Below, one piece after another: positions 1-64,000 of a stretch of 64,000 nucleotides of DNA. The notes beneath the pieces are model-generated. The model was not told the origin of the DNA. It did no database searches and was given only the letters and a program-made list of their open reading frames with translations. The DNA comes from Fusobacterium ulcerans (GTDB lineage: Bacteria > Fusobacteriota > Fusobacteriia > Fusobacteriales > Fusobacteriaceae), in NCBI RefSeq assembly GCF_003019675.1, contig NZ_CP028105.1, positions 822,282-886,281 on the forward strand. The letters are read 5' to 3'. Within the stretch, counting starts at the first letter, position 1; each line of letters begins with the position of its first letter. A program made the translations under genes and the position numbers.

Positions 1-522
1 TGCTCTCTCTGGTGGAAAATTTTCTTTTGGAATATATGCTGCTTCATTTTTTCCAAGATACTTTTCAAAAGCATCATTTTTAGAAGCAGCTGCCCCTATC
101 TCTACTAGATAGTTTGCTATATGGACTCTGCTAATAATATTTCCAGGTGCCATATTTTTAACCTTTTCCATATCCATCACTATACCACATTTTTCTAATT
201 TTTCCACTACTTTTTTATTTCTATTTTCCCTTGCCTTTTTTAATTCTTCCAGTTCAGCAAGAAATTCCTCATCTTCGAGATTAAGAAAATATCCCAGTAT
301 ATGCACTTCCAAATTATCAACATTACATGATATTTCTATTCCTTGTATAAATTCTATTCCCACTTCATCAGCAGTTTTTTTACCCTCTGCCAGTCCATCT
401 ACTGTATCATGATCTGTTATAGCTATTGTTTTCATACCAAATGATTTTGCTCTTTTTACAACTTCCTCTGGTGTGAAAGTTCCATCAGAAGCTATTGTAT
501 GTATATGCATATCCACTTCCAT
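1..522 (-). CDS. PHP-domain phosphoesterase (partial, C-terminus outside window)
   Basis: The reading frame starts at 522 and runs off the left edge, leaving 174 residues. It opens MEVDMHIHTIASDGTFTPEE, with the HxH metal-binding motif of PHP phosphoesterases, followed by AITDHDTV, a second metal-site motif. This is the pattern of the YciV/TrpH-like group, some members of which hydrolyse 3',5'-nucleoside bisphosphates or short RNA. The start is supported by an AGAGGTGAG ribosome-binding site a few bases upstream. The substrate cannot be told from this fragment. Confidence 0.85.
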   Translation of the reverse strand, partial: MEVDMHIHTIASDGTFTPEEVVKRAKSFGMKTIAITDHDTVDGLAEGKKTADEVGIEFIQGIEISCNVDNLEVHILGYFLNLEDEEFLAELEELKKARENRNKKVVEKLEKCGIVMDMEKVKNMAPGNIISRVHIANYLVEIGAAASKNDAFEKYLGKNEAAYIPKENFPPERA

Positions 523-555
523 AAACTCTCACCTCTTGTATATTTAGTAAAGAAA

Positions 556-579
556 GGCGTCTATTTTCCCACAGACGCC
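556..579 (-). terminator. Intrinsic terminator after the lipoprotein gene
   Basis: A GGCGTCT/AGACGCC 7-bp stem with a 10-base loop is followed on the minus strand by TTTCTTT. It lies about 30 bases past the stop of the lipoprotein gene, so it probably ends the secA-lipoprotein transcript before the PHP gene. The U-tract is imperfect. Confidence 0.6.
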
Positions 580-610
580 CCACCTTTTTGTTATATTATT
601 CTTTTATTTA

Positions 611-1351
611 TTAGTTATCCCATTTATCCAATTTTGAGAAATATTCAGGGTAAGCAATATATAATGCTTTAGCATTTATATTATTTTTTTCTATAGCAGT
701 TTTATTATCTTTTGCATTAATATTAGCTATTTTTATCATTCTAGCAGAAACTTCTCTGTTGTACCATACTTCTGTAGAGAAGAATTCATCTCTTTTGATG
801 AATTTGTTAAGAAGTTTTCTTAACTGCTTAGTATCTTTTTCATTTAGATCTGTTTGTTTTGAAAATGCAACTATTTTATTCCACTCATCTTCAGTAGCAA
901 CTACATCTTTAATATGATTAGATGGATTTTGCATTCTAACAAATGATTCTCTTACCATTCTATCAACTAATCCTTTTGGATCTTTGATATTTTCATTTTC
1001 CAAGAAGAATTTTCTAGGCATTTTTTTATTATATTTTGTTACTAAACCTAAAAATTGATCGTACTCATCATCAGTTATCTCAGTTACATCTTTTTTCTCT
1101 AATGACAATAAGAATTGGAAATCCTTTTCACTCATTTTTCCAGTTTTTCTCAAATACATAATAGGATTTTCGTCTCCATACCAGTCTTCAATAAGTGCTT
1201 CTCCCTCAATAACGTTGATTATAGTTTTATCCCATTCTTTAGCTGAAGCTTTTGTTATGTTGTATTTTTGTTCTAAAGAGCTTCCTTTTTCCATAGAGCT
1301 ACAAGAAATAAAAAACATTGAAATCAATAAACCTAAAAATAACTTTTTCAT
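611..1351 (-). CDS. Predicted lipoprotein of unknown function
   Basis: This is a 246-residue protein with a lipoprotein signal peptide: a short basic start (MKK), a hydrophobic stretch and the lipobox FISC at residues 14-17, so Cys17 would be lipidated. The mature part is charged, mostly helical-looking, and has no domain I recognise. It starts 21 bases after secA stops, behind a TAGGAGGAA ribosome-binding site, and probably shares the secA transcript. A cell-envelope location is inferred from the signal only. Confidence 0.8.
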   Translation of the reverse strand: MKKLFLGLLISMFFISCSSMEKGSSLEQKYNITKASAKEWDKTIINVIEGEALIEDWYGDENPIMYLRKTGKMSEKDFQFLLSLEKKDVTEITDDEYDQFLGLVTKYNKKMPRKFFLENENIKDPKGLVDRMVRESFVRMQNPSNHIKDVVATEDEWNKIVAFSKQTDLNEKDTKQLRKLLNKFIKRDEFFSTEVWYNREVSARMIKIANINAKDNKTAIEKNNINAKALYIAYPEYFSKLDKWDN

Positions 1352-1372
1352 TTAGTTCCTCCTAATTTTTGA

Positions 1373-4063
1373 TTACACTCTTCCACAGCAGTTTTTATGT
1401 TTTTTTCCGCTTCCACAAGGACAAGGATCATTTCTTCCTATTTTTTCAGAAGTTCTTGGTTGATTATTATCCTCTTCTTCATCCTCAGTATTATAATTTA
1501 CTTTACCCAGCGATTCTTCCTTTGGCTTTAATTCTTCCTCTTCTGGACTCTTAATTATAACTTTAAACAGGAATGAAGTTGTTTGTTCCTTTATTGTTTC
1601 AAGCATTTGCTCATAAAGTTCTCCAGAAAGAAGTTTATATTCTACTATTGGATCTCTTTGTCCATATGCTCTCAGGTAAATTCCTTCTCTCAATCCATCT
1701 AATGATTTCAAATGCTCTCTCCATCTTGAGTCAACTACTTCAAACAGTATATATTTCTCAAGTCTTCTCATTAGATCAGAACCTATTCTATTTTCTTTTT
1801 CATCATATTCTTTTACAATATCATTATACAATTTTTCTGCATAATTTTCTATACTTGTAGATTTATATTCAGTTAAATCTGTTATTTCATATCCGTATTT
1901 TTCATTTAAGAACTCTGCAAGCCCTATAATATCCCAGTCATCTTTAAATTCTCCAACAAATCTCTCTGTTACTTGTGAATGAATAGTATCTTTAAGCATA
2001 TGTAAAACTGTTTCTTTAAGATCATCTTTTACCATAGCTTCATTTCTGCTTGCATAGATAGCTCCTCTTTGTTTGTTCATAACATCATCAAACTCAAGAA
2101 GATTTTTTCTGATTCCAAAGTTTCTAGATTCTATTTTATTTTGCGCATTAGCTATTGCCTTATTGATCATTGAGTGAGTAATAGGCTCTCCCTCTGGAAG
2201 TCCTAATTTTTCCATTACAGTTTTAACTCTGTCTGAACCAAACAATCTCATTAAGTCATCTTCAAGAGATAGATAGAATTCTGATTCTCCAGGGTCTCCC
2301 TGTCTACCTGCTCTTCCTCTTAATTGATTATCTATTCTTCTAGATTCATGTCTTTCAGTTCCAAGGATAAATAATCCTCCTTGCTCCATAACTTTTTCTC
2401 TTTCTTCTTCACATTGTACTCTGTATTTTTCCAGTACTTCAGCATAATTTTCAGCATCTCTGCTTCCTACTTCTTCTACAGCAAGGAATTCAGGATTTCC
2501 TCCAAGCATGATGTCAGTACCTCTACCTGCCATGTTAGTAGCAATAGTTACAGTTCCAAATCTTCCAGCCTGTGCTACTATTTCTGCCTCTTGAGCATGG
2601 AATTTAGCATTTAATACATTATGAGGTATTTTTCTTGCTTTAAGAAGTTCAGAAAGATCTTCAGAACTTTTTATTGAAATAGTTCCCACAAGTACTGGCT
2701 GTCCTTTTCTATGTAATTCTTCTATTCTATTTATTATTGCATCTATTTTCTCTTTATGTGTCTTGAAAACCAAGTCTGGATGATCTTTTCTCATTACTGG
2801 TTTATTTGTAGGGATAACTACAACTTCCAATCCATATGTATGGACAAACTCTGCCGCTTCTGTTTCAGCAGTACCAGTCATTCCAGATAATTTCTCATAC
2901 ATTCTGAAATAGTTTTGAAGTGTGATTGATGCAAGAGTTTGGTTTTCTCCAGCTATGTTCACTCCTTCTTTTGCTTCTATAGCTTGGTGAAGACCATCTG
3001 AATATCTTCTTCCTTCCATAGCTCTTCCAGTAAATTCATCTATTATTATTACCTGTCCTTCACCATTTACCAGATAATCTCTGTCTCTTTTGAAAAGTTC
3101 TTTAGCTTTTAAAGCCTGATTCAGATAATGAGTAAGTTCTACATTTTCTGGAGAATAAAGGTTGTCTATTTTCAATAGTTTTTCAACTTTTGTTACACCT
3201 TTTTCAGTAAGAACAATGTTCTTAGCTTTCTCATCAACTTCATAGTCTCCCCATTTTTCAGGTGGAATATCCATTTCTTTTTTAGCTTTTACATCTTTGA
3301 TTCCTTCAGTTTCATAGCTTCTGCTTAACATTGAAACTATTTGATAGAACACTTTATACCATTTGATAGATTCAGTAGCAGCACCAGATATAATAAGTGG
3401 TGTTCTTGCTTCGTCTATAAGGATAGAGTCAACCTCATCCACTATACAGTAGTTAAGTTCTCTTTGTACTCTCTCTTCTATACTTCCTACCATGTTGTCT
3501 CTCAAGTAGTCAAATCCAAATTCTGAGTTTGTACCATATGTAATATCACTGTTATAAGCTTGTTTTCTCTGCTCTGTTGATATACCATTTAATATTACTC
3601 CAGAATTTAATCCAAGGAAGTCATAAACTCTTCCCATCATATCTCTGTCTCTTGAAGCAAGATAATCATTTACAGTTATAATATGTACACCTTTTCCAGT
3701 AAGGGCATTTAAGTATACAGGACATGTTGCCACAAGAGTTTTTCCTTCTCCTGTTTTCATTTCAGTGATTTTTCCTTCATGAAGTACTATTCCACCAATA
3801 AGCTGAACATCGTAATGTCTAAGTCCTAAAACTCTCTTAGATGTTTCTCTTACTGTTGCAAATGCTTCAGGTAGAATATCATCTAAAGTTTCACCTTTAG
3901 CTAATCTTTCTTTGAAGTAAGCAGTTTTTGCTTTTAGCTGCTCATCAGTAAGTTTTTCAAAATCAGGCTCAAGCTGATTGATAACATCTACTATCTTCCT
4001 TATCCTCTTTATTTCTCTATCGTTTTTAGTACCAAATATCTTTTTTAACAAATCTCCTATCAT
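1373..4063 (-). CDS. secA: Preprotein translocase ATPase SecA
   Basis: SecA is the peripheral ATPase that pushes unfolded preproteins through SecYEG. The 896-residue length fits the family. Visible hallmarks are the Walker A segment [12 protein letters not shown] near residue 103, the DEAD-type [16 protein letters not shown] near residue 208, the helicase segment [10 protein letters not shown] with [17 protein letters not shown], and a C-terminal zinc-binding tail [14 protein letters not shown] that contacts SecB or ribosomes. The acidic linker (EDEEEDNN) before the zinc tail is typical. It is transcribed before the small lipoprotein gene and has its own likely promoter. Confidence 0.98.
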
Positions 4064-4113
4064 CTACAATTTTCCTCTCTTTAAATTATTATTCTGACAC
4101 TTTATCAAGATAT

Positions 4114-4142
4114 ATGCTACCATAAATCTTCTCGATAGTCAA
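4114..4142 (-). promoter_or_regulatory. Probable sigma-70 promoter for secA
   Basis: On the minus strand, TTGACT (4142-4137) and TAGCAT (4119-4114) are separated by 17 bases and lie about 50 bases upstream of the secA start. The -35 box is near consensus. The -10 box is weaker. Confidence 0.5.
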
Positions 4143-4163
4143 TTAAAGGTGCCTGTTTTTATA

Positions 4164-6257
<2,094 letters not shown>

Positions 6258-6321
6258 TTATCTACATTTTTCATACTGACATTATATCATTTTTTTCAAA
6301 GATTTTTTCCAAAAATATTAT

Positions 6322-6350
6322 TTGTTCATATGATAAAAAAATGTTAATAT
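6322..6350 (+). promoter_or_regulatory. Probable promoter of the pyrophosphatase gene
   Basis: TTGTTC and TAATAT are spaced by 17 bases, about 43 bases ahead of the ATG. The gap between ligA and this gene is otherwise A+T-rich, with no other signal seen. Confidence 0.45.
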
Positions 6351-6392
6351 ATTTGAAACAGCAATTTAAGAAAAATAAGGAGGTTTTTTCGA

Positions 6393-8009
6393 ATGGAGCC
6401 TATTTTGATTTTTGGACATAGACATCCAGATACAGATTCTATCTGTTCTTCAATTGCCTTAGCTGAACTAAAAAAAGAGATGGGAATAAATGCTATTCCT
6501 TACAGACTTGGTGATATAAATAAAGAAACAGAATATGTCTTAAAATATTTTGGTGTAAAAGTTCCTAAACTTTTAAAAACAGTTAGTGCTCAGATATCTG
6601 ACCTGACTAGAGTGGAAAAAAAGACTTTATCTATAGATGATTCTTTGAGGTCAGCTTTGGATATAATGACAGTGGAAAATTTTTCCAGTCTTCCTGTAGT
6701 AGATGACAAAAAACAGCTTAAAGGTATGATTCATATCTCTGATATTGCTAATACTTACCTTAATCTTGAACATTCAGATCTTTTTGGAAAATATAAGACA
6801 ACATATGAAAACCTGAAAGATGTTCTTGATGGAATAATTGTAAGCGGTACTTATCCAAGTGGTATTATCACTGGAAATCTAAAAGCTGTATCTGAACTGG
6901 AAAATGTTACTCAGGGAGATATAGTTGTAACTACATCTATGGTAGATGGTATCGACAGATCAATCAAAGCTGGAGCAAAGGTTATAATCGTTGCTTGTGA
7001 TGAGGATGATTTTATCAGCCCAAGAGTAACTTCTGACTGTGCTATTATGAGGGTTCACGCTAACCTTTTCAAGACAATAAGTCTTGTAAGCCAGTCGCTT
7101 TCATTATCATCTATAATGAATAATACAAAGTTCTATTCATTTAAAAAAGATGATTTTTTACATGATATAAAAGATATAATGAAAGAAGCAACACAGACAA
7201 ACTTCCCAGTTACTGAAAAAGATGGAACAGTATATGGAACTATTAGAACTAAAAACCTGATTAATTTTACAAGAAAACAGGTTATTTTAGTTGACCATAA
7301 TGAACTGGCTCATTCAGTAGAGGGATTACAAGATGCAAAAATATTACAGGTTATTGACCACCACAAATTTGGAAATTTCATTACTGATGAACCTGTAAAA
7401 ATAAATGCTGAAATAGTTGGATGTACTTGTACTATTGTCTATGAATTATTCAGAGAGGCGAGAATTACTCCATCTAAAAAAGCTGCTGGACTTATGATGA
7501 GTGCTATTCTTTCAGATACACTTATGTTCAAGTCTCCTACTTGTACTCAGAAAGATATAGATACAGTTAAAGAACTTGCCCTTATCTGTGAAGAGCTTGA
7601 TTATGAAGAGTATGGAATGAATATGCTTATAGCAGGAACTTCTCTTGCTAACAGATCTCCATATGAAATACTTACTACAGATATGAAGGAATTCTCTATG
7701 AATGGAATTAATATGGGAATTGCTCAAGTAAATACTGTAGACGTAGCTGGGCTTTTAAATAAACAGGCTGATTTGGAAAGAGTTATGAAAGAGATAAATA
7801 AAAATTCTGAATTCTCAATGTTTATACTTATTATTACAGATATAATAAAATCTGGTTCTTATGCTATGGTAGCTGGAGATTTCCCTGAACTTATAGAGAG
7901 AGCTTTTAATGTTCAGCTGGAAAATAACCTTACATGGCTGGAAGGAGTAGTTTCAAGAAAGAAACAGATAGTTCCTTTCCTTATGGCTGCAAGTCAGAGT
8001 TTAGATTAA
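6393..8009 (+). CDS. ppaC: Nucleotide-regulated manganese-dependent inorganic pyrophosphatase (CBS-PPase)
   Basis: This is a family II pyrophosphatase (538 residues) hydrolysing PPi to phosphate in the cytoplasm. The DHH catalytic region is split: IFGHRHPDTDSICSS at residues 5-19, and VIDHHKFGNF near 325 after a regulatory insert. The insert holds one CBS motif (about 70-125), a DRTGG-like domain (about 160-235) and a second CBS (about 240-300). The DHHA2 domain follows and ends with the substrate-binding RKKQ. In characterised clostridial relatives, CBS-DRTGG inserts bind AMP/ADP (inhibitory) and ATP or diadenosine polyphosphates (activating). The AAGGAGG ribosome-binding site fixes the start. 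Confidence 0.95.
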   Translation: MEPILIFGHRHPDTDSICSSIALAELKKEMGINAIPYRLGDINKETEYVLKYFGVKVPKLLKTVSAQISDLTRVEKKTLSIDDSLRSALDIMTVENFSSLPVVDDKKQLKGMIHISDIANTYLNLEHSDLFGKYKTTYENLKDVLDGIIVSGTYPSGIITGNLKAVSELENVTQGDIVVTTSMVDGIDRSIKAGAKVIIVACDEDDFISPRVTSDCAIMRVHANLFKTISLVSQSLSLSSIMNNTKFYSFKKDDFLHDIKDIMKEATQTNFPVTEKDGTVYGTIRTKNLINFTRKQVILVDHNELAHSVEGLQDAKILQVIDHHKFGNFITDEPVKINAEIVGCTCTIVYELFREARITPSKKAAGLMMSAILSDTLMFKSPTCTQKDIDTVKELALICEELDYEEYGMNMLIAGTSLANRSPYEILTTDMKEFSMNGINMGIAQVNTVDVAGLLNKQADLERVMKEINKNSEFSMFILIITDIIKSGSYAMVAGDFPELIERAFNVQLENNLTWLEGVVSRKKQIVPFLMAASQSLD

Positions 8010-8034
8010 TACAAAACAGACTATTATTAAAGAA

Positions 8035-8313
8035 TAGAGATTGATTAAAAAACTAAGATAAATTTTAGAAATTTGGAAATTGGAGGAGTTTGTGTACTTA
8101 ATGAAGTAAGTAAAATGTAAAAAACAGTATGTCTGAGTGAAAACGAGTTTCCAGTAATTAAGCAGTTAGAATTTTAACTGCTATAATTACTGAGATGCAA
8201 CAGTGGAACTGTTGTAATCCTTCATCTATTCTTTTATGTTTTATGAACAAAATTAATAACAAACTTCTCCACTGGAAAAGTTCCAAAATTTTTATTTTAG
8301 GAATCAATCTCTA
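8035..8313. repeat. Long imperfect palindromic intergenic element (MITE-like or structured RNA)
   Basis: The roughly 300 bases between the pyrophosphatase and the FUSC-type gene hold no gene but are highly structured. The ends are perfect 12-base inverted repeats (8035-8046 TAGAGATTGATT and 8302-8313). The match continues imperfectly inward for about 57 bases, to AGTTTGT/ACAAACT. Inside are a strong 17-bp hairpin (8152-8168 with 8175-8192, one bulged A) and a smaller one (CAACAG...CTGTTG, 8198-8214). The right end reaches the last codon of the minus-strand gene. No transposase or obvious target duplication was seen. It could be a non-autonomous transposon or a structured noncoding RNA. Confidence 0.6.
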
Positions 8314-9288
8314 TATTTTTTTCTCCCCATCTAATGTATATTTTTTCATAAAATCCTTCTTAATTTCAAGAAATTCTTCTATGTCATTAAAAAATTGCAA
8401 CAATACTGCCCTGCTTTCAAATTCAACTCTGCTCTTTGGAAGAGGCATGCTTTTAAATTTTTCTCTCAATGCCTCCAATTCCTCCAAAGCTTCAAGATAA
8501 AGTTTATCTACTCCTATTGAGCTTCCAACTTTTCTTGTAAATTCTGAAACAATAAATGTATGCTCACTACTTATGAAAAAATTATAAAAATGTCTTCTCA
8601 TTCTCATTAAAACTTTGTATTGAGCTCTTTTCATGTTAAAAACTTCTATCTCATATCTCGAACCATAGAACAAAGCATTATTATAGTCCTTATATGCTAA
8701 ATCTCTTCCTATGTCCAGTTCTTTTCTCAAATCTTTAAATACTTTATCTTCATCAACAAATATAGCTCCAGTTATCAGTTCATCACTCATATAACTTAGA
8801 ATTTTTTTCATAAAATTATCTACATTTTCCTGAGTATGCTTTATTTTTTTAGTCACATCAGGCATATATAGATTTAAAACTATAGCTATCACTGCCCCAA
8901 GTACTAATATCAATATTTCATTTGAAAGTATTTTTAAGGATATATTTTTTTCTGTCAAAATATGAGTTGCAAGTACTACTGTTACTAAAAATCCTTGAAA
9001 CAAATTAAATTTTAAACATACTGGCATAAATATCAAGATAAAAAGTCCAAATACAAATGGTGTATATCCCCAGAAATAAAAAAACATTGCTGCTATAAAA
9101 AGCCCCACAAGGGAAGCTATAAATCTTTCTATAGCTATTTTCACTGATTCTTTTTTAGTTGTCTGTATACTTATTATTGTAACTATCCCAGCTGTTACTC
9201 CATAACTTATTCCCATAACCTGAGCCAGATATATTGCCAAAAATGTCCCCAAAGCAGTTTTTATAACTCTATGATCAAAATAATTCAA
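8311..9288 (-). CDS. FUSC / aromatic-acid-exporter family membrane protein
   Basis: This 325-residue integral membrane protein has about six closely spaced N-terminal transmembrane segments (residues 10-155), then a cytoplasmic helical domain of about 170 residues rich in charged residues. The layout matches the DUF939/ArAE-FUSC group, related to p-hydroxybenzoic-acid efflux proteins. The substrate is unknown. The start is a TTG codon at 9288-9286, chosen because a strong AAAGGAGG site sits 6 bases upstream and no ATG/GTG lies nearby. It stands alone as a transcription unit. Confidence 0.8.
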   Translation of the reverse strand: MNYFDHRVIKTALGTFLAIYLAQVMGISYGVTAGIVTIISIQTTKKESVKIAIERFIASLVGLFIAAMFFYFWGYTPFVFGLFILIFMPVCLKFNLFQGFLVTVVLATHILTEKNISLKILSNEILILVLGAVIAIVLNLYMPDVTKKIKHTQENVDNFMKKILSYMSDELITGAIFVDEDKVFKDLRKELDIGRDLAYKDYNNALFYGSRYEIEVFNMKRAQYKVLMRMRRHFYNFFISSEHTFIVSEFTRKVGSSIGVDKLYLEALEELEALREKFKSMPLPKSRVEFESRAVLLQFFNDIEEFLEIKKDFMKKYTLDGEKKI

Positions 9289-9368
9289 AGTATCCCTCCT
9301 TTAAATTTTTTTATAATATTTTTATACTTCTGAAACCTTACTTTTCTTTTTTTCTATTTTAACAAAAA

Positions 9369-9386
9369 AAGGCGGATAGCCGCCTT
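9369..9386 (-). terminator. Intrinsic terminator overlapping the EIIB-like stop codon
   Basis: The minus-strand sequence reads AAGGCGGCTATCCGCCTTTTTTTG, a 7-bp GC-rich stem with a 4-base loop and seven Ts. The TAA stop of the upstream gene lies in the 5' arm. Confidence 0.9.
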
Positions 9387-9774
9387 ATCTATTTTTTTCT
9401 CTTATATCATTTATTTCCTCAGCTAACTTTTCAGCTTTCAGTCCAATAATAATATGAATCTTTGTATCTGTAAGTTTTATAACTTTATGAGCCCCTAAAA
9501 CAATTATTCTCTTTTCATCCAACAGAGAACCATCTTTCATTATTACTCTTATTCTTGTCATACATGGGTCTACACTTACTATATTTTTCTCTCCACCTAA
9601 AGCTTTGATATATAGTTTCCCCATTCCTGAAAATTTCTTTTCTTCAAGTTTATCCAAATCAACACAATTTACTCTTTTCATTTTAGTGATCAGTTTATAT
9701 TTTCTGATAATTATTGCTGCTACAACTAGTATAATTATCCCAATTATCCAATATAACCACTTGGTCGATTCCAT
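9385..9774 (-). CDS. Membrane-anchored PTS EIIB-like protein (glucose-type IIB domain)
   Basis: This is a 129-residue protein. Residues 5-25 form one transmembrane helix. The rest resembles the glucose-family phosphotransferase IIB domain: IKALGGEKNIVSVDPCMTRI contains the phosphorylatable cysteine in the D-x-C-x-TR-x-R context. There is no IIC permease or IIA domain in the frame or next door. A AGGGAGGGAG ribosome-binding site precedes the ATG. Because a lone anchored IIB cannot move sugar by itself, it may serve other permeases or act as a phosphorylation-state sensor. That role is inference. Confidence 0.8.
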   Translation of the reverse strand: MESTKWLYWIIGIIILVVAAIIIRKYKLITKMKRVNCVDLDKLEEKKFSGMGKLYIKALGGEKNIVSVDPCMTRIRVIMKDGSLLDEKRIIVLGAHKVIKLTDTKIHIIIGLKAEKLAEEINDIREKNR

Positions 9775-9837
9775 AACTCCCTCCCTTATTAATTAATCAT
9801 CACCTATAATATAACGATTTTAACAAAAGTTGTCAAG

Positions 9838-10878
9838 TTATGATATTATTCCCCCACCTAGTACCAAATTTTTGTAATACAACACCAAATGCTGTCCAGG
9901 AGCAGTCTGAGGATTCTCTTCATCAAACTCAAAAAAAAGTTTTTCATTCTCAAATAAAATTTTTCCACTTGCACCAAAGCTAGAAAATCTCGGTCTTCCA
10001 ATAATTTTTTTATCTAAAATATCAGTTATTTTTACAGATAATTTAAATTTTTTTAGTTCTACTCTTTTTTGGTACAGTTCTTCATATTCTCCGATAGTTA
10101 TTTCATTTTTTTCTTTATTTATTTTTGTTATAAAATATGCCCTTGGAAGTTTAAGTCCCAGACCTCTTCTTTGACCAATAGTATATAGTTGATACCCTTC
10201 ATGCTCTCCCATAATATTCCCATTGCTGTCTATGAAATTGCCTTTTTTTATCTTATCTCCTAAATTTTTTCTAAGAAATTCTATATACCCTTCCTTAGCA
10301 AAACATATTCCCTGACTGTCTTCTTTATCATGTACTTCCAATCCAATATTCTTCGCTATCTCTCTTATCTGTTTTTTTTCATAAGAATGAAGTGGAAAAA
10401 GAAGTCTTGATATTTTATCATTATCCAGTCTGTAAAGCATATAGCTTTGATCTTTTCTGGGATCATATGAAACTTTCAACAGATCTCTTTTGAATTCTTC
10501 TGAATATTCTACCGAACTATAATGCCCTGTAGCTACAAAATATGCTCCTTCTTTGTCTGCTGTTTCAAAAAGAACTCTCATTTTTACTCTTTCATCACAG
10601 ATGACACAGGGAGAAGGAGTTATTCCCTGAGAATATCCCTCAAGGAAATCGTCTATAACTTCCTTTTGAAATAATTCTTCTATATCTATTATTTTATGTT
10701 CAATTCCAAGAAAATCACATATCCTTTGAGCAGCTTTTATCTCTTCATTGAGAGATTTTTCTTTTTTATGATTCAGTGTTACACCTATGACTTCATATCC
10801 CTGTTCCTTCAAAAGATATGCTCCCACAGAAGAATCTACTCCTCCGCTCATTCCTATGACTGCCTTTTTTCTATTCAT
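9838..10878 (-). CDS. mnmA: tRNA-specific 2-thiouridylase MnmA
   Basis: MnmA thiolates U34 of Glu, Gln and Lys tRNAs. The start MNRKKAVIGMSGGVDSSVGA gives 346 residues, with the PP-loop SGGVDSS at 10-16. The two catalytic cysteines lie in PSPCVICDE and DSQGICF. The conserved QLYTIGQRRGLG motif is also present. I chose the ATG at 10878 (AGGAG nine bases upstream) over a possible start 48 bases further up, because the family begins just before the PP-loop. Its ATG overlaps the end of the upstream channel gene by 8 bases (ATGAATAG), so translation is probably coupled. Confidence 0.95.
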   Translation of the reverse strand: MNRKKAVIGMSGGVDSSVGAYLLKEQGYEVIGVTLNHKKEKSLNEEIKAAQRICDFLGIEHKIIDIEELFQKEVIDDFLEGYSQGITPSPCVICDERVKMRVLFETADKEGAYFVATGHYSSVEYSEEFKRDLLKVSYDPRKDQSYMLYRLDNDKISRLLFPLHSYEKKQIREIAKNIGLEVHDKEDSQGICFAKEGYIEFLRKNLGDKIKKGNFIDSNGNIMGEHEGYQLYTIGQRRGLGLKLPRAYFITKINKEKNEITIGEYEELYQKRVELKKFKLSVKITDILDKKIIGRPRFSSFGASGKILFENEKLFFEFDEENPQTAPGQHLVLYYKNLVLGGGIIS

Positions 10879-11809
10879 TACTCTTTTCTCCTGATTTATC
10901 AGTTTCCTTTGTCTTATCTCCATCATCTTTTTGAACTATTTGAAAATTCAGTATTCCTGAACTTAAAGTTATTCCTAGAGAAAAATTCAAAAGGAATATT
11001 CCAGTCAGTGCTTCTATTATAACAAAAAATTGTCCCAGAAATTTCAATGGATATATATCTCCATATCCCAAAGTTGTCAAAGTAACAAAGCTGAAATAAA
11101 TATGTTTAAAGTAGAAATACAAAGTAGTATTTACATCTTCCATTCCATGAAAAGCTGTTCCATCATAATAGATATTTATTACTGAATAAAGTGCACCAAA
11201 ACTTATCCCTAGAGTTATATATGTCATCAGAGTAATTATTACATCACTGCTTTTTACTTTTCTCTTTCTAAGGATTATATCTGTTACACAATATTTTATA
11301 AGAACAATGTGGCTGGTAAAAAGAAGCATTATATTTACAGCAAAAACGAGATAATATACATCTTCATATTCATTCCCTATTTTTCCTATATTAAGCCCAA
11401 AAATAACTATTGTAATAGGAATGCATACTATGTAGTAAAGTATCAGAATTATTGCTTTAAATGCTCCATCTTTGAAGATAAGATTTTTTCTTCCTATGAC
11501 GATTATTGGAAATATACTCACAAATAATACTGGAATCTGTTTGAAAGTCTGGAAATTCAGTTTAAATATATTTATAGATTTCATACTGCACAGCTGTGAA
11601 ATTATAGGAAGAAAAATAGATATAGCTGCTGTCATCTTTATTAAGAAAATTATAAAATCATAATTTTCACTTTTTCTAGCTATATCTATTATCATCTTCA
11701 TCTTAGATTTAAAATCAAGATTCTTTTTTACTATCTCCACTACATATCCAAGATCTAAATCCTCAGCCAGCATTTTGAATAACTTATCTTTTATACTATT
11801 CAGTTTCAT
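10871..11809 (-). CDS. Two-pore-helix-type potassium channel family protein
   Basis: This is a 312-residue membrane protein. Several hydrophobic segments (about 60-200) precede a pore loop with the potassium selectivity filter TLTTLGYGDIYP, followed by a last transmembrane helix and a short basic tail. This is the Ion_trans_2 signature. I see no RCK/TrkA-N regulatory domain. The start codon lies inside the 3' end of birA (14-base overlap), and its end overlaps mnmA, giving a tightly coupled birA-channel-mnmA arrangement. Potassium selectivity follows from the GYG filter. Gating is unknown. Confidence 0.85.
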   Translation of the reverse strand: MKLNSIKDKLFKMLAEDLDLGYVVEIVKKNLDFKSKMKMIIDIARKSENYDFIIFLIKMTAAISIFLPIISQLCSMKSINIFKLNFQTFKQIPVLFVSIFPIIVIGRKNLIFKDGAFKAIILILYYIVCIPITIVIFGLNIGKIGNEYEDVYYLVFAVNIMLLFTSHIVLIKYCVTDIILRKRKVKSSDVIITLMTYITLGISFGALYSVINIYYDGTAFHGMEDVNTTLYFYFKHIYFSFVTLTTLGYGDIYPLKFLGQFFVIIEALTGIFLLNFSLGITLSSGILNFQIVQKDDGDKTKETDKSGEKSNE

Positions 11810-12518
11810 TTTTCATCCTGCTTATATGTACTTCTCCTATATTGAAGAGTTGTTTTATTCCAGATACTTCTACTTCCAATCTTCCATCTTGTGCTATCTC
11901 ATTCACTATTCCAGCAGCTGTTCCATTTATACTTACAATATCCACTGTTTTCCCTTTGAGATAATTTTTGCTGTTAATTTCATCCAGTATATATTCCCAT
12001 TCTCCATCACAAAATCTTTTGTAATATTTTTTAAATTCATCTATTACAGTAAATATAATATCTTCAATTATATAACTGTTCTTTGTTTTATTTGTAAGGG
12101 ATATGGCTGTTTCTTCAGCCAATCCCAATTCTTTATTATTTACATTTATTCCTATTCCTATGATAAAAAAATCATCTACTTTTTCTACAAGTATCCCTGA
12201 CAATTTTTTATCATCAAGATAGATATCGTTTGTCCATTTAAATTTTAAATCCAGTTCCTCTATTCTTCTGATTCCTCTTAATACAGAAATCCCTGTGACA
12301 AGGGGAAGCTTGGAATACTCTTCTATTGAGATATTTTTTTCAGCTTTTAGAGCGAAACTAAAGAGAGCCATTCCCTTGCTTGAAAACCAATTATTTCCTC
12401 TTCTGCCTCTTCCCTTAGTCTGAATTTCAGCTATTGCCAGATCATAATTTTCAATATCTTTTTTATTTTTAAGATAATCACTTGTAGAATCTATACTTTC
12501 AAATCGGAATATTCGCAT
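11796..12518 (-). CDS. birA: Biotin--[acetyl-CoA-carboxylase] ligase
   Basis: BirA attaches biotin to carrier proteins through biotinyl-AMP. The 240-residue frame has the biotin/ATP-binding GRGRRGNNWFS near residue 36, KWTNDIYLDDKKLSGILVE near 107, and a small C-terminal SH3-like domain (GTAAGIVNEI). There is no N-terminal winged helix, so it is a monofunctional (class I) ligase without repressor function. It follows an ArsB/NhaD permease gene by 17 bases and overlaps the channel gene. Confidence 0.92.
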   Translation of the reverse strand: MRIFRFESIDSTSDYLKNKKDIENYDLAIAEIQTKGRGRRGNNWFSSKGMALFSFALKAEKNISIEEYSKLPLVTGISVLRGIRRIEELDLKFKWTNDIYLDDKKLSGILVEKVDDFFIIGIGINVNNKELGLAEETAISLTNKTKNSYIIEDIIFTVIDEFKKYYKRFCDGEWEYILDEINSKNYLKGKTVDIVSINGTAAGIVNEIAQDGRLEVEVSGIKQLFNIGEVHISRMKNETE

Positions 12519-12535
12519 ATTTCCTCCTCTTTTTT

Positions 12536-13816
12536 CTACATATATCTTACATATAGATAAATTGTAGCTAATAACAATGTTTGAAAAGCTATAAGTCCTC
12601 CAAATTTAAAGAATTTAAAGAAATCTATTTTACATCCAGCTTTAGCAGCAGCTCCTACAGCAACAACATTTGTAGCTGATCCTAGCATAGTTATATTTCC
12701 ACCTAAACATGATCCAAATGAAAGAGCCCACCAAAAAGCTTTTGGATCTCCTATCTTATCAAATGTAGGTACCATTACTCCAAGTATTTTAGAAACAGTA
12801 GCTGCATTGGCAACATTTCCTATTATAGAAGTAAATCCAGCAGAAAGCCAAGTTACAGCTATAACAGCAAGGTCGAATTTACCTGAAGTTATTTTTATAA
12901 GTTTATCTCCAATCATGTTTATTATATTCAAATTCTCTATCCCTTTTATCATCATAAACAAACCTATAAAGAAAAACAGAGTTTCCCATTCTACATTCTC
13001 AAATATCTCTTTTGGTTTTCTTTTTGCTATAACTACTAAGAATATTGCTCCAGACAGAGATATTATTGCAAGTCCTTTGTTGATGAAGTTATTTAAAATA
13101 AATCCTATCAATACAAGAGTAAATATTACTGCTGCTTGTTTCAACAGTTTTGGATCTTTCAAACTTCTTGATGAATCCAATTCCATTATTCTTGCTTTTA
13201 ATTCATTTGGCACTACCATATGTCTTCCATAAATGAAATAAACATTTGCTATAAGCAATGCCATTGAAAGTACAGCTACTGGTGCTGTATTGAAAAGAAA
13301 TTCATTGAACCCAAGATTTCCCTCTGCTCCTATGATCAACTGAGTAGGGTCACCAATCAATGTAGCCAGACCACCAATATTAGCAGACATGACCTCTGTT
13401 ATTATGAATGGAAAAGGATCCAGTTTTAATTGTTTTGCCAACAATATAGATACTGGCGCCATCAAAAGTATAGTTGTAACATTGTCTAAGAACGCAGAGC
13501 AAAGAGCTGTCACTATTGCCAGCAGAACTATCAATCTAAAAGGTTCTCCCCTTACCAACTGAGCTACTTTAATAGCAAACCACTGGAACACACCTGTTTC
13601 AGATACCAACAGAACTATTATCATCATACCTATCAAAAGAAATAAAATTTCCAGTCTTTCAGAAATAGCTGTCAAAGCATCTTCTTCATTTATTATCCCT
13701 ACCAGCGCCATAATAAGTCCACCTATCATTGTTGCCCATGGTCCAGGGATTTTATCTGTTATCATCAAATAGAATACTGCAAAAAACACAATTAATCCTA
13801 TCAGCATATATATCAT
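12536..13816 (-). CDS. ArsB/NhaD-type anion permease (paralogue 1)
   Basis: This 426-residue, roughly 10-12-helix transporter belongs to the ArsB/NhaD (ion transporter superfamily) group. Recognisable segments are SAFLDNVTTILLMAPV, GLATLIGDPTQLIIGA, and near the C-terminus GSCLGGNITMLGSATNVV, the paired hairpin motifs of this fold. It resembles the other permease at 14807-16084 along its whole length. Substrate could be Na+/H+, phosphate, carboxylate or arsenite; the sequence does not decide. It follows the IIA/CBS gene by 44 bases. Confidence 0.85.
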   Translation of the reverse strand: MIYMLIGLIVFFAVFYLMITDKIPGPWATMIGGLIMALVGIINEEDALTAISERLEILFLLIGMMIIVLLVSETGVFQWFAIKVAQLVRGEPFRLIVLLAIVTALCSAFLDNVTTILLMAPVSILLAKQLKLDPFPFIITEVMSANIGGLATLIGDPTQLIIGAEGNLGFNEFLFNTAPVAVLSMALLIANVYFIYGRHMVVPNELKARIMELDSSRSLKDPKLLKQAAVIFTLVLIGFILNNFINKGLAIISLSGAIFLVVIAKRKPKEIFENVEWETLFFFIGLFMMIKGIENLNIINMIGDKLIKITSGKFDLAVIAVTWLSAGFTSIIGNVANAATVSKILGVMVPTFDKIGDPKAFWWALSFGSCLGGNITMLGSATNVVAVGAAAKAGCKIDFFKFFKFGGLIAFQTLLLATIYLYVRYM

Positions 13817-13860
13817 AATTTTTCCTCCTTATTTTAACTCTCTCCCCAAAGATCGAAATT

Positions 13861-14787
13861 TTAAATATGAAGTACTTTTTTGATTATATCTGATCTTCTT
13901 ATCATTCCATAATATTTTCCTTCGTCCAGTACATATAATCTTGTAAGTCCCTTATTAACCATAATAAAACATATCTCCATGATAGGAGTTTTTCTATCTA
14001 TTTTTACTCTCTCATCTACTCTGTACAATTTTTCAATAGTAGTTGTAGTTTCATTTACTAAATATTCCTCAAAAGGTTCTCCCACTGTCAAAAAGTTAAG
14101 ATCTCCCATCAATGAAAGATAATCAGGCATACCAAAATCTATAAGCTCTCTCTCAGTTATCTCTCCTAAAAATACTCCATCTTTATCTACAACTGGAAGT
14201 CCGCTTATCTGTTCAAGTATAAGTCTCTTTGCTATTTCTTCCAGAGTATTGTCTGGTGTAGCTGGCTCTATATCTGGACTCAACACATCTTCAGCAATTA
14301 TTCTGTGATCTATTTCGATATTTGATTCTTGGATATATTCCACTATTTTGCTTGGATTTTTTTCCTGCTTTATCTCTTCTAAAAGATTTTTTCTCTTTAA
14401 AACCATCTTAGAAACAGCACTCATTACTTTTAATATATTTTTGTTTTTCAATACATCTGAAATAATTAAAAATACAACTTTAACCTTATCTGTTTTATGA
14501 GTAGCTGCAATTTCCATCTCTATAGGCTCTTCCAGTACTCCAATAGCAACAACAAAGTCATTAAAATTTTCTATTCTGGCATGTGGTATAGCTATACCAT
14601 TTCCCATACCAGTAGATATTTCCTCTTCTCTTTTAATTACCGACTTCACAATTACATCTTTTAACTCATTTATCTTCTTATCTTTCAGAGATAATCTATC
14701 TATCATCTCTGTGATAATTTCTTCAGGAGTTGTTCCTTTTAAATCAGTAAAAATAAACTGTGGATCTAAATAACTTGAAAACTTCAT
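13861..14787 (-). CDS. PTS EIIA (fructose/mannitol type) fused to a CBS domain pair
   Basis: The 308-residue protein has an N-terminal IIA domain (about 1-155) with the phosphorylatable histidine in GNGIAIPHARI (residues about 62-72). A CBS pair (about 165-308) follows, containing TLEEIAKRLILEQISGLPVV and a second RLYVLDEGKYYGMIRRSDI repeat. CBS pairs usually bind adenine nucleotides. It sits between two similar ArsB/NhaD permease genes (19 and 44 bases), which suggests it regulates them according to PTS phosphorylation and energy state. That coupling is inferred from layout alone. Confidence 0.85.
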   Translation of the reverse strand: MKFSSYLDPQFIFTDLKGTTPEEIITEMIDRLSLKDKKINELKDVIVKSVIKREEEISTGMGNGIAIPHARIENFNDFVVAIGVLEEPIEMEIAATHKTDKVKVVFLIISDVLKNKNILKVMSAVSKMVLKRKNLLEEIKQEKNPSKIVEYIQESNIEIDHRIIAEDVLSPDIEPATPDNTLEEIAKRLILEQISGLPVVDKDGVFLGEITERELIDFGMPDYLSLMGDLNFLTVGEPFEEYLVNETTTTIEKLYRVDERVKIDRKTPIMEICFIMVNKGLTRLYVLDEGKYYGMIRRSDIIKKVLHI

Positions 14788-14806
14788 ATATTCCTCCTTT
14801 AAAACT

Positions 14807-16084
14807 TTAATACCTTAGATTAATGTAAATAACGCTTAAAATCATTGATTGAATAACAATCAGTATCCCCAATTTGAAGAAATCCATAAAACTTATTTTT
14901 ACTCCTGCTTTTTCTGCGATAGATACTCCAACTATATTAGCTGGTGCCCCTACCAATGTCATATTACCTCCAAGACAAGCTCCTAAAGATAATGCCCACC
15001 ACAGTACATCTGTATGTCCTGTAAAATTTGGTGCTATGTTTGCTATGATTTTCGAGAAAGACAGAGTATATGGTACTGATCCCAGTATTGGAGATAATAG
15101 TGACGAAATTAATACCACTACTGTTCCAGTTTTTTCCAGATTTCCATCTGTAAATTTAACTATTGCTTCCCCAAGCTGTGCAATCACTCCAAGTTTGTCT
15201 ACCCCTTCAACTAAAACAAATAACCCTCCAAAGAAGAATAGAGTTTCCCATTCTACTTTCTTGTATATCTCTTCTGGACTTTTCTTACTTATAGTAAGAA
15301 GAATAACTGATCCAGTTATAGAGATAACTGCAAGTCCTATGTTGGTTACCATATTTGTTAGAAATCCAATAAGGATTATTCCAAATAAAGCACATGACTG
15401 CATTAGAAGTTTTTTGTTTTTTATACTTCTGTTAGGCTCCAAATCCATTATACTGGCTCTTAATTCTCTGGATACAGTAAACTTTTTTCCAAAAAGAAGT
15501 TTAGCTGTAATTAAAAGCACTATCATATTTACTACTACAATAGGTGTCAGATTTATTAGAAATTCATTGAAATCTAAACCTCCAAGACTGGCTATGATAA
15601 GATTTGGTGGATCTCCTATCATCGTTGCCGTTCCTCCTATGTTACAGGCAAATATCTGTACCATTATAAATGGAAATGGATCTATCTTCAGCTTTTTAGC
15701 CAATAAGATAGTTATGGGTACTATTAGAAGAATAGTTGTAACATTGTCCAGAAAAGCTGAACATACAGCAGTTACTACTGATAACATCATCAATATCTTC
15801 ATAGGCTCCCCTTTGGCCTGCTGAGCAACTTTTATTGCCACCCATTGAAAAATACCGGTCTCAGACATTATCTCCACTACCATCATTAGTCCCATCAAAA
15901 GTAACAAAATCTCTAAATTTCTTCCTATGGATTCCAAAGCCTCTTCCTGATCCATTACTCCTATCAGTACCATTAGACTTCCTCCAATGATAGCTGTAAG
16001 CGACTTAGGCTGCTTTCCAAAAAGAATAAAATAAAAAGATACCATGAAAATCAATAAACCTGCAATAAGTTTGATGTTTATCAC
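14807..16084 (-). CDS. ArsB/NhaD-type anion permease (paralogue 2)
   Basis: This is the second member of the ArsB/NhaD pair, with the same landmarks (SAFLDNVTTILLIVPI, TATMIGDPPNLIIASLGG, GACLGGNMTLVGAPANIVG). I start it at the GTG at 16084-16082, because AAGGGGG lies 6 bases upstream and the resulting 425-residue protein aligns from its first residues with paralogue 1. An upstream GTG at 16126 would add 14 basic residues with no ribosome-binding site. It is the first gene of the run leading to the IIA/CBS protein, paralogue 1 and birA. Confidence 0.85.
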   Translation of the reverse strand: MINIKLIAGLLIFMVSFYFILFGKQPKSLTAIIGGSLMVLIGVMDQEEALESIGRNLEILLLLMGLMMVVEIMSETGIFQWVAIKVAQQAKGEPMKILMMLSVVTAVCSAFLDNVTTILLIVPITILLAKKLKIDPFPFIMVQIFACNIGGTATMIGDPPNLIIASLGGLDFNEFLINLTPIVVVNMIVLLITAKLLFGKKFTVSRELRASIMDLEPNRSIKNKKLLMQSCALFGIILIGFLTNMVTNIGLAVISITGSVILLTISKKSPEEIYKKVEWETLFFFGGLFVLVEGVDKLGVIAQLGEAIVKFTDGNLEKTGTVVVLISSLLSPILGSVPYTLSFSKIIANIAPNFTGHTDVLWWALSLGACLGGNMTLVGAPANIVGVSIAEKAGVKISFMDFFKLGILIVIQSMILSVIYINLRY

Positions 16085-16178
16085 CTTATGCCCCCTTATA
16101 TATAAAAAATTTTTAAAACTTTTCACATGGTTTATTTTACCATTTTCAATAAATAGAAATATTTATAAAAAGAAGTAA

Positions 16179-16217
16179 GGATTCTCTATATAGATATACT
16201 AACCTAATAAAGAATCC
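16179..16217 (-). terminator. Terminator after the DAK2-DegV gene
   Basis: A GGATTCT/AGAATCC stem with a long A+T-rich loop is followed on the minus strand by TTACTTCTTTTT. It separates the DAK2-DegV unit from the downstream permease run. Confidence 0.55.
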
Positions 16218-16228
16218 CCTGCTTTCAA

Positions 16229-18742
16229 TTATCTTATTTTTGACATCATTCCAAAACCAAATACAGGACCTGAATGAGATCCAATAGTAGCTCCTATTTC
16301 AAATCTTCCTCTATATTCAACTTTTTTAGAATTGTCACACATATTTTTTATTGCATCAGCTTTAGAAAGTTCCTTATTTGTTCCTCCCCATGCTGTATAC
16401 AGGATTATACTATTTTTCTTGCTTTCTGTTCTTATTAATTTGTCCATATATGAGAATGCACCTCTGTCACCAAAAGTTTTAGCTTCAATAGTCACTTCTC
16501 CATTTTCCAGCTTCAATATAGGTTTTACTTTTAAAAGTCCTCCAATAACAGAAGAAGCTCTTCCTATTCTTCCACCTTTTTCTAAAAATGAAAGGTCATT
16601 TACAACAAAGTACAGCTTCATTTTTTCCTGCATCTCATCAAGTCTTTCAAGTATAGTTTCATACTTTGCCCCAGCCTTTACCATTCTTGCTGCTTCCAAT
16701 ACCTGATGTCCAAGTACAAGTGTCACAGCTTTTGAATCTATAATAGCTATGTCATCTGCTCTGTTCAGCATACCCTTTGCCACTCTGGCAGCCTGCTGTG
16801 TACCACTTAGTCTGCTTGAAATATGGATAGATATAATTTTTTTGTAACCTTTATTGAAAAGTCTTTCATATAACTCTTTAAACTCAGCTGGTGAAGGCTG
16901 AGAAGTTTTTGGTGCTACATTTTCTGTAAGAAGTCTCTTCCAGAATTCTCTTTTAGAAATGTCTATTCCATCTCTATAATAATTGTCATTTAATTTTATT
17001 TTTAATGGAATAATATTTATAGATAAATCTCCTATAAATTCTTTAGTTAAATCTGATGTAGAATCAGTAACTATTGCCACTTCCGGCATATCAGGATCTC
17101 TATTTTCTATATAGATATAATAGGGATAATTCCCCTGATTTGCTCTAAATTCATTATATCTCAATCCATTAGTTTCTTTTAATGTTTCATCTGCTTCCTC
17201 AGTTGATCCATCTCCAATTACAGCAAATATATTCAATGTATTTTCATTTATATATGTTTTATAAACTTCTTTTATAAGAGAAGATAAATCTTTTGATTTT
17301 GCTTTTATTTTTCCATTTACAAGAGCTATATAATTCCCCTCTTCTATCTGGATTTCATCAACTTTTGTATTTCTTACAGCTTTTGTTATTTCAATAGAAT
17401 AGTTTCTAGCTGTCTGCTTCAAAATTTCTTCAATTTTTTCATCTTTATTCTTTATAACATAATGCCCTTCCAACATTGATTTTGTTTCAAGGACCATGAT
17501 TTCTTTCTTAGATCTTTCTGCTGCTATTTTTGCCGCCGCTATAATATTTTTATTATTTGGAAGAAGAACTACTCTTTCAGCACTTATTCTTTTCAGTCCA
17601 TCTTCTATATCTGCTACACTTGGATTCTGTGTTTGTCCTCCAATAAGTACAGCAGCTGCTCCATCATCTAGGAATAAATTTCCTAATTCTTTATTATCCA
17701 CAATAGCATAGAAAGCAACTGGCTCAGCATTTTCACTTCTTACAAATACTTTTTCTGTAGATTCCATCTGATAAGCTTCATTTTCAGAAATAAGAAGATT
17801 TTGGTGCTGTATTTCCATATTTTCTATTTTTATATTATTAAGGTTTCCAAGTACTCCAGCAATCTCCAATATCTGACCTGGATGATTTGTATGTATATGT
17901 GTCTTTGTCTTTTTAGCAGTTTGTGCACATACAAGAGAATCTCCTAAAGGACTTATTTTCCCTTTATATTCTTCTAAATCAAAACTTCCTGATTCAATTA
18001 TAAATTCTGTACAATATTTAAACTTTATATCTTCTATTACCTGTGTTGTATTTTCAAGTCTTTCTTTTCTTTTTGCTCTTGATTTTACTATTCTTTCCAG
18101 ATCTTTCAGCATTTCTGGATCAGTTACAGATTTTTCAAAACCTTCAAGAACATAGAATATTCCTTTTCCCCCAGCATCAACTACCCCTGCTTCTTTTAAT
18201 TTAGGAAGCTGATTTGGTGTATTTTCCACTGCTTCATAAGCTACATTTTTTAGATGTACAAGAAAAAGGATAAAGTCATCTTTATCTCCTTTATAAGCTA
18301 CTGCTTCCTCTGCCACTCTTCTGATAACAGTAAGCATTGTTCCCTCTACTGGTTCAGAAACAGCCTGATATGCTTTTTCTTTTGCCAAAACAAAAGCTTG
18401 AATAGTATCATCTACTGTAATTTCTTCTTTATCTCTTACTCCATTTAAAAAACCCTGTATAATTTGAGACAGAATAGTTCCCGAATTTCCCCTTGCTCCT
18501 AACAAGACAGCCTCTGATACTCTGTCAGCAAGTTCTTTCATACTTGGTTCATGGTTCATTTTTATCAATTCATTTTCCACTGCCTGAAGGGTCATAGACA
18601 TATTTGTTCCTGTATCACCATCTGGCACTGGATAAACATTTAAATCATTCAATACATCTGCATACTTTGAAAGCCATCTGCTTGCGGCTATTAAAAGTTT
18701 AGTTAATCTTATAGAGTTAAGTACCTTTACCTCTATCTTCAT
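16229..18742 (-). CDS. Fused DAK2 (FakA-like) and DegV (FakB-like) protein, putative fatty acid kinase
   Basis: This 837-residue protein joins two domains that are normally separate. Residues 1-200 are a DAK2/DhaL nucleotide-binding domain with NVYPVPDGDTGTNMSMTL and LGARGNSGTILSQIIQGF. A FakA-like middle region follows. From about 558, the sequence VTDSTSDLTKEFIG...IPLKI starts a DegV fold with SRLSGTQQAA and NDLSFLEKGGRIG, the fatty-acid-binding FakB pattern. In Gram-positives, FakA phosphorylates fatty acids held by FakB for phospholipid synthesis. The fusion predicts an all-in-one enzyme. A GGAGGTAAA site lies upstream of the ATG. Confidence 0.88.
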   Translation of the reverse strand: MKIEVKVLNSIRLTKLLIAASRWLSKYADVLNDLNVYPVPDGDTGTNMSMTLQAVENELIKMNHEPSMKELADRVSEAVLLGARGNSGTILSQIIQGFLNGVRDKEEITVDDTIQAFVLAKEKAYQAVSEPVEGTMLTVIRRVAEEAVAYKGDKDDFILFLVHLKNVAYEAVENTPNQLPKLKEAGVVDAGGKGIFYVLEGFEKSVTDPEMLKDLERIVKSRAKRKERLENTTQVIEDIKFKYCTEFIIESGSFDLEEYKGKISPLGDSLVCAQTAKKTKTHIHTNHPGQILEIAGVLGNLNNIKIENMEIQHQNLLISENEAYQMESTEKVFVRSENAEPVAFYAIVDNKELGNLFLDDGAAAVLIGGQTQNPSVADIEDGLKRISAERVVLLPNNKNIIAAAKIAAERSKKEIMVLETKSMLEGHYVIKNKDEKIEEILKQTARNYSIEITKAVRNTKVDEIQIEEGNYIALVNGKIKAKSKDLSSLIKEVYKTYINENTLNIFAVIGDGSTEEADETLKETNGLRYNEFRANQGNYPYYIYIENRDPDMPEVAIVTDSTSDLTKEFIGDLSINIIPLKIKLNDNYYRDGIDISKREFWKRLLTENVAPKTSQPSPAEFKELYERLFNKGYKKIISIHISSRLSGTQQAARVAKGMLNRADDIAIIDSKAVTLVLGHQVLEAARMVKAGAKYETILERLDEMQEKMKLYFVVNDLSFLEKGGRIGRASSVIGGLLKVKPILKLENGEVTIEAKTFGDRGAFSYMDKLIRTESKKNSIILYTAWGGTNKELSKADAIKNMCDNSKKVEYRGRFEIGATIGSHSGPVFGFGMMSKIR

Positions 18743-18779
18743 ATATAATTTACCTCCGAAATCTTCTTTTTATTTTTCT

Positions 18780-19331
18780 CTAAAATGTTGGAGGATTTAC
18801 AACCCATATAGCCCTTGTAAGTTTATCCGTGGTATTTTTAAATCTATGTTTCTGGCTAGATTTAAAATACAGGCTATCTCCCTCATTTAAACTATACACA
18901 GTTTCATCTATATATACATCCAGTTTTCCTTCAATAATAAAGATGAATTCCTCTCCATTATGAGTATAGAAACTTCTTCCACTCTCACCATTTGGACCTA
19001 TCTCATAAAGAATAGGCTCCATTGTCTTATCAATATTTGATGTTGTAAGAAGGGCCATTTTAGTATTTGAATCTATACTTTCTATATATTTTCTCTCATC
19101 TTTTTTTACAACTTCCATGTTTCTAGTTTCTTCTTCGTCTTCAATAAGGTAGCTTACCTTTACATCTAATGAAGTAGCTATTTTCTTTAAATTTTCAATA
19201 GAAGGAGAAGCTTTTCCCTGCTCTATTTGAGATAAAAAACTGGCAGATAAGTCTACTTTTGAAGCTAGCTCTCTCAAAGACAGACCTCTCTCGTTTCTAC
19301 TTTTCTTTATTCTTTCTCCTATACTACTCAT
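18780..19331 (-). CDS. XRE-family regulator with C-terminal cupin domain
   Basis: The protein is about 183 residues. An N-terminal HTH_3 domain (IGERIKKSRNERGLSLRELA, through SFLSQIEQGKASPSIENLKK) is followed by a linker and a cupin domain (about 105-183: GRSFYTHNGEEFIFIIEG, ...GDSLYFKSSQKHRF). This architecture resembles PuuR-type regulators that sense small ligands. The gene overlaps the end of cinA. Two adjacent ATGs exist; the second (19331) has the better spacing from AAAGGAG. The target genes are unknown. Confidence 0.88.
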   Translation of the reverse strand: MSSIGERIKKSRNERGLSLRELASKVDLSASFLSQIEQGKASPSIENLKKIATSLDVKVSYLIEDEEETRNMEVVKKDERKYIESIDSNTKMALLTTSNIDKTMEPILYEIGPNGESGRSFYTHNGEEFIFIIEGKLDVYIDETVYSLNEGDSLYFKSSQKHRFKNTTDKLTRAIWVVNPPTF

Positions 19332-20538
19332 CATTCTCTCCTTTATCTAATATTTTTATCAGACTAAAAAGACTTTGAGAAACTGCTCTTTCTCTGATTT
19401 TCATTCTATCCCCATTGAAAAATCTTTTTTCTATATAGACATCATTTCTAACTCTTATTCCTATATAGACAAGTCCTACAGGTTTTTCAGGCGTTCCTCC
19501 ATCTGGACCTGCTATTCCTGTAGTAGCAATAGCTACATCAGAATCAAGTCCCATGACCATCTCCCTGGCAGTTTCTTCACTTACTGCTCCATATTTTTCC
19601 AACGTTTCTTTTTTTACTCCAAGTCTTTTCATCTTAGCATCATTACTATATGAAACTATTCCCTCTTTGAATATCTCTGATACTCCTGGCACATCTATCA
19701 AACGACTGGCAATCATACCGCCTGTACATGATTCTGCTGTTGAAATATTCATTCCAAGTTTTTTTACAAGTTCCACTGTTTTCTTCTCTAGTCTGTCGGC
19801 ATTCTCACCAAACACATAATTACCTATTTTATTATATATCTTTTCTACTATTTTTTCTACTTTATTTTTATTACTCTCTTTACTTTGGAGTCTCACTATT
19901 GTTCCATAATTTTTTACAAGAAACTCATAATAAATTCCATCTTCTGTGAAAAAGTCTCTTATTTCCTGATCTAAAAGAGATTCTGCTAATCCGAAAGTGA
20001 GTATGTCTCTTATATAAATTTCATCAGTATCAATATTTTTTTCTTTGCTGTACCACTTTAAAAATTTTGGAAGCATATCATATAATTCTTTAGGAACTCC
20101 CGGGAAAGCTGCTATTCCATCAATATATACAGCTGGTGCCATTCCAGCATCATTCCTAAAAGTTATAGCTCCCTTTGGTTTTTCTACTTCTTTTACATTT
20201 ATATCTACAAAATTTATTTTTGCTCTCTGAAATTTTTCTTTTAATTCTGACAATTCATTTTCTTCTACTATAAGGGGTCTGTCCAGATACTTTGCAATAG
20301 CTTCTTTTGTTATATCATCTATTGTAGGTCCAAGGCCTCCTGACATTATAATAAGATCGACATTTCTTTTTCCATAATCTATAGTTTTGATGATCTCATC
20401 CATAAAATCTCTGATTGTTACTTTAAATTCTATCTCTATTCCATACTTGTTCAGTTCTTCTGCTATATAGAGGCTGTTGGTATCTAGCATACCTCCATTT
20501 AAAAGTTCAGTACCTACAAGGATCAAACCTGCTTTCAT
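19324..20538 (-). CDS. cinA: CinA-like competence/damage-inducible protein (NMN deamidase family)
   Basis: The 404-residue protein has an N-terminal MoCF-biosynthesis-like domain (LILVGTELLNGGMLDTNS; MSGGLGPTIDDITKEAI) and a C-terminal CinA domain (STAESCTGGMIASRLIDVPG...TTGIAGPDGGTPEKPVG). The C-terminal domain carries nicotinamide-mononucleotide amidohydrolase activity in characterised relatives, and the N-terminal domain ADP-ribose pyrophosphatase activity in some. A GGGGGATTTAG site precedes the ATG. It is co-oriented with pgpA upstream (17-base gap) and overlaps the XRE regulator downstream. Confidence 0.93.
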   Translation of the reverse strand: MKAGLILVGTELLNGGMLDTNSLYIAEELNKYGIEIEFKVTIRDFMDEIIKTIDYGKRNVDLIIMSGGLGPTIDDITKEAIAKYLDRPLIVEENELSELKEKFQRAKINFVDINVKEVEKPKGAITFRNDAGMAPAVYIDGIAAFPGVPKELYDMLPKFLKWYSKEKNIDTDEIYIRDILTFGLAESLLDQEIRDFFTEDGIYYEFLVKNYGTIVRLQSKESNKNKVEKIVEKIYNKIGNYVFGENADRLEKKTVELVKKLGMNISTAESCTGGMIASRLIDVPGVSEIFKEGIVSYSNDAKMKRLGVKKETLEKYGAVSEETAREMVMGLDSDVAIATTGIAGPDGGTPEKPVGLVYIGIRVRNDVYIEKRFFNGDRMKIRERAVSQSLFSLIKILDKGENDE

Positions 20539-20555
20539 CTAAATCCCCCTGTTAT

Positions 20556-21059
20556 CTAAAAAAATACACTCCAGATACATACCATTAAAAAATTCCCTAT
20601 TATTCCAGCTAAAAAATCATCTAATACTACTCCTATACCTCTTTCAAAATGCTGTGATTTATCTATAGGCCCCAGTTTTGTTATATCAAAAAATCTAAAT
20701 ATTACAAATGCAATTACCATAGCTTTTATATTTTGAGATACCCCTACTGGATTTATCAGAAATAGAGTAGTCAAATATCCTAATACCTCATCTATAACAA
20801 CATTTTGAGGATCTTTTTTCTTAAATATCTCTCTTTCACATATATCACTTACATATACTGCTACAGCGAAAAATGTTATTAAAAACATAAAATAAAAAGA
20901 ATTATATACCATATTGTTTGGAAAAAACTTTCTTATATAAGAAAGAAGCATAAATACTGGTACTCCTCCTAGTGTTCCAAATGTTCCCGGTGCTTTAGGC
21001 ATATCTCCAAGTCCAAACCATGTTCCCAGATCTCTTACCCATTTTTTATTTTTATTCAT
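20556..21059 (-). CDS. pgpA: Phosphatidylglycerophosphatase A
   Basis: PgpA dephosphorylates phosphatidylglycerophosphate to phosphatidylglycerol at the membrane. The protein starts MNKNKKWVRDLGTWFGLGDM and continues with PKAPGTFGTLGGVP, the family's N-terminal signature. It has several hydrophobic segments and ends with the conserved DKSQHFERGIGVVLDDFLAG. The ATG at 21059 lies 4 bases past the stop of the U32 gene and gives 167 residues, the family size. Starts further upstream would overlap the U32 gene by 60 or more bases and add unrelated sequence. Confidence 0.92.
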   Translation of the reverse strand: MNKNKKWVRDLGTWFGLGDMPKAPGTFGTLGGVPVFMLLSYIRKFFPNNMVYNSFYFMFLITFFAVAVYVSDICEREIFKKKDPQNVVIDEVLGYLTTLFLINPVGVSQNIKAMVIAFVIFRFFDITKLGPIDKSQHFERGIGVVLDDFLAGIIGNFLMVCIWSVFF

Positions 21060-21063
21060 AAGA

Positions 21064-23226
21064 TTAATACACCCCTCTTTCATAGTTAAATGCTCTATAT
21101 ATTCCCGCTCTTGTTTCCATGTTCTCAAGGATTTCTCTTACTTCTTCTGGTGTTTCAATAGTAAATTCTGCAACTATTTCATCAATATGTAGTTTTTTCA
21201 TTCTGCTCATATCATTCAATATATTTAGAGGTCTTTCAAAGAATATTTCACTGTTCCCTATATTGTTCTGAACAACAGTAAATCTATCACCTTCACTATT
21301 TTCTATTGTTTCTCTGCTCCTGTCAAAAAGAGGTATTTCAACATACATTCCCTTTAATCTTGAATATCCCAATATAGCTTTTCTTAAACTTGTTTTACCT
21401 ATTTCCTTTATTTTTTCAAAACTTATTTCAGGAGAGAGTATTACAGTTTCAGCTTTTCCAAGTTTAGACAATTCTTCAATAGTATATCTATTAGATACAT
21501 TCAAATTCCAGTTTATAGTTGTATCATTATTTTTATTTTCAATAAGCTGATAGAGGTTTGAAGCAAGTTTATTATTTAAATCTTGCTCTTTCAACATTCC
21601 CTCTCTTGCTATATCATATCCTCTTCTGTATATTTTTTCTATTCCATATGATTTCACTGCTTTTTCCTGTGCATCATTTGATACTATTACTGACAGGATA
21701 ACTTCTCTTTCCTCATCTTCTTCATAAGGAATTTCATACTTTCTTCCTGTTTTTCTTCTGTAGCTTTCCACAAGAAGTTCTTCCAATTCTGCTGCTGCTT
21801 CTCTTCTTAAAGATTTTATCACTGATACAGGAAGGAATATTCCCTCTGATATATGACAGTCAACATTTACTATATTAAATGTGCTGTCACCAGATTCTTT
21901 CAATTTTTCTACAATATCTTCTGGAGTTGCTGCTCTTTTAGCTGCTGTTTCAATTTCATTTTCTCCTAGTTTTTCCACTCTGATTTTTTTCCCTTGATTG
22001 CTCACTGCTTCAAGTATCAATACAGGCTTCTCTCCTAGATTTCCAAAAAACTCTCCTGTTATATCCAATTTTTGATCATATTTCTTCAATTTATTCTCAA
22101 CATCATCATTTACTTCTTTAGCAAAACTTCTGAATATGTATTTGCTTCCTCTTGGTACATCTTTTAAAAATATAGTCTCTCCAGATTCAGCTGATTTTCT
22201 AGCCTCTTTTGAACCCTTCACTTCTATCTTATTCAGATATCCTCCACCAAGTTTTTCATAATCCTTAGAAAGATATATTATTCCATCTCCCAAGACTACC
22301 CTGTCTTTAAGCTTTAACTCTCTTCCAAATATTAATCCTATCTCTTTACCTAAATTATATGAATAATTTTTATTAATAAGCGATGAATCTGCTCCATGAA
22401 AATACCCTTTGCTGTATCCTCTGTTGAATATTTCAGATACTCTCTCTTCTGCTTTTTCTCCATTTATCATCTGAGAATAGTACCCTACAGTTTCAAATAC
22501 ATAGTTAGGATCTTTCATTCTTCCTTCAACTTTTATACTTTCTATTCCAATCTCTTTTAATTTCTGTATCTCATCATATCCCATCAGCTGATCTTTAGGA
22601 CTTAAAAGATACCCTTTATTTCCCTTGCTGTCAGTATATTCTTTTCTGCATGGCTGTGCACACATACCTCTATTACCGCTTCTGCTTCCTATAAAACTGC
22701 TCATATAGCAGTTGCCAGAATAACATATACATAGTGCTCCTGACACAAATATTTCTAATTCTATGCTTGTATTTTCTCTGATTTTTTTTATCTCTTCAAA
22801 TGTCATCTCTCTTGGAAGTACCACTCTTTTGAATCCTATTTTTCTAAGATATTCAGCTTCTATATGATTTCCTACTGTCATCTGTGTACTTCCATGATAT
22901 TCCATATCTGGAAAATTTTCTTTCATATATCTGAAATATCCCAAGTCCTGAACAATAACTGCATCAAGTCCATGTTCATAAAGAGCCTTCAAATTTTCAT
23001 AAAGAAAATCCATCTCTTTTTCCATCATTATTGTATTTAGTGTAAGAAATATTCTTACTCCTCTTTTATGAGCATAATCAAGCGCTTCTTTGTATTCCTC
23101 TAATGTAAAATTTTCAGCATTTCTTCTTGCTCCAAATCCTTTTAGTCCCATATATATCTCTTGGGCTCCTGCTTTTACAGCAGCATAAAATCTCTCCATA
23201 TTTCCTGCTGGAGCTACTATTTTCAT
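21064..23226 (-). CDS. U32 family peptidase (RlhA/YhbU-like, with DUF3656-type region)
   Basis: This is a 720-residue U32-family protein. The N-terminus MKIVAPAGNMERFYAAVKAGAQ and the cysteine-rich CICYSGNCYMSSFIGSRSGN...GMCAQPCR are diagnostic. The latter cysteines bind an Fe-S cluster in RNA-hydroxylation relatives. The long C-terminal part matches the extended U32 proteins typified by E. coli RlhA, which hydroxylates C2501 of 23S rRNA, rather than short collagenase-like peptidases. GAGGTAAATT precedes the ATG. It lies 8 bases after coaE and directly before pgpA. The exact substrate is inferred. Confidence 0.88.
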   Translation of the reverse strand: MKIVAPAGNMERFYAAVKAGAQEIYMGLKGFGARRNAENFTLEEYKEALDYAHKRGVRIFLTLNTIMMEKEMDFLYENLKALYEHGLDAVIVQDLGYFRYMKENFPDMEYHGSTQMTVGNHIEAEYLRKIGFKRVVLPREMTFEEIKKIRENTSIELEIFVSGALCICYSGNCYMSSFIGSRSGNRGMCAQPCRKEYTDSKGNKGYLLSPKDQLMGYDEIQKLKEIGIESIKVEGRMKDPNYVFETVGYYSQMINGEKAEERVSEIFNRGYSKGYFHGADSSLINKNYSYNLGKEIGLIFGRELKLKDRVVLGDGIIYLSKDYEKLGGGYLNKIEVKGSKEARKSAESGETIFLKDVPRGSKYIFRSFAKEVNDDVENKLKKYDQKLDITGEFFGNLGEKPVLILEAVSNQGKKIRVEKLGENEIETAAKRAATPEDIVEKLKESGDSTFNIVNVDCHISEGIFLPVSVIKSLRREAAAELEELLVESYRRKTGRKYEIPYEEDEEREVILSVIVSNDAQEKAVKSYGIEKIYRRGYDIAREGMLKEQDLNNKLASNLYQLIENKNNDTTINWNLNVSNRYTIEELSKLGKAETVILSPEISFEKIKEIGKTSLRKAILGYSRLKGMYVEIPLFDRSRETIENSEGDRFTVVQNNIGNSEIFFERPLNILNDMSRMKKLHIDEIVAEFTIETPEEVREILENMETRAGIYRAFNYERGVY

Positions 23227-23234
23227 AATTTACC

Positions 23235-23825
23235 TCACATTTTTATTTTTTGCAGATTACAGTATACCACATTTACCTGATTTTTTAAATCTTCCAGTGT
23301 ACTATTATTATTTATTACAATATCTGCTCTCTTTACTTTCTCTTCCAAATCCATTTGTGCTTCTATTATTTTTTCTGCCAGTTCTCTGCTGTTATTATCT
23401 CTTTCCATTACTCTCTTTGTCTGTAATTCTCTTTCCACATATACTACAATTATTTTATCACATAAATTTTCCATTTCAGCTTCATACAAAAGAGGAATAT
23501 CAAAAATGACAATAGATTCTTTCGGCGTCTCTTTCTTTTTTTCTACAAATATTTCTATAACCTGTGGATGTATTATTCCATTTAACTTTTTTAACAGCTC
23601 TCTGTTTTCAAAAGCTTTTTCTCTCAATTTTTCTCTTATTATTTTACCTTCTCCATCAAGAATGTCCCTTCCAAAAACCTCTGCTATTTTATCAATGGTA
23701 TCCTTTCTTTGACTGACTTCCTTTACTAATTCATCAGCATCTAATATCTCAAGACCTAATTCCTTAAAAAATTTGCTTACTGTGGATTTTCCACTTGCTA
23801 TTCCACCTGTCAGACCCACAATCAT
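23235..23825 (-). CDS. coaE: Dephospho-CoA kinase
   Basis: CoaE performs the last step of coenzyme A synthesis. The P-loop GLTGGIASGKSTVSKFF is at the start, with the DADELVKEV and IPLLYEAEM motifs later. I use the ATG at 23825, giving MIVGLTGG and 196 residues, because GAGGTGG lies 5 bases upstream. A GTG nine bases earlier (23834) lies inside that ribosome-binding site. It is the first gene of the coaE-U32-pgpA-cinA-XRE run. Confidence 0.95.
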   Translation of the reverse strand: MIVGLTGGIASGKSTVSKFFKELGLEILDADELVKEVSQRKDTIDKIAEVFGRDILDGEGKIIREKLREKAFENRELLKKLNGIIHPQVIEIFVEKKKETPKESIVIFDIPLLYEAEMENLCDKIIVVYVERELQTKRVMERDNNSRELAEKIIEAQMDLEEKVKRADIVINNNSTLEDLKNQVNVVYCNLQKIKM

Positions 23826-23949
23826 TCTGTCCACCTCATTTAAATTTCTATGTAAATAATACCATATTTTTCTCTTGAATTTAATTGAATATTAATTATT
23901 TTTTTACCTTCCGTTTATTATACTACATTTCATAAATTACAACAATTAT

Positions 23950-23976
23950 AAAAAGGCAGAATGTATAACTCTGCCC
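23950..23976 (-). terminator. Intrinsic terminator of the small membrane-peptide gene
   Basis: On the minus strand, GGGCAGAGTTATACATTCTGCCTTTTT is a 6-7-bp stem, 9-base loop and five Ts. It lies about 55 bases past the small ORF. Two further palindromes lie between stop and terminator: TTAGTTTACTAAACTAA, overlapping the stop codon, and CTCAAACCCCGCAGGGTTGAG (plus-strand reading, 24002-24022). Confidence 0.85.
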
Positions 23977-24029
23977 TTCCATCATTTTATTATATTTTCC
24001 ACTCAAACCCCGCAGGGTTGAGGCTTAGT

Positions 24030-24143
24030 TTAGTAAACTAAGAGATAAATCCATATAACAGCAATAATAATGATTAAGAGAACAGCTATAAAAGTACCTC
24101 CCTCAATCTTATTGTTGTTAAAATGAAACTCCAGTTTAAACAT
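24030..24143 (-). CDS. 37-residue single-pass membrane peptide, candidate type I toxin
   Basis: A short frame in what looks like an empty 500-base gap. The peptide begins MFKLEFHFNNNKIEGG. One hydrophobic helix then runs from about residue 17 to 36 (FIAVLLIIIIAVIWIYLLV), ending with Tyr37 and TAA. A perfect AAGGAGG site lies 7 bases before the ATG, with a near-consensus promoter and folded leader upstream and a terminator downstream, so it is clearly an expressed unit. Size, lone helix, strong ribosome-binding site and heavily folded RNA resemble type I toxin-antitoxin loci, but I do not recognise the family. A regulatory membrane microprotein is the alternative. Confidence 0.75.
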   Translation of the reverse strand: MFKLEFHFNNNKIEGGTFIAVLLIIIIAVIWIYLLVY

Positions 24144-24153
24144 ACTAAACCTC

Positions 24154-24265
24154 CTTGTTAAGATAGATTCTACTACTAATAAGAAACGCTAATTACTTAT
24201 TAGTATGAAAAAAGCTTCCACTAGTGTGAAAGCTTATCTCATAGCGTTTTATCTATCTTAACAAG
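24154..24265 (-). promoter_or_regulatory. Nested-hairpin 5' leader with internal terminator
   Basis: The leader RNA folds as one nested structure. The outer stem is a perfect 15 bp (24251-24265 with 24154-24168), its 3' arm abutting the GGAGG site of the small ORF. The middle stem is 8 bp (24242-24249 with 24184-24191). The inner hairpin AAGCTTTCAC/GTGGAAGCTT is followed by TTTTTT, an intrinsic terminator inside the leader. A competing ACTAATAAG/CTTATTAGT pair (24175-24183 with 24196-24204) is also possible. This can limit both transcription and ribosome access. Confidence 0.7.
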
Positions 24266-24284
24266 TACCCTTTCAGGTACTATT

Positions 24285-24312
24285 ATTATACCATATTTTA
24301 TAGAAAAGTCAA
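24285..24312 (-). promoter_or_regulatory. Sigma-70 promoter of the small membrane-peptide unit
   Basis: On the minus strand, TTGACT (24312-24307) and TATAAT (24290-24285) are separated by 16 bases, a near-consensus promoter. Transcription would begin near 24278. A short hairpin AGTACCTGAAAGGGTACT then opens the leader. Confidence 0.8.
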
Positions 24313-24335
24313 TTTTACACTTTTATATCCCTAGA

Positions 24336-25424
24336 CTAATCTAAAAAGTTTTCATTAAAATAAGCTACCAGTGATTTCATCACCTTTTCTGTTCCACCTA
24401 CTGTATATAGATCTATTCCAGCCACTCCTTTTTCACATTTATATTCTAAGCTTACTATCATCTGTTCATGATAATTTTGAGCTAGAGAAAATTTAGAAAA
24501 AGCTATATTTCTGTCTGGATTATAATATACAACTTTTAATTTTTCAACATATGGTGAACATTTCAATGAATTTACTATATTTTCCAACTCATCAGTTACT
24601 GGTATACTTCCAGGCATCTCTTTATCTGATGGTGAATGTTTGCTTGTACTTAAAGGAAGATTGCTTGTTGAGGTCATTCTCTTCATGTAAAATTCTCCCA
24701 TAGCTGAAAATTCTGCATAAACTTCTCCATCTTCCTCATCAAATTCTATAAAATTTTTCAAATAAGGACTTTTTACTAAAATATCCTTAATCTCAGATTC
24801 TTTAACTTTTTCTTTTCTTTCTATCAATTTAAAAAATTCTTTATTCTCTAAATAAAAGTCATAATCTATCTTCATTGGCAAAGGAGATATTTCTGTCACT
24901 TCATTAAATTCATCAAACATAAAGTATGATTTCAAGTGTAAAAGCTGTGCCATAAGCCCTACTAGAAATATTTCTGCCTTGTATCCTCCCACTGTGCACA
25001 CACTGACATTTAAACTATTTCCTATTTTATTAACTATGTTTCTTATCTCTTCTGTAAGCCCTTTAAGACCAATAGTTTTAAATTCTTTATGATTTCTTTT
25101 GTTCAAATTATGAATAATTCTTTTTTCTACTATTTTAGCTATATTCTTTTTAAGAATGAACTCTTCAAGGACATCTCCAGCCAATTTTCCATTTTCAGTT
25201 TCATGAATTATTAAAAATATTCTCTTTCCAGAAAATATTTTTTTCTCTGTAAGATTTTCAAGAGCCATTATTTCTGCTCCATATCTTCTATCTCTTAAGT
25301 CATTCATATTTTCTTTTTCATAGTACCCAAGTATATCTTCTTTGGTTATATTTTCTTTCTTTGGGTTGTTAGCAATGTAGTTTTCTACAAGACTAGTTCC
25401 CACAGTCATAATAATGTTATCCAT
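24336..25424 (-). CDS. Stand-alone CARF-domain protein (APE2256/Csx-like), possible nuclease effector
   Basis: A 362-residue protein whose first 190 residues look like a CRISPR-associated Rossmann-fold (CARF) domain: MDNIIMTVGTSLVENY at the start, then VSVCTVGGYKAEIFLVGL, and FDEFNEVTEISPLP. CARF domains bind cyclic oligoadenylates. A winged-helix-like linker follows (about 205-265, ending EFSAMGEFYMKRM). The last 90 residues could be a small RelE-like toxin fold, which I cannot confirm. The ATG at 25424 is chosen for its GGAGG site 8 bases upstream. No cas genes or repeats were seen in the window. Confidence 0.7.
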   Translation of the reverse strand: MDNIIMTVGTSLVENYIANNPKKENITKEDILGYYEKENMNDLRDRRYGAEIMALENLTEKKIFSGKRIFLIIHETENGKLAGDVLEEFILKKNIAKIVEKRIIHNLNKRNHKEFKTIGLKGLTEEIRNIVNKIGNSLNVSVCTVGGYKAEIFLVGLMAQLLHLKSYFMFDEFNEVTEISPLPMKIDYDFYLENKEFFKLIERKEKVKESEIKDILVKSPYLKNFIEFDEEDGEVYAEFSAMGEFYMKRMTSTSNLPLSTSKHSPSDKEMPGSIPVTDELENIVNSLKCSPYVEKLKVVYYNPDRNIAFSKFSLAQNYHEQMIVSLEYKCEKGVAGIDLYTVGGTEKVMKSLVAYFNENFLD

Positions 25425-25461
25425 TATGAGTTCCTCCATTCTGAATGTTTTTCTACCTAAT

Positions 25462-25490
25462 TTATTACCCTCTTAAAAGTCATTTGTCAA
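25462..25490 (-). promoter_or_regulatory. Probable promoter of the CARF gene
   Basis: On the minus strand, TTGACA (25490-25485) and TAATAA (25467-25462) have a 17-base spacer, about 35 bases ahead of the CARF start codon. Confidence 0.6.
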
Positions 25491-26105
25491 TAGTTACTCC
25501 TGTATTTTTTTTAATTTCACGAAATAGTGAATCTTTGTATTTTTTAATTTATCAAAAGATCAGAGATTTTTTCTGCTCTTGTTTGCCAGTTCTTGTATGA
25601 TTATATGCTGAATTTTCAATTTTTGTAATTTCATTTTGTATATGCTAGTATTACCTGATCTTCTCCTGTTTCTATTTTACTTCCCCCTGTGTTTTTTATT
25701 TTTCCTAGGAATATAATACCCTTTTGAGAAAAAATAAACCAGTGCACTAATGTGTAGATTTGTGCAAGTTTGTGCATTTAAAATTTATTCCAGTAAAAAT
25801 CAAGATTTCTGTACAGATTAAAATATTATTTTTATTTTTGAATTTCATACTTTTTCTTACACCCCTGTGTGTGTATTATTTATATCTTTTACTCTTTTAT
25901 TATCTTCTAAAAGAAACTATCTTCTGATGGCTCCAAAAATCCACTAACGGTTTTGCCATGATTGATTCTTCCATTAATAGTTTTTATCCAAATATTTTTT
26001 AATTTATTTTTTATCAAAACTAGTCCGTCATTTTTTTAAATATTTTTACTTGCTTTTTAAAATTCGTTTTTCAATTTAAACGCGAACTTTTTTATTGAAA
26101 TAAAA
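25491..26105. other. 600-base intergenic region without a convincing gene
   Basis: Very A+T-rich sequence between the CARF gene and the adenine deaminase terminator. It contains several GTGCA words around 25740-25775 and a 48-codon minus-strand open frame (25631-25777) that lacks a ribosome-binding site. Nothing in it reads as a known protein, RNA or mobile end. It may be eroded DNA. Confidence 0.5.
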
Positions 26106-26106
26106 A

Positions 26107-26140
26107 ATGGAGAAAAATCTTAAAGATCTTCTCCACTTTT
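26107..26140 (-). terminator. Terminator after adenine deaminase (possibly bidirectional)
   Basis: The stem TGGAGAA/TTCTCCA is followed by TTTTTTA on the minus strand and CTTTTTTC on the plus strand. It sits directly after the stop of the adenine deaminase gene. Confidence 0.7.
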
Positions 26141-26142
26141 TT

Positions 26143-27855
26143 CTATGCTATAAGACTTACTACTTTTGATTCTGCTACATCAATAAGTCCTTTATCTGTT
26201 ATCTTTAATGCTGGTGATACAGGAAGAGACAGAGTACATAGAGACATTATAGGATTATAGTGCTTATATCCAAGAGCTTTCATAGCACCTCTCAATTTCT
26301 CTACTTCTTTTCCTAATTCCTCTACACTTTTTTCTGATAATATTCCAGCCACTGGCAATTCAACCTCAGCAAGAATATTTCCATTTTCCACAGCACATAT
26401 TCCACCTTGAATTTCAATTATTCTGTTGGCAGCTTTAATTATATCTACAGCAGTTTTTCCTATCACCATCAAATTATGATGATCGTGAGCATAAGTTGTT
26501 GCTATTGCTCCTTTTTTTATTGAATCTCCAGTCACAAGACCAAAGCCTATATTTCCATTTTTTCCATGTCTTTCAAATACTGCTATCAAGCAATACTCAC
26601 TGCTTTCCCAATCTAGATATCCATCTTTTACTGGAACAGGTCTGATAAGTTCTTTAGTTCTTGTGCTTCCATCACTTACTTCTATAACTCTGCACATAAC
26701 TTCTTTTTCAGTAGTTTCTACTGGTATTTTTATATCTTCAGCTTTTATATTTTTTACATGAACACTTCTATAAAAATCCTCTGGAAATCTGTATGTTGTA
26801 GGAATATATTTTTTCTCCTCTGAAGAGTTATATACTTCCTTTCCGTCAATAAAAGTATTTTTTATCTCAAATTTTTCCAAATCTTCTACAAATAAAAAGT
26901 CTGCTTTTTTTCCAGGTGCTAATACTCCTCTGTCTAAAAGGTGCATTCTTCTAGCTGGAGTATATGTTGCTGAATATATAGCGTCTTCTATTCTAAACCC
27001 CTCTTTAACAGCTTTTTTCATAACTACATTTAAGTGCCCTTCATTAAGAAAAGTATCAGCCATTACATCATCAGTTACAAAAGAAAAATGCTCATAAAGA
27101 TTATTTTCTTTAATGTAGTCTATCAATTCTTTTTCAATAGATTTTGCCTGTATTTCAACAAACATACCATTTTCAAATCTTTGCTTAAATTCTTCCATTG
27201 TATGTTCTGTATGATCTCCATTTATTCCAAGATATAGGAATTTTGAAAGTTCAAGATCAAGAAGTTTTGGGCAATGTCCTTCAATAGCATATGTTGGTTT
27301 TTCCTTTTTCACATATTCTATAAATCTGCATATCTCCAAAGTATCATCTACTATAACTTTTCTGTAATTCATTACTTCTCCAACACAGATAACATTTGGA
27401 TTTTCAGCAATTTTCTTCATTCCTTCACAATCAATTACTGCTCCTGTTGTCTCCAATTCCTCAGAAGTAGAGGGAACACTGCTAGGTATTCCATAAAATA
27501 TACTTGTATCAATATTATCTTCTGCCTTTATCATAGCATATATACCTCTGTCGCCAAAGACATTGGCTATTTCATGAGGTTCAGCTACTATAGTAGTAAC
27601 TCCGTTCTTTGCAAGCTGATGGCAGAATGGTGCTGGTGTCATCATAGAACTCTCTATGTGCATATGAATATCTATCAAGCCAGGTACCATGTATTGATTT
27701 TTTCCATCTATAATTTTTTCAGCATCAAATTCTATCTCTTTTTTAGTATCTACATGAAGTATTTTTTTATCCAATATAGCTACATTGGCTTCTTTAAATT
27801 TTTTTAAATATGAATTGTAGATTTTTACATTTTTGATCAATAAATCTATTTTCAT
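26143..27855 (-). CDS. ade: Adenine deaminase
   Basis: Converts adenine to hypoxanthine and ammonia. The 570-residue protein has the amidohydrolase metal motif GLIDIHMHIESSMM near residue 60, the conserved VAEPHEIANVFG, EGHCPKL and AHDHHNLMVIG motifs, and a C-terminal adenine-deaminase domain ending in the GLID-V region. The start has AGGAGAAAAGA upstream. It follows the NCS2 purine permease gene by 22 bases, so uptake and deamination are probably co-transcribed for purine salvage or as a nitrogen source. Confidence 0.96.
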   Translation of the reverse strand: MKIDLLIKNVKIYNSYLKKFKEANVAILDKKILHVDTKKEIEFDAEKIIDGKNQYMVPGLIDIHMHIESSMMTPAPFCHQLAKNGVTTIVAEPHEIANVFGDRGIYAMIKAEDNIDTSIFYGIPSSVPSTSEELETTGAVIDCEGMKKIAENPNVICVGEVMNYRKVIVDDTLEICRFIEYVKKEKPTYAIEGHCPKLLDLELSKFLYLGINGDHTEHTMEEFKQRFENGMFVEIQAKSIEKELIDYIKENNLYEHFSFVTDDVMADTFLNEGHLNVVMKKAVKEGFRIEDAIYSATYTPARRMHLLDRGVLAPGKKADFLFVEDLEKFEIKNTFIDGKEVYNSSEEKKYIPTTYRFPEDFYRSVHVKNIKAEDIKIPVETTEKEVMCRVIEVSDGSTRTKELIRPVPVKDGYLDWESSEYCLIAVFERHGKNGNIGFGLVTGDSIKKGAIATTYAHDHHNLMVIGKTAVDIIKAANRIIEIQGGICAVENGNILAEVELPVAGILSEKSVEELGKEVEKLRGAMKALGYKHYNPIMSLCTLSLPVSPALKITDKGLIDVAESKVVSLIA

Positions 27856-27877
27856 TCTTTTCTCCTGTTTTTATTTT

Positions 27878-29185
27878 CTATATTGTCAATGTATAGAAAT
27901 AGTAGCAAAGAATTGCTGCAAAAGGATACATAGCTGCTGGTACTTCTTTGCTTCTTCCACTTGCTAATTTTAATATTACATAAACGATTATTGCTGCGGA
28001 TATACCATTTGCAACGTTAAATGTAAATATTGTTAAAGCCACTGATAAAAATGCTGGTATACATTCTGTAGCATCATCATAATTTATGTTTCTCATTCCG
28101 CTAAGCATTTTTACCCCAATAAGCATTAATGTCGGAGCAGTTGCTGCTGCTGGTATCATTAAAGCTAATGGTGTTATCAGGAACATAAGTAAAAATACTA
28201 CTGATGTAGATATAGAAGTAAGCCCTGTTTTTCCTCCAGCTTCTACTCCACTTGCTGATTCCAAGTATGTAGTCATACATGGCATACAGAAGAAGCTTCC
28301 CAATACAGTAGAAATAGAATCTACATAGAAGCATTTTTCTATTCCTGGAAGATTTCCATCTTTATCTAAAAGCCCTGCCTTTGCTCCTACACCTATAACA
28401 GTTCCAAAAGTAGAGAAAAAGTCAGGTATGAAAAGAGCAAATAAGAACGGAATATATTTTATATTCAATGCTCCAATTATATCAATATTAAATGCCATTT
28501 CTGCAACACTTCCAGGAGCTGCAAAGATAGTAGTAGGTATTTTAGTAACTCCTAAAGGGATTCCTATTATTGTTGTAAGAATTATTGCAAGAATAACTCC
28601 TCCATTTACTTTTCTTATCTCTAATACTAAAAGTATAACAAGTCCTATAACTGCAAGAATTGCTGCTGGACTTGTAAGATCTCCAAATCCAAGTACATTC
28701 TTCTTCGCATTTGCAACTATTATTCCAGCATTTTTAAATCCAAGGAGAGATATGAATAATCCAATACCTGCACTGATAGATATTTTTATACTCAATGGAA
28801 TAAGTTTTACAATAAGGTCTCTAAGTCCTACAAATGAAATGATAACAAATAAAATTCCTTCCCAGAATATAACTCCTGAAGCCACTGCTGGAGACATTTC
28901 CTCTCCAACTATCATAGTTATTGCATAAACTCCTACACTTCCAAGCCCTGGTCCCAATACAAATGGTCTGTTAGTTACAAGTCCCATTGCTGTAGATGTT
29001 ACAGCACATAATATGATGACCATAGTAAGAACTGCTGCTTTGCTGAACCCTGCTGCCCCCATCATAGATGGCACAGTTGCCAGTACATATGCCATTGTTG
29101 CAAATGTAGTTATTCCCGCTAATATTTCAGTTTTCACATCAGTTCCATGTTCTTTCAGCTTAAATTGCTTCTCTAAAAAATCCAT
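27878..29185 (-). CDS. NCS2 family purine permease (AzgA-like)
   Basis: This 435-residue, roughly 12-14-helix transporter opens KEHGTDVKTEILAGITTFATMAYV, typical of the AzgA/PbuG-type hypoxanthine/adenine/guanine permeases. NRPFVLGPGLGSVGVYA is the substrate-loop segment and FFSTFGTVIGVGAKAG the second signature. Co-transcription with adenine deaminase makes adenine or a related purine the likely cargo. AAGGGGGAAA precedes the ATG. A promoter is visible about 45 bases upstream. I saw no purine riboswitch in the leader. Confidence 0.9.
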   Translation of the reverse strand: MDFLEKQFKLKEHGTDVKTEILAGITTFATMAYVLATVPSMMGAAGFSKAAVLTMVIILCAVTSTAMGLVTNRPFVLGPGLGSVGVYAITMIVGEEMSPAVASGVIFWEGILFVIISFVGLRDLIVKLIPLSIKISISAGIGLFISLLGFKNAGIIVANAKKNVLGFGDLTSPAAILAVIGLVILLVLEIRKVNGGVILAIILTTIIGIPLGVTKIPTTIFAAPGSVAEMAFNIDIIGALNIKYIPFLFALFIPDFFSTFGTVIGVGAKAGLLDKDGNLPGIEKCFYVDSISTVLGSFFCMPCMTTYLESASGVEAGGKTGLTSISTSVVFLLMFLITPLALMIPAAATAPTLMLIGVKMLSGMRNINYDDATECIPAFLSVALTIFTFNVANGISAAIIVYVILKLASGRSKEVPAAMYPFAAILCYYFYTLTI

Positions 29186-29227
29186 TTTAAAAATTTCCCC
29201 CTTAAATTTTATAAATTAATATGAAGT

Positions 29228-29255
29228 AGTATAACACAAATTCTGGTTTTTTCAA
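29228..29255 (-). promoter_or_regulatory. Promoter of the purine permease-adenine deaminase unit
   Basis: On the minus strand, TTGAAA (29255-29250) and TATACT (29233-29228) have a 16-base spacer. The leader to the ATG is only about 40 bases. Confidence 0.6.
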
Positions 29256-29337
29256 ACTATTTTATATACCCAGTCTATACTGTTTATATGCTCATTTTAT
29301 AGAACTTTTTTAATCTGTTTTCATGTTCTAAAAAACA

Positions 29338-29366
29338 TTGACTTTTTTAATGAAGTATAGTATTCT
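29338..29366 (+). promoter_or_regulatory. Promoter of fimbrial unit 1
   Basis: TTGACT and TATTCT are separated by 17 bases, about 40 bases ahead of the first c-di-GMP aptamer. Confidence 0.7.
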
Positions 29367-29410
29367 TTAATTGAACATAGTCGCTAAAAAAACGATTCAA
29401 ACATTTTTTA

Positions 29411-29525
29411 TGGCAAAGTAATGGAAACATTACGACGCAAAGCTATAGGGCCTGTAAAGTGGCAGCCAGTTGCAATTCTAAAAATACAGAGCTACTCTGT
29501 CTTTTTGTGATTGCACTTTTTTTAT
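29411..29525 (+). ncRNA. Cyclic-di-GMP-I (GEMM) riboswitch 1 with terminator
   Basis: The aptamer (29411-29475) has a GAAA-capped P2 (GTAATG-GAAA-CATTAC), the invariant GACGCAAAGC linker, the GGGCCTGTAA region and GGCAGCCAGTTGC, the class I GEMM pattern. GCAA at 29413 pairs with TTGC at 29470 to close P1. The same TTGCAAT also pairs with ATTGCA at 29510-29515, followed by a long T-run. An inner ACAGAG/CTCTGT hairpin completes the intrinsic terminator. Ligand-stabilised P1 should block the terminator, so an ON switch is predicted. Confidence 0.9.
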
Positions 29526-29569
29526 CTAAATTACTAATTTAGTTATTTATATATTTTGGAGGAAAATTT

Positions 29570-30106
29570 ATGAAAAAAATATTAATTTTTTTAGGAATAT
29601 TTACATTTTCTATCCTTGCATTTGGTGTGAATGATAAGGACGAAAAAGAAGTAATAGTTACTGCTGAATTTATGGCCCCTATTAGTGTTAATGTAATTCG
29701 ACATGCCGATTTTGGAACTGTTATAGCACAAAACTATAGTTCTAAAAATAGACCTTCAACAAGTTCTGGGCATCACGGAGAAATAAAAATATCTGGTGAT
29801 GGAGATATAAAAATACAATGGGCTGATATAACGCAAGGAGAACCACAAGATGTGAAAAATACTCGCAATCTTAAGGTGGTTTTAACTAATGAAAACAATC
29901 CAGCTCAACAAATAAATTCAGAATTCATGTTAGTGGAGAATGAAGAGGACTTTAAAAACATTGAAAATTTAAAATTAACAGAAAGTTCTCCTGCAACTCT
30001 TTTTGTTACTGGAACTTTAACTGATATTTCATCTAATACTCCTTCTGGAGTTTATAAAGGTTCTATTGTCTTCAGAGTTGAATATACTGATGATGCTAGC
30101 AATTAA
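29570..30106 (+). CDS. Fimbrial subunit-like exported protein 1 (DUF4402-like)
   Basis: A 178-residue protein with a cleavable signal peptide (MKKILIFLGIFTFSILAFG). The mature part is beta-rich and ends PSGVYKGSIVFRVEYTDDAS, matching the final-strand pattern of DUF4402/spore-coat-U-like pilins of chaperone-usher systems; relatives in this locus end similarly. It is the first gene behind riboswitch 1, with GGAGGAAAATTT before the ATG. It lacks paired cysteines. A structural or initiator subunit is inferred from the nearby usher and chaperones. Confidence 0.75.
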   Translation: MKKILIFLGIFTFSILAFGVNDKDEKEVIVTAEFMAPISVNVIRHADFGTVIAQNYSSKNRPSTSSGHHGEIKISGDGDIKIQWADITQGEPQDVKNTRNLKVVLTNENNPAQQINSEFMLVENEEDFKNIENLKLTESSPATLFVTGTLTDISSNTPSGVYKGSIVFRVEYTDDASN

Positions 30107-30187
30107 ATATATTTTAAAAAATAAGTTTACAATTTTTTCACAATACTTTTGGTTAAATAATAAAATAATATAAAAATGGTGGTGCTA

Positions 30188-32302
30188 ATGAAAAAACTAA
30201 TTACAATTTTCTTTGTATTCTTAACCTCTTTTGCTTTTGGGAAAGACTCTTTGACTATAAAGATACCTCTTAATCTTACAGATATGTATCTGTATAAAAA
30301 TTTAGAAACTGGTAAATATGAGGGTGTTTATGGTGAGTTATTTGAAAAAATCAATGCTGAAAAACTAGATTCTAAATATGATCTGGATTACAAACTGGAA
30401 AGTGAAGACCCTGAAATCATGATAAGGGTAGTTGACTCTCATCAAAATGAACATTACAATTACATTCCTACATCTATTACATACAGAGTTGCAATTCTAG
30501 TAAAAAGCAACAGCAGTATTAGAAAAGTAAGTGATCTTAATGGATTAAAAATCGCATTTATTCCTAACTCTCGTGGTTTGGCAGAATTTGAAGAAAGATT
30601 TTCAAATGTAGCATTTGAAAAAGTTACTGCTCCAAATGAAGATAAAGGATTGGAATATTTGGAAACTGGAGAAGCTGACGCTTTTGTTGTTGTAGACTGG
30701 GCTGAAAGCAATTCTTTTGAAAGTCATATAAGAATGATAGAAACGCTTCAATACAGAGAACAGATAGCTGTAAGAGAAGATAAAACTGAAGTATATAATG
30801 CTGTAAAAAATTATATAACTTCTCTTCCACCTTCTAATTTTACAGATATTATAAAAAGAAACAGAATAAATTACTATACATATCTTTTGAAAGATACTCC
30901 TAATCAAGAAATTGTAAAAAATAAATTTAAAGAAATAAAAGTACAGCTTCCTGATACAAAATATCTGCTTCCTCTTTTCTATGAAAAAGGCGATGGATAT
31001 AAAGGACTTCTTCCTGATATATTAAAAGATTTAGAAACTATCATTGGAGTTCCTTTTAAAATAACTAAAACTGATGGTGATATAAATGCGTATATCATAA
31101 AAAATCAGAGAAAAATGAATGATTATATATTCAGCACTCCATATTATTCAAGTGACATAGGTATAGCAAATAAAAAACTTGATTCATATAGAGCAAGTAT
31201 AAGTGATTTAGATAATAAAAAAGTATTAGTAGTTGAAAATAGTTATTTTTCTGAATATCTTCCTCATGTAGCTAAAGATGTCATCATTGTTCCTGTAAAA
31301 TCTGTTCAAGAGGGACTTAAAAAATTAGCCAGTGGAAATGGAGATTATTTTGTTGGATTTTCAAGTGTTATCAGAGGAGCTATAACTAATGAGTTTTTAG
31401 ATGATGAAGTAAAAATAGCCGGAACTATAAATGAAAATATGGCTATCAGCCTTGGAGTAAAAAAAGGTGATGAAGAATTAAGTCAGCTTGTAAACACTGT
31501 AATGAAAAGTTTTGCTGTAGATAAAACTCTTACTGACCCTGAAGCAAACAAGAATATTCTTATAGAAAAGAACTACAAACTAATGATGAAAATAGCTATT
31601 CCAACAATAATATTTATCATTATTTTGATAATTGTTCTTATCAAATCTGAAAAGAATAGAAAGAGAGCAGAGGTATTAAGTAATGCTCTGGTAGAAACAT
31701 TGGAAATGATTAATCAGTTAGATCAAGAAGAAGCTGGAGATCACGCTAAAAGATTATCTCTCTATTCTGAACTTCTTGCTGATAAATCTGGTGTGGATAA
31801 AAAACTTGTATCTGAGATCAAAAAGTTTGCTATTCTTCATGACTTAGGTAAAGTTATTGTCCCTAATGAAATACTTAACAAACCAGGAAAATTGACTCCT
31901 GAAGAATTTAATAAAATAAAAGAGCATGCTATTGTAGGACACAAACTTGCTGAAAAGTTAGGACTTGGAAAAGCTGCTGAAAATCTTGTTAAATTCCACC
32001 ATGAAAAATGGAATGGATTAGGTTATCCAATGGGATTAAAAGAAAAAGAAATTCCAATTGAAGGAAGAATTGTAGCTTTAGCAGATACTTACGATACATT
32101 GAGACAAGATAAAGCTTATAGACCTGGTTTCTCACATGAACAAGCTGTACAGATCATAGTTGAAGAAAGTGGTATCAGTTTTGATCCTGAATTAGTAAGT
32201 ATTTTCTTGGCAAACAGCAATCTATTTAAAAAGATTTATGAAGAAAATACAAAGGCTATATATCTTGCTGATGAAATCTATTCAGCTATAAAAAACAAAT
32301 AA
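30188..32302 (+). CDS. Membrane sensor with tandem solute-binding domains and HD-GYP phosphodiesterase
   Basis: A predicted c-di-GMP phosphodiesterase of 704 residues. After a signal peptide come two tandem family-3 solute-binding (PBPb-like) periplasmic domains (about 25-230 and 240-450). One transmembrane helix (about 462-484) leads to a cytoplasmic HD-GYP domain with AILHDLGKVI, EHAIVGHKLAE and HHEKWNGLGYPMG, all the catalytic metal ligands. The layout resembles the sensor half of EvgS joined to an output enzyme. The start is the ATG 5 bases after GGTGGTGC. Lying in riboswitch-1 unit, it would close a feedback loop on c-di-GMP. Confidence 0.9.
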   Translation: MKKLITIFFVFLTSFAFGKDSLTIKIPLNLTDMYLYKNLETGKYEGVYGELFEKINAEKLDSKYDLDYKLESEDPEIMIRVVDSHQNEHYNYIPTSITYRVAILVKSNSSIRKVSDLNGLKIAFIPNSRGLAEFEERFSNVAFEKVTAPNEDKGLEYLETGEADAFVVVDWAESNSFESHIRMIETLQYREQIAVREDKTEVYNAVKNYITSLPPSNFTDIIKRNRINYYTYLLKDTPNQEIVKNKFKEIKVQLPDTKYLLPLFYEKGDGYKGLLPDILKDLETIIGVPFKITKTDGDINAYIIKNQRKMNDYIFSTPYYSSDIGIANKKLDSYRASISDLDNKKVLVVENSYFSEYLPHVAKDVIIVPVKSVQEGLKKLASGNGDYFVGFSSVIRGAITNEFLDDEVKIAGTINENMAISLGVKKGDEELSQLVNTVMKSFAVDKTLTDPEANKNILIEKNYKLMMKIAIPTIIFIIILIIVLIKSEKNRKRAEVLSNALVETLEMINQLDQEEAGDHAKRLSLYSELLADKSGVDKKLVSEIKKFAILHDLGKVIVPNEILNKPGKLTPEEFNKIKEHAIVGHKLAEKLGLGKAAENLVKFHHEKWNGLGYPMGLKEKEIPIEGRIVALADTYDTLRQDKAYRPGFSHEQAVQIIVEESGISFDPELVSIFLANSNLFKKIYEENTKAIYLADEIYSAIKNK

Positions 32303-32324
32303 AATACTGCAAGAGGTGAATTTT

Positions 32325-33755
32325 TTGAGAAAATATTTATTATTATTGATATTTAATTTTTCTTTGATCTTTAGCTTTAGCAGTACTACCAATGATGTAG
32401 AAAATATTTTTGCTGATGAATATGGATATCAAAACGAAAAAACTAGTGAGATTCCTGAAACTTTAAATATCCTTCAAGGAATGAGGGTTTCAATTATTGA
32501 TCCTGCTATGATAAAGGATAACTACTCTAAAAGAGCTATCTCTTTAATATATGATACTCTTTTCACTTTTGATAAAAATGGAGATGTAAAACCTCATCTA
32601 GTTAAAAACTATAAATGGCTCAACGAAAGAGAGCTCCTTATAGAATTAAAAAGTGGTATTAAATTTCATGACAAAAGTATTCTAACTGCCAAAGACGTTA
32701 AAGATTCATTAGAATATCTAAGAAAAAATGGAACATTAAAAAACTTTTATTCAGAAATCACAGATATAAAAGTTTTGAATAACAAGGAACTGGTAATAAA
32801 AATTGCTGAAAAAGACAGTTTGTTTTTAGCATCATTAAGTTATGAAATCAGTTCAATAGCCAAAAGAACTGGAAAGTATACAGTTGGTACTGGTCCATTC
32901 TTTGCAAAAAGCTTCAATGGAAAAACTTTAAAATTAGAAAACTTCTCAGATTATTTTGATGGGGCTTCTAATATAAAAAAAGTAAATATTGGAGAAGAAG
33001 TTAATGAAACGCAAAGACTTATTGCTCTATTCAATGAAAAAGCAAACATTGCCTTGGATGTAACAGAGAAAGCTTTTAATAGTGCAAAAGAATATGGAAT
33101 AATTGATGAAGATATCTCTGTTAAAAAAAGTGGAGAAACAGAAACTACTGCACTTATGTTTGGAAAGCAGAAAAATTACTCTATTGAAAGCAGAAGAGCT
33201 ATAGAGAGTGCTATCCAAAGAACAGCAGATTCTTTCTTCCCAAGCACAATGTTTACTCCAAGACTTTCTAAAGTAGACACTGACTACAGTACTTCAAAAG
33301 CTAAAGATAATATAAACAAAGCAGGGTTAAAAAATAGAGAAGTTAATATTATGGTTCTTAATACAAACACTAACATGGAACAGGCTGAAAAAATAAAAGC
33401 TTCTCTTGAAAGCACTGGAATGAAAGTAAATATTCTTCCTCATCAGGCAGATTCATATTACATTAAATTCCAGAATAAAGATTTTGATCTTGCTATATTT
33501 GATGTAACATTTAATAGAAATTATACTGTATTTAATCTGGGAAAAGTTCTTCTTTACGATATAGGAGATATGGAAATGTACAATGCTTTACAGCCTTTCC
33601 TTAAAATCATAAAAGAAGAAAAAGATAAGGAGAAAAGGGATCAGGTATTCGATAAAATAGTTCAGCTTATTTATAAAGAACTTCCATATATCCCTATTTC
33701 TCATGGCAGAACTCTCGTAGTGGGAGCCGAAAAATATAAATATATAGAAAGATAA
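32325..33755 (+). CDS. Family 5 extracellular solute-binding protein (peptide/nickel type)
   Basis: About 476 residues with a signal peptide and an SBP_bac_5 fold: an ISLIYDTLFTFDKNG...PHLVKNYKW segment near the start, then SGIKFHDKSILTAKDV, and GTGPFFAKSF in the middle. No ABC permease or ATPase genes are nearby, so it probably works as a binding/sensing partner, perhaps presenting a ligand to the HD-GYP sensor encoded just upstream. The start is best placed at TTG 32325, because GAGGTG lies 6 bases before it. An in-frame GTG at 32316 overlaps that site. Confidence 0.8.
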   Translation: MRKYLLLLIFNFSLIFSFSSTTNDVENIFADEYGYQNEKTSEIPETLNILQGMRVSIIDPAMIKDNYSKRAISLIYDTLFTFDKNGDVKPHLVKNYKWLNERELLIELKSGIKFHDKSILTAKDVKDSLEYLRKNGTLKNFYSEITDIKVLNNKELVIKIAEKDSLFLASLSYEISSIAKRTGKYTVGTGPFFAKSFNGKTLKLENFSDYFDGASNIKKVNIGEEVNETQRLIALFNEKANIALDVTEKAFNSAKEYGIIDEDISVKKSGETETTALMFGKQKNYSIESRRAIESAIQRTADSFFPSTMFTPRLSKVDTDYSTSKAKDNINKAGLKNREVNIMVLNTNTNMEQAEKIKASLESTGMKVNILPHQADSYYIKFQNKDFDLAIFDVTFNRNYTVFNLGKVLLYDIGDMEMYNALQPFLKIIKEEKDKEKRDQVFDKIVQLIYKELPYIPISHGRTLVVGAEKYKYIER

Positions 33756-33804
33756 GAGGGAGGGGATTAAAATATATAAGAGACTAAATTTTATAATAGG
33801 ACTT

Positions 33805-34647
33805 ATGTTTGTTGTATTTTCTTTTTCTTATTCTAGCAGCAATCTTAAAGATGTTTCAGCGAGGGGATTATTTTTAAATGGCGACGTTATTAAAGTTTCA
33901 GGTTCAAGTTCAGTAGGATTTGAGATAAATGAAATAACAATAAAAAGAAATGGTGGTGGGGGTCACAAGAATGACTATTTTACTATTTCTGGAGTTGAAG
34001 ATTCTAATCAAGCTAAAAATAAATTTATTCAAGTAACTGACTTAAAAATCACAAGAGTAGATGTAGGAAGCCAAACTGCTAATGGTGTAGCTTTTTCTGA
34101 TGGGGATACTATTAAATTTGCTTTAAGTGGCACACTTATATTTAACTGGCCTATATACAACACTAACCCTGATTTCAATATAATTATTGGATATAGAGCC
34201 AAAAATGATGAAGTTAATAAAAATCCTATTCCTTTGAATCTTAAAAGTGATATTGAAGTTGTAACACCACTTAATCTTAAAGTTGCTGAAAATATGGATC
34301 TTGGAAAGGGAATTGCTGGCAATGCCCTTGATACTTCAAGAGGTGATGGGCACCCTGCAAAAATAGAGGCTACTGGTGAGCGAGGAAAAAATGTTAAATT
34401 TAAGATTATAAATCCTAATGATATAAAAATTATAAATTCTAAGGGAAATTCTCTAAATGTAAATGTATGGTTTGAAGAAAATAAACAAGTTGAATTAGTA
34501 AGAAATTTACGTGAGAAGTCTACAGGCAACTCTCTTTATGAAGGAAAGGTGTCTGATATAAAAATCCATGGAAGATGCCAATCAGAAACAACTAGCCGTG
34601 GAAAATATAGGGGAACATTTATAGTAAGAGCGGAGTATGATGATTAA
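33805..34647 (+). CDS. Probable two-domain fimbrial tip adhesin
   Basis: From the first ATG it is 280 residues, but this leaves a signal peptide without its basic start. In frame upstream, IKIYKRLNFIIGL supplies one, behind GAGGGAGGGG, with only ATT (33766) or ATA (33772) as start candidates. The C-terminal half (about 150-280) resembles the pilin-like subunits of this locus, ending GKYRGTFIVRAEYDD. The N-terminal half (about 12-145) is a different beta-rich domain. A receptor domain plus pilin domain is the tip-adhesin layout. Its end overlaps the usher gene. Confidence 0.6.
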   Translation: MFVVFSFSYSSSNLKDVSARGLFLNGDVIKVSGSSSVGFEINEITIKRNGGGGHKNDYFTISGVEDSNQAKNKFIQVTDLKITRVDVGSQTANGVAFSDGDTIKFALSGTLIFNWPIYNTNPDFNIIIGYRAKNDEVNKNPIPLNLKSDIEVVTPLNLKVAENMDLGKGIAGNALDTSRGDGHPAKIEATGERGKNVKFKIINPNDIKIINSKGNSLNVNVWFEENKQVELVRNLREKSTGNSLYEGKVSDIKIHGRCQSETTSRGKYRGTFIVRAEYDD

Positions 34648-37264
34648 AAAAAGAAGGGTTCTGCCTTTCTTAATATTTTTAATTCTTATTTCTAAATCTC
34701 TTTATTCTGTAGAAAATTATGAAAACTTTGAAGATTCATACATACAGATAAATGCAAAAAAAATCAAAGATGACTTTTTTCTGGTAAAATATGATTATGA
34801 TAATGAAGAAGTCTACATAGGAATGAATGCTCTATTTTATTTTATGGAGCTCTATGGACTTGAAGTAAATACTGAAAATAAATCTATATCTGGAAAACTC
34901 GAGGGGAAAAATATAAACGTTTCTTTTTCAGATGATGAAGCTTATGTCTTAGATGGTGAACTATATGTCAATTCGAAAGCTTTAGAAAAGAAGATGGACT
35001 TTACTTCAATAAAATATGATTTTTCATCTTTAAGGTTGAATTTAGAACCAAATTTTACACTGCCTTATGAAGAAAGAGAAAAAGGAAAAGTAGAAAGATT
35101 AAGACTGGATAGCAGAAAAGAAGAAGAAGAAGAAAGAAAAATTGACATTGAAGCACCTAGAAAGCTTATAACTCCTGGACTAGTAAAATTAGATTATTCT
35201 CAATCTGATATTAAAGGACCTGAGAATCGTCTTTCATACGAATATGCTTCACAGCTCCTGTATGGAGAGCTATATTTATCTGGTGAAATAAGACCTGAAT
35301 CTGAGCTTACTTATGGTAATCTTACTTATTCAGATATTGTTGGAGATAATGACCTTGTCTTTGGTAATTTCTCCCTTATAACACCTGGATTTCTTAGCAT
35401 AGACGGTAATATTCTGGGAGTAAGCTTTAACAACGAAGAAACATATGTAACAAAAGATGGTGCTATCACTGTTATTAAAGGGGAAGCTTTTGATGCTGAT
35501 ATCATTGAGCTATATAGAAATGGTATGCTTTTAAGTTATATTTCTCCTCAAACAAAAGATTTTGAATTTAGAATAGATGATGGTATACTTAGTTCTAACT
35601 ACACATTAAAAATTTACTATAAAAATGGTGGAGTGGAAGAAAGAATAGTTTACTCTCTTTCAGACTCTGAACTATTAAAAAAGGGAAGATACAGATTCTC
35701 AGCACAAAGTGGTAAAAATGCTGATAATGGCGACCCTCAAAGTATTGTAAGAACTTTCTATGGACTAGCTAATAATCTTACTATTGGGGTAGGAGGAAAT
35801 GATCTGATAAGTACTTCTGGAAGAAAATACAGATTTTTAGAAAACACTTTCTTGTGGAGTACAGGACTCAACAGCTTTCCTACTTTGATTAACTATAAGA
35901 ACTACTACGAAATAGAAAAACAGGAAAACAACTACAATCTGTCAGTGGAGCAAAAACTATTTTCATACAATTTAAGATTTACTGAAAATAAGTATTCTCC
36001 ATATGTCTATGAAGACACAAATTTAAAGAAATATAATTCATTATCTCTTGGAAAAAGTTTTGATAGAAACTCTTTTGAGTTTGGACTTAATAGATATATT
36101 TATTACGATACTGATATAGAAAGCAAAAATATATATGGTACTTGGTACTCTTCAATGCTTAATCCTGTTTCCTTCTCTCTGAGAATGGAAAAAGAATTAA
36201 CAAAAGGGAGTGAAGGTATATCTTTTTATCCATCCTTTGCTTATTCAGGATTTCAAAGTCTGAATATGATGCTGGATGGTGAAATAAGCAAAAAGAAAAC
36301 TGATGATGAATATAAGCAGGAATACACATTTAAGGTAAATAAAAGAAACCTGGAATTGATAAAAGATACTCTGTATGCTGATTTTGGAATAGAAGCAAAA
36401 TATTCCAGTGAAACAGAAAAATTCAGATACGGTATTAGTTTCTCTATTGAACTGGATGACTTTATCTATCTTGAAGTTCCTACTGATATCACTATAGATG
36501 AGGATAATAATCGTGAAACAACTACAAGCCTTCATGCCAGCAAGATTATTGATCTCAGCAACCCTCTTAGAAAAATCAAAAGTAATGTTTCTATTACTGG
36601 TGCTTGGATACATGGTAAAGTATTCCTTGATAAGAATGGAAATGGTATATTTGATGAGGGAGATATTCCTATCCCTGAAGCTGGAGTTATGGTAAACAAC
36701 AGAACATTCATAGCTGATGAAGATGGAAATTATGTGGCTGAAGGTGTAGCTACTAACGAGGTTATAGATCTTACAATCAATAGAAAAACTATTGACCCTA
36801 TGATGAAAAATTCTAAGGGTGCTCTAAAGATTAAAACAAGAAAATCTTCTGGACTTAAAGTTGATGTACCTATTGAAGTTGTTTCAATGGTTACAGGAAA
36901 TATCTGGAATACATCTGAATTTACAGAAAGACAATTTATACAAGCTGTATCTATGACTACTATAGTCCTTGAAAAAGATGGGCAAGTGCAATATGAAGTC
37001 GATCCTGAATTTGATGGAATGTTCTTCTTTGAAGATATCCCACCAGGACAATATAAAATGAAATTTATATATCTTGGTCAGGAAAATTTCGGCTTTACCA
37101 TCCCTGAATTAGATGTTGATGTTACTCTATCAGATACAGAAACTGGAGAGTATTTTGAAGGTTATGATACTCAGTTAATGAGAACTGCTGTTGAAGAACC
37201 AACTCAAACAACACCAACTGATACGGATGAAGATGACATAGATGACATCTTAAATAATTACTAA
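34637..37264 (+). CDS. Fimbrial usher-like outer-membrane protein
   Basis: An 875-residue protein with a signal peptide (MIKKRRVLPFLIFLILISKS). It has an N-terminal periplasmic domain, a large beta-barrel region with alternating aromatic strands, and a plug-like segment about 285-345 (DADIIELYRNGMLLSYI) typical of ushers. C-terminal Ig-like domains include GKVFLDKNGNGIFDEGDIPI, a calcium-loop-like repeat common in archaic and TcfC-type ushers. The usher threads chaperone-subunit complexes across the outer membrane. Two adjacent ATGs overlap the adhesin stop; the second (34640) has better spacing from GGAG. Confidence 0.8.
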   Translation: MMIKKRRVLPFLIFLILISKSLYSVENYENFEDSYIQINAKKIKDDFFLVKYDYDNEEVYIGMNALFYFMELYGLEVNTENKSISGKLEGKNINVSFSDDEAYVLDGELYVNSKALEKKMDFTSIKYDFSSLRLNLEPNFTLPYEEREKGKVERLRLDSRKEEEEERKIDIEAPRKLITPGLVKLDYSQSDIKGPENRLSYEYASQLLYGELYLSGEIRPESELTYGNLTYSDIVGDNDLVFGNFSLITPGFLSIDGNILGVSFNNEETYVTKDGAITVIKGEAFDADIIELYRNGMLLSYISPQTKDFEFRIDDGILSSNYTLKIYYKNGGVEERIVYSLSDSELLKKGRYRFSAQSGKNADNGDPQSIVRTFYGLANNLTIGVGGNDLISTSGRKYRFLENTFLWSTGLNSFPTLINYKNYYEIEKQENNYNLSVEQKLFSYNLRFTENKYSPYVYEDTNLKKYNSLSLGKSFDRNSFEFGLNRYIYYDTDIESKNIYGTWYSSMLNPVSFSLRMEKELTKGSEGISFYPSFAYSGFQSLNMMLDGEISKKKTDDEYKQEYTFKVNKRNLELIKDTLYADFGIEAKYSSETEKFRYGISFSIELDDFIYLEVPTDITIDEDNNRETTTSLHASKIIDLSNPLRKIKSNVSITGAWIHGKVFLDKNGNGIFDEGDIPIPEAGVMVNNRTFIADEDGNYVAEGVATNEVIDLTINRKTIDPMMKNSKGALKIKTRKSSGLKVDVPIEVVSMVTGNIWNTSEFTERQFIQAVSMTTIVLEKDGQVQYEVDPEFDGMFFFEDIPPGQYKMKFIYLGQENFGFTIPELDVDVTLSDTETGEYFEGYDTQLMRTAVEEPTQTTPTDTDEDDIDDILNNY

Positions 37265-37287
37265 AAAATCAAAGGAGAAGGGTTATT

Positions 37288-38199
37288 TTGAAAAAATCGA
37301 AGCTATTATTGATAATTATGATTTTATGTTTTAGTATATTCGAACTTTCATACTCTGATGCTAAACGAGTAGAGAAGATTGAAAATAAGCAAATAAAAAA
37401 TAATATCGTCTATTTCAAAAATGAATCTGTCCCTTTTACTGGTGAATTCAGAGGTCCTGGTATCAATGAAGAATATAAATCAGGTATAAAAGACGGGTTT
37501 TTTAAAGGCGTTATTTTAGATGGAGGAAAAAACTTCATCTATGAAGGAAGATATGTAGAAGGAATCAAACATGGACAATGGGTTATCAAATACCCCACTG
37601 GAAGCAACAGAGCTATCCTCAGATATAATTATGATAAGCCTCATGGGCAATGGGCATATTTCTATGAAACAAATAAAATAGAGAGTTATGAAAATTTTGA
37701 AGATGGTATACTTTCAGGAAGAGTTGTAAGTTATGATCCAAAAGGAAATGTAAAAACACAAGTAACATACAGAAGTGGACTATTGGATGGAGAAGCTGTC
37801 TTCTTCCATAGTCCAAACGTATTAGATACTACAACTGTTTTCTCTTATGGAAAACTTAATGGTTCAATAAAAATGTTTTCAACTGACAATATTCCTCTAA
37901 TAGAGGGGACATATAAAAATAACAGAAGAGAAAATATCTGGAAATTTTTCTACAAAACTGGCGATATCAAAACTACAGTTCCATACAAGAATGGTTTAAA
38001 AGATGGAAAAGTCATCATCTATGATAAAGGTGGAGGAGTAGTACTTGTATCTTTATTTAAAAATGGAAATGAAGTTGATGATAAGGGAAATATAATTGAA
38101 AAAAGCCAGCCATTTAAAGATGCTATTGTAGAGAGATTTAAGAAATTCAACAGAAATCTAAAATTTGAAAAATATGATAAATTATTATCAGAACTTTAA
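37288..38199 (+). CDS. Exported MORN/YwqK-repeat protein in the fimbrial operon
   Basis: 303 residues: a signal peptide, then successive MORN-variant repeats of the G-x-W-x-x-Y type (YEGRYVEGIKHGQWVIKYPT, KPHGQWAYFYETN, LLDGEAVFFHS, RRENIWKFFYKTG, LKDGKVIIYDKGG). Such repeats form a flat beta-sheet used for protein contact. Their role in a chaperone-usher operon is unknown; a periplasmic scaffold or an assembly accessory are possibilities. The start is TTG at 37288, behind AAAGGAGAAGGG. It lies 23 bases after the usher and 15 before a chaperone gene. Confidence 0.8.
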   Translation: MKKSKLLLIIMILCFSIFELSYSDAKRVEKIENKQIKNNIVYFKNESVPFTGEFRGPGINEEYKSGIKDGFFKGVILDGGKNFIYEGRYVEGIKHGQWVIKYPTGSNRAILRYNYDKPHGQWAYFYETNKIESYENFEDGILSGRVVSYDPKGNVKTQVTYRSGLLDGEAVFFHSPNVLDTTTVFSYGKLNGSIKMFSTDNIPLIEGTYKNNRRENIWKFFYKTGDIKTTVPYKNGLKDGKVIIYDKGGGVVLVSLFKNGNEVDDKGNIIEKSQPFKDAIVERFKKFNRNLKFEKYDKLLSEL

Positions 38200-38214
38200 T
38201 TTAGGGGTGATCTA

Positions 38215-38955
38215 GTGAAAAAAATATTTGCATTTTTAATGACTTTCATCATTGGAACTGCTGCTTATGCTCTTAACTTTTCTGTAGCTCCCACAGGTTT
38301 CAAAGTTGAACTGCAAAAACCTGTAACTCAGGAAGTGTATATCATCAATAATACTCCAGCTCCACTGAGAATAGAAACTTATATGGAAGCTGCTGAGTCT
38401 TTTGAAGATTTTAACTTAAATAATAATATCACTGTATTTCCAAAGATGATATCTATTAAACCAGGTTCTAAGCAGACGATAAGATTCAGAGTAAAACCTG
38501 ATGCTAATATGACAGATGGAGAATATAGAAGTTTGCTGATATTCAAAGAAGTTCCCCAAGAAATAAAGACAGTAATTGTCAATGATAAAAATAATAAGGG
38601 ACTTTCTACTGAACTTACTTTTATCACAGAGGTAGCTATAGGAGTATCTGGAATAAAAGGAAAACCTGTAATTGATGGTACAGCACAAAATATAAAAGTA
38701 TCTTATGCTGAACAAATTCTTTCTCTTAAATGTGATACAACTTCTAAAGGCAACACAGCTATGAGAATAGATTATGTATTGGAAAATGAAAGTGGAAAAG
38801 TTATCTCTGAAGGAAGACTTGGAACAAGTGCAAGAACTGGAGAAAAGAAACTTTCAACTAGTATAGAAGCTCCTGAATTAAAAGGAAAAAAAGTAAAACT
38901 TATCCTGAAAGATCAAAACAACAAAACAATTTATAGTGGAACAAATTCTTTATAA
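38215..38955 (+). CDS. PapD-like periplasmic fimbrial chaperone 1
   Basis: A 246-residue exported protein with two Ig-like domains. Typical segments are LNFSVAPTGFKVELQKPVTQ after the signal peptide, the domain-1 strand MISIKPGSKQTIRFRVKP, YRSLLIFKEVP, and a final domain ending KGKKVKLILKDQNN. The first-domain P-x-K/R-strand pattern is that of chaperone-usher chaperones, which donate a strand to subunits. It starts with GTG behind AGGGGTGATCTA. It is the last gene of unit 1 and is followed by a strong terminator. Confidence 0.85.
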   Translation: MKKIFAFLMTFIIGTAAYALNFSVAPTGFKVELQKPVTQEVYIINNTPAPLRIETYMEAAESFEDFNLNNNITVFPKMISIKPGSKQTIRFRVKPDANMTDGEYRSLLIFKEVPQEIKTVIVNDKNNKGLSTELTFITEVAIGVSGIKGKPVIDGTAQNIKVSYAEQILSLKCDTTSKGNTAMRIDYVLENESGKVISEGRLGTSARTGEKKLSTSIEAPELKGKKVKLILKDQNNKTIYSGTNSL

Positions 38956-38961
38956 ATTTAA

Positions 38962-38998
38962 AATAAGGGAAGGAGAAATTAATCTCCTTCCCTTTATT
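38962..38998 (+). terminator. Strong terminator ending fimbrial unit 1
   Basis: AATAAGGGAAGGAGA pairs with TCTCCTTCCCTTTATT in a stem of about 15 bp with a 6-base loop. Ts follow within the 3' arm. The next 100 bases are A+T-rich and lead to promoter 2. Confidence 0.85.
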
Positions 38999-39105
38999 TC
39001 TACTGTTCCGTTTTATATTTGATACCTTTTCAATATACTTTTTATATCATGAACAAAAAATATCTTCTATTCGTATTTTTTTCTTGATAAAATAAAAATA
39101 TTTCA

Positions 39106-39134
39106 TTGACACACATTAATTAATGATGTATAAT
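39106..39134 (+). promoter_or_regulatory. Promoter of fimbrial unit 2
   Basis: A perfect consensus TTGACA and TATAAT with a 17-base spacer, about 30 bases before the aptamer. Confidence 0.9.
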
Positions 39135-39164
39135 TATATTACATAAAACTAGTATATTATATCC

Positions 39165-39290
39165 TTGGCAAAATAACAGAAATGTTATGACGCAAAGCTA
39201 TAGGGCCTGTAAAATGGCAGCCAGTTGCAATTATTATTTGAGAACATGATTATCAGGATCATGTATTTGAGTAATAGTTGCATTTTTAAT
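39165..39290 (+). ncRNA. Cyclic-di-GMP-I (GEMM) riboswitch 2 with terminator
   Basis: Same aptamer as riboswitch 1: P2 ATAACA-GAAA-TGTTAT, GACGCAAAGC, GGGCCTGTAA and GGCAGCCAGTTGC. GCAA (39168) pairs with TTGC (39225). The terminator 5' arm TGCAATTATTA (39226-39236) pairs with TAATAGTTGCA (39272-39282), then TTTTTA. An ACATGAT/ATCATGT hairpin sits inside. P1 and the terminator share bases, again predicting an ON switch. Confidence 0.92.
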
Positions 39291-39339
39291 ATACAGGGGT
39301 TATATAAAAAATATTAAGATATTTTTAGGAGGGATAGAT

Positions 39340-39915
39340 ATGAAAAAATTATTATTATTAGCAGGATTATTGGTTATAGCTGGTTCAGCTTTTACTGCTG
39401 ACATTCAAACAGAAGCAAGTGGAGAAGTTGAAATTTTTGCTCAAGTTCTTACTGATTTAAATATTGAGACTGAGCCATTAAATTTTGGTATTCTTGGGTT
39501 AAATGATAATAAAACTGTAAATCCAAGTCAGACTGAAGCTGGTAAATTTATTATTAAAGGAGCATCAAATACAAATATTTCTTTGACAATAGAGGATACT
39601 ATTGATGCAGAGAATAAATTTAAAAATGGTCAAATTACAGCTAGATTATTGAGAGAAGGTGGGTCAAATGGTGCTGCTTATAATGATCGTTTAGTTCCTA
39701 TTATAAAAATATATGATAATGGTAAACAATTAAGTGATAGTGATCTTTCTTTCAATATAGCTGCTACTGGAAATTTACATGAAGTAAAATCAAAAGAATT
39801 TAGGGTTGCAGGAGATATTGAGACTAGACCTGAACAAAATACTGGTAGTTATAAAGGTGCTATAAAAGTTACTGCTAAATATGATTCTTGGCCTGCTGCC
39901 ACTCCTGCTAAATAA
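39340..39915 (+). CDS. Fimbrial subunit-like exported protein 2 (DUF4402-like pilin)
   Basis: A 191-residue protein with signal peptide MKKLLLLAGLLVIAGSAFTA, then a pilin-like beta domain: VLTDLNIETEPLNFGILGL is the conserved DUF4402 opening, AGKFIIKGASNTNISLTIED the middle, and GSYKGAIKVTAKYDSW the end. The AGGAGGGATAGATATG start context and the first codons are identical to those of the third pilin gene, marking a duplication. As the first gene behind a riboswitch, with a terminator after it, it is likely a highly expressed shaft subunit. Confidence 0.8.
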   Translation: MKKLLLLAGLLVIAGSAFTADIQTEASGEVEIFAQVLTDLNIETEPLNFGILGLNDNKTVNPSQTEAGKFIIKGASNTNISLTIEDTIDAENKFKNGQITARLLREGGSNGAAYNDRLVPIIKIYDNGKQLSDSDLSFNIAATGNLHEVKSKEFRVAGDIETRPEQNTGSYKGAIKVTAKYDSWPAATPAK

Positions 39916-39949
39916 CTAGTTCTATAAATCAATAATAAATTTTTACTGG

Positions 39950-39980
39950 AACAGCAGCATTTATTTGCTGCTGTTTTTTA
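39950..39980 (+). terminator. Intercistronic terminator between pilin 2 and chaperone 2
   Basis: AACAGCAGCA/TGCTGCTGTT 10-bp stem, 6-base loop, six Ts. No promoter is obvious in the short gap to the chaperone, so this probably lowers chaperone expression relative to pilin rather than ending the unit. Confidence 0.85.
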
Positions 39981-40004
39981 ACTAAATTCTTTGGAGGAAC
40001 AGCT

Positions 40005-40754
40005 ATGAAAAAACTTTCTTTTTTTACTCTTTTGGTAATACTTTCTGTCATTTCTTATTCTCTTAATTTTTCTGTTATGCCTACTGGTTTTGTAGTAGAT
40101 TTGGATAAGGTTTCTACCCAAGAAGTCTACATTACTAATAATACTTCTGCACCACTTAGATTAGAAGCATATTTTCAAGGTGATCCTAATTTTGGAGAAA
40201 ATTTTAACCTTAATTCTAATTCTGTAATATTTCCCAAAATAATTGCTATGAAACCTGGTGCTAAACAAACTATAAGATTTAGAACAAAGCCTGATGCTAA
40301 TATGAAAGATGGTGAATATAAGAGTTATCTTACTTTCAAAGAAATTCCTCAAGAAATAAAAACTATTCTTAGTGAAGATGGTAGTAATAAAACTGCAATG
40401 TCAACTAATTTGCAAATGATTACTGAAATTAGTATAAGTGTATTTGGCCAAAGAGGAAAGCAAATATCAAAAGGAACTTTAAATAATTTGAAACTAAATT
40501 ATGTTGGAAACGCAATAACTGCTACTGCTGTAACTTCATCTGTAGGAAATGCTTCTATAAAATTCTACTATAATTTAAAAGTTCTAAATTCTGATGTTGA
40601 ATTAGAAGGAATGCTTGGAATGTCTGCCAGAGAAGGAAAAAAAGATATCAAAGTTTCAATAGACCCTACAATAGATCTAAAGGGTAAAAAAATAAAATTT
40701 ACAGTGATAGATCAAGATGGAGAAGTATATTATGATAAAATTCATAATTTATAA
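40005..40754 (+). CDS. PapD-like periplasmic fimbrial chaperone 2
   Basis: 249 residues, closely similar to chaperone 1 along its length: LNFSVMPTGFVVDLDKVSTQ, IIAMKPGAKQTIRFRTKP, YKSYLTFKEIP, and a C-terminal KGKKIKFTVIDQDG. The signal peptide is MKKLSFFTLLVILSVISYS. GGAGGAACAGCT precedes the ATG. Pairing with the pilin gene upstream suggests it is dedicated to that subunit. Confidence 0.85.
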   Translation: MKKLSFFTLLVILSVISYSLNFSVMPTGFVVDLDKVSTQEVYITNNTSAPLRLEAYFQGDPNFGENFNLNSNSVIFPKIIAMKPGAKQTIRFRTKPDANMKDGEYKSYLTFKEIPQEIKTILSEDGSNKTAMSTNLQMITEISISVFGQRGKQISKGTLNNLKLNYVGNAITATAVTSSVGNASIKFYYNLKVLNSDVELEGMLGMSAREGKKDIKVSIDPTIDLKGKKIKFTVIDQDGEVYYDKIHNL

Positions 40755-40790
40755 TTACAATTAAAAATTTATAAATCCATATTTTATGAA

Positions 40791-40818
40791 GGGTTCTATA
40801 AAGTAGAACTCTTTTTTT
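40791..40818 (+). terminator. Terminator ending fimbrial unit 2
   Basis: GGGTTCTA/TAGAACTC stem (one G-T pair), 5-base loop and seven Ts. Confidence 0.85.
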
Positions 40819-40861
40819 ATTCAAATAATATCTTTGAATCGTAAATTTAAGCTTTTTTATA

Positions 40862-40890
40862 TTGACATACATTATTTGCTGGAGTATAAT
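40862..40890 (+). promoter_or_regulatory. Promoter of fimbrial unit 3
   Basis: TTGACA and TATAAT with a 17-base spacer, ahead of riboswitch 3. Confidence 0.9.
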
Positions 40891-40914
40891 GTATTAAAGA
40901 AGTATATATTATAA

Positions 40915-41033
40915 TTTAGCAAAATAACAGAAATGCTATGACGCAAAGCTATAGGGCCTGTAAGATGGCAGCCAGTTGCAATTATTTTTAAAGAGATCGC
41001 CTGTCCTTTCACTTTAATAATAGTTGCTTTTTT
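40915..41033 (+). ncRNA. Cyclic-di-GMP-I (GEMM) riboswitch 3 with terminator
   Basis: Aptamer core nearly identical to copy 2 (GACGCAAAGCTATAGGGCCT, then GGCAGCCAGTTGC); P2 is ATAACA-GAAA-TGCTAT with one mismatch. GCAA (40919) pairs with TTGC (40976). The terminator forms between GCAATTATT (40978-40986) and AATAATAGTTGC (41016-41027), followed by six Ts. The inner loop differs from copy 2, so only pairing, not loop sequence, is preserved. Confidence 0.9.
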
Positions 41034-41086
41034 ATTATATAAGTTATTGTTATTATAAAATATTTTATATTCTGGGAGGGATAGAT

Positions 41087-41641
41087 ATGAAAAAATTATT
41101 ATTATTAGCTAGTATCTTAACAGTGTCAGGAGTTGCTGTAGCAGCTGAAGATGGAAAATCAGCTTCAGATGACTTAAAAGTTAAAGCTCAAATTATTAAG
41201 CCATTAAAAATCACTACTAAAGAAGTAGATTTTGGAGTAGTAGCAATTGGACAAAGTGCTTCTGCTTCTGATGGAGAAATCTCTATTTCTGGAGAAGCGG
41301 GATCAAATTTTTCAATAGAATTTTCTGATTTAAATAATACTACAAATTCTGGTGAATCTTTCACAAGTACAGGGATAGTATTAGTAGAACCAAGTTCTAA
41401 AGGTACATTACTGGCAAATTTAGTGATTAGTGATGAGTATGGTACAGGACAATCAGGTAATGCTGGTGGACCTAGTAAATTTGAAGATTTCAAAACAACT
41501 GCTATTCCAACAAGTGGGGAATTAAAATATCCTATTTATGGTTATCTTCCTACTGTTCCTGAGGGTACTGCTTCAGGTTTTTATGAAGGAGCTATTAAAG
41601 TAACAGCTACATATACTTCATTTCCAGTAGAAGTAAAGTAG
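41087..41641 (+). CDS. Fimbrial subunit-like exported protein 3 (DUF4402-like pilin)
   Basis: 184 residues from the ATG behind GGGAGGGATAGAT. The frame extends upstream into the riboswitch terminator, so the longer version is not real. The signal peptide is MKKLLLLASILTVSGVAVAA. The mature part has IIKPLKITTKEVDFGVVAIG, ISISGEAGSNFSIEFSDLNN and the end SGFYEGAIKVTATYTSFP, a clear DUF4402 match. It is a diverged paralogue of pilin 2 under its own riboswitch. Confidence 0.82.
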   Translation: MKKLLLLASILTVSGVAVAAEDGKSASDDLKVKAQIIKPLKITTKEVDFGVVAIGQSASASDGEISISGEAGSNFSIEFSDLNNTTNSGESFTSTGIVLVEPSSKGTLLANLVISDEYGTGQSGNAGGPSKFEDFKTTAIPTSGELKYPIYGYLPTVPEGTASGFYEGAIKVTATYTSFPVEVK

Positions 41642-41657
41642 AATAAAATATTAAAAT

Positions 41658-41686
41658 AAAAACAGTAGCAAATTGCTACTGTTTTT
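41658..41686 (+). terminator. Intercistronic terminator between pilin 3 and chaperone 3
   Basis: AAAACAGTAGCAA/TTGCTACTGTTTT stem with almost no loop spacer beyond the central AATT, then Ts. Same position as the terminator inside unit 2. Confidence 0.8.
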
Positions 41687-41710
41687 CAACTTGTTTAATT
41701 GGAGGATTTT

Positions 41711-42445
41711 ATGAAAAAATTACTTTTTATCATATTATTATTAAATATCTCAATATTATCATATTCCCTTAATTTCTCAGTAGCTCCTACTGGTTTTTCT
41801 GTAGGATTGAATAAAACTTCTACACATGAAATTACAATTTTAAATAATACAACTGAACCACTAAGGTTAAATGCAGTTTTTCACTCTGACCCTACATTTG
41901 GAGAAAAATATAACCTTGATTCTAATCTTACTATTTTTCCCAAAACAATATCTTTAAAACCTGCTGCTCAACAAGTCATAAGATTTAGAGTAAAGCCAGA
42001 TTCTAAGCTTGAAAATGGCGAATATAAAAGTCTGCTCACATTTACAGAAATTCCTGCTGAAATAAAAACTACTGCTAAAAATAATGAAACAGCTTCAAAT
42101 TTGAAATTTATAACAGAAATCAATATTAGTGTCTATGGATATAAAGGAAATCTTACTCATAAAGGAACTTTATCTGATGTTAAATTAGCTTATAATGGAG
42201 TTTCTGCTATTATTTCTGCTTCTTCTTTCTCTGAAGGAAATACATCTTTAAAGTTTTCATATAGTCTGAAAGTTCAAGGTTCTAATGTTGAAGCCTCTGG
42301 TCTATTTGGAATATCAGCTAGAGAAGGAAACAAAGAATTAAATTTATCTACTCAATTAGCTCCTAACTTAAAAGGTAAAAAAGCTAAATTAGTAATTACT
42401 GATCAAAATGGAAAAGTTTATTACGATAAAGTACACACTTTATAG
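41711..42445 (+). CDS. PapD-like periplasmic fimbrial chaperone 3
   Basis: 244 residues from the ATG behind GGAGGATTTT. A TTG 12 bases upstream lies before that site and is rejected. Features match the other two chaperones: LNFSVAPTGFSVGLNKTSTH, ISLKPAAQQVIRFRVKP, YKSLLTFTEIP and KGKKAKLVITDQNGKVYYDK. Three chaperones with one usher is unusual; each probably serves its neighbouring subunit. Confidence 0.85.
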   Translation: MKKLLFIILLLNISILSYSLNFSVAPTGFSVGLNKTSTHEITILNNTTEPLRLNAVFHSDPTFGEKYNLDSNLTIFPKTISLKPAAQQVIRFRVKPDSKLENGEYKSLLTFTEIPAEIKTTAKNNETASNLKFITEINISVYGYKGNLTHKGTLSDVKLAYNGVSAIISASSFSEGNTSLKFSYSLKVQGSNVEASGLFGISAREGNKELNLSTQLAPNLKGKKAKLVITDQNGKVYYDKVHTL

Positions 42446-42468
42446 CAAAAAATTAAATAGAAATTTCT

Positions 42469-42500
42469 GAGGCTGCTCTTGAAGAGCAGTCTCTTTTTTT
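42469..42500 (+). terminator. Terminator ending fimbrial unit 3
   Basis: GAGgCTGCTCTTGAAGAGCAGtCTC forms a stem with one mismatch, followed by seven Ts. Confidence 0.85.
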
Positions 42501-42659
42501 AAATTTTTTTTTATCTTTAAATCGCATTTTTCGGTTTGACAATATCTGATTTTGGAGATATACTTGTATTAATATATAAACAGTTAAGTATAAAATCTTT
42601 AATTCAAATTTTTATTCTAATAATGAAATAAAATTTAACTTAGAATATAAGGAGTAGTT

Positions 42660-44237
42660 ATGTACAATGCAACTTTAAAAATTTTGTACCCTAATAACTC
42701 TCAACTTGACACAGCGATGAATAACTTAAAAATGAGAGAAAATTTTAGTTATGATTTAATCAAATATCATAATTTAAAAGATGAGGATATTGAAAAAGCT
42801 AATATTATTCTAGTTCTTCATTCTGATGGTTATGAAGCAGAAAAATTAAAAAAATTTATGAACCCTAATGCAATATTAATCTATATCCTGGAGCATAGTA
42901 TTCTCACTGACAAAGATGCTCTTTTTAATTTTGTAGATGATATCTGGTTTTCTCCACTATCTGAAATTGAAATACTATTTAGAATAGAAAAAATAATTGA
43001 TGGAGTAAAGCTGAAAAAAGATAAAAATCTAGCTGAAAATTATCTTAATACACTAATAAATAGTATTCCTGATATGGTATGGTTTAAAGATAATGCTGGT
43101 ATTCATCTAAAAGTTAATGACGCTTTTTGTAGTATCATAGGAAAATCAAGAGAAAAAATAGAGGGACAAGATCACTTCACTATCTGGGATATTCCAAGAC
43201 CTGAGTATGAAAAAGGTGGATATATTTGTATGGAAAGCGAAGAAGATGTTCGTAAAGCTGGAAAAACTATTTTACTGTATGAAAAGGTTAAAAATAGAAA
43301 TGGATTCCGCCGTCTAAATACATATAAATCTCCCTTGTATGATGAAGATGGAGAAATGATGGGGACTGTAGGAATAGCTCATGATATTACAGATCTTGAA
43401 AATATAGATATAGAGTTGCAGCTTATTATTAATACTATGCAGTTTGCTATACTGATTTGCAATGAACATGGAGAAATAATTAATGTAAATAACAAATTTG
43501 TTGAATATTTTAAAATTGAAAAAGATGTTATTGTCAAGCATAACTACAGAAACTGGTTAAAAGAAAACTTAACTTTAGTCACTATAGTAGATGAAAACGG
43601 ATGTTTTGAATGTAATAATCAAAAGAATTCAAAACTCCAGGTATTAAATTGTCATGAAAAAATAATTTTAGATACATTCCAAAAAGAAATAGGAAAATTG
43701 TGTGTTTTTCGTGATATAACTAAAGAAAGAGAATTAGAAAGTGAGCTCATTCATACTTCTAATACTGATTATCTCACTGGATTATACAATCGTCGTTACT
43801 TATATGAATATATGAAGCACTTTACAAAAGTCAATCAAATCATTGTTTTATATATGGATCTTGATAATTTCAAATCTGTAAATGACATATATGGCCATCA
43901 AATGGGAGATGAGATATTAGTACTCACATCATCTATTCTTAAAAAAATTTTCCCTGGAGATTTAATAGCTCGTATTGGAGGAGATGAATTTCTCATAGTT
44001 TCATTTGGAGAATGGAGTATAGAGGAAATAATGGATAAAGCTTCTCTCTTAATAAAAGACTTGAAAGAAGCTTACATAAATAAAACTAATTTCATTCATT
44101 TAAGCTCAAGTATAGGTATAACAGTTGCCTATGATAAAGTAATTGATTTAGATGAACTTATCAAACAAAGTGATATAGCTTTGTATGAAGCAAAAAAAAG
44201 AGGAAAGTCGCAAATCTATTTTTTACCATTAGAGTAA
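42660..44237 (+). CDS. PAS-GGDEF diguanylate cyclase
   Basis: A 525-residue cytoplasmic protein. Residues 1-120 resemble a degenerate receiver-like fold. A PAS domain follows (about 130-250, NSIPDMVWFKDNAG), then a second PAS (about 255-360) and a GGDEF domain with NTDYLTGLYNRRYL and the intact active site RIGGDEF near residue 440. It should make c-di-GMP from GTP. The inhibitory I-site (RxxD ahead of GGDEF) reads FPGD, so product inhibition may be lost. There is no transmembrane segment. It lies just after the fimbrial units. Confidence 0.9.
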   Translation: MYNATLKILYPNNSQLDTAMNNLKMRENFSYDLIKYHNLKDEDIEKANIILVLHSDGYEAEKLKKFMNPNAILIYILEHSILTDKDALFNFVDDIWFSPLSEIEILFRIEKIIDGVKLKKDKNLAENYLNTLINSIPDMVWFKDNAGIHLKVNDAFCSIIGKSREKIEGQDHFTIWDIPRPEYEKGGYICMESEEDVRKAGKTILLYEKVKNRNGFRRLNTYKSPLYDEDGEMMGTVGIAHDITDLENIDIELQLIINTMQFAILICNEHGEIINVNNKFVEYFKIEKDVIVKHNYRNWLKENLTLVTIVDENGCFECNNQKNSKLQVLNCHEKIILDTFQKEIGKLCVFRDITKERELESELIHTSNTDYLTGLYNRRYLYEYMKHFTKVNQIIVLYMDLDNFKSVNDIYGHQMGDEILVLTSSILKKIFPGDLIARIGGDEFLIVSFGEWSIEEIMDKASLLIKDLKEAYINKTNFIHLSSSIGITVAYDKVIDLDELIKQSDIALYEAKKRGKSQIYFLPLE

Positions 44238-44268
44238 TTCAGAATAACAAACCTTCCCTTTATTATAG

Positions 44269-44300
44269 AAAAGAAGCCCTTATTTTTGAGCTTCTTTTTT
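44269..44300. terminator. Bidirectional terminator between the GGDEF and glycosylase genes
   Basis: AAAAGAAGC/GCTTCTTTT 9-bp stem with a 12-base loop, followed by T-runs on both strands, between convergent genes. Confidence 0.8.
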
Positions 44301-44897
44301 ATTTACTTCTACTTTTTTAGATACATATATACTGTCTGTTATGTAAAATCTCCATGGCTTCAAAGCATCTTCTCCTGCATAATCTATTCCAATTCTAGTA
44401 GTTTCAGTTATTTTTTCTGGAATATATCCATCATCTTCTATCCACAGACTTTTTTTATCTGTCAAATCAATACCATTATCTTCTTTAGTTATTCCCAAAG
44501 CCTTTGTTAATTTCCCTGGCCCATTAGATATATCTTTTTCTTTCTTCACTTTTCTCTCTGCCATCATCAATTCCCTGTTATCAAGAGGTTCTACACCTCT
44601 GATAAGAACAGCCTGAGGATTATCTTTTACAGAAGCTGTCACATTAAAACAGTCATACATTCCATATATCAAAAATACATAGGAATATCCTCCCTCTTTA
44701 TACATAACTTCTGTTCTGGCAGTTCTCCTGTTATTATGTGAATGACTGGCTTTATCCTCTGCTCCCAGATATGCTTCTACCTCTGTTATTCTCCCCTTAA
44801 ATAGTTTTCTCCCTCTTTTCTTAACCAATACCTTGCCTAAAAGTTCTTTAGCCACTGTTACAGCATCTCGTGTATAAAATTCTCTATTCAGTATCAT
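44280..44897 (-). CDS. DNA-3-methyladenine glycosylase (MPG/AAG family)
   Basis: A 205-residue base-excision repair enzyme of the alkyladenine glycosylase family. Landmarks are LLGKVLVKKR, the active-site EAYLGAEDKASHSHNNRRTA, YVFLIYGMYDCFNVTA and GPGKLTKALGI. It removes alkylated and deaminated purines. ATG at 44897 with an AGGAGAAAT site upstream. It is a single gene convergent with the GGDEF gene. Confidence 0.93.
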   Translation of the reverse strand: MILNREFYTRDAVTVAKELLGKVLVKKRGRKLFKGRITEVEAYLGAEDKASHSHNNRRTARTEVMYKEGGYSYVFLIYGMYDCFNVTASVKDNPQAVLIRGVEPLDNRELMMAERKVKKEKDISNGPGKLTKALGITKEDNGIDLTDKKSLWIEDDGYIPEKITETTRIGIDYAGEDALKPWRFYITDSIYVSKKVEVNKKEAQK

Positions 44898-45139
44898 CTA
44901 TTTCTCCTGTTATGCTTTTCTTTAATTATACCAAAACTTTTGCTGGAAAACATTTATTTTTTTAGTAATAAACATAATTTTATATTTATTACAGTATCTA
45001 TATATTTTATTTATACTTCTGTATACACTCAAATTTTTTTAAAGTATTTATATTTCTATTTTTTAAAACAATTTATGTATTTTTTATTATTAAACTTCTA
45101 TTAATAAGTATATATATTTTGTATTTTATATAACTTTCA

Positions 45140-45168
45140 TTGATTTACTACAGTTTTTTATATATAAT
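45140..45168 (+). promoter_or_regulatory. Promoter of the FMN-binding protein gene
   Basis: TTGATT and TATAAT with a 17-base spacer, about 40 bases ahead of the ATG. The rest of the 310-base gap from 44898 is extremely A+T-rich and otherwise empty. Confidence 0.65.
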
Positions 45169-45207
45169 TTAAGTATATTTTATTCTAATTTCAACCAAGG
45201 AGGATGT

Positions 45208-45942
45208 ATGTTAAAAAAATCAATTTATACTCTTTTAGCTGGAAGTCTATTTTTAGGAATGAGCTTCAATCTTTCAGCTGAAGCAAAAGTATATCAAGGG
45301 CTTGGTAAAGCTGCCAATTTTCGTGTAGGTCCTGGAAAAGACAGCAAAGGAGTAGAAGTCTACAGTCTTAACTATGTAACTGCTTCTGGGCTATTTGATG
45401 AAAATGGAAGGATAATCAATATTATAGTAGATGCTCTTGAATTAAGCACACCAAATTATGATGGTGCATCAATGCCTCATTTTTCTGGTTGGCCTGGAAC
45501 AGCTGGGTACAATGTAACTGATCATGAATCTGGAAATGTTACTGGAATATCTGAAAATACAGTGGAAAATATAACTGCTGAAGTAAATGGATGGAAAACT
45601 AAACGTGAACGTGGAAAAGATTATGGAATGAATCCTAGAAACGAATGGGATAAACAAATGAATTTCTATCAGGAATTTTTCAAAGGAAAAACTGTAGCTG
45701 AAATAGAAGCATGGTTTGCAAAATCATCATCTGATGTAAATGGAAGACCTTTAAAAGAAAAAAGCAAAAACGAAAAAGACAAAGAAAAATTCAACAAATT
45801 GTCTGATTCAGAGAAAAAAGAACTTGTTGATTTAGTGGCTGGAGCTACTATGAGTATAAGAGATGCTCATGGAGATATTCTCGGAGCTATCAAAAATGCT
45901 TATGATAATCGTGTAGAAATTACTCTTCCAGCTTCAAAATAA
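45208..45942 (+). CDS. Exported FMN-binding domain protein
   Basis: A 244-residue protein with a signal peptide (MLKKSIYTLLAGSLFLG...SAEA). The mature part has GKAANFRVGPGKDSKGVEVY, near the start, and VAGATMSIRDAHGDIL near 212, resembling the D-x-x-GAT-S motif where ApbE-type transferases attach FMN to a threonine. This suggests a covalently flavinylated extracytoplasmic redox protein like those in flavin-based electron transfer. No apbE gene is in the window. AAGGAGGATGT precedes the ATG. Confidence 0.75.
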   Translation: MLKKSIYTLLAGSLFLGMSFNLSAEAKVYQGLGKAANFRVGPGKDSKGVEVYSLNYVTASGLFDENGRIINIIVDALELSTPNYDGASMPHFSGWPGTAGYNVTDHESGNVTGISENTVENITAEVNGWKTKRERGKDYGMNPRNEWDKQMNFYQEFFKGKTVAEIEAWFAKSSSDVNGRPLKEKSKNEKDKEKFNKLSDSEKKELVDLVAGATMSIRDAHGDILGAIKNAYDNRVEITLPASK

Positions 45943-45946
45943 TTAC

Positions 45947-45978
45947 AAAAAAAAGATGGTTTTTACGCCATCTTTTTT
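45947..45978. terminator. Bidirectional terminator between the FMN-binding and GNAT genes
   Basis: AAAAAGATGG/CCATCTTTTT stem with T-runs on both strands. It overlaps the stop codon of the convergent acetyltransferase. Confidence 0.85.
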
Positions 45979-46400
45979 ATTTTCATATGCAATATTGGAA
46001 AAGGATTTCCCATGCTGTCAAATTCATCTCTTGATAATACTTCAAATCCCATATGGAGATAAAATTTTAGAGCTTTATCATTTTGCTCATTTACATCTAC
46101 TTCATCTATTTCTCTATTTTCCATAACATATTTAATAAGAGTTTTTCCAAAAGACATTCCAAAATATTCTGGATCTACAAAAAGCATTTCTATTTTTTTG
46201 TCTGCGGTTCCTATAAATCCAGTTATCCTTCCTTCACTGTTTTTAGTACAGTGCATTTCCACTGCATTAAAATACATAGGAATTTCTTTTTTTATATCTT
46301 CTATGTTTTTCTCACTAAGAAAATCATGAGTAGCTCTCACAGATTTCTCCCATACTTCTATGAGTTCTCCATGACATTTCTTATCTACCTTAAAAATCAT
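45963..46400 (-). CDS. GNAT acetyltransferase (YjaB-like)
   Basis: A 145-residue N-acetyltransferase-fold protein: GRITGFIGTADKKIEMLFVD, PEYFGMSFGKTLIKYVM (acetyl-CoA-binding loop) and VNEQNDKALKFYLHMGFEVL. The pattern is closest to YjaB/YiaC-type proteins. The acceptor is unknown. The ATG lies 1 base after the stop of the other GNAT gene, so they are co-transcribed. Confidence 0.88.
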   Translation of the reverse strand: MIFKVDKKCHGELIEVWEKSVRATHDFLSEKNIEDIKKEIPMYFNAVEMHCTKNSEGRITGFIGTADKKIEMLFVDPEYFGMSFGKTLIKYVMENREIDEVDVNEQNDKALKFYLHMGFEVLSRDEFDSMGNPFPILHMKIKKMA

Positions 46401-46401
46401 T

Positions 46402-46929
46402 TTAAACCTCCCTTCCCATTATATAGTTATCATAGTATATTCCATCTATAAGGAGGCATTTTTTTATAGTTCCTTCTTTTTCAAATCCAAACTTTTCATA
46501 TAGATGAATAGCTTTTTCATTGTCTACTCTTACATCAAGATTTACTTTAGTAAGTCCGCCTTCTTTAGCTTTTTCCAGAACATATTCCATCAAATAATTT
46601 CCTACACCAAGCCCCCAAGCTTTCTTTTGAACACATATACCTAAATTTCCCATATGCTTCAATCTTACTCTTTCTTCCCTTGATCCTATGCTGCAACTTG
46701 CTATTATTTCTCCATCTATTACAGCTACAAGCATAAAGTTTTTAGGAGTAAATGATTTTATTACTGCTTTTTCCTGTTCAACATTCTTATCATATCCCTC
46801 TTTTCCAAATCCAAGAAAATCAGTTTCTCTTCCAGCTTGATTTATATGTATCAAAAGCCCTTCTGCATCTTTTTCTTCAGCCAGTTTTATTACAAGTTTT
46901 TTCCCATTTTTCAATATATATTCTTTCAT
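46402..46929 (-). CDS. GNAT acetyltransferase
   Basis: 175 residues from the ATG behind TTGGAGGAATGACT. A longer frame reaching 47004 lacks a ribosome-binding site and crosses a hairpin element. Features are IIASCSIGSREERVRLKHMG, the acetyl-CoA loop QKKAWGLGVGNYLMEYVLE, and LDVRVDNEKAIHLYEKFGFE. It resembles RimI/SpeG-like small-molecule or protein acetyltransferases. Confidence 0.88.
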   Translation of the reverse strand: MKEYILKNGKKLVIKLAEEKDAEGLLIHINQAGRETDFLGFGKEGYDKNVEQEKAVIKSFTPKNFMLVAVIDGEIIASCSIGSREERVRLKHMGNLGICVQKKAWGLGVGNYLMEYVLEKAKEGGLTKVNLDVRVDNEKAIHLYEKFGFEKEGTIKKCLLIDGIYYDNYIMGREV

Positions 46930-46991
46930 AGTCATTCCTCCAACAATAGTATTAAAAAATCCATACTGAACCCAGCATGGACTTGACTGCG

Positions 46992-47036
46992 AACTACTCA
47001 CCACTTTAAGAAGTGGGAGCTTCTTGGGAAGTAGTT
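46992..47036 (+). mobile_element. Possible IS200/IS605-type terminal hairpin (relict)
   Basis: AACTAC (46992-46997) and GTAGTT (47031-47036) enclose the hairpin CCACTT-TAAG-AAGTGG and GAGCTTCTTGGGAA. The layout resembles the subterminal hairpin at the right end of IS200/IS605-type elements. No transposase or TnpB reading frame remains nearby. It may be a relict end or a non-coding RNA. Confidence 0.35.
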
Positions 47037-47108
47037 AGTAATCTAACTATATTTACCAAGCTCTATGGATAGTCCCTATCCTGACTTTATAGAATAACTA
47101 GTATTTAA

Positions 47109-47519
47109 TTAAATTTCCTCAGACAGCTTCCAGATAAGCTCATCCTTCATTTCCTGAAAACCTTTCAGTATTGATATTTTCCAGTTATCTCCATAAAGCT
47201 TCACTTCAAAGTTTCTTATTTCTCTTTCAAGATTGCTTTTGGTCACTGCCTTTTTATCAAATAAAAGAGCTCTTTTTTCTTCTTTTCCCTCTATATTAAT
47301 TAGAAGCATTCCTTTATTATACCCTAATATAGCTACTTCTGATATTTTATCTATAGATTCTTTTTCTATAGCTCTCTCTTTTCTGCTCTCAGCATTTTTT
47401 CTTTTATTCTCAGTCAGTCTCTTGAATTTTTTCTCTTCTTCAAGTCTTTTTGCTTTTTTTAATTTTTTATTTTTTGAGTAAGCCAGCCCTTTTGGTTTAT
47501 CCTTGCTTATTATTTCCAT
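47109..47519 (-). CDS. Highly charged protein of unknown function
   Basis: 136 residues. The first 60 are extremely rich in lysine, arginine and glutamate (KNKKLKKAKRLEEEKKFKR), likely one long helix. The rest looks like a small alpha/beta domain (VAILGYNKGMLLINIEGKEE). No family is recognised. The base-rich start suggests nucleic-acid or ribosome contact, which is a guess. Confidence 0.6.
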   Translation of the reverse strand: MEIISKDKPKGLAYSKNKKLKKAKRLEEEKKFKRLTENKRKNAESRKERAIEKESIDKISEVAILGYNKGMLLINIEGKEEKRALLFDKKAVTKSNLEREIRNFEVKLYGDNWKISILKGFQEMKDELIWKLSEEI

Positions 47520-47741
47520 TTTCTTTTCCTCGCTTTATCTTTATATTACTGAATATTATAGCATATCTGTTAAAAAATAGAAATAAAAACTATTATATCC
47601 CTTTCAAATACAAAAAGTCAAATTTTTAGAAGATTTCATGGTATTTAAAGGGAAATTAAAAATTTTATAGCTTATTTTCCAGAAATGCTATAAAATACTG
47701 TCATATAATATTATGAATAAAAATAATGGGGAGATTTTTAA

Positions 47742-49073
47742 ATGGAAAAAATTAAAATTAAATCGCTTATGTCTTTGACTATACCGATTTTTTTAGAACT
47801 TCTGCTGGTAAATATTGTAGGAAACATTGACACTATCATGCTGGGAAAATATAGTGATAAAGCCGTTGGAGCTGTTGGAGGTATCAGTCAGGTACTGAAT
47901 ATTCAAAACGTAATATTTGGTTTTATCTCACTTGCTACCAGTATTCTTATAGCTCAATATATTGGTGCCAGAAACAGAAAAAAAATTAAAGAAGTTATCA
48001 GTGTGTCTGTCCTTTTTAATATTGCTTTAGGTATAGTTATGGGGCTTATCTATTTTATATTCTGGAACAGTATCCTAATAAAAATAAAACTCCCTACAGA
48101 ACTTATTGGCATGGGAAAAACTTATTTTAAACTGGTTGGAGGTCTCTGTGTATTTCAGGCTGTAACTCTTACTTGCGGAGCCATAATGAAAAGTCATGGA
48201 AATCCTAAGCCAATGCTTTTTGTAAATATAGGAGTCAATCTGCTGAACATTCTTGGAAATGGTATGTTCATCTTTGGATGGTTTGGAATGCCTATACTTG
48301 GAACTACTGGGGTAGGAATATCTACTGTTGTTTCAAGAGGTCTGGGATGTATTGTAGGTCTTGTAGTTATGATGAGATATTGTAAATTCAGATTCAAGAA
48401 AAAATATATATCTCCATTTCCATTTACTGTTATAAAAAATCTTCTCTCTATTGGAATACCAACAGCTGGTGAAAACCTTGCATGGAATGTAGGACAGCTT
48501 ATGATACTTTCTATGGTAAATGCTCTAGGTACAAACTATATAGCTTCTCGTACTTATCTCATGCTTGTGGCTACCTTTGTAATGACTTTCTCCATCTCAC
48601 TGGGGCAGGGAACTGCAATTCAGGTAGGGCAATTAGTTGGAGCTCATGAACCAGAAGAAGCCTACAAGAAATGCTTTAAAAGTTTAAAACTGTCAATAGT
48701 CTTAGCCTTTGTTGTTACTTCTATAGTTGTAATTTTTAAAAGAAATATAATGGGAATTTTTACAAGCGATCCTGCAATACTGGAGATATCTTTAAAAGTA
48801 TTCCCTTTGATGATAATACTGGAAGTAGGAAGAGTATTCAACATTGTTATAATCAACTCTCTCCACGCTGCTGGAGATATAAAGTTCCCTATGTTCATGG
48901 GAATAATATTTATTTTTATTGTTGCCGTCCTTTTCTCATATATACTGGGAATAAAATTAGGATGGGGACTTGTTGGAATCTGGATAGCCAATGCTGCTGA
49001 TGAATGGTGCCGAGCTATAGCTATGCTCCTTAGATGGAAGAGCAGAAAATGGGAAAGCAAACGTTTTGTATAA
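47742..49073 (+). CDS. MATE family efflux transporter
   Basis: A 443-residue, 12-helix multidrug and toxic compound extrusion protein: MSLTIPIFLELLLVNIVGNI with DTIMLGKYSDKAVGAVGG in the first half, and IPTAGENLAWNVGQ in the second. The family couples drug export to Na+ or H+. GGGGAGATTTTTAA precedes the ATG. A HAD phosphatase gene follows 9 bases later. Confidence 0.93.
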   Translation: MEKIKIKSLMSLTIPIFLELLLVNIVGNIDTIMLGKYSDKAVGAVGGISQVLNIQNVIFGFISLATSILIAQYIGARNRKKIKEVISVSVLFNIALGIVMGLIYFIFWNSILIKIKLPTELIGMGKTYFKLVGGLCVFQAVTLTCGAIMKSHGNPKPMLFVNIGVNLLNILGNGMFIFGWFGMPILGTTGVGISTVVSRGLGCIVGLVVMMRYCKFRFKKKYISPFPFTVIKNLLSIGIPTAGENLAWNVGQLMILSMVNALGTNYIASRTYLMLVATFVMTFSISLGQGTAIQVGQLVGAHEPEEAYKKCFKSLKLSIVLAFVVTSIVVIFKRNIMGIFTSDPAILEISLKVFPLMIILEVGRVFNIVIINSLHAAGDIKFPMFMGIIFIFIVAVLFSYILGIKLGWGLVGIWIANAADEWCRAIAMLLRWKSRKWESKRFV

Positions 49074-49082
49074 GGGGGAAAT

Positions 49083-49835
49083 ATGAAACTACTTTTTAGT
49101 GATTTTGACAGGACACTTTATGTAAACAGAGATATCACACAGGAAAATCTTGATGCTGTAAACAAATGGCAAAGTGAAGGAAATCTTTTTATCATTACTA
49201 CTGGAAGACATAAAAGATCTATCATTGAACAGATGAAAAATTTTAATTTAAAGCCTGATTATTATATCTGTAATAATGGAGCTGTAATTCTTGATAAAGA
49301 AAAAAATACAATCTTTTCTAAATGTATTTCAAATCAAAAGATAGAAGAAATTGTAAAATATATCTGCGAAAATTATGAAAATTCTTTTGAAATAATAGAG
49401 AAAGAAAGAGTAATAAAAATTATGAATGATGCTGGAATTGATAATCACAATCCAGCTGATATTATTTTGGACAAAGCACATATTTCATCTATAAAAGATG
49501 TAATTCAGCTTCATAAAAAATTTGATACAGAAAAAAGAGTCACTGAACTTGTAAGCGACCTTAATACCAGATTTCGTAGTTCACTTGCAGCTTATGCAAA
49601 TGTTCTCAATGTAGATATTGTTTCTAATGGTGTAAATAAATCTACTGGAATAGACTTTGTTTGTAAAGAATTAAATGATATAGATGATATCCTAGTCATT
49701 GGAGATTCATACAATGATATAGAGATGGTTCAAAAATATAATGGATTCACTGTGGAACACGGAAATGAAGACATAAAGAAAATAGCCAGAGAGATATTTC
49801 CTGATGTTGCCTCTCTATTAAAAAAATATAGCTAA
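49083..49835 (+). CDS. Cof-type HAD-superfamily phosphatase
   Basis: 250 residues: motif I DFDRTLYVNRDI (note the R in place of the usual G), motif II FIITTGRHKRS, and motif IV VIGDSYNDIEMVQ. The C2-type cap lies between. These enzymes dephosphorylate sugar phosphates and similar metabolites. Probably co-transcribed with the MATE gene. The specific substrate is unknown. Confidence 0.9.
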   Translation: MKLLFSDFDRTLYVNRDITQENLDAVNKWQSEGNLFIITTGRHKRSIIEQMKNFNLKPDYYICNNGAVILDKEKNTIFSKCISNQKIEEIVKYICENYENSFEIIEKERVIKIMNDAGIDNHNPADIILDKAHISSIKDVIQLHKKFDTEKRVTELVSDLNTRFRSSLAAYANVLNVDIVSNGVNKSTGIDFVCKELNDIDDILVIGDSYNDIEMVQKYNGFTVEHGNEDIKKIAREIFPDVASLLKKYS

Positions 49836-50017
49836 CTTTTACTTATTCTAAAAAATCAAAATATAGAAAATTTATTTTTTAGACATTTATAAGAATCATT
49901 TAAAAGGGTTAATTCCTGTATTGTATAGAGATTAATCCTTTTAATTTTATCTTTAATAATTTTTATATAAAAATGTGTTGTGAATACACTTTTTATAATT
50001 TTACCTTTAAAAAGGAG

Positions 50018-50045
50018 TGGGGTGGTCAATGACCACCCCTTTATA
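50018..50045. terminator. Terminator between the HAD and por genes
   Basis: GGGGTGGTCA/TGACCACCCC is a perfect 10-bp GC-rich stem with a 1-base centre, with T-rich sequence on both sides. It probably ends the minus-strand por operon. The remaining 180 bases to the HAD gene are A+T-rich and empty. Confidence 0.7.
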
Positions 50046-50063
50046 TTATTTTGGTTGTGCAGA

Positions 50064-51008
50064 CTATTTATCTAATTCTTCTCCACATCTTTTAAGAAGT
50101 CTTTCCCATTTCAAATCTACATCTTTTTGAATTCTATCTATGATGTGTCTGTTTTGTGGTTTAAATAGATGCTTGAATCTTCCTTGTTTCTTTAAGAACT
50201 CTTCTACAGGTAGTTTTACTTTTGGTCTGTAGCTTAATTTCCATTCTCCATCTATTACTTCAAATAGTGGCCAGTAGCAAGTTTCTACTGCTAATTTACA
50301 CATTTCCATTAGGTCTTCACCTTCATATCTCCATCCTCTTGGGCATGGTGCTAATATGTTTAGGAATGCTGCTCCTTCTGTATAGATTGCCTTTTCTGCT
50401 TTCTCATGAAGGTCTTTAAAGTTTCCTATAAATGTTGTCTGTGCAACATATGCTACATTGTGAGCTGATATTACATCTGTAAGATCTTTTCTTCCTTGTG
50501 GTTTTCCAGCACTTTCTTTTCCTATTGGAGTTGTAGTTGTATCTGCTCCTATAGGTGTTGCTGATGATCTTTGGATACCTGTATTCATGTATGCTTCGTT
50601 ATCGTAACATACATAAACCATGTCATGTCCTCTTTCCATTGCTCCAGAAAGTGATTGGAATCCTATGTCATAAGTTCCTCCGTCTCCTCCAAAAGCTATG
50701 AATTTATATGACTCGTCTATTTTACCTTTTTTCTTTAATACTTTGTATGCAGTCTGCGCTCCACTTATTGTTGCTGCTGCGTTTTCAAATGCTGAGTGAA
50801 TAAATGAATCTTTCCATGCTGTATATGGATAAAGGAAAGTTGATACTTCAAGACAGCTTGTTGCACTGCATATTACTGCCTCATCTTCCTCTTTTAATGC
50901 TCTTAATACTCCTCTTACTGCTACTGGTGCTCCACACCCTGCACACATTCTGTGTCCTCCAGTAAGTCTTTCAGGTTTTTCCATTTCTTTTTTGAAATTA
51001 TATGCCAT
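50064..51008 (-). CDS. porB: Pyruvate:ferredoxin oxidoreductase beta subunit
   Basis: 314 residues. It binds thiamine diphosphate: GGDGGTYDIGFQSLSGAMER and CYDNEAYMNTGIQRSSATP are the TPP/Mg2+ motifs. MCAGCGAPVAVRG and later cysteines hold a 4Fe-4S cluster. Together with the three genes upstream it forms the four-subunit enzyme that oxidises pyruvate to acetyl-CoA and CO2, reducing ferredoxin or flavodoxin. It lies 11 bases after porA and is last in the operon. A 2-ketoisovalerate preference cannot be excluded. Confidence 0.93.
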   Translation of the reverse strand: MAYNFKKEMEKPERLTGGHRMCAGCGAPVAVRGVLRALKEEDEAVICSATSCLEVSTFLYPYTAWKDSFIHSAFENAAATISGAQTAYKVLKKKGKIDESYKFIAFGGDGGTYDIGFQSLSGAMERGHDMVYVCYDNEAYMNTGIQRSSATPIGADTTTTPIGKESAGKPQGRKDLTDVISAHNVAYVAQTTFIGNFKDLHEKAEKAIYTEGAAFLNILAPCPRGWRYEGEDLMEMCKLAVETCYWPLFEVIDGEWKLSYRPKVKLPVEEFLKKQGRFKHLFKPQNRHIIDRIQKDVDLKWERLLKRCGEELDK

Positions 51009-51019
51009 ATCCTTTCCTC

Positions 51020-52198
51020 CTACCCTCTTACACCAAAATGTCTATATGTATCTTTTACTTCTTGATCTTTCTCTGCCAATAGAGTATTAAAGATCTCTTT
51101 TATATGATTTACAGTTATATCTCTTCCTCCAAGTCCGTATACATAGTTGATCATTTTAGGTCTTGGGCTACAGTCATAAAGTGCTGATCTTACCTCTGCA
51201 AAAACTGGTCCTCCAGCTGCTGAGAATCCTTCACATTTATCCATTACTGCTACCATTTTTACATTTTTAAGCGCTTGTGCTATTTCTTCCATTGGGAATG
51301 GTCTGAATACTCTGATTTTTAGAAGTCCAACTTTTTTACCTTCTTTTCTCATTTCTTCTATAGCTGCTTTAGCTGTTCCAGCAGTTGAGTTAATAACTAC
51401 TATTGCAACTTCTGCATCGTCCAATTTATATTCTTCAAATAGTCCATATTTTCTTCCAGTAAGTTTTTCATATTCTGCTGCTACTTCAAGAATTACTTTT
51501 TTAGCATTCATCATAGCATGAGCCTGACTTACTTTATGTTCCATATAGTAAGAAACGATATCATATGGTCCTACTGCTGTAGGTCTTTTTGCATTTAGAA
51601 GATAATCTTCTGGGTTGTATTCTCCAACAAAAGCTTTAGCTTTGTCATCTTCTAATAATTCTATATTTTCAACAGCGTGGCTTGTGATAAATCCATCTTG
51701 ACATACCATTACAGGAAGCTGAACATCTGGATGCTCTCCTATTCTGTTAGCTTGAAGCATATTATCATAAGCTTCTTGGTTTGTTTCACTATATAGCTGA
51801 ATCCATCCAGCATCTCTTGCACCCATAGAGTCACTATGATCTGCATTGATATTGATAGGTCCTGTAAGGGCTCTGTTTACACAAGCTAAAGTTACAGGTA
51901 ATCTTGCTGAAGATACTACATAAAGCATTTCCCACATCAATGCAAGTCCGCATGATGAAGTAGCAGTCATAGTTCTTGCTCCTGCTGCCTGTGATCCCAT
52001 TGCAGCTGACATAGCGCTGTGCTCTGATTCCACTGGAATAAATTCACTGTCTACTGAACCATCAGCAACATATTGAGAGAAATATTGTGGTATTTCTGTC
52101 GATGGAGTGATTGGAAAAGCAGGCACTACATCTGGATTTATTTGTCTCATTGCTATTGCAATAGCTTCGTTTCCTGACATTCTTTCTCTTATACTCAT
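51020..52198 (-). CDS. porA: Pyruvate:ferredoxin oxidoreductase alpha subunit
   Basis: 392 residues. SGNEAIAIAMRQINPDVVPA, then AFPITPSTEIPQYF, SEHSAMSAAMGSQAAGAR and TATSSCGLALMWEML are the pyrimidine-binding and dimer-contact segments of the alpha chain. The C-terminal part (GLLKIRVFRPFPMEEIAQAL) completes the fold. 16 bases separate it from the ferredoxin-like subunit upstream. Confidence 0.95.
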   Translation of the reverse strand: MSIRERMSGNEAIAIAMRQINPDVVPAFPITPSTEIPQYFSQYVADGSVDSEFIPVESEHSAMSAAMGSQAAGARTMTATSSCGLALMWEMLYVVSSARLPVTLACVNRALTGPININADHSDSMGARDAGWIQLYSETNQEAYDNMLQANRIGEHPDVQLPVMVCQDGFITSHAVENIELLEDDKAKAFVGEYNPEDYLLNAKRPTAVGPYDIVSYYMEHKVSQAHAMMNAKKVILEVAAEYEKLTGRKYGLFEEYKLDDAEVAIVVINSTAGTAKAAIEEMRKEGKKVGLLKIRVFRPFPMEEIAQALKNVKMVAVMDKCEGFSAAGGPVFAEVRSALYDCSPRPKMINYVYGLGGRDITVNHIKEIFNTLLAEKDQEVKDTYRHFGVRG

Positions 52199-52214
52199 TA
52201 ATTCTACCTCCGAA

Positions 52215-52517
52215 CTACTCTTTTATCAATTCTATTGCTTTGAATGGACATGCTTTAACGCAGATTCCACATCCTTTGCAATGATCCATATCGAAATCTA
52301 ATCTCTTTCCATCTTTTACAGGTATCGCTGAATCTGGGCAGCAAGGAACACATAAAAGACAGTCAATACATTTATCTCTCAAAAGAACTGGCTTCATTGA
52401 TCTCCAGTCTCCAGTTCTGAAGTGCTGAGCACTTCCAGCTTCATAAACCACTCCACCAGGAGTTATATCTCTCCAGCTAATATCTTCAGTAATTGGTACA
52501 CCAGCTTTATTTTTCAT
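52215..52517 (-). CDS. porD: Pyruvate:ferredoxin oxidoreductase delta (ferredoxin-like) subunit
   Basis: A 100-residue protein with two 4Fe-4S motifs, CIDCLLCVPCCPDSAIP and CKGCGICVKACPFKAIE, which carry electrons from the TPP site to ferredoxin or flavodoxin. Its ATG overlaps the stop of porC by 1 base, so translation is coupled. A separate delta subunit is the archaeal/Thermotoga-like arrangement. Confidence 0.95.
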   Translation of the reverse strand: MKNKAGVPITEDISWRDITPGGVVYEAGSAQHFRTGDWRSMKPVLLRDKCIDCLLCVPCCPDSAIPVKDGKRLDFDMDHCKGCGICVKACPFKAIELIKE

Positions 52518-53092
52518 TATTCTTTCACCTCATTCATAGAACGTACTAATGCAGCCATATTTCCTTTTAGTACTTCTGGTTTACTTGCAAATTTGTGCGC
52601 AAAAGAGTTTTCCATTGCTTCAAGGAAAGCTTTCTCTTCCATAACTCCACTTACTTTTACTACTGCTCCAAGCATAGGAGTGTTAGGGAAGTTCTTACCA
52701 AGAGTTTCCTCAGAAATAGTTCTTGCATCACAAGTACATACTCTTCCTTTGTATCCTTTTAAAAGAGCTTTAAATTCAGAAGCAGGTTTAGAACTATTGA
52801 TAATGATAGCTCCATCCTCTTTAAGACCTTTAGTAACATCTACACTTTCGATAAGAGTTTCATCAACAACAACTACGAAATCAGGTTCATAAATGTTAGA
52901 ATGAACAGTAACTCTTTCTTTAGAGATACGATTGTAAGCTGTAATAGGAGCACCCATTCTCTCAGGTCCATACTCTGGGAACCCTTGAACGAACATTCCA
53001 CCACTGAATGCTGCATCTGCCAATAGTAGAGAAGCTGTTTTTGCTCCTTGCCCACCTCTTCCATGCCATCTTATTTCACAAATTTCTTTCAT
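52517..53092 (-). CDS. porC: Pyruvate:ferredoxin oxidoreductase gamma subunit
   Basis: 191 residues: EIRWHGRGGQGAKTASLLLA at the start and VQGFPEYGPERMGAPITAYN are hallmark gamma-chain segments. First gene of the porCDAB operon. GGAAGGGTATTT precedes the ATG. Confidence 0.95.
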   Translation of the reverse strand: MKEICEIRWHGRGGQGAKTASLLLADAAFSGGMFVQGFPEYGPERMGAPITAYNRISKERVTVHSNIYEPDFVVVVDETLIESVDVTKGLKEDGAIIINSSKPASEFKALLKGYKGRVCTCDARTISEETLGKNFPNTPMLGAVVKVSGVMEEKAFLEAMENSFAHKFASKPEVLKGNMAALVRSMNEVKE

Positions 53093-53154
53093 AAATACCC
53101 TTCCTTTGCATATTTATTTATTAAGAACGGATTCCATTCTTGATATCTTAATAT

Positions 53155-53871
53155 TTATCCATTTACAAATTTTCTGACAAAATCGTTTTTAGGATTTTTA
53201 ATAATATTTTCAGGAGTATCATACTGCATTATCTCTCCATTGTTTAAAAGACATATTTTATCAGCTATTTTTACTGCCTCCTGAATATCATGAGTTACAA
53301 AAACAATTGTTTTCTCAAGTTTTTTCTGAATAGCTACCAGTTCATCTTGAAGCTGCCTTCTGCTTATTGGATCAACTGCACTAAAGGGTTCATCCATAAG
53401 TATTATAGCTGGATCAAGAGCAAAAGCTCTGGCTACTCCCACTCTCTGCTGCTGTCCTCCGCTTAGTTCCAAAGGATATCTTTCAGAGAATTTTTCATAA
53501 TCAAGATTTATCATTTTCATAAGCTCTCTTGTTCTCATATTCATTTTATTTTTATCTATATTTTCTATTTTAGCTATGAGTTCTATATTTTCTTTTACAG
53601 TCATATGTGGAAAAAGTCCTGTCTGCTGTATTACATAGCCTATATTTCTTCTTAATTTAATAGTATCTTTTTGGGAAATATCCTCTCCATCTATATATAT
53701 TTTACCAGAAGTAGGAATAATAAGCTTATTTATCATTTTTAAAGTTGTAGTCTTTCCACAGCCGCTGGAACCTATTATCACAGTTATTTTTCCTTTTTCT
53801 ATTTTCATGGAAAGGTTTTTGATTATATGATATTCTCCAAAATTTTTATTTATATCAACGAATTCTATCAT
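53155..53871 (-). CDS. Osmolyte (glycine betaine/choline-type) ABC transporter ATP-binding protein
   Basis: 238 residues with Walker A GSSGCGKTTTLKMINKL, Q-loop YVIQQTGLFPHMTV, signature LSGGQQQRVGVARA and Walker B ILMDEPFSAVDP. It matches OpuCA/OpuBA ATPases but stops before the C-terminal CBS pair that senses ionic strength in many relatives. Its gene lies 13 bases after the permease/binding-protein gene. Confidence 0.9.
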   Translation of the reverse strand: MIEFVDINKNFGEYHIIKNLSMKIEKGKITVIIGSSGCGKTTTLKMINKLIIPTSGKIYIDGEDISQKDTIKLRRNIGYVIQQTGLFPHMTVKENIELIAKIENIDKNKMNMRTRELMKMINLDYEKFSERYPLELSGGQQQRVGVARAFALDPAIILMDEPFSAVDPISRRQLQDELVAIQKKLEKTIVFVTHDIQEAVKIADKICLLNNGEIMQYDTPENIIKNPKNDFVRKFVNG

Positions 53872-53884
53872 TTTATATCCCTTC

Positions 53885-55456
53885 CTATTTCAAAAGATTA
53901 TACTCTTCTATGAATTCCAATGCTGCTTCCTTTGGTTTTTTCCCAAGATTTTCTACTTTGTAATTAAGAGAAGATATCACTGTATCATTTAATACATTTT
54001 GTAGTTCTTCTATTATAGGTACTATCTCTGGATACTTTTCTATAGTTTCCTCTCTTACAAGAGGGATGGCATAATATGGAGGAAAGAAATGTCTGTCATC
54101 TTCCAATACTACTAGATCAAGCTTTTGAAGAAGAGCATCTGTAGTATATACATCTATTACATCACTCTCTTTATTTGTCAAAGCAAGATATTTAGAACTT
54201 CCATCTATCCCTATTATTTTTCTAAAATCCAGTTTATATTTTTTATTTAATCCTACAAAACAGTCTTCTCTATTTAAAAACTCAAGGCTTGCTGACAAAG
54301 TAAGATTTCTTGCTGCCTTTTCCAGATCGCTTATTGTTTTCAGATTATATTTTTCAGCTGTATCTTTTCTCACTGCTAAAGCATAAGTATTGTTAAACCC
54401 CAGCTGCTGTAAAACTTCTATATTATATTTCTCTTTCATATCTTTTTTCACTGTATTATATACCTCTTCCATATCCTGAATAGGTGGATATTTCAAAGTA
54501 TCTCCATATACAGTTCCTGTATAATCAACATACATATCTATCTCTTTGCTCTTTAGGGCATTAAAACATATTTGAGTTCCCCCTAAAGCAAACCTTCTGT
54601 CAACAGATATATCTGTTTTTTCCTCTATCATTACAGCCATTACATTTGCCAGTATCTCTCCTTCAGTAAACTCTTTGCTCCCCATGACAATAACTTTTTC
54701 GCTGGAAGGTTTATACATAGTCACCATTCCTGAAAAAATCACTGTAAGAAATATTCCCACAAACATTGCAACAGCCAGTATTCTTTTCTTTTTTCTGTTA
54801 TTAAAAATAGATCTTTTCTTGTTAAGCTGAATCCCTGTTGGGATAACTGCTTTCTCTAAAACTCCAGTGAGATAGTCTATCAGCAGTGCCAGTATACATG
54901 CTGGTATAGCTCCTGCCAGAATCTGATAATTATTTATTGTTCTTATTCCCGAAAATACCAGATAACCTAGTCCCCCTGCTCCTACAAAAGCAGCTATAGT
55001 CATAAGTCCCACAGAAGTTACTACTGCTATTCTTACTCCCCCCATTATTACTGGAAGAGCCAGAGGAAGCTGAACTTTCTGTAAAATCTGAAATTTTGTC
55101 ATTCCTATTCCCTCAGCTGCTTCAATAGTGAGAGGATTTATTCCATCTAAGCCTATGTATGTATTTTTTACTATTGGAAGAAGTGAATAGAGGACAACAA
55201 TTATTATTGCGGGGAGTTTTCCTATTCCTATGAGGGGAATAAGAAAACCAAAAAGTGCCATGCTTGGTACTGCCTGTATAACATTTGTTGCTCCAAGTAT
55301 TGTCTTTCTCGCCTTTTGGTAGTAAGTTATGACTATTCCCATTGGTATCCCTATAACCACTGCCATTATAATAGACATAAAAGACAGAAATATATGTTCA
55401 CAGGAAAAGAAGAAGATCTCTCTATGTATTTTTAAAATATATTCTAAAAACTCCAT
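53885..55456 (-). CDS. Osmolyte ABC transporter permease fused to substrate-binding domain
   Basis: 523 residues. Residues 1-215 are an OpuCB-type permease with the EAA-like loop GLMTIAAFVGAGGLGYLVFS. A transmembrane anchor at about 225-245 leads to a choline/betaine-type binding domain (SKEFTEGEILANVMAVMIEE; MYVDYTGTVYGDTL). Such permease-binding-protein fusions are known for quaternary-amine transporters. With the ATPase gene it makes a two-gene complete importer. Confidence 0.92.
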   Translation of the reverse strand: MEFLEYILKIHREIFFFSCEHIFLSFMSIIMAVVIGIPMGIVITYYQKARKTILGATNVIQAVPSMALFGFLIPLIGIGKLPAIIIVVLYSLLPIVKNTYIGLDGINPLTIEAAEGIGMTKFQILQKVQLPLALPVIMGGVRIAVVTSVGLMTIAAFVGAGGLGYLVFSGIRTINNYQILAGAIPACILALLIDYLTGVLEKAVIPTGIQLNKKRSIFNNRKKKRILAVAMFVGIFLTVIFSGMVTMYKPSSEKVIVMGSKEFTEGEILANVMAVMIEEKTDISVDRRFALGGTQICFNALKSKEIDMYVDYTGTVYGDTLKYPPIQDMEEVYNTVKKDMKEKYNIEVLQQLGFNNTYALAVRKDTAEKYNLKTISDLEKAARNLTLSASLEFLNREDCFVGLNKKYKLDFRKIIGIDGSSKYLALTNKESDVIDVYTTDALLQKLDLVVLEDDRHFFPPYYAIPLVREETIEKYPEIVPIIEELQNVLNDTVISSLNYKVENLGKKPKEAALEFIEEYNLLK

Positions 55457-55501
55457 AATTATTCTCCCCCCTTCCCCTGTTAAACATAGATATAATATCT
55501 A

Positions 55502-56740
55502 TTATTGATTTACAATCTCTTCTTTTTTCTCTCTGCTCACTATTCTTAACAATGCATAAGAGGCTATTATTCCTAAAATACTACAAGCTAATGAAAGTGA
55601 GAAAACATATTTATATGCTGTATTTCCATATTTATCCAACCAGCTTCCAACTAATGTATAGTAGAAAGCATCTGGAAGGAATCCAATAACTGATACAAAT
55701 CCTACTACTATTCCTGTTACATTAAGAGGAATATTTGACTCGTCTACAGTTGCGAAATAAATTCCTCTGAAAGCAAACATCAATATTGTAAGAACAAGCA
55801 TATTTACAAGAGCTACATATACTAATGATGGGTTTCCTGGTGTGATTAAAAATACTGCCTGTGTTATTGTTACTAAAATGAATCCTCCAAAAAGACATTT
55901 TGTTGAAGATCCTATTTTATCTGCTATTACCCCAGCCAATGGAGAAGCTATGAATTTTATAACATATGTTCTACCAATAGCAACGAATGAAACCAGTGCC
56001 ATAGACATTTTAAATACCTCTGTCATATATGGGTTAAGATAAGTCAAACTTGAGAATACCATATACGCTGAGAAGATTATTGCACTTATAAGCCATGCTT
56101 TCGGCATTCTTACTGCTTTTATCAAACTTGTAAATTTTACCTGTTCTTTCTTTTCTACTTCTCTTTCTTTTATTGCTATGAAAAGTATAACTCCGCAAAT
56201 CATTGAACAAACTGAATACATTATAGTAGCTGCTTTAAATCCTTCTACAATGTTTTCAAATTTTGAGAAGAAGTATAGTCCTCCAAATGAAAGTACAGTT
56301 CCTGCTACTCCACCAAAACCTTCATAAAGTCCAAATAATCTTCCTTGCTCTGAACTGTCTCCAAGCATTCTTATTACTTTAATTATTGCAGCGAAATATG
56401 TAAGAATAGTAGTTATTCCAAAAAGGAAGAATATCATACATAGTATAGGATAACTTGGTGCCATTGCCATCCACATACCCAAAATTCCCGTTGATATCAG
56501 TGAAAAAGAAACAAGCTTTTTAGCTGAATACTTGTCAGCAAGCCATCCACCTGGAAAGTATGAAACTGTTGCTACTATTCCATATATACTCAATAAATTT
56601 CCCAACTGCTTATGGTTCAAACTTAATGCCTCTCTCATTGGATCATAAAATACTGATTTCATATAAGGTAGGCTATACATAGCTGTTGTTGCAAATCCTA
56701 TCATAAACACGATCATAATTTTTTTAAATCTATCGTTCAT
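55502..56740 (-). CDS. Major facilitator superfamily transporter
   Basis: 412 residues with 12 predicted helices: PGGWLADKYSAKKLVSFSL is the loop 2-3 motif A, and GVIADKIGSSTKCLFGG its second-half repeat. It lies 2 bases after the lyase-like enzyme gene and is surely co-transcribed. A role in moving a sulfur amino acid or its product is suggested only by this pairing. Confidence 0.88.
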   Translation of the reverse strand: MNDRFKKIMIVFMIGFATTAMYSLPYMKSVFYDPMREALSLNHKQLGNLLSIYGIVATVSYFPGGWLADKYSAKKLVSFSLISTGILGMWMAMAPSYPILCMIFFLFGITTILTYFAAIIKVIRMLGDSSEQGRLFGLYEGFGGVAGTVLSFGGLYFFSKFENIVEGFKAATIMYSVCSMICGVILFIAIKEREVEKKEQVKFTSLIKAVRMPKAWLISAIIFSAYMVFSSLTYLNPYMTEVFKMSMALVSFVAIGRTYVIKFIASPLAGVIADKIGSSTKCLFGGFILVTITQAVFLITPGNPSLVYVALVNMLVLTILMFAFRGIYFATVDESNIPLNVTGIVVGFVSVIGFLPDAFYYTLVGSWLDKYGNTAYKYVFSLSLACSILGIIASYALLRIVSREKKEEIVNQ

Positions 56741-56742
56741 AA

Positions 56743-57906
56743 TTATCTTTCCCCCTCATTCATTTCATTCAATGCATTTCTTAAATCTTCTATCAGATCA
56801 CTGTCTTTTTCCAGTCCTACTGCTATTCTTACAAGTCCACCATCATATAGAGATATAAGAGTATGTCCCTCTCCCAGACTTGTAGCAATAGTTATTAATT
56901 TTACTTTATTTATAAATCTTTTTGTCATAGCCACTGTTTCTTCATCTGTTCCAGTCTTTTTCAATGTGAATGAAAGCATTCCTCCACCCATTCCATTCAT
57001 TTGCTTTTGACATAATTCATAGTCTGGACTAGATTTTAGCCCTGGATAATTTACTTTTTCAACAAGTGGATGATTCTCTAAGAATTCAGCTATTGCTAAA
57101 GCATTTTTACAATGTCTTTCTACTCTCATATCCAGTGTTCTTATTCCTCTAAGGATAAGCCAAGCTGTCATTGGTGCAAGACATGCTCCTGTAAAACAAG
57201 GCATAGACGGCCATTTTATTTTATGAATAAGTTCTCTTTTTCCAAGAACTGCTCCTCCTATTGCATCTCCATGTCCATTAAGGAACTTTGTAAGACTGTG
57301 AACAACAAGGTCAGCTCCTAATTTTGTTGGATATTGTATAGGATTTGGAGCAAATGTAGAGTCAACTACAAATATAAAGTCTTGTTTTTCCTTTAGTTTT
57401 GCAATCTTTTCTATATCTACTAATCTCAATGAAGGGTTCAATGGTGATTCTACATATACTATCTTTGTATTTGGCTTTAAGCATTTCTCTATATTTTTAT
57501 AATCTGTAGCATCTACGAAATCAGCTTCTACCCCAAAATTCATAAGACATTCTTTTACAAAAAGTGTTGTGTGGGAAAACATTCCATTTGCACAAATTAT
57601 GTGATCTCCACTTTTTACCTGACTGAAGAACATAGAAGTTACTGCTCCCATTCCAGAAGATGTTACTACCCCAGTTTCACATCCTTCTATTAAGGCAAGA
57701 GTTCTTGCAAGTTCATCAGTTGTAGGATTTGATTCTCTGGCATAAACGTGCCCCCAGTTGTAACACAGATCCTCAAAATTTTCCTGACTGACAGCTCCAT
57801 ATGTTGCTGTTTGATATATAGGTGAAGTGAGTGATCTTGTTTCACTGTCTGGAGTATGACATCCATGAGCTAGTTTTGTTTCTAATTCCATTTCTTTTAT
57901 AGACAT
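56743..57906 (-). CDS. PLP-dependent methionine gamma-lyase-like enzyme (Cys/Met metabolism family)
   Basis: 387 residues: SPIYQTATYGAVSQENFEDL, ARESNPTTDELARTLALIEG, SSGMGAVTSMFFS and the PLP-lysine segment VVHSLTKFLNGHGDAIGG. The overall pattern fits methionine gamma-lyase, which splits methionine to methanethiol, 2-oxobutyrate and ammonia; cystathionine lyase/synthase activity is possible. The chosen ATG has GGGAG 8 bases upstream. An ATG 15 bases earlier has no site. Confidence 0.85.
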   Translation of the reverse strand: MSIKEMELETKLAHGCHTPDSETRSLTSPIYQTATYGAVSQENFEDLCYNWGHVYARESNPTTDELARTLALIEGCETGVVTSSGMGAVTSMFFSQVKSGDHIICANGMFSHTTLFVKECLMNFGVEADFVDATDYKNIEKCLKPNTKIVYVESPLNPSLRLVDIEKIAKLKEKQDFIFVVDSTFAPNPIQYPTKLGADLVVHSLTKFLNGHGDAIGGAVLGKRELIHKIKWPSMPCFTGACLAPMTAWLILRGIRTLDMRVERHCKNALAIAEFLENHPLVEKVNYPGLKSSPDYELCQKQMNGMGGGMLSFTLKKTGTDEETVAMTKRFINKVKLITIATSLGEGHTLISLYDGGLVRIAVGLEKDSDLIEDLRNALNEMNEGER

Positions 57907-58043
57907 ATAACCATCTCCCATGATATTTTTATTTATCTTTGAAATAATTATATATCAAATTAACTCCAATAATATCAAAAAAGAACAAAAACAACTATTT
58001 ATTTCCCAAAAACTTTGTTTTTTTCCCCAGAATTTATTTTTTA

Positions 58044-58703
58044 TTATAATCTGTAAAAATTCTCAAAGTAATTTTCACTTATTTTTTTGAGGATACTTCT
58101 TCCCAGATATATCTTCTGTCCACTATTAGTCATTACATATTCCTCTTTATAATCTATTTCCTTTACCTTCTTTATATTGAGAATTATACCTCTTTCAATT
58201 CTAATAAAGTCAGAATCTTCCATAAATTTTTCTATCTCTGTAAGTGATTTTTTTAGGAAATAGGGATTTCCATCAATAACAGCAAAAGATTTTTTTTGAT
58301 TTCTGTCATATGAAAAATATTCAATATCCTCCATAGGAATTATCACATCTTTAAAGCTGTCAGATAATATAACCTTGTTCTTTCTATCCAGCTTCACTTT
58401 TTCCTGCTCTGGTGTAAAGAATTTCTCAAAAAATATATACTCGTCTCTTCCATGAAAAGACATCTTATTTATAAAGTCACTGTATCTCTTTAAAAATTTC
58501 GTCTCTACTCTGTCTGAATAAATATATATTTTCTTTAAATTTTCAAGGGATATATTTTCCACATTAAAAATATTATTATCTGTTATAAGTATACTTTCTT
58601 CTGCAAAGCCATTTTCAAAACTTTCCACTCTTCCAATATCAAAAGTAAAAGTTTCTTTTAAAAGGTAGAAAAACAAATCATCTCCATAAAATAGAAATCT
58701 CAT
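58044..58703 (-). CDS. LytTR-domain transcriptional regulator
   Basis: 219 residues. The C-terminal 100 residues are a LytTR DNA-binding domain (DVIIPMEDIEYFSYDRNQKK; DSDFIRIERGIILNIKKVKE; MTNSGQKIYLGRS). The N-terminal part is not a normal receiver: no phospho-acceptor aspartate context is visible. The start overlaps the upstream membrane-protein stop by 1 base, so the two are a coupled pair. Confidence 0.85.
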   Translation of the reverse strand: MRFLFYGDDLFFYLLKETFTFDIGRVESFENGFAEESILITDNNIFNVENISLENLKKIYIYSDRVETKFLKRYSDFINKMSFHGRDEYIFFEKFFTPEQEKVKLDRKNKVILSDSFKDVIIPMEDIEYFSYDRNQKKSFAVIDGNPYFLKKSLTEIEKFMEDSDFIRIERGIILNIKKVKEIDYKEEYVMTNSGQKIYLGRSILKKISENYFENFYRL

Positions 58704-60283
58704 TATTTTTCACCTCCACTATCTTCAGTTAATTTTTTCCTGATTATACTTACTATCTCCATTTTTTTTCTGTCATCAACTTTTTCTAAAAGACCAGCCA
58801 GTTCTTTTATATAGAACAAATCCTTTTCAAGAACTTCTATCTTTTTATTAAGCTCTTTTTCTATTTTTTTATAGTGATGTATCTGGAGATTTTTCAGCAG
58901 AAGATTTTCAATTACAGGAGCCACTTCCAAAGTAAGCTTCTTAAAGTTTTTCAATTTTCTTCTATACAGCAGCATACGAGGATCTTTTATACAGATAAAT
59001 CCTAAAAGTTTTTTTCTATTCTGTATTTTTATTCTCACATCATATTTTTTTCCTTCAAAAACAGGAGAAAAGGTTATCAGTGGTTCATCCTCATATTCAC
59101 TGGAATCAAAATCAAGATCGAATACTACCATTTTAAATTCTATAAGTCTAAATATTCTCATATATCCATCTTCTAAGAAAATATAAAATTCATTTAAAGA
59201 TTCTATTCCCTTTAATTTATTAAGAAAATTATCAAAATTTACCTCTTCCTGCTCTGAAAAAAATAGAAAAACAAAAGAGATAATCTCTACAGATATAATT
59301 ATTGCAAGCATTCCTGTTACATATCCAGTAAGTATATTTTTCTTAATAAAATAACTTATAGTTATAAAAGTTATCAGTATTCTTATTACATTGAAATTTA
59401 TAGTTCTAAAAAACTGATTGTCTGTTGTAAGCTTAATATCTTCAAGCTGTACATGAACAAAAAGTATATTAAGCATAAAGTGAGCCATAAATTCAAAGTT
59501 TCCATATAAATTAAGCTCGTTATAAATATATATGCTGCATAAAAGCTGTATTGAAAAAAGTATGAAATAGTAAAAAGATTCTTTTTTCTTGTTTTTATTT
59601 TTATTGTAGAAAATTGAAATAAAACTGAATATCATTATTATGACAATAAAGCCATTCTTAAAATAATCAAAAAATATCTGAAGTCCCAGAGTAGGACTCA
59701 TGAAATCTTCAGTGAAATATATAGTATGAAATTCTTTAATAGCAAGGGAAAGAGGAAAAACTGTTGCAATTATAAGAATAAGATTTATTATATTTATTAT
59801 CTTAGACTGCTTGTTAAACAACAGTTCCCAGAAATATTTTATAAATCTTATATAACCGCAAAATACAAATATCCAGCTCAAAATAGTAAGAAATACTTTA
59901 GTATTATCAAATGGCAGTACATAGCTTAAAATTTCCGTTCCTATGGCAAATGAAAAATAAAGAGAGCCTATGTACAATATGCTTTCTTTGCAAGTTTTAT
60001 GAAAAAGTATAGTAAGAAGTATCAGATATGTCAGATACCCGCTTCCTAAAAATAATATAATATATCTTTTATAGGCATAGATAAGAGACATATTTACATT
60101 TTCTGTCACTACATCTACCTTTAAAAGCTGTATTAAATCCGATACTCTTGAATAGTCTGAAAACTCTTCTTTGAGAGGTATATCTCCTATAAAATTTAAA
60201 CATATAAATGATAAAAAAAGAAAAAATATTATCAGTATTATTTCAGATACATGATTCTTTCTTACTATTTCTATTATTTTCAT
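58703..60283 (-). CDS. Multi-pass membrane sensor-like protein without kinase domain
   Basis: 526 residues. A first helix (about 14-33) and periplasmic loop precede seven to eight closely spaced helices (about 70-345), resembling 7TM sensor modules. A cytoplasmic region (about 355-465) has a GAF-like look, and the C-terminus is a long coiled coil (about 468-526, KIEKELNKKIEVLEKDLFYI). There is no histidine-kinase ATPase domain. With the LytTR partner it may form a kinase-free signalling pair. Confidence 0.7.
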   Translation of the reverse strand: MKIIEIVRKNHVSEIILIIFFLFLSFICLNFIGDIPLKEEFSDYSRVSDLIQLLKVDVVTENVNMSLIYAYKRYIILFLGSGYLTYLILLTILFHKTCKESILYIGSLYFSFAIGTEILSYVLPFDNTKVFLTILSWIFVFCGYIRFIKYFWELLFNKQSKIINIINLILIIATVFPLSLAIKEFHTIYFTEDFMSPTLGLQIFFDYFKNGFIVIIMIFSFISIFYNKNKNKKKESFYYFILFSIQLLCSIYIYNELNLYGNFEFMAHFMLNILFVHVQLEDIKLTTDNQFFRTINFNVIRILITFITISYFIKKNILTGYVTGMLAIIISVEIISFVFLFFSEQEEVNFDNFLNKLKGIESLNEFYIFLEDGYMRIFRLIEFKMVVFDLDFDSSEYEDEPLITFSPVFEGKKYDVRIKIQNRKKLLGFICIKDPRMLLYRRKLKNFKKLTLEVAPVIENLLLKNLQIHHYKKIEKELNKKIEVLEKDLFYIKELAGLLEKVDDRKKMEIVSIIRKKLTEDSGGEK

Positions 60284-60543
60284 CTTCCACCAATCCTTAT
60301 AAATCTTATTTTTTTTTATTATAGCATTTTTTATTAAAAAGTATTTTAAATTTTAAGACTTTTTTCCTTTTCATATTTTCTTCTGTCTTTTTTACTATAT
60401 AATAATTTAGTAATTCTCTAAAAATTTTTTCTCTGCTTTTTCATTTACAGCTTCAATCTATTCTAAAAATGAATCTCTAGCTTTTCCTATTTTTTAAATT
60501 TCAAAAAAACTTTCTTTTTAAAATTATTTTATTTAAAAATATC
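60284..60543. other. A+T-rich intergenic region
   Basis: The 330-base divergent gap between the membrane sensor and flavodoxin genes. On the minus strand around 60405-60490 a stop-riddled stretch reads GKARDSFLE-stop-IEAVNEKAEKKFLENY, which may be an eroded helical protein. The evidence is too thin for a pseudogene call. Confidence 0.3.
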
Positions 60544-60572
60544 TTGATTTTCAAAATAAAATGTTTTATAAT
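60544..60572 (+). promoter_or_regulatory. Promoter of the flavodoxin gene
   Basis: TTGATT and TATAAT with a 17-base spacer, about 45 bases ahead of the ATG. Confidence 0.7.
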
Positions 60573-60616
60573 TCTATTAGCAGAAAAAATAAAATGAAAA
60601 AAGGAGAGTTATAATT

Positions 60617-61093
60617 ATGAAAACTGGAATTTTTTATGGAAGCACAACTGGAGTTACTCAAGATATTTCTGAAAGAGTAGGTAAACTATTAAATGCAGAT
60701 GTTATGCCAGCATCTGATATTGATAAAATAAAAGATTATGATCTAGCTATCCTTGCTACATCTACATGGGGTATGGGAGATCTTCAAGATGACTGGTTTG
60801 ATCCTCTTGATAAATTAAAAACAATGGATCTTGCTGGAAAGAAAATAGCTTTCATAGGAGTAGGAGACCAAGAAGGATTTGGAGATACTTTTGTTGACGG
60901 AATAGGAATAATCTATGATGAAATAAAAGGTAAGGGAATCACTCTTGTAGGAAAAACTTCTACTGATGGATATTCATTCTCAGATTCAAAAGGTGCAGAT
61001 GATGGCGAGTTCTTAGGACTTGTTATTGATGAAAATAATCAAAGCAACCTTACTGATGAAAGAATAGCTGCATGGGTTGAAAAATTAAAATAA
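60617..61093 (+). CDS. fldA: Flavodoxin
   Basis: 158 residues. The FMN-phosphate loop is GIFYGSTTGVTQDIS, with the aromatic FMN-binding loop ATSTWGMGDLQDDW and a second loop GVGDQEGFGDTFVDG. It is a low-potential electron carrier that can replace ferredoxin, for example with the pyruvate:ferredoxin oxidoreductase encoded 7 kb away. AAAGGAGAGTTATAATT precedes the ATG. Monocistronic. Confidence 0.95.
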   Translation: MKTGIFYGSTTGVTQDISERVGKLLNADVMPASDIDKIKDYDLAILATSTWGMGDLQDDWFDPLDKLKTMDLAGKKIAFIGVGDQEGFGDTFVDGIGIIYDEIKGKGITLVGKTSTDGYSFSDSKGADDGEFLGLVIDENNQSNLTDERIAAWVEKLK

Positions 61094-61104
61094 TTATATA
61101 AATA

Positions 61105-61145
61105 AAAAAGACTGTAGGATTTATTTTTCATCTACAGTCTTTTTT
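61105..61145. terminator. Terminator between flavodoxin and Hint-protein genes
   Basis: AAAAAAGACTGTAG/CTACAGTCTTTTT stem with a 14-base loop and T-runs on both strands, between convergent genes. Confidence 0.85.
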
Positions 61146-61150
61146 ATTAT

Positions 61151-61555
61151 TTATCTTCTATTTTGTATGCCAAAATCTCCAACTGCTATTCCTTCAGCTA
61201 TCATGAAATTTCCAGAAATATCTAAATTATATACTCTTCCATTGTACTCAATGCAGCTTATTGAAGCAATTTTATATTTTTCTCCATAAGCAACTAATAT
61301 TTCATCATCTTCATTTATTTCATCTGCTTTTTTTACTTCTGATACAGTTTTTACAGGGTGGTTTTTAGTAAGTGTAATTTTTGAACCATTTTTCAGTTCT
61401 ATACACATCATATGTTCCTCCCTTCCCTGCCATACATTCATTACTCTTTGAGTTTTGCCAGAATCACTCATTACTTCTTCTCCTATTCTTATCTCCCTAA
61501 TAGGTTTTTGTGATCCATCAGCCATAAATATTCTAGTATTTTCTTCTAAGCACAT
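61151..61555 (-). CDS. Stand-alone Hint (intein/hedgehog-type) domain protein
   Basis: 134 residues forming essentially one Hint domain. It starts Met-Cys (CLEENTRIFMADGSQKPIRE), matching the N-terminal splice-block cysteine of inteins once Met is removed. The middle has LTKNHPVKT, the conserved histidine block, and the end is VYNLDISGNFMIAEGIAVGD, then FGIQN. There is no host protein around it and no homing endonuclease. Self-cleavage or ligation, or loss of activity, are all possible. GGAGG lies 10 bases before the ATG. Confidence 0.75.
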   Translation of the reverse strand: MCLEENTRIFMADGSQKPIREIRIGEEVMSDSGKTQRVMNVWQGREEHMMCIELKNGSKITLTKNHPVKTVSEVKKADEINEDDEILVAYGEKYKIASISCIEYNGRVYNLDISGNFMIAEGIAVGDFGIQNRR

Positions 61556-61647
61556 TCCACATCATCCTCCATAAAGTAAATAAAATATGACCCCATTTCC
61601 CTTAATACAATTATAACTTATTTCCCGTTATTTTCAAAAGAATAATA

Positions 61648-62454
61648 CTATTTTTTTACAGGTATCTGAATTTCAGTGACATATTCATTTATATTATCGG
61701 TAATATGTATCTCTATATGGTAGATTTCAATTATATCTCCTGTCACAGTGAGATTATTTTCCTTTATATACTTTTTTAAAAAAGTATAATGCTCCCTTAC
61801 TTTTTCATAGCTTCCCTTAAATACAAAAGTAAGATACATTCCTCCTTCTATTATATTTTCTGTTTTATCAGCAGTTATTACAAATGTACTGCTGTAATCA
61901 AGATATTTATTATTTTCCCAATTTTCTTTGAGAATAGTAGTTCCAACTTCACTTTCAGTAAAAATAAAATCATTGTCATCTGGAAGTTTCTTTTTAAGTT
62001 TTTTAAGTTCAAAGTCTATCTCCCATTCTTCGTGAAAATTTCCCTTTTTATACAGAATATATCTTTTATTTATCTCTCTTAATACAGGTTTTTCATATTC
62101 CTGAAAATCTTCAAAATATTCTATATTCTTTTTTTTATCTTCAAGTTCTTTTTTTAATTCAGAAAGCCTTTTCAATTTTTCTTCTATTTTTATAAGCTGA
62201 AAATCTATTACCTCTTTTGTTTTTATTAAGCTTCTGTCCTCCATAAAATCTGTTATTTCTTTTAAGCCAACTCCCAAATTTCTTAAATTTCTTATATTAT
62301 TCAGTTTCCATATCTGTTTTTGAGAATAATATCTGTATCCATTTTCATCTCTTGCATCTGGAATAATCAGACCTATTTTTTCATAATGTCTCAAAATATC
62401 ACTACTTATATTATACAGTTTGCTTATCTCTCCAATCTTATATAGTTTCTTCAT
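61648..62454 (-). CDS. MerR-family transcriptional regulator with effector-binding domain
   Basis: 268 residues. MerR winged helix: YKIGEISKLYNISSDILRHY, then YYSQKQIWKLNNIRNLRNLG. A coiled-coil dimer helix follows (about 80-115) and a C-terminal GyrI-like effector domain (about 120-268) ends ITEIQIPVKK, as in BmrR/multidrug-sensing regulators. It is divergent from a MATE gene with a typical MerR operator between, so it probably controls that efflux gene. Confidence 0.9.
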   Translation of the reverse strand: MKKLYKIGEISKLYNISSDILRHYEKIGLIIPDARDENGYRYYSQKQIWKLNNIRNLRNLGVGLKEITDFMEDRSLIKTKEVIDFQLIKIEEKLKRLSELKKELEDKKKNIEYFEDFQEYEKPVLREINKRYILYKKGNFHEEWEIDFELKKLKKKLPDDNDFIFTESEVGTTILKENWENNKYLDYSSTFVITADKTENIIEGGMYLTFVFKGSYEKVREHYTFLKKYIKENNLTVTGDIIEIYHIEIHITDNINEYVTEIQIPVKK

Positions 62455-62513
62455 AATAACTCCCTAAAAAAATTTTCTTTTAAACTTTTCTCTCTAATTA
62501 TACCACATTTCTC

Positions 62514-62544
62514 TTGACCTTAGAATCGTTCTAAGGTTTAAAAT
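62514..62544 (+). promoter_or_regulatory. MerR-type promoter/operator of the MATE gene
   Basis: -35 TTGACC (62514-62519) and -10 TAAAAT (62539-62544) are 19 bases apart, the over-long spacing used by MerR-activated promoters. The spacer region carries a perfect dyad CCTTAGAA-TCG-TTCTAAGG (62518-62536). Confidence 0.88.
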
Positions 62545-62573
62545 GTATATAACTATTAAAAGGAGTGATTTAT

Positions 62574-63896
62574 ATGAAAGAAAAAAAATCGTTAATAAGG
62601 ACCATACTGAGGTATAGTATACCCTCTGTAATCTCTATGTGGATGTTCACTATTTATACTATGGTAGATGGTATCTTCATTGGAAAATATGTTGGTCCTT
62701 TAGGTCTTGCAGGAGTAAATATTACTATGCCTCTTATCAATTTTACATTTGCCATTGGAATAATGATAGCTGTTGGAAGTTCAACAATGATAGCTATACA
62801 TTTTGGTGAAGGTGACTGAACAGCTGGGAATAAAATATTTACTACAGCAACTTTGTCTTTGGCTGTCTTTGGAATAATCCTCTCTGTTCTTATAACAATA
62901 TTTATAGAGCCTGTTATCCATTTTTTAGGTGGTGGTGGAGTATTATTCCCATATGTAAAAGATTATATGAGTGTTGTTATTTTATTCTGTACTTGTTATA
63001 TGGTTGGTTATGCTCTTGAAATATATATAAAAGTAGATGGCAATCCAGTGTATCCCGCTATTTGTGTTATGACTGGAGGTCTTATCAATATAGTTTTAGA
63101 TTATCTTTTTGTGGTAGTATATCCCTATGGGATAAAAGGAGCTGCTTTTGCTACTGGTATGTCACAGCTTACTTCTACTTCTATGCTTCTTTTTTACATA
63201 CTATTTAAAACTAAAAAAATAAAATTTGTAAAATTAAAATTCTCATTTAAAGAGTTATTGAAAATTTCCAAGGTAGGTTTTGCTGAATTTCTAGCAGAAG
63301 TTTCTACTGGTATTGCTATTTTTGTTTTTAATATTATTATTCTGAGAGAATTAGGAGAAAAGGGAGTATCCGCTTTTGGTATAATTGGATATATCTCATC
63401 CTTTGTTGTTATGACTATGATAGGATTCAGTCAAGGAATACAGCCTATTGTCAGTTTTAATCTAGGAGCAAAGAAATATGCCAATGTAATAAAAACATTA
63501 AAAATAAGTCTTTTGATGATAATTGCCACTGGAGTTGTTTTTTATGGAAGTATCAATTTCTTCTCCAATAAAATAATTTCTACTTTCTTAAATGATACTG
63601 AAACATTTAAGATGACTAAATACGCTCTTGCAGCTTACAGTTTTGCCTATATAATTACTGGACTGAATATAGTTACAGCTGGATATTTTACCGCTGTAAA
63701 AAAAGTTAAAATATCTACTATAATAACTATTTTAAGGGGAGTTGTTCTTATAATTGTCTTCCTTGAAATTCTTCCTAAAATATTTGGTACAGCAGGTATT
63801 TGGTGGTCTGTTCCTGCTGCTGAATTAGTAACCCTTGCTTCATCAATATACTTCATAAAAAAATATATCCATAAATATGAAGCTCTTAGAGTGTAA
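62574..63896 (+). pseudogene. MATE efflux transporter interrupted by an in-frame TGA
   Basis: A 440-codon MATE-type reading frame (LRYSIPSVISMWMFTIYTMV, DGIFIGKYVGPLGLAGVNIT; second half ISKVGFAEFLAEVSTG) is intact except for TGA at 62817-62819, between FGEGD and TAGNKIFT, with no frame change. The remainder is open to 63896 and shows no decay. A point nonsense mutation (for example TGG to TGA) or a read error are likely. AAGGAGTGATTTAT precedes the ATG at 62574. Its operator suggests induction by the divergent MerR protein. Confidence 0.85.
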
Positions 63897-64000
63897 TTTT
63901 TCCTATATACACTCTACTCAAAATATAGACTTTTAGTTCTTAAAGCATTCAATGAAAATTAAATTTTCCCTATATATCAAAATTATTCCAACTTTTCTAT

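What the first reader, a model, noticed from the sequence alone, without database searches (positions are those of the whole stretch)
29338..44237. Complete c-di-GMP circuit wrapped around a fusobacterial chaperone-usher-like fimbria
Seen: one 15-kb stretch holds three GEMM riboswitches, four pilin-like proteins (one two-domain), three PapD-like chaperones, one usher, an HD-GYP phosphodiesterase with periplasmic sensing domains, a family-5 binding protein, a MORN-repeat protein and a GGDEF cyclase. Known: GEMM-I aptamers bind c-di-GMP; GGDEF makes it and HD-GYP breaks it; chaperone-usher systems assemble adhesive fimbriae and are best known from Proteobacteria. Inference: writer, eraser, RNA readers and surface output form a self-contained adhesion switch in a Fusobacterium, responding to a periplasmic ligand.
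Basis: partly seen in the sequence, partly recalled or inferred. Interest (0 to 1): 0.92.

Follow-up and report, generated by a model that had tools for sequence, protein, structure and literature searches.

The report
Riboswitch-gated chaperone-usher fimbria in Fusobacterium
A gut Fusobacterium carries one gene cluster for hair-like adhesive fibres, and all three of the RNA switches in its genome that sense the messenger molecule c-di-GMP sit at the front of that cluster's fibre genes, so a large signalling network seems to converge on one surface structure.

Summary
The stretch carries three c-di-GMP-I riboswitches, four pilin-like proteins, three PapD-like chaperones, a divergent usher, an HD-GYP phosphodiesterase, a family-5 binding protein, a MORN2 protein and a GGDEF cyclase. 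The usher models as a FimD/PapC-type barrel.

Whole-genome searches sharpen the interpretation. The three riboswitches are the only ones in the 3.54-Mb genome, and no PilZ, MshEN or class-II riboswitch was found. The HD-GYP gene is also the only one, but there are 25 GGDEF and 12 EAL matches. The locus is therefore the one recognisable output of a large network, not a self-contained circuit. In F. mortiferum and a sister genome it nearly is self-contained: one GGDEF, no EAL, both riboswitches inside the cluster.

The block riboswitch-(pilin)-HD-GYP-SBP-tip-usher-MORN-chaperone recurs across three genera. Riboswitches lie near ushers far more often than chance (49 of 143 against 3 expected). 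Genomes without GGDEF have no riboswitch. In one of them the HD-GYP protein ends after its membrane helix.

Leader RNAs suggest ON switches: the terminator's 5' arm takes the ligand-contacting cytosine. I found no earlier description in the library searched. Verdict: new variant of a known kind.

The parts
29338..29366 (+). promoter-like site for riboswitch 1 unit (TTGACT-17-TATTCT)
   Evidence: consensus scan, 9 of 12
29402..29477 (+). c-di-GMP-I riboswitch aptamer 1 (G20/A47/C92 equivalents present)
   Evidence: 59.8 bits
29468..29523 (+). terminator whose 5' arm overlaps the aptamer 3' strand (ON-type expression platform)
29570..30106 (+). pilin-like protein 1 (PIL1)
   Evidence: pilin family profile 1e-43
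30176..32302 (+). HD-GYP c-di-GMP phosphodiesterase with signal peptide, periplasmic SBP_bac_3-type sensor region and TM helix; only HD-GYP of the genome
32316..33755 (+). orphan family-5 solute-binding protein (no ABC permease in the cluster, no lipobox)
   Evidence: SBP_bac_5 1.5e-28; nearest NCBIfam Opp5A/NikA, below cut-off
33766..34647 (+). two-domain tip-adhesin-like pilin (TIP); ATG at 33805 lies inside the signal peptide, conserved non-AUG start about 33766
34637..37264 (+). divergent outer-membrane usher (875 aa)
37288..38199 (+). MORN2-repeat protein with signal peptide, next to the usher throughout the conserved block
38215..38955 (+). PapD-like chaperone 1
   Evidence: PapD_N 28.0 bits, cut-off 23
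38965..38994 (+). terminator closing the first unit
39106..39134 (+). perfect consensus promoter TTGACA-17-TATAAT before riboswitch 2
   Evidence: 12 of 12
39157..39232 (+). c-di-GMP-I riboswitch aptamer 2
   Evidence: 59.1 bits
39226..39287 (+). terminator overlapping the aptamer 2 3' strand
   Evidence: 25-bp helix
39340..39915 (+). pilin-like protein 2 (PIL2, DUF4402)
39952..39977 (+). attenuator-like terminator between pilin 2 and chaperone 2
40005..40754 (+). PapD-like chaperone 2
   Evidence: PapD_N 30.6 bits
40862..40890 (+). perfect consensus promoter before riboswitch 3
   Evidence: 12 of 12
40908..40983 (+). c-di-GMP-I riboswitch aptamer 3 (natural A at the G20 position)
   Evidence: 52.2 bits
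40978..41035 (+). terminator overlapping the aptamer 3 3' strand
41087..41641 (+). pilin-like protein 3 (PIL3)
   Evidence: pilin family profile 2.5e-35
41658..41686 (+). attenuator-like terminator between pilin 3 and chaperone 3
41711..42445 (+). PapD-like chaperone 3
   Evidence: PapD_N 25.2 bits
42469..42493 (+). terminator closing the third fimbrial unit
42536..42564 (+). promoter-like site of the cyclase gene (no riboswitch)
   Evidence: 11 of 12
42660..44237 (+). soluble PAS-PAS-GGDEF diguanylate cyclase, canonical active site (RIGGDEF, Asp at the substrate-selectivity position)

Best explanation
The locus makes a chaperone-usher fimbria whose three transcription units all start from promoters followed by c-di-GMP-I riboswitches with intrinsic terminators. 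When c-di-GMP is high the aptamers hold the strand that would otherwise build the terminator, transcription reads through, and pilins, chaperones, tip adhesin and usher are made (ON switches). The same first transcript also encodes an HD-GYP phosphodiesterase with a periplasmic sensor, so read-through should raise an enzyme that lowers c-di-GMP: a built-in negative feedback that an extracytoplasmic signal, possibly via the adjacent binding protein, can tune. In the window's own species many other cyclases and EAL phosphodiesterases feed the pool, and this fimbria is the only riboswitch-controlled output. In F. mortiferum nearly the whole recognisable c-di-GMP system sits in this locus. Shown here: gene content, usher and tip folds, riboswitch census, conserved synteny, terminator overlap. 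Inferred: ON polarity, feedback, ligand sensing, fibre assembly and adhesion.
For: Riboswitches: three in the window and no others in the 3.54-Mb genome; no class-II riboswitch above cut-off in 61 genomes; no PilZ and no MshEN in 12 genus genomes. Fimbria: usher by profile and fold, tip protein with a CsuA/B-CfaB-like pilin domain and CsuE/CfaE-like two-domain matches, PapD_N three times, pilin family. Synteny: RS-(PIL)-HDGYP-SBP5-TIP-USH-MORN-CHAP in genera g1, g3 and g5. First gene after 38 distinct riboswitches: 18 pilin, 5 HD-GYP, 5 chaperone, 10 other. Riboswitch-usher linkage 49/143 against 3.0 expected, maximum 13 in 20,000 simulations; 18 of 21 in the window's genus. No genome without GGDEF has a riboswitch (36 of 36 lie in GGDEF+ genomes, P 2e-9 if genomes were independent), while 14 ushers persist in GGDEF-less genomes without one. 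G018 has no GGDEF, EAL, HD_5 or riboswitch, and its HD-GYP homologue ends after the TM helix. Terminator helix of 8 bp or more using aptamer nucleotides in 26/37 leaders against 4.5% in shuffles, including all three here. Pilins and tip are far more divergent between sister species (34-65%) than usher (88-91%), HD-GYP or flanks, as expected of surface subunits.
Against: 25 GGDEF and 12 EAL matches in the genome mean the local enzymes are not the only writers and erasers. The local GGDEF gene is absent from the orthologous cluster of G026 and replaced by unrelated membrane cyclases in G020 and G023. Forcing the P2/P3 aptamer core costs only 0.6-2.5 kcal/mol and leaves most of the terminator possible, so ON polarity rests on the overlap at the C92 position and P1. 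Other c-di-GMP receptors (degenerate GGDEF/EAL, transcription factors) cannot be excluded. SBP-5 persists without HD-GYP in three clusters. Family-wide, most riboswitches (94 of 143) are not within 12 kb of a detected usher; some of this is contig fragmentation and distant ushers, some is other targets.
Confidence: 0.77

Rival explanations
1. The riboswitches are OFF switches: c-di-GMP represses the fimbria, and the HD-GYP in the operon is then part of a positive feedback that locks the ON state.
For: Class-I riboswitches of other bacteria include OFF switches (general knowledge); the aptamer core and most of the terminator can coexist in the fold.
Against: In 26 of 37 leaders the terminator's own 5' arm uses aptamer nucleotides, in the window leaders including the cytosine equivalent to Vc2 C92, which is the ON arrangement; no antiterminator pairing was apparent in the three window leaders.
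Confidence: 0.17
2. A self-contained private circuit: the local cyclase and the local HD-GYP set the c-di-GMP level seen by the riboswitches, insulated from the rest of the cell.
For: Almost literally true in F. mortiferum and G020: sole GGDEF in the cluster, no EAL. The only HD-GYP of the window's genome is in the operon.
Against: 25 GGDEF matches, about 14 with intact active-site motifs, and 12 EAL matches in this genome; the local cyclase is missing from the cluster in G026.
Confidence: 0.12
3. Some of the switches read 3',3'-cGAMP rather than, or as well as, c-di-GMP: riboswitch 3 has A at the G20 position, the change that lets class-I aptamers bind cGAMP.
For: A20 in riboswitch 3 and its G025 counterpart, 7 of 47 family aptamers; a G20A mutant can bind cGAMP (PMC7288161).
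Against: A20 is scattered and not tied to one locus; no cyclase among those read has the Ser of cGAMP-making (Hypr) enzymes at the selectivity position.
Confidence: 0.07
4. The genes are co-located only by chance or general surface-gene clustering and the riboswitches do not control fibre assembly.
For: None specific; gene neighbourhoods alone do not prove regulation.
Against: 49/143 against 3 expected, order conserved in three genera, riboswitch immediately upstream of pilin, HD-GYP or chaperone genes, joint absence with GGDEF.
Confidence: 0.03

Closest known systems
Klebsiella pneumoniae type 3 fimbriae with MrkH and MrkJ (PMC3161979)
   Same: A chaperone-usher fimbria switched on by c-di-GMP, with a dedicated phosphodiesterase gene beside the fimbrial operon.
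   Different: Klebsiella reads c-di-GMP with a PilZ-type activator protein (MrkH) and erases it with an EAL enzyme; here RNA riboswitches read and an HD-GYP, inside the operon, erases. The usher and pilins are very distant in sequence.
Clostridioides difficile type IV pilus operon under a c-di-GMP-II riboswitch (PMC11477304)
   Same: c-di-GMP riboswitch at a transcription terminator turns on adhesive pili.
   Different: Class II aptamer, type IV pili, and no phosphodiesterase in the switched operon that I know of. Here class I aptamers in ON arrangement and a chaperone-usher fibre.
Csu (archaic) and CFA/I (alternative) chaperone-usher fimbriae
   Same: Two-domain tip protein plus CsuA/B-like pilins; best fold matches of TIP are CsuA/B, CsuE, CfaB and CfaE.
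   Different: Fusobacterial usher falls below the Pfam usher models, C-terminal domains score weakly as SdrD_B/CarboxypepD-like, and the operon carries MORN2, HD-GYP and SBP-5 genes not known from Csu.
Vibrio cholerae Vc1/Vc2 c-di-GMP-I riboswitches (PMC4744006)
   Same: Same aptamer class and ligand-contact positions.
   Different: No apparent terminator at Vc1; single genes, not a complete fimbrial locus with three switches.

Membership tests
c-di-GMP-I riboswitch (RF01051) | covariance-model score above the curated gathering score | tested here: met
   59.8, 59.1, 52.2 bits against 35
c-di-GMP-I riboswitch (RF01051) | ligand-contact nucleotides G20, A47, C92 (Vc2 numbering) | tested here: met
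   Met in aptamers 1 and 2; aptamer 3 has A20 with A47 and C92 kept; positions from PMC4744006, alignment of numbering mine
c-di-GMP-I riboswitch (RF01051) | binds c-di-GMP and changes expression | not testable with these tools
   needs binding and transcription assays
Chaperone-usher pathway | usher: outer-membrane beta barrel with periplasmic N- and C-terminal domains | tested here: met
   AlphaFold model pLDDT 81; FimD/PapC E 9e-23, Z 18; family profile hits PapC
Chaperone-usher pathway | PapD-like periplasmic chaperone | tested here: met
   PapD_N above curated cut-off in three proteins
Chaperone-usher pathway | pilin subunits with incomplete Ig fold and donor-strand exchange | tested here: inconclusive
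   TIP C-terminal domain has the pilin fold (Z 8.7 to CsuA/B); all four proteins share the family profile; strand exchange itself not tested
Chaperone-usher pathway | fibres on the cell surface | not testable with these tools
   needs electron microscopy
Pfam Usher model as curated (PF00577) | hit of the single protein to the curated model | tested here: not met
   no usher model at E up to 1; no NCBIfam name: divergent, found only by family profile and fold
HD-GYP phosphodiesterase | HD and GYP metal/catalytic motifs | tested here: met
   HDLGK at 555, HHEKWNGLGYP at 608; HD_5 E=8e-32
Diguanylate cyclase | GGDEF active site and Asp at the guanine-selectivity position | tested here: met
   RIGGDEF, DLDNFKSVNDIYGHQMGD

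The most novel reading that the evidence does not exclude
In F. mortiferum-type fusobacteria c-di-GMP is not a global second messenger but a private signal of one surface organelle: writer, erasers, RNA readers and output are one locus gained and lost as a unit, and larger-genome relatives have wired dozens of extra enzymes onto the same single output.
Probability: 0.4. Interest if true: 0.82.

Novelty: new variant of a known kind. Interest (0 to 1): 0.69.

Why it matters
c-di-GMP networks are hard to study because dozens of enzymes feed many overlapping receptors. Here a tractable case appears: no protein receptor of the common kinds, three identifiable RNA readers, one output, and in F. mortiferum a single cyclase. 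It would give the gut fusobacteria a regulated, hypervariable adhesive fibre unlike the adhesins (FadA, RadD, Fap2; named from general knowledge) studied in F. nucleatum, a species reported to lack c-di-GMP domains altogether (PMC5478684).

Tried and rejected
Self-contained circuit in this genome: rejected by the 25 GGDEF / 12 EAL census. A first, looser count of terminator-aptamer pairing (35/37) was discarded because shuffles reached it 42% of the time; a stricter helix criterion was used instead. PIL3 was first translated from 41088, one base out of frame; the identities for PIL3 are void and were replaced (one such faulty row was also among the rows of the pilin profile, but not that). Class-II riboswitch hits in g3 genomes are near-identical repeated copies well below cut-off (31.5 against 53.5 bits) and were not counted. 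The genome-collection scan with the diverse usher alignment failed (no conserved stretch) and was repeated with a closer one. No paper on DUF4402, fusobacterial ushers or riboswitch-controlled chaperone-usher fimbriae turned up in the open-access library; subscription papers were not searched. The two PNAS papers on cGAMP riboswitches are not held. A profile of the tip family has no PDB match by sequence. Chance co-location was rejected.
Full report
What is there. The window lies at G000:C1:822282-886281 of a 3.54-Mb single-contig genome in the same GTDB genus as F. mortiferum. Between 29.3 and 44.2 kb on the + strand are four units. Unit 1: riboswitch 1, PIL1, HD-GYP, SBP-5, TIP, usher, MORN2, chaperone 1, terminator. 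Unit 2: perfect promoter, riboswitch 2, PIL2, attenuator-like terminator, chaperone 2. Unit 3: perfect promoter, riboswitch 3, PIL3, attenuator-like terminator, chaperone 3, terminator. Unit 4: a GGDEF gene with its own promoter-like site and no riboswitch. Genes in unit 1 overlap or lie within about 25 bases of each other after a 69-base gap behind PIL1.

Fimbria. PapD_N is above the curated cut-off in three proteins. All four pilin-like proteins are found by a profile made only from other genomes' pilins. The 875-aa protein gets no usher hit from Pfam or NCBIfam. Its family profile has PapC as the best PDB match (E 4e-4), and its AlphaFold model (pLDDT 81) has FimD and PapC as the top 18 Foldseek matches (E down to 9e-23) and the top 15 VIA matches (best Z 18.0, rmsd 9.9, 523 aligned). 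The 280-aa TIP model (pLDDT 85) matches CsuA/B (Z 8.7, 112 residues, rmsd 2.8) over its C-terminal half, and CsuE, CfaE and CfaB-CfaB fusions over the whole. Z values of 8-9 are modest, but nearly all leading rows are fimbrial subunits. The N-terminal half is variable and the C-terminal half conserved in the alignment, the pattern of a two-domain tip adhesin. Between sister species the usher is 88-91% identical and HD-GYP 83-88%, but PIL1 41-65%, PIL2 37-65%, PIL3 34-48% and TIP 49-52%: the predicted exposed parts diverge fastest.

Network census. In this genome: 3 c-di-GMP-I riboswitches, all here; 25 GGDEF matches, about 14 with intact active-site motifs; 12 EAL matches, two of them pieces of one domain; 1 HD-GYP, the cluster gene; no PilZ; no MshEN; no class-II riboswitch. 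So many enzymes feed one recognised output. In G021, which is F. mortiferum An814 by contig match, and in G020, there is one GGDEF, located in the cluster, no EAL, two riboswitches both in the cluster, and three HD-GYP genes, two in the cluster and one beside another usher. The cluster there also has a histidine kinase plus receiver-HD-GYP pair and a CHASE-GGDEF cyclase.

Comparative evidence. The order (pilin) HD-GYP, SBP-5, TIP, usher, MORN2, chaperone recurs in genera g1, g3 (Cetobacterium) and g5, usually behind a riboswitch. Ushers of this family occur in 44 of 98 Fusobacteriota genomes at E<=0.001. All of these are in the window's family and none among the 37 others; a few of the 44 are weak partial hits. 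Of 143 riboswitches in 61 family genomes, 49 lie within 12 kb of an usher; about 3 are expected. In the window's genus it is 18 of 21. The gene directly behind 38 distinct riboswitches is a pilin 18 times, HD-GYP 5, chaperone 5, other 10. All 36 genomes counted with a riboswitch have GGDEF genes. The 17 genomes without GGDEF have none, though eight of them keep ushers. In G018, one of those, the HD-GYP homologue (481 aa) stops right after its TM helix and has no HD domain, with fimbrial genes still next to it, although its usher there is split in two reading frames. Genomes are related, so the P value is only indicative.

How the switch may work. In all three leaders the terminator's 5' arm begins inside the aptamer's 3' end and includes the cytosine of UUGC that corresponds to Vc2 C92, one of the three ligand contacts (PMC4744006; alignment of numbering is mine). 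A helix of at least 8 bp that closes at the U-run and uses aptamer nucleotides occurs in 26 of 37 distinct leaders against 4.5% when the downstream part is shuffled. This is the arrangement in which ligand prevents termination. A caution: forcing P2 and P3 costs only 0.6-2.5 kcal/mol and leaves most of the terminator, so the polarity rests on C92 and P1 and is an inference. With ON polarity the HD-GYP gene in the first unit gives negative feedback.

What is not settled. The sensor role of the HD-GYP periplasmic part and of SBP-5 is inferred from domains. SBP-5 stays in clusters without HD-GYP (L071, L072, L073), so it may serve the fimbria in another way. MORN2 function is unknown. Aptamer 3 has A at position 20, seen in 7 of 47 aptamers; a G20A mutant can bind cGAMP (PMC7288161), but no Hypr-type cyclase was seen among the motifs read.

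Known kinds. It works like Klebsiella type 3 fimbriae under MrkH/MrkJ (PMC3161979, listed; details partly from general knowledge) with RNA in place of the activator, and like the C. difficile type IV pilus riboswitch (PMC11477304) with a different aptamer class and fibre. I found no description of a riboswitch-controlled chaperone-usher fimbria or of fusobacterial ushers in the searched library, which omits most subscription papers.

Noticed in passing
window 33745-33805: The tip protein lacks a usable ATG at the start of its signal peptide; a GGAGGGG motif followed by an in-frame ATT AAA ATA is conserved in four species, suggesting a rare AUU or AUA start codon.
   Followed up: partly
window 40906; L064:1407 and 14584; L067, L075, L010, L085: Natural A at the G20 position of the c-di-GMP-I aptamer in 7 of 47 fusobacterial copies, the change linked to cGAMP binding.
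   Followed up: partly
L084 (G000:C1:1504000-1523900): A second, riboswitch-less usher locus in the same genome (26-27% identical usher) with small ORFs and one chaperone.
   Followed up: no
L095 (G028:C3:1-15000) and L096 (G034:C1:58000-72000): Genomes with a single GGDEF gene and two riboswitches right beside it, with no usher; the downstream genes include a lipoprotein-like and a conserved secreted protein: a possible second minimal c-di-GMP output.
   Followed up: partly
L097:9338-11497: An HD-GYP homologue beside another usher cluster in G020 in which the usual catalytic motifs were not found, yet it still matches HD_5.
   Followed up: no
window 39952-39977 and 41658-41686: Terminator hairpins between pilin and chaperone genes, which could set pilin in excess over chaperone.
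   Followed up: no
L103:7243-7290: A G023 riboswitch outside the usher cluster precedes a short secreted protein and a 2233-aa ORF, a possible large surface protein under c-di-GMP control.
   Followed up: no
G008, G009, G005: Ten near-identical sub-threshold c-di-GMP-II-like sequences in each of two genomes, probably a dispersed repeat or insertion element.
   Followed up: no

What the first reader, a model, noticed from the sequence alone, without database searches (positions are those of the whole stretch)
61151..61555. Stand-alone Hint domain starting Met-Cys
An intein-like domain without extein hosts or an endonuclease, with the catalytic Cys at position 2 and a histidine block. It may be a domesticated self-processing module, a bacterial intein-like relict, or part of a trans-acting system. 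The C-terminal motif ends FGIQN followed by Arg-Arg, unlike normal HN plus Cys/Ser/Thr.
Basis: partly seen in the sequence, partly recalled or inferred. Interest (0 to 1): 0.6.

Follow-up and report, generated by a model that had tools for sequence, protein, structure and literature searches.

The report
Stand-alone intein-like Hint protein
A small bacterial gene makes nothing but an intein-like domain that keeps its cutting half, has lost its releasing half and has no partner protein left to cut; it is a real, mildly conserved gene whose job is unknown.

Summary
In detail: window 61151-61555, on the MINUS strand, encodes a 134-aa protein that is one complete Hint domain starting Met-Cys, with no extein and no endonuclease. 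It is a gene of its own (promoter-like site, GGAGG, in-frame stop just upstream, terminator-like hairpin), not the broken end of a larger gene. Orthologues (78-81%) with the same neighbours occur in 3 of the 11 other same-genus genomes searched; substitutions favour synonymous change, though the gene evolves faster than its neighbours.

By structure comparison V125-G126-D127 lies where inteins have V-H-N; FGIQNRR lies beyond it. The N-terminal catalytic residues (Cys, TxxH) are present; the Asn-cyclisation pair is not. The same "VGD/VGG...Q" end occurs in the C-terminal Hint domain of roughly 550-660-aa proteins of Reinekea, Pseudoalteromonas, Tistrella, Azospirillum and Embleya, probably the unnamed bacterial Hint group noted by Burglin in 2008. 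Their N-terminal domain was not found in the genus.

Best reading: an orphaned, Hog-like (N-terminal-thioester) Hint domain that cannot splice and has nothing in cis to cleave but Met; after Met removal it would expose an N-terminal Cys in a Hint pocket, retained for binding or thiol chemistry in trans. Function not shown.

The parts
61151..61555 (-). 134-aa stand-alone Hint domain protein, M-C-L-E-E-N...V-G-D-F-G-I-Q-N-R-R
   Evidence: ORF; Pfam/NCBIfam; model; PDB matches; orthologues
61550..61552 (-). Cys2 codon, aligned with intein/Hog residue 1 (block A nucleophile)
   Evidence: codon read; position alignment ranges; same Cys in 24 of 24 Hint domains compared
61358..61369 (-). T63-K-N-H66, block B TxxH
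   Evidence: codons read; T or S, then xxH, in 24 of 24 domains compared
61175..61183 (-). V125-G126-D127, in the place of the intein V-His-Asn (block G); Asn-cyclisation pair absent
   Evidence: codons; VIA alignment ends model 127 on the last residue of RecA, PI-SceI and GyrA inteins; VGD shared with distant relatives
61154..61174 (-). F-G-I-Q-N-R-R, short C-terminal helix in C-extein position; Q131 conserved in the relatives
   Evidence: DSSP helix 128-133 of the model, last block pLDDT 72; conserved Q
61566..61570 (-). GGAGG ribosome-binding-like sequence, 10 nt before the ATG
   Evidence: GGAGG also in the 3 orthologues
61610..61637 (-). promoter-like TTGAAA-16-TATAAT
   Evidence: 11 of 12 matches (where 3 sites were found against 4.7 expected by chance, so weak alone); TTGAAA-16-TATAAT also in the 3 orthologues
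61103..61146 (-). terminator-like hairpin with T-run, placed to serve this gene and the convergent flavodoxin gene
   Evidence: fold -16.9 kcal/mol, z -8.05; missed by the simple scan

Best explanation
The gene encodes a free-standing Hint domain from a bacterial Hint lineage that retains the N-terminal thioester half of the chemistry (Cys2, T63-x-x-H66) and has lost the C-terminal Asn-cyclisation half (His-Asn replaced by Gly-Asp). In its fused relatives this domain is the C-terminal part of a larger, sometimes secreted protein and would act Hog-like: N-to-S acyl shift at the Cys, then release of the N-terminal domain. In this genus the N-terminal partner is missing and only Met precedes the Cys. 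So the protein cannot splice and cannot cleave anything in cis except Met. Most likely Met is removed by methionine aminopeptidase, leaving a folded cytosolic Hint domain with a free N-terminal Cys in its pocket, kept for binding or thiol/acyl chemistry in trans. Shown by computation: single-domain gene, fold, residue pattern, orthologues, absence of the partner in the genomes searched. Inferred: ancestry from a fused protein, Met removal, loss of splicing, and any function.
For: Hint fold with C2 and D127 on the intein termini. Cys and [ST]xxH in 24 of 24 domains compared. VGD...Q in 17 of 20 proteobacterial/actinobacterial loci examined (four of the 17 look like re-fetched or near-identical copies); of the other three, two have VGG and one HN. 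Relatives are C-terminal domains of frames of 551-667 aa. Partner domain: found in 5 of 5 control genomes that carry the fused VGD/VGG protein, in 0 of 4 genomes that carry the orphan, and in 0 of 12 same-genus genomes. Same locus in 4 genomes. Synonymous excess over the neutral expectation in 6 of 6 non-independent pairs, p 9e-6 to 7e-3.
Against: dN/dS of the Hint gene is 0.24-0.50, against 0.03-0.05 (flavodoxin) and 0.06-0.09 (MerR), so constraint is weak. Common origin with the VGD family is not shown: the tree grouping has support 93/84 with the C-terminal columns but 29/7 without them. No expression, partner or activity evidence exists. Inteins ending in Asp or Gln have been reported (title recalled; only a search listing of papers that hold the phrase was seen), so D127 does not strictly exclude C-terminal cleavage.
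Confidence: 0.5

Rival explanations
1. A slowly decaying relic: the C-terminal remnant of a lost Hint-fused protein or intein, still open by chance in closely related species, without function.
For: Narrow distribution (4 of 98 genomes of the phylum); dN/dS well above the neighbours; no partner gene; the next gene, MerR, is itself interrupted in G009.
Against: Intact in 4 of 4 carriers with Cys2, TxxH, VGDF and Q conserved; synonymous excess p 9e-6 to 7e-3; promoter-like site, GGAGG and hairpin present; confident fold.
Confidence: 0.22
2. A non-catalytic structural or binding module: the Hint fold reused for protein or ligand binding, the Cys kept for folding or redox reasons.
For: No substrate in cis; the C-terminal half is changed; Hint is a stable compact fold.
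Against: Cys2 and T63/H66, which serve the N-terminal reaction, are invariant in the orthologues, and Cys and [ST]xxH in the relatives.
Confidence: 0.2
3. Broken end of a larger toxin or polymorphic protein gene.
For: Pretoxin-HINT profile matches weakly (19.9 bits, cut-off 27.7); Hint domains in other genera of the phylum lie mostly in long ORFs, 418-854 aa for six of seven places and 182 aa for the seventh.
Against: In-frame TGA three codons upstream; convergent flavodoxin downstream and a separate MerR gene upstream; same single-domain ORF in 4 of 4 carriers.
Confidence: 0.04

Closest known systems
Unnamed bacterial C-terminal Hint group (Burglin 2008, PMC2362128, which credits Dassa and Pietrokovski)
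   Same: Members listed there include a Reinekea; C-terminal Hint, signal peptides in some. The Reinekea and Pseudoalteromonas proteins found here fit that description and share C...TxxH...VGD...Q with the focal protein.
   Different: The focal protein lacks the N-terminal domain and is the whole gene. That the groups are the same was not checked: the paper's alignments are in supplements that could not be opened.
Hedgehog Hog/Hint domain (1at0)
   Same: Fold, Z 20.6 over 127 residues; N-terminal Cys; no Asn cyclisation expected.
   Different: No N-terminal signalling domain, no sterol-recognition region (134 aa in all).
Type A and type B bacterial intein-like (BIL) domains
   Same: Fold (2lwy, Z 19.7); type B lacks the intein C-terminal motif and cleaves (PMC4031507 passages).
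   Different: Type A has His-Asn; BILs are described as parts of larger proteins (PMC7765530 passages), this one stands alone.
Mini-inteins (gp41-1, Ssp DnaB, Mtu RecA)
   Same: Fold and N-terminal residues; Z 19-21.
   Different: No host protein, no His-Asn, no +1 Cys/Ser/Thr.

Membership tests
Hint superfamily | Hint fold | tested here: met
   pLDDT 93.8; Z 21.5 to 6y75, 1.4 A over 131 residues
Hint superfamily | block A Cys/Ser and block B TxxH | tested here: met
   C2 and T63-K-N-H66
Intein | C-terminal His-Asn followed by Cys/Ser/Thr | tested here: not met
   Gly-Asp followed by Phe
Intein | inserted in frame in a host protein | tested here: not met
   in-frame TGA upstream, stop after QNRR
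BIL type A | C-terminal His-Asn | tested here: not met
   Gly-Asp
BIL type B | no intein-like block G; part of a larger protein; cleavage activity | tested here: inconclusive
   block G is altered, but the protein is free-standing; no type B profile was compared and activity cannot be tested here
Hog | N-terminal signalling domain and sterol-recognition region | tested here: not met
   134-aa ORF, Hint only
Vint (PF14623) | profile score above the cut-off | tested here: met
   28.7 bits, cut-off 27, residues 2-79 only
Vint (PF14623) | fusion to VWA and Vwaint domains | tested here: not met
   no other domain in the ORF
Pretoxin HINT of polymorphic toxins | PF07591 above cut-off, inside a long secreted toxin with a C-terminal toxin domain | tested here: not met
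   19.9 bits, cut-off 27.7; single-domain gene
VGD-type bacterial C-terminal Hint group (defined here) | Cys...[ST]xxH...VG[DG]...Q | tested here: met
VGD-type bacterial C-terminal Hint group (defined here) | C-terminal to the conserved N-terminal domain | tested here: not met
   0 of 4 orphan-bearing genomes hold that domain, 5 of 5 control genomes with the fused protein do
VGD-type bacterial C-terminal Hint group (defined here) | one clade apart from His-Asn Hint domains | tested here: inconclusive
   support 93/84 with the C-terminal columns, 29/7 without

The most novel reading that the evidence does not exclude
A Hint domain turned into a free enzyme: with Met removed, its N-terminal Cys captures acyl groups (thioesters) from other molecules in trans, making it a one-domain acyl carrier or ligase rather than a single-turnover self-cleaver. 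Its 175-aa paralogue in the same genome keeps an 11-residue leader (MNNLKSKCLNG before the Cys) that the same chemistry could release as a peptide thioester, which the leader's own Cys could capture as a thiolactone.
Probability: 0.1. Interest if true: 0.78.

Novelty: new variant of a known kind. Interest (0 to 1): 0.4.

Why it matters
Hint domains are known as parts that act on what they are fused to. A Hint-only gene with an intact N-terminal active site and no cis substrate asks whether the fold can work in trans. The protein is small and confidently modelled, so this is directly testable. It also draws attention to a little-studied bacterial Hint group (VGD...Q) with N-terminal but no C-terminal splicing residues.

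Tried and rejected
Rejected: broken toxin end (rival 3); split intein with a missing half (the domain is complete; one other Hint gene in the genome); phage gene (the tblastn phage hits listed, 20 of 71, are mostly inteins of terminase or helicase genes under 33% identity; PHROG matches weak; no tRNA in the window); defence gene (PADLOC gives only a homing-endonuclease profile over the shared Hint part); Rfam element (3 matches, all far below the gathering score). The one paralogue (L002, 34%) has unrelated neighbours.

Led nowhere: first genome-contig scan with P0001 (30 stretches, none confirmed); viral scans with A3 and with the paralogue (none confirmed); of the 24 viral loci the scripts printed the Hint region of 18, which showed inteins, BIL-like domains or other C-terminal Hint-like domains and no stand-alone VGD protein. 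Literature: no paper found for a stand-alone Hint protein or a Fusobacterium Hint protein (search listings).

Rows dropped: MerR of G009 left out of dN/dS because its frame is interrupted. The p values come from 6 overlapping pairs. One search used 9 of the VGD/VGG domains and 10 HN domains chosen by me.

Full report
WHAT IS THERE. The ORF lies at 61151-61555 on the minus strand and encodes 134 residues. The plus strand has no ORF there. It is a Hint domain by Pfam and NCBIfam. An AlphaFold2 model made from 12 sequences (the window protein and 11 domains from the search for related loci) has mean pLDDT 93.8 and pTM 0.87. Foldseek's best matches are a Tetrahymena BIL domain, the gp41-1 and DnaB inteins and the Hedgehog autoprocessing domain. 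The second look gives Z 21.5 to 6y75 and 20.6 to 1at0.

ONE GENE, NOT A FRAGMENT. An in-frame TGA lies three codons before the ATG. GGAGG lies 10 nt before the ATG. A TTGAAA-16-TATAAT site lies upstream (three such sites were found where 4.7 are expected by chance, so alone it is weak), and the same hexamers with the same spacing stand upstream of the three orthologues. Downstream a hairpin with a T-run (z -8.05) lies between this gene and the convergent flavodoxin gene 60617-61093 (PF00258). Upstream is a MerR/GyrI-type regulator, 61648-62454.

WHO ELSE HAS IT. 4 of 12 same-genus genomes (own included) and 4 of 98 in the phylum carry it, with one extra copy, the paralogue, in the own genome. 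The same-genus orthologues are 78-81% identical and have the same neighbours. Six other same-genus genomes have the MerR-MATE pair without the Hint and flavodoxin genes beside it; at least five show a pair of other membrane-protein ORFs there (chromate-transporter-like by recall), and G011 a second MATE-like ORF. The genus is taken to be Fusobacterium from recall; no call names it. dN/dS is 0.24-0.50 in 6 of 6 Hint pairs, 0.03-0.05 in 6 of 6 flavodoxin pairs and 0.06-0.09 in 3 of 3 MerR pairs. Against a neutral expectation with observed base composition and kappa 4, synonymous changes are in excess in 6 of 6 pairs, p 9e-6 to 7e-3; the pairs overlap.

THE TWO HALVES. C2 and T63-x-x-H66 are the residues of the N-terminal reaction (nomenclature: PMC4031507, passages). 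All 24 domains compared have the Cys and [ST]xxH. At the other end, VIA-align pairs model residues 2-127 with residues 1-440 of the Mtu RecA intein and 1-454 of PI-SceI, and 1-127 with 0-198 of the GyrA intein; that 440, 454 and 198 are the terminal Asn of those inteins is recalled. So D127 sits at the Asn and G126 at the penultimate His. The block F position usually Asp in inteins is N110 here, and it is invariant in A2.

RELATIVES. Full-length matches came from plasmid records and genome contigs. In 17 of 20 loci examined the domain ends VGD...Q; L072 and L073 end VGG...Q and L071 HN. L042, L043 and L044 are the same places as L036, L039 and L035, and L068 looks identical to L008, so distinct VGD members are about 13. 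All 17 are C-terminal in frames of 551-667 aa. Reinekea and Pseudoalteromonas members start with signal-peptide-like sequences (by eye). They are rare: E <= 1e-20 matches in 5 of 385 genomes of the class of G099, of which 4 are VGD-type (the fifth is L071, HN), and in 4 of 194 of the order of G098, of which two are VGD and two VGG. Their shared N-terminal part (A6) gave no match in 12 of 12 same-genus genomes. As a control the same query finds 5 of 5 genomes with fused VGD/VGG proteins; the four orphan-bearing genomes and G449 (HN) give nothing. Burglin 2008 (PMC2362128; section 12 read, other passages) describes bacterial proteins with a C-terminal Hint-like domain, a Reinekea among them, as 'yet another subgroup'; I think it is this one, but the alignments are in supplements I could not open.

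TREE. With the C-terminal columns, the focal proteins, the paralogue and the VGD/VGG domains fall on one side of a branch with support 93/84. Without those columns the split remains but support drops to 29/7. Common descent is therefore likely but not shown.

HOW IT MIGHT WORK. In the fused relatives an N-S shift at the Cys, followed by attack of a nucleophile, would free the N-terminal domain, as in Hedgehog; this is inference from residues. In the stand-alone protein only Met precedes the Cys (MMQM is possible in G008 and G009, but the ATGATG there directly follows GGAGG, so the Met-Cys start is likelier). Methionine aminopeptidase normally removes Met before Cys (recalled). The result would be a Hint pocket with a free N-terminal Cys and no bond to break. 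I think a retained binding or thiol role in trans is likelier than a relic, because the frame and active-site residues persist in four species, but the raised dN/dS keeps the relic alive as a rival.

NOVELTY. Hint domains, Hog-like N-terminal cleavage and the C-terminal bacterial Hint group are known. A Hint-only gene was not found in the literature searched (search listings only). I call it a new variant of a known kind.

Noticed in passing
window 62574-63896 (+), TGA at 62817-62819: A MATE-family transporter gene has an in-frame TGA; read through, it is one full-length MATE protein. A TGA stands at the same place (before TAGNKIF) in 10 of 10 same-genus genomes where the gene was read, so it is not a sequencing error; selenocysteine or programmed read-through is possible.
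   Followed up: partly
L002:1405-1932 (-), own genome G000:C1 near 3109000: A 175-aa paralogue (34% identical) with an 11-residue leader MNNLKSKCLNG before the Cys and a 40-residue charged tail; no same-genus genome other than the own one has it.
   Followed up: partly
L085 and L086 (G009): The MerR regulator next to the Hint gene is interrupted in G009 while the Hint gene is intact.
   Followed up: no
L087:4778-5924 and L080-L084: A two-gene membrane-protein pair (chromate-transporter-like by recall) sits near the paralogue in the own genome and directly beside the MerR-MATE pair in related species that lack the focal Hint gene.
   Followed up: no
window 58703-60283 (-): A 526-aa, apparently membrane protein without any Pfam match, just upstream of a LytTR-type regulator (58044-58703).
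   Followed up: no
L021 and L023 (viral contigs): C-terminal Hint-like domains of viral proteins ending 'FANGLLSGAAFC'/'FANEILSGMAFC' with no His-Asn, another apparently non-splicing Hint ending.
   Followed up: no
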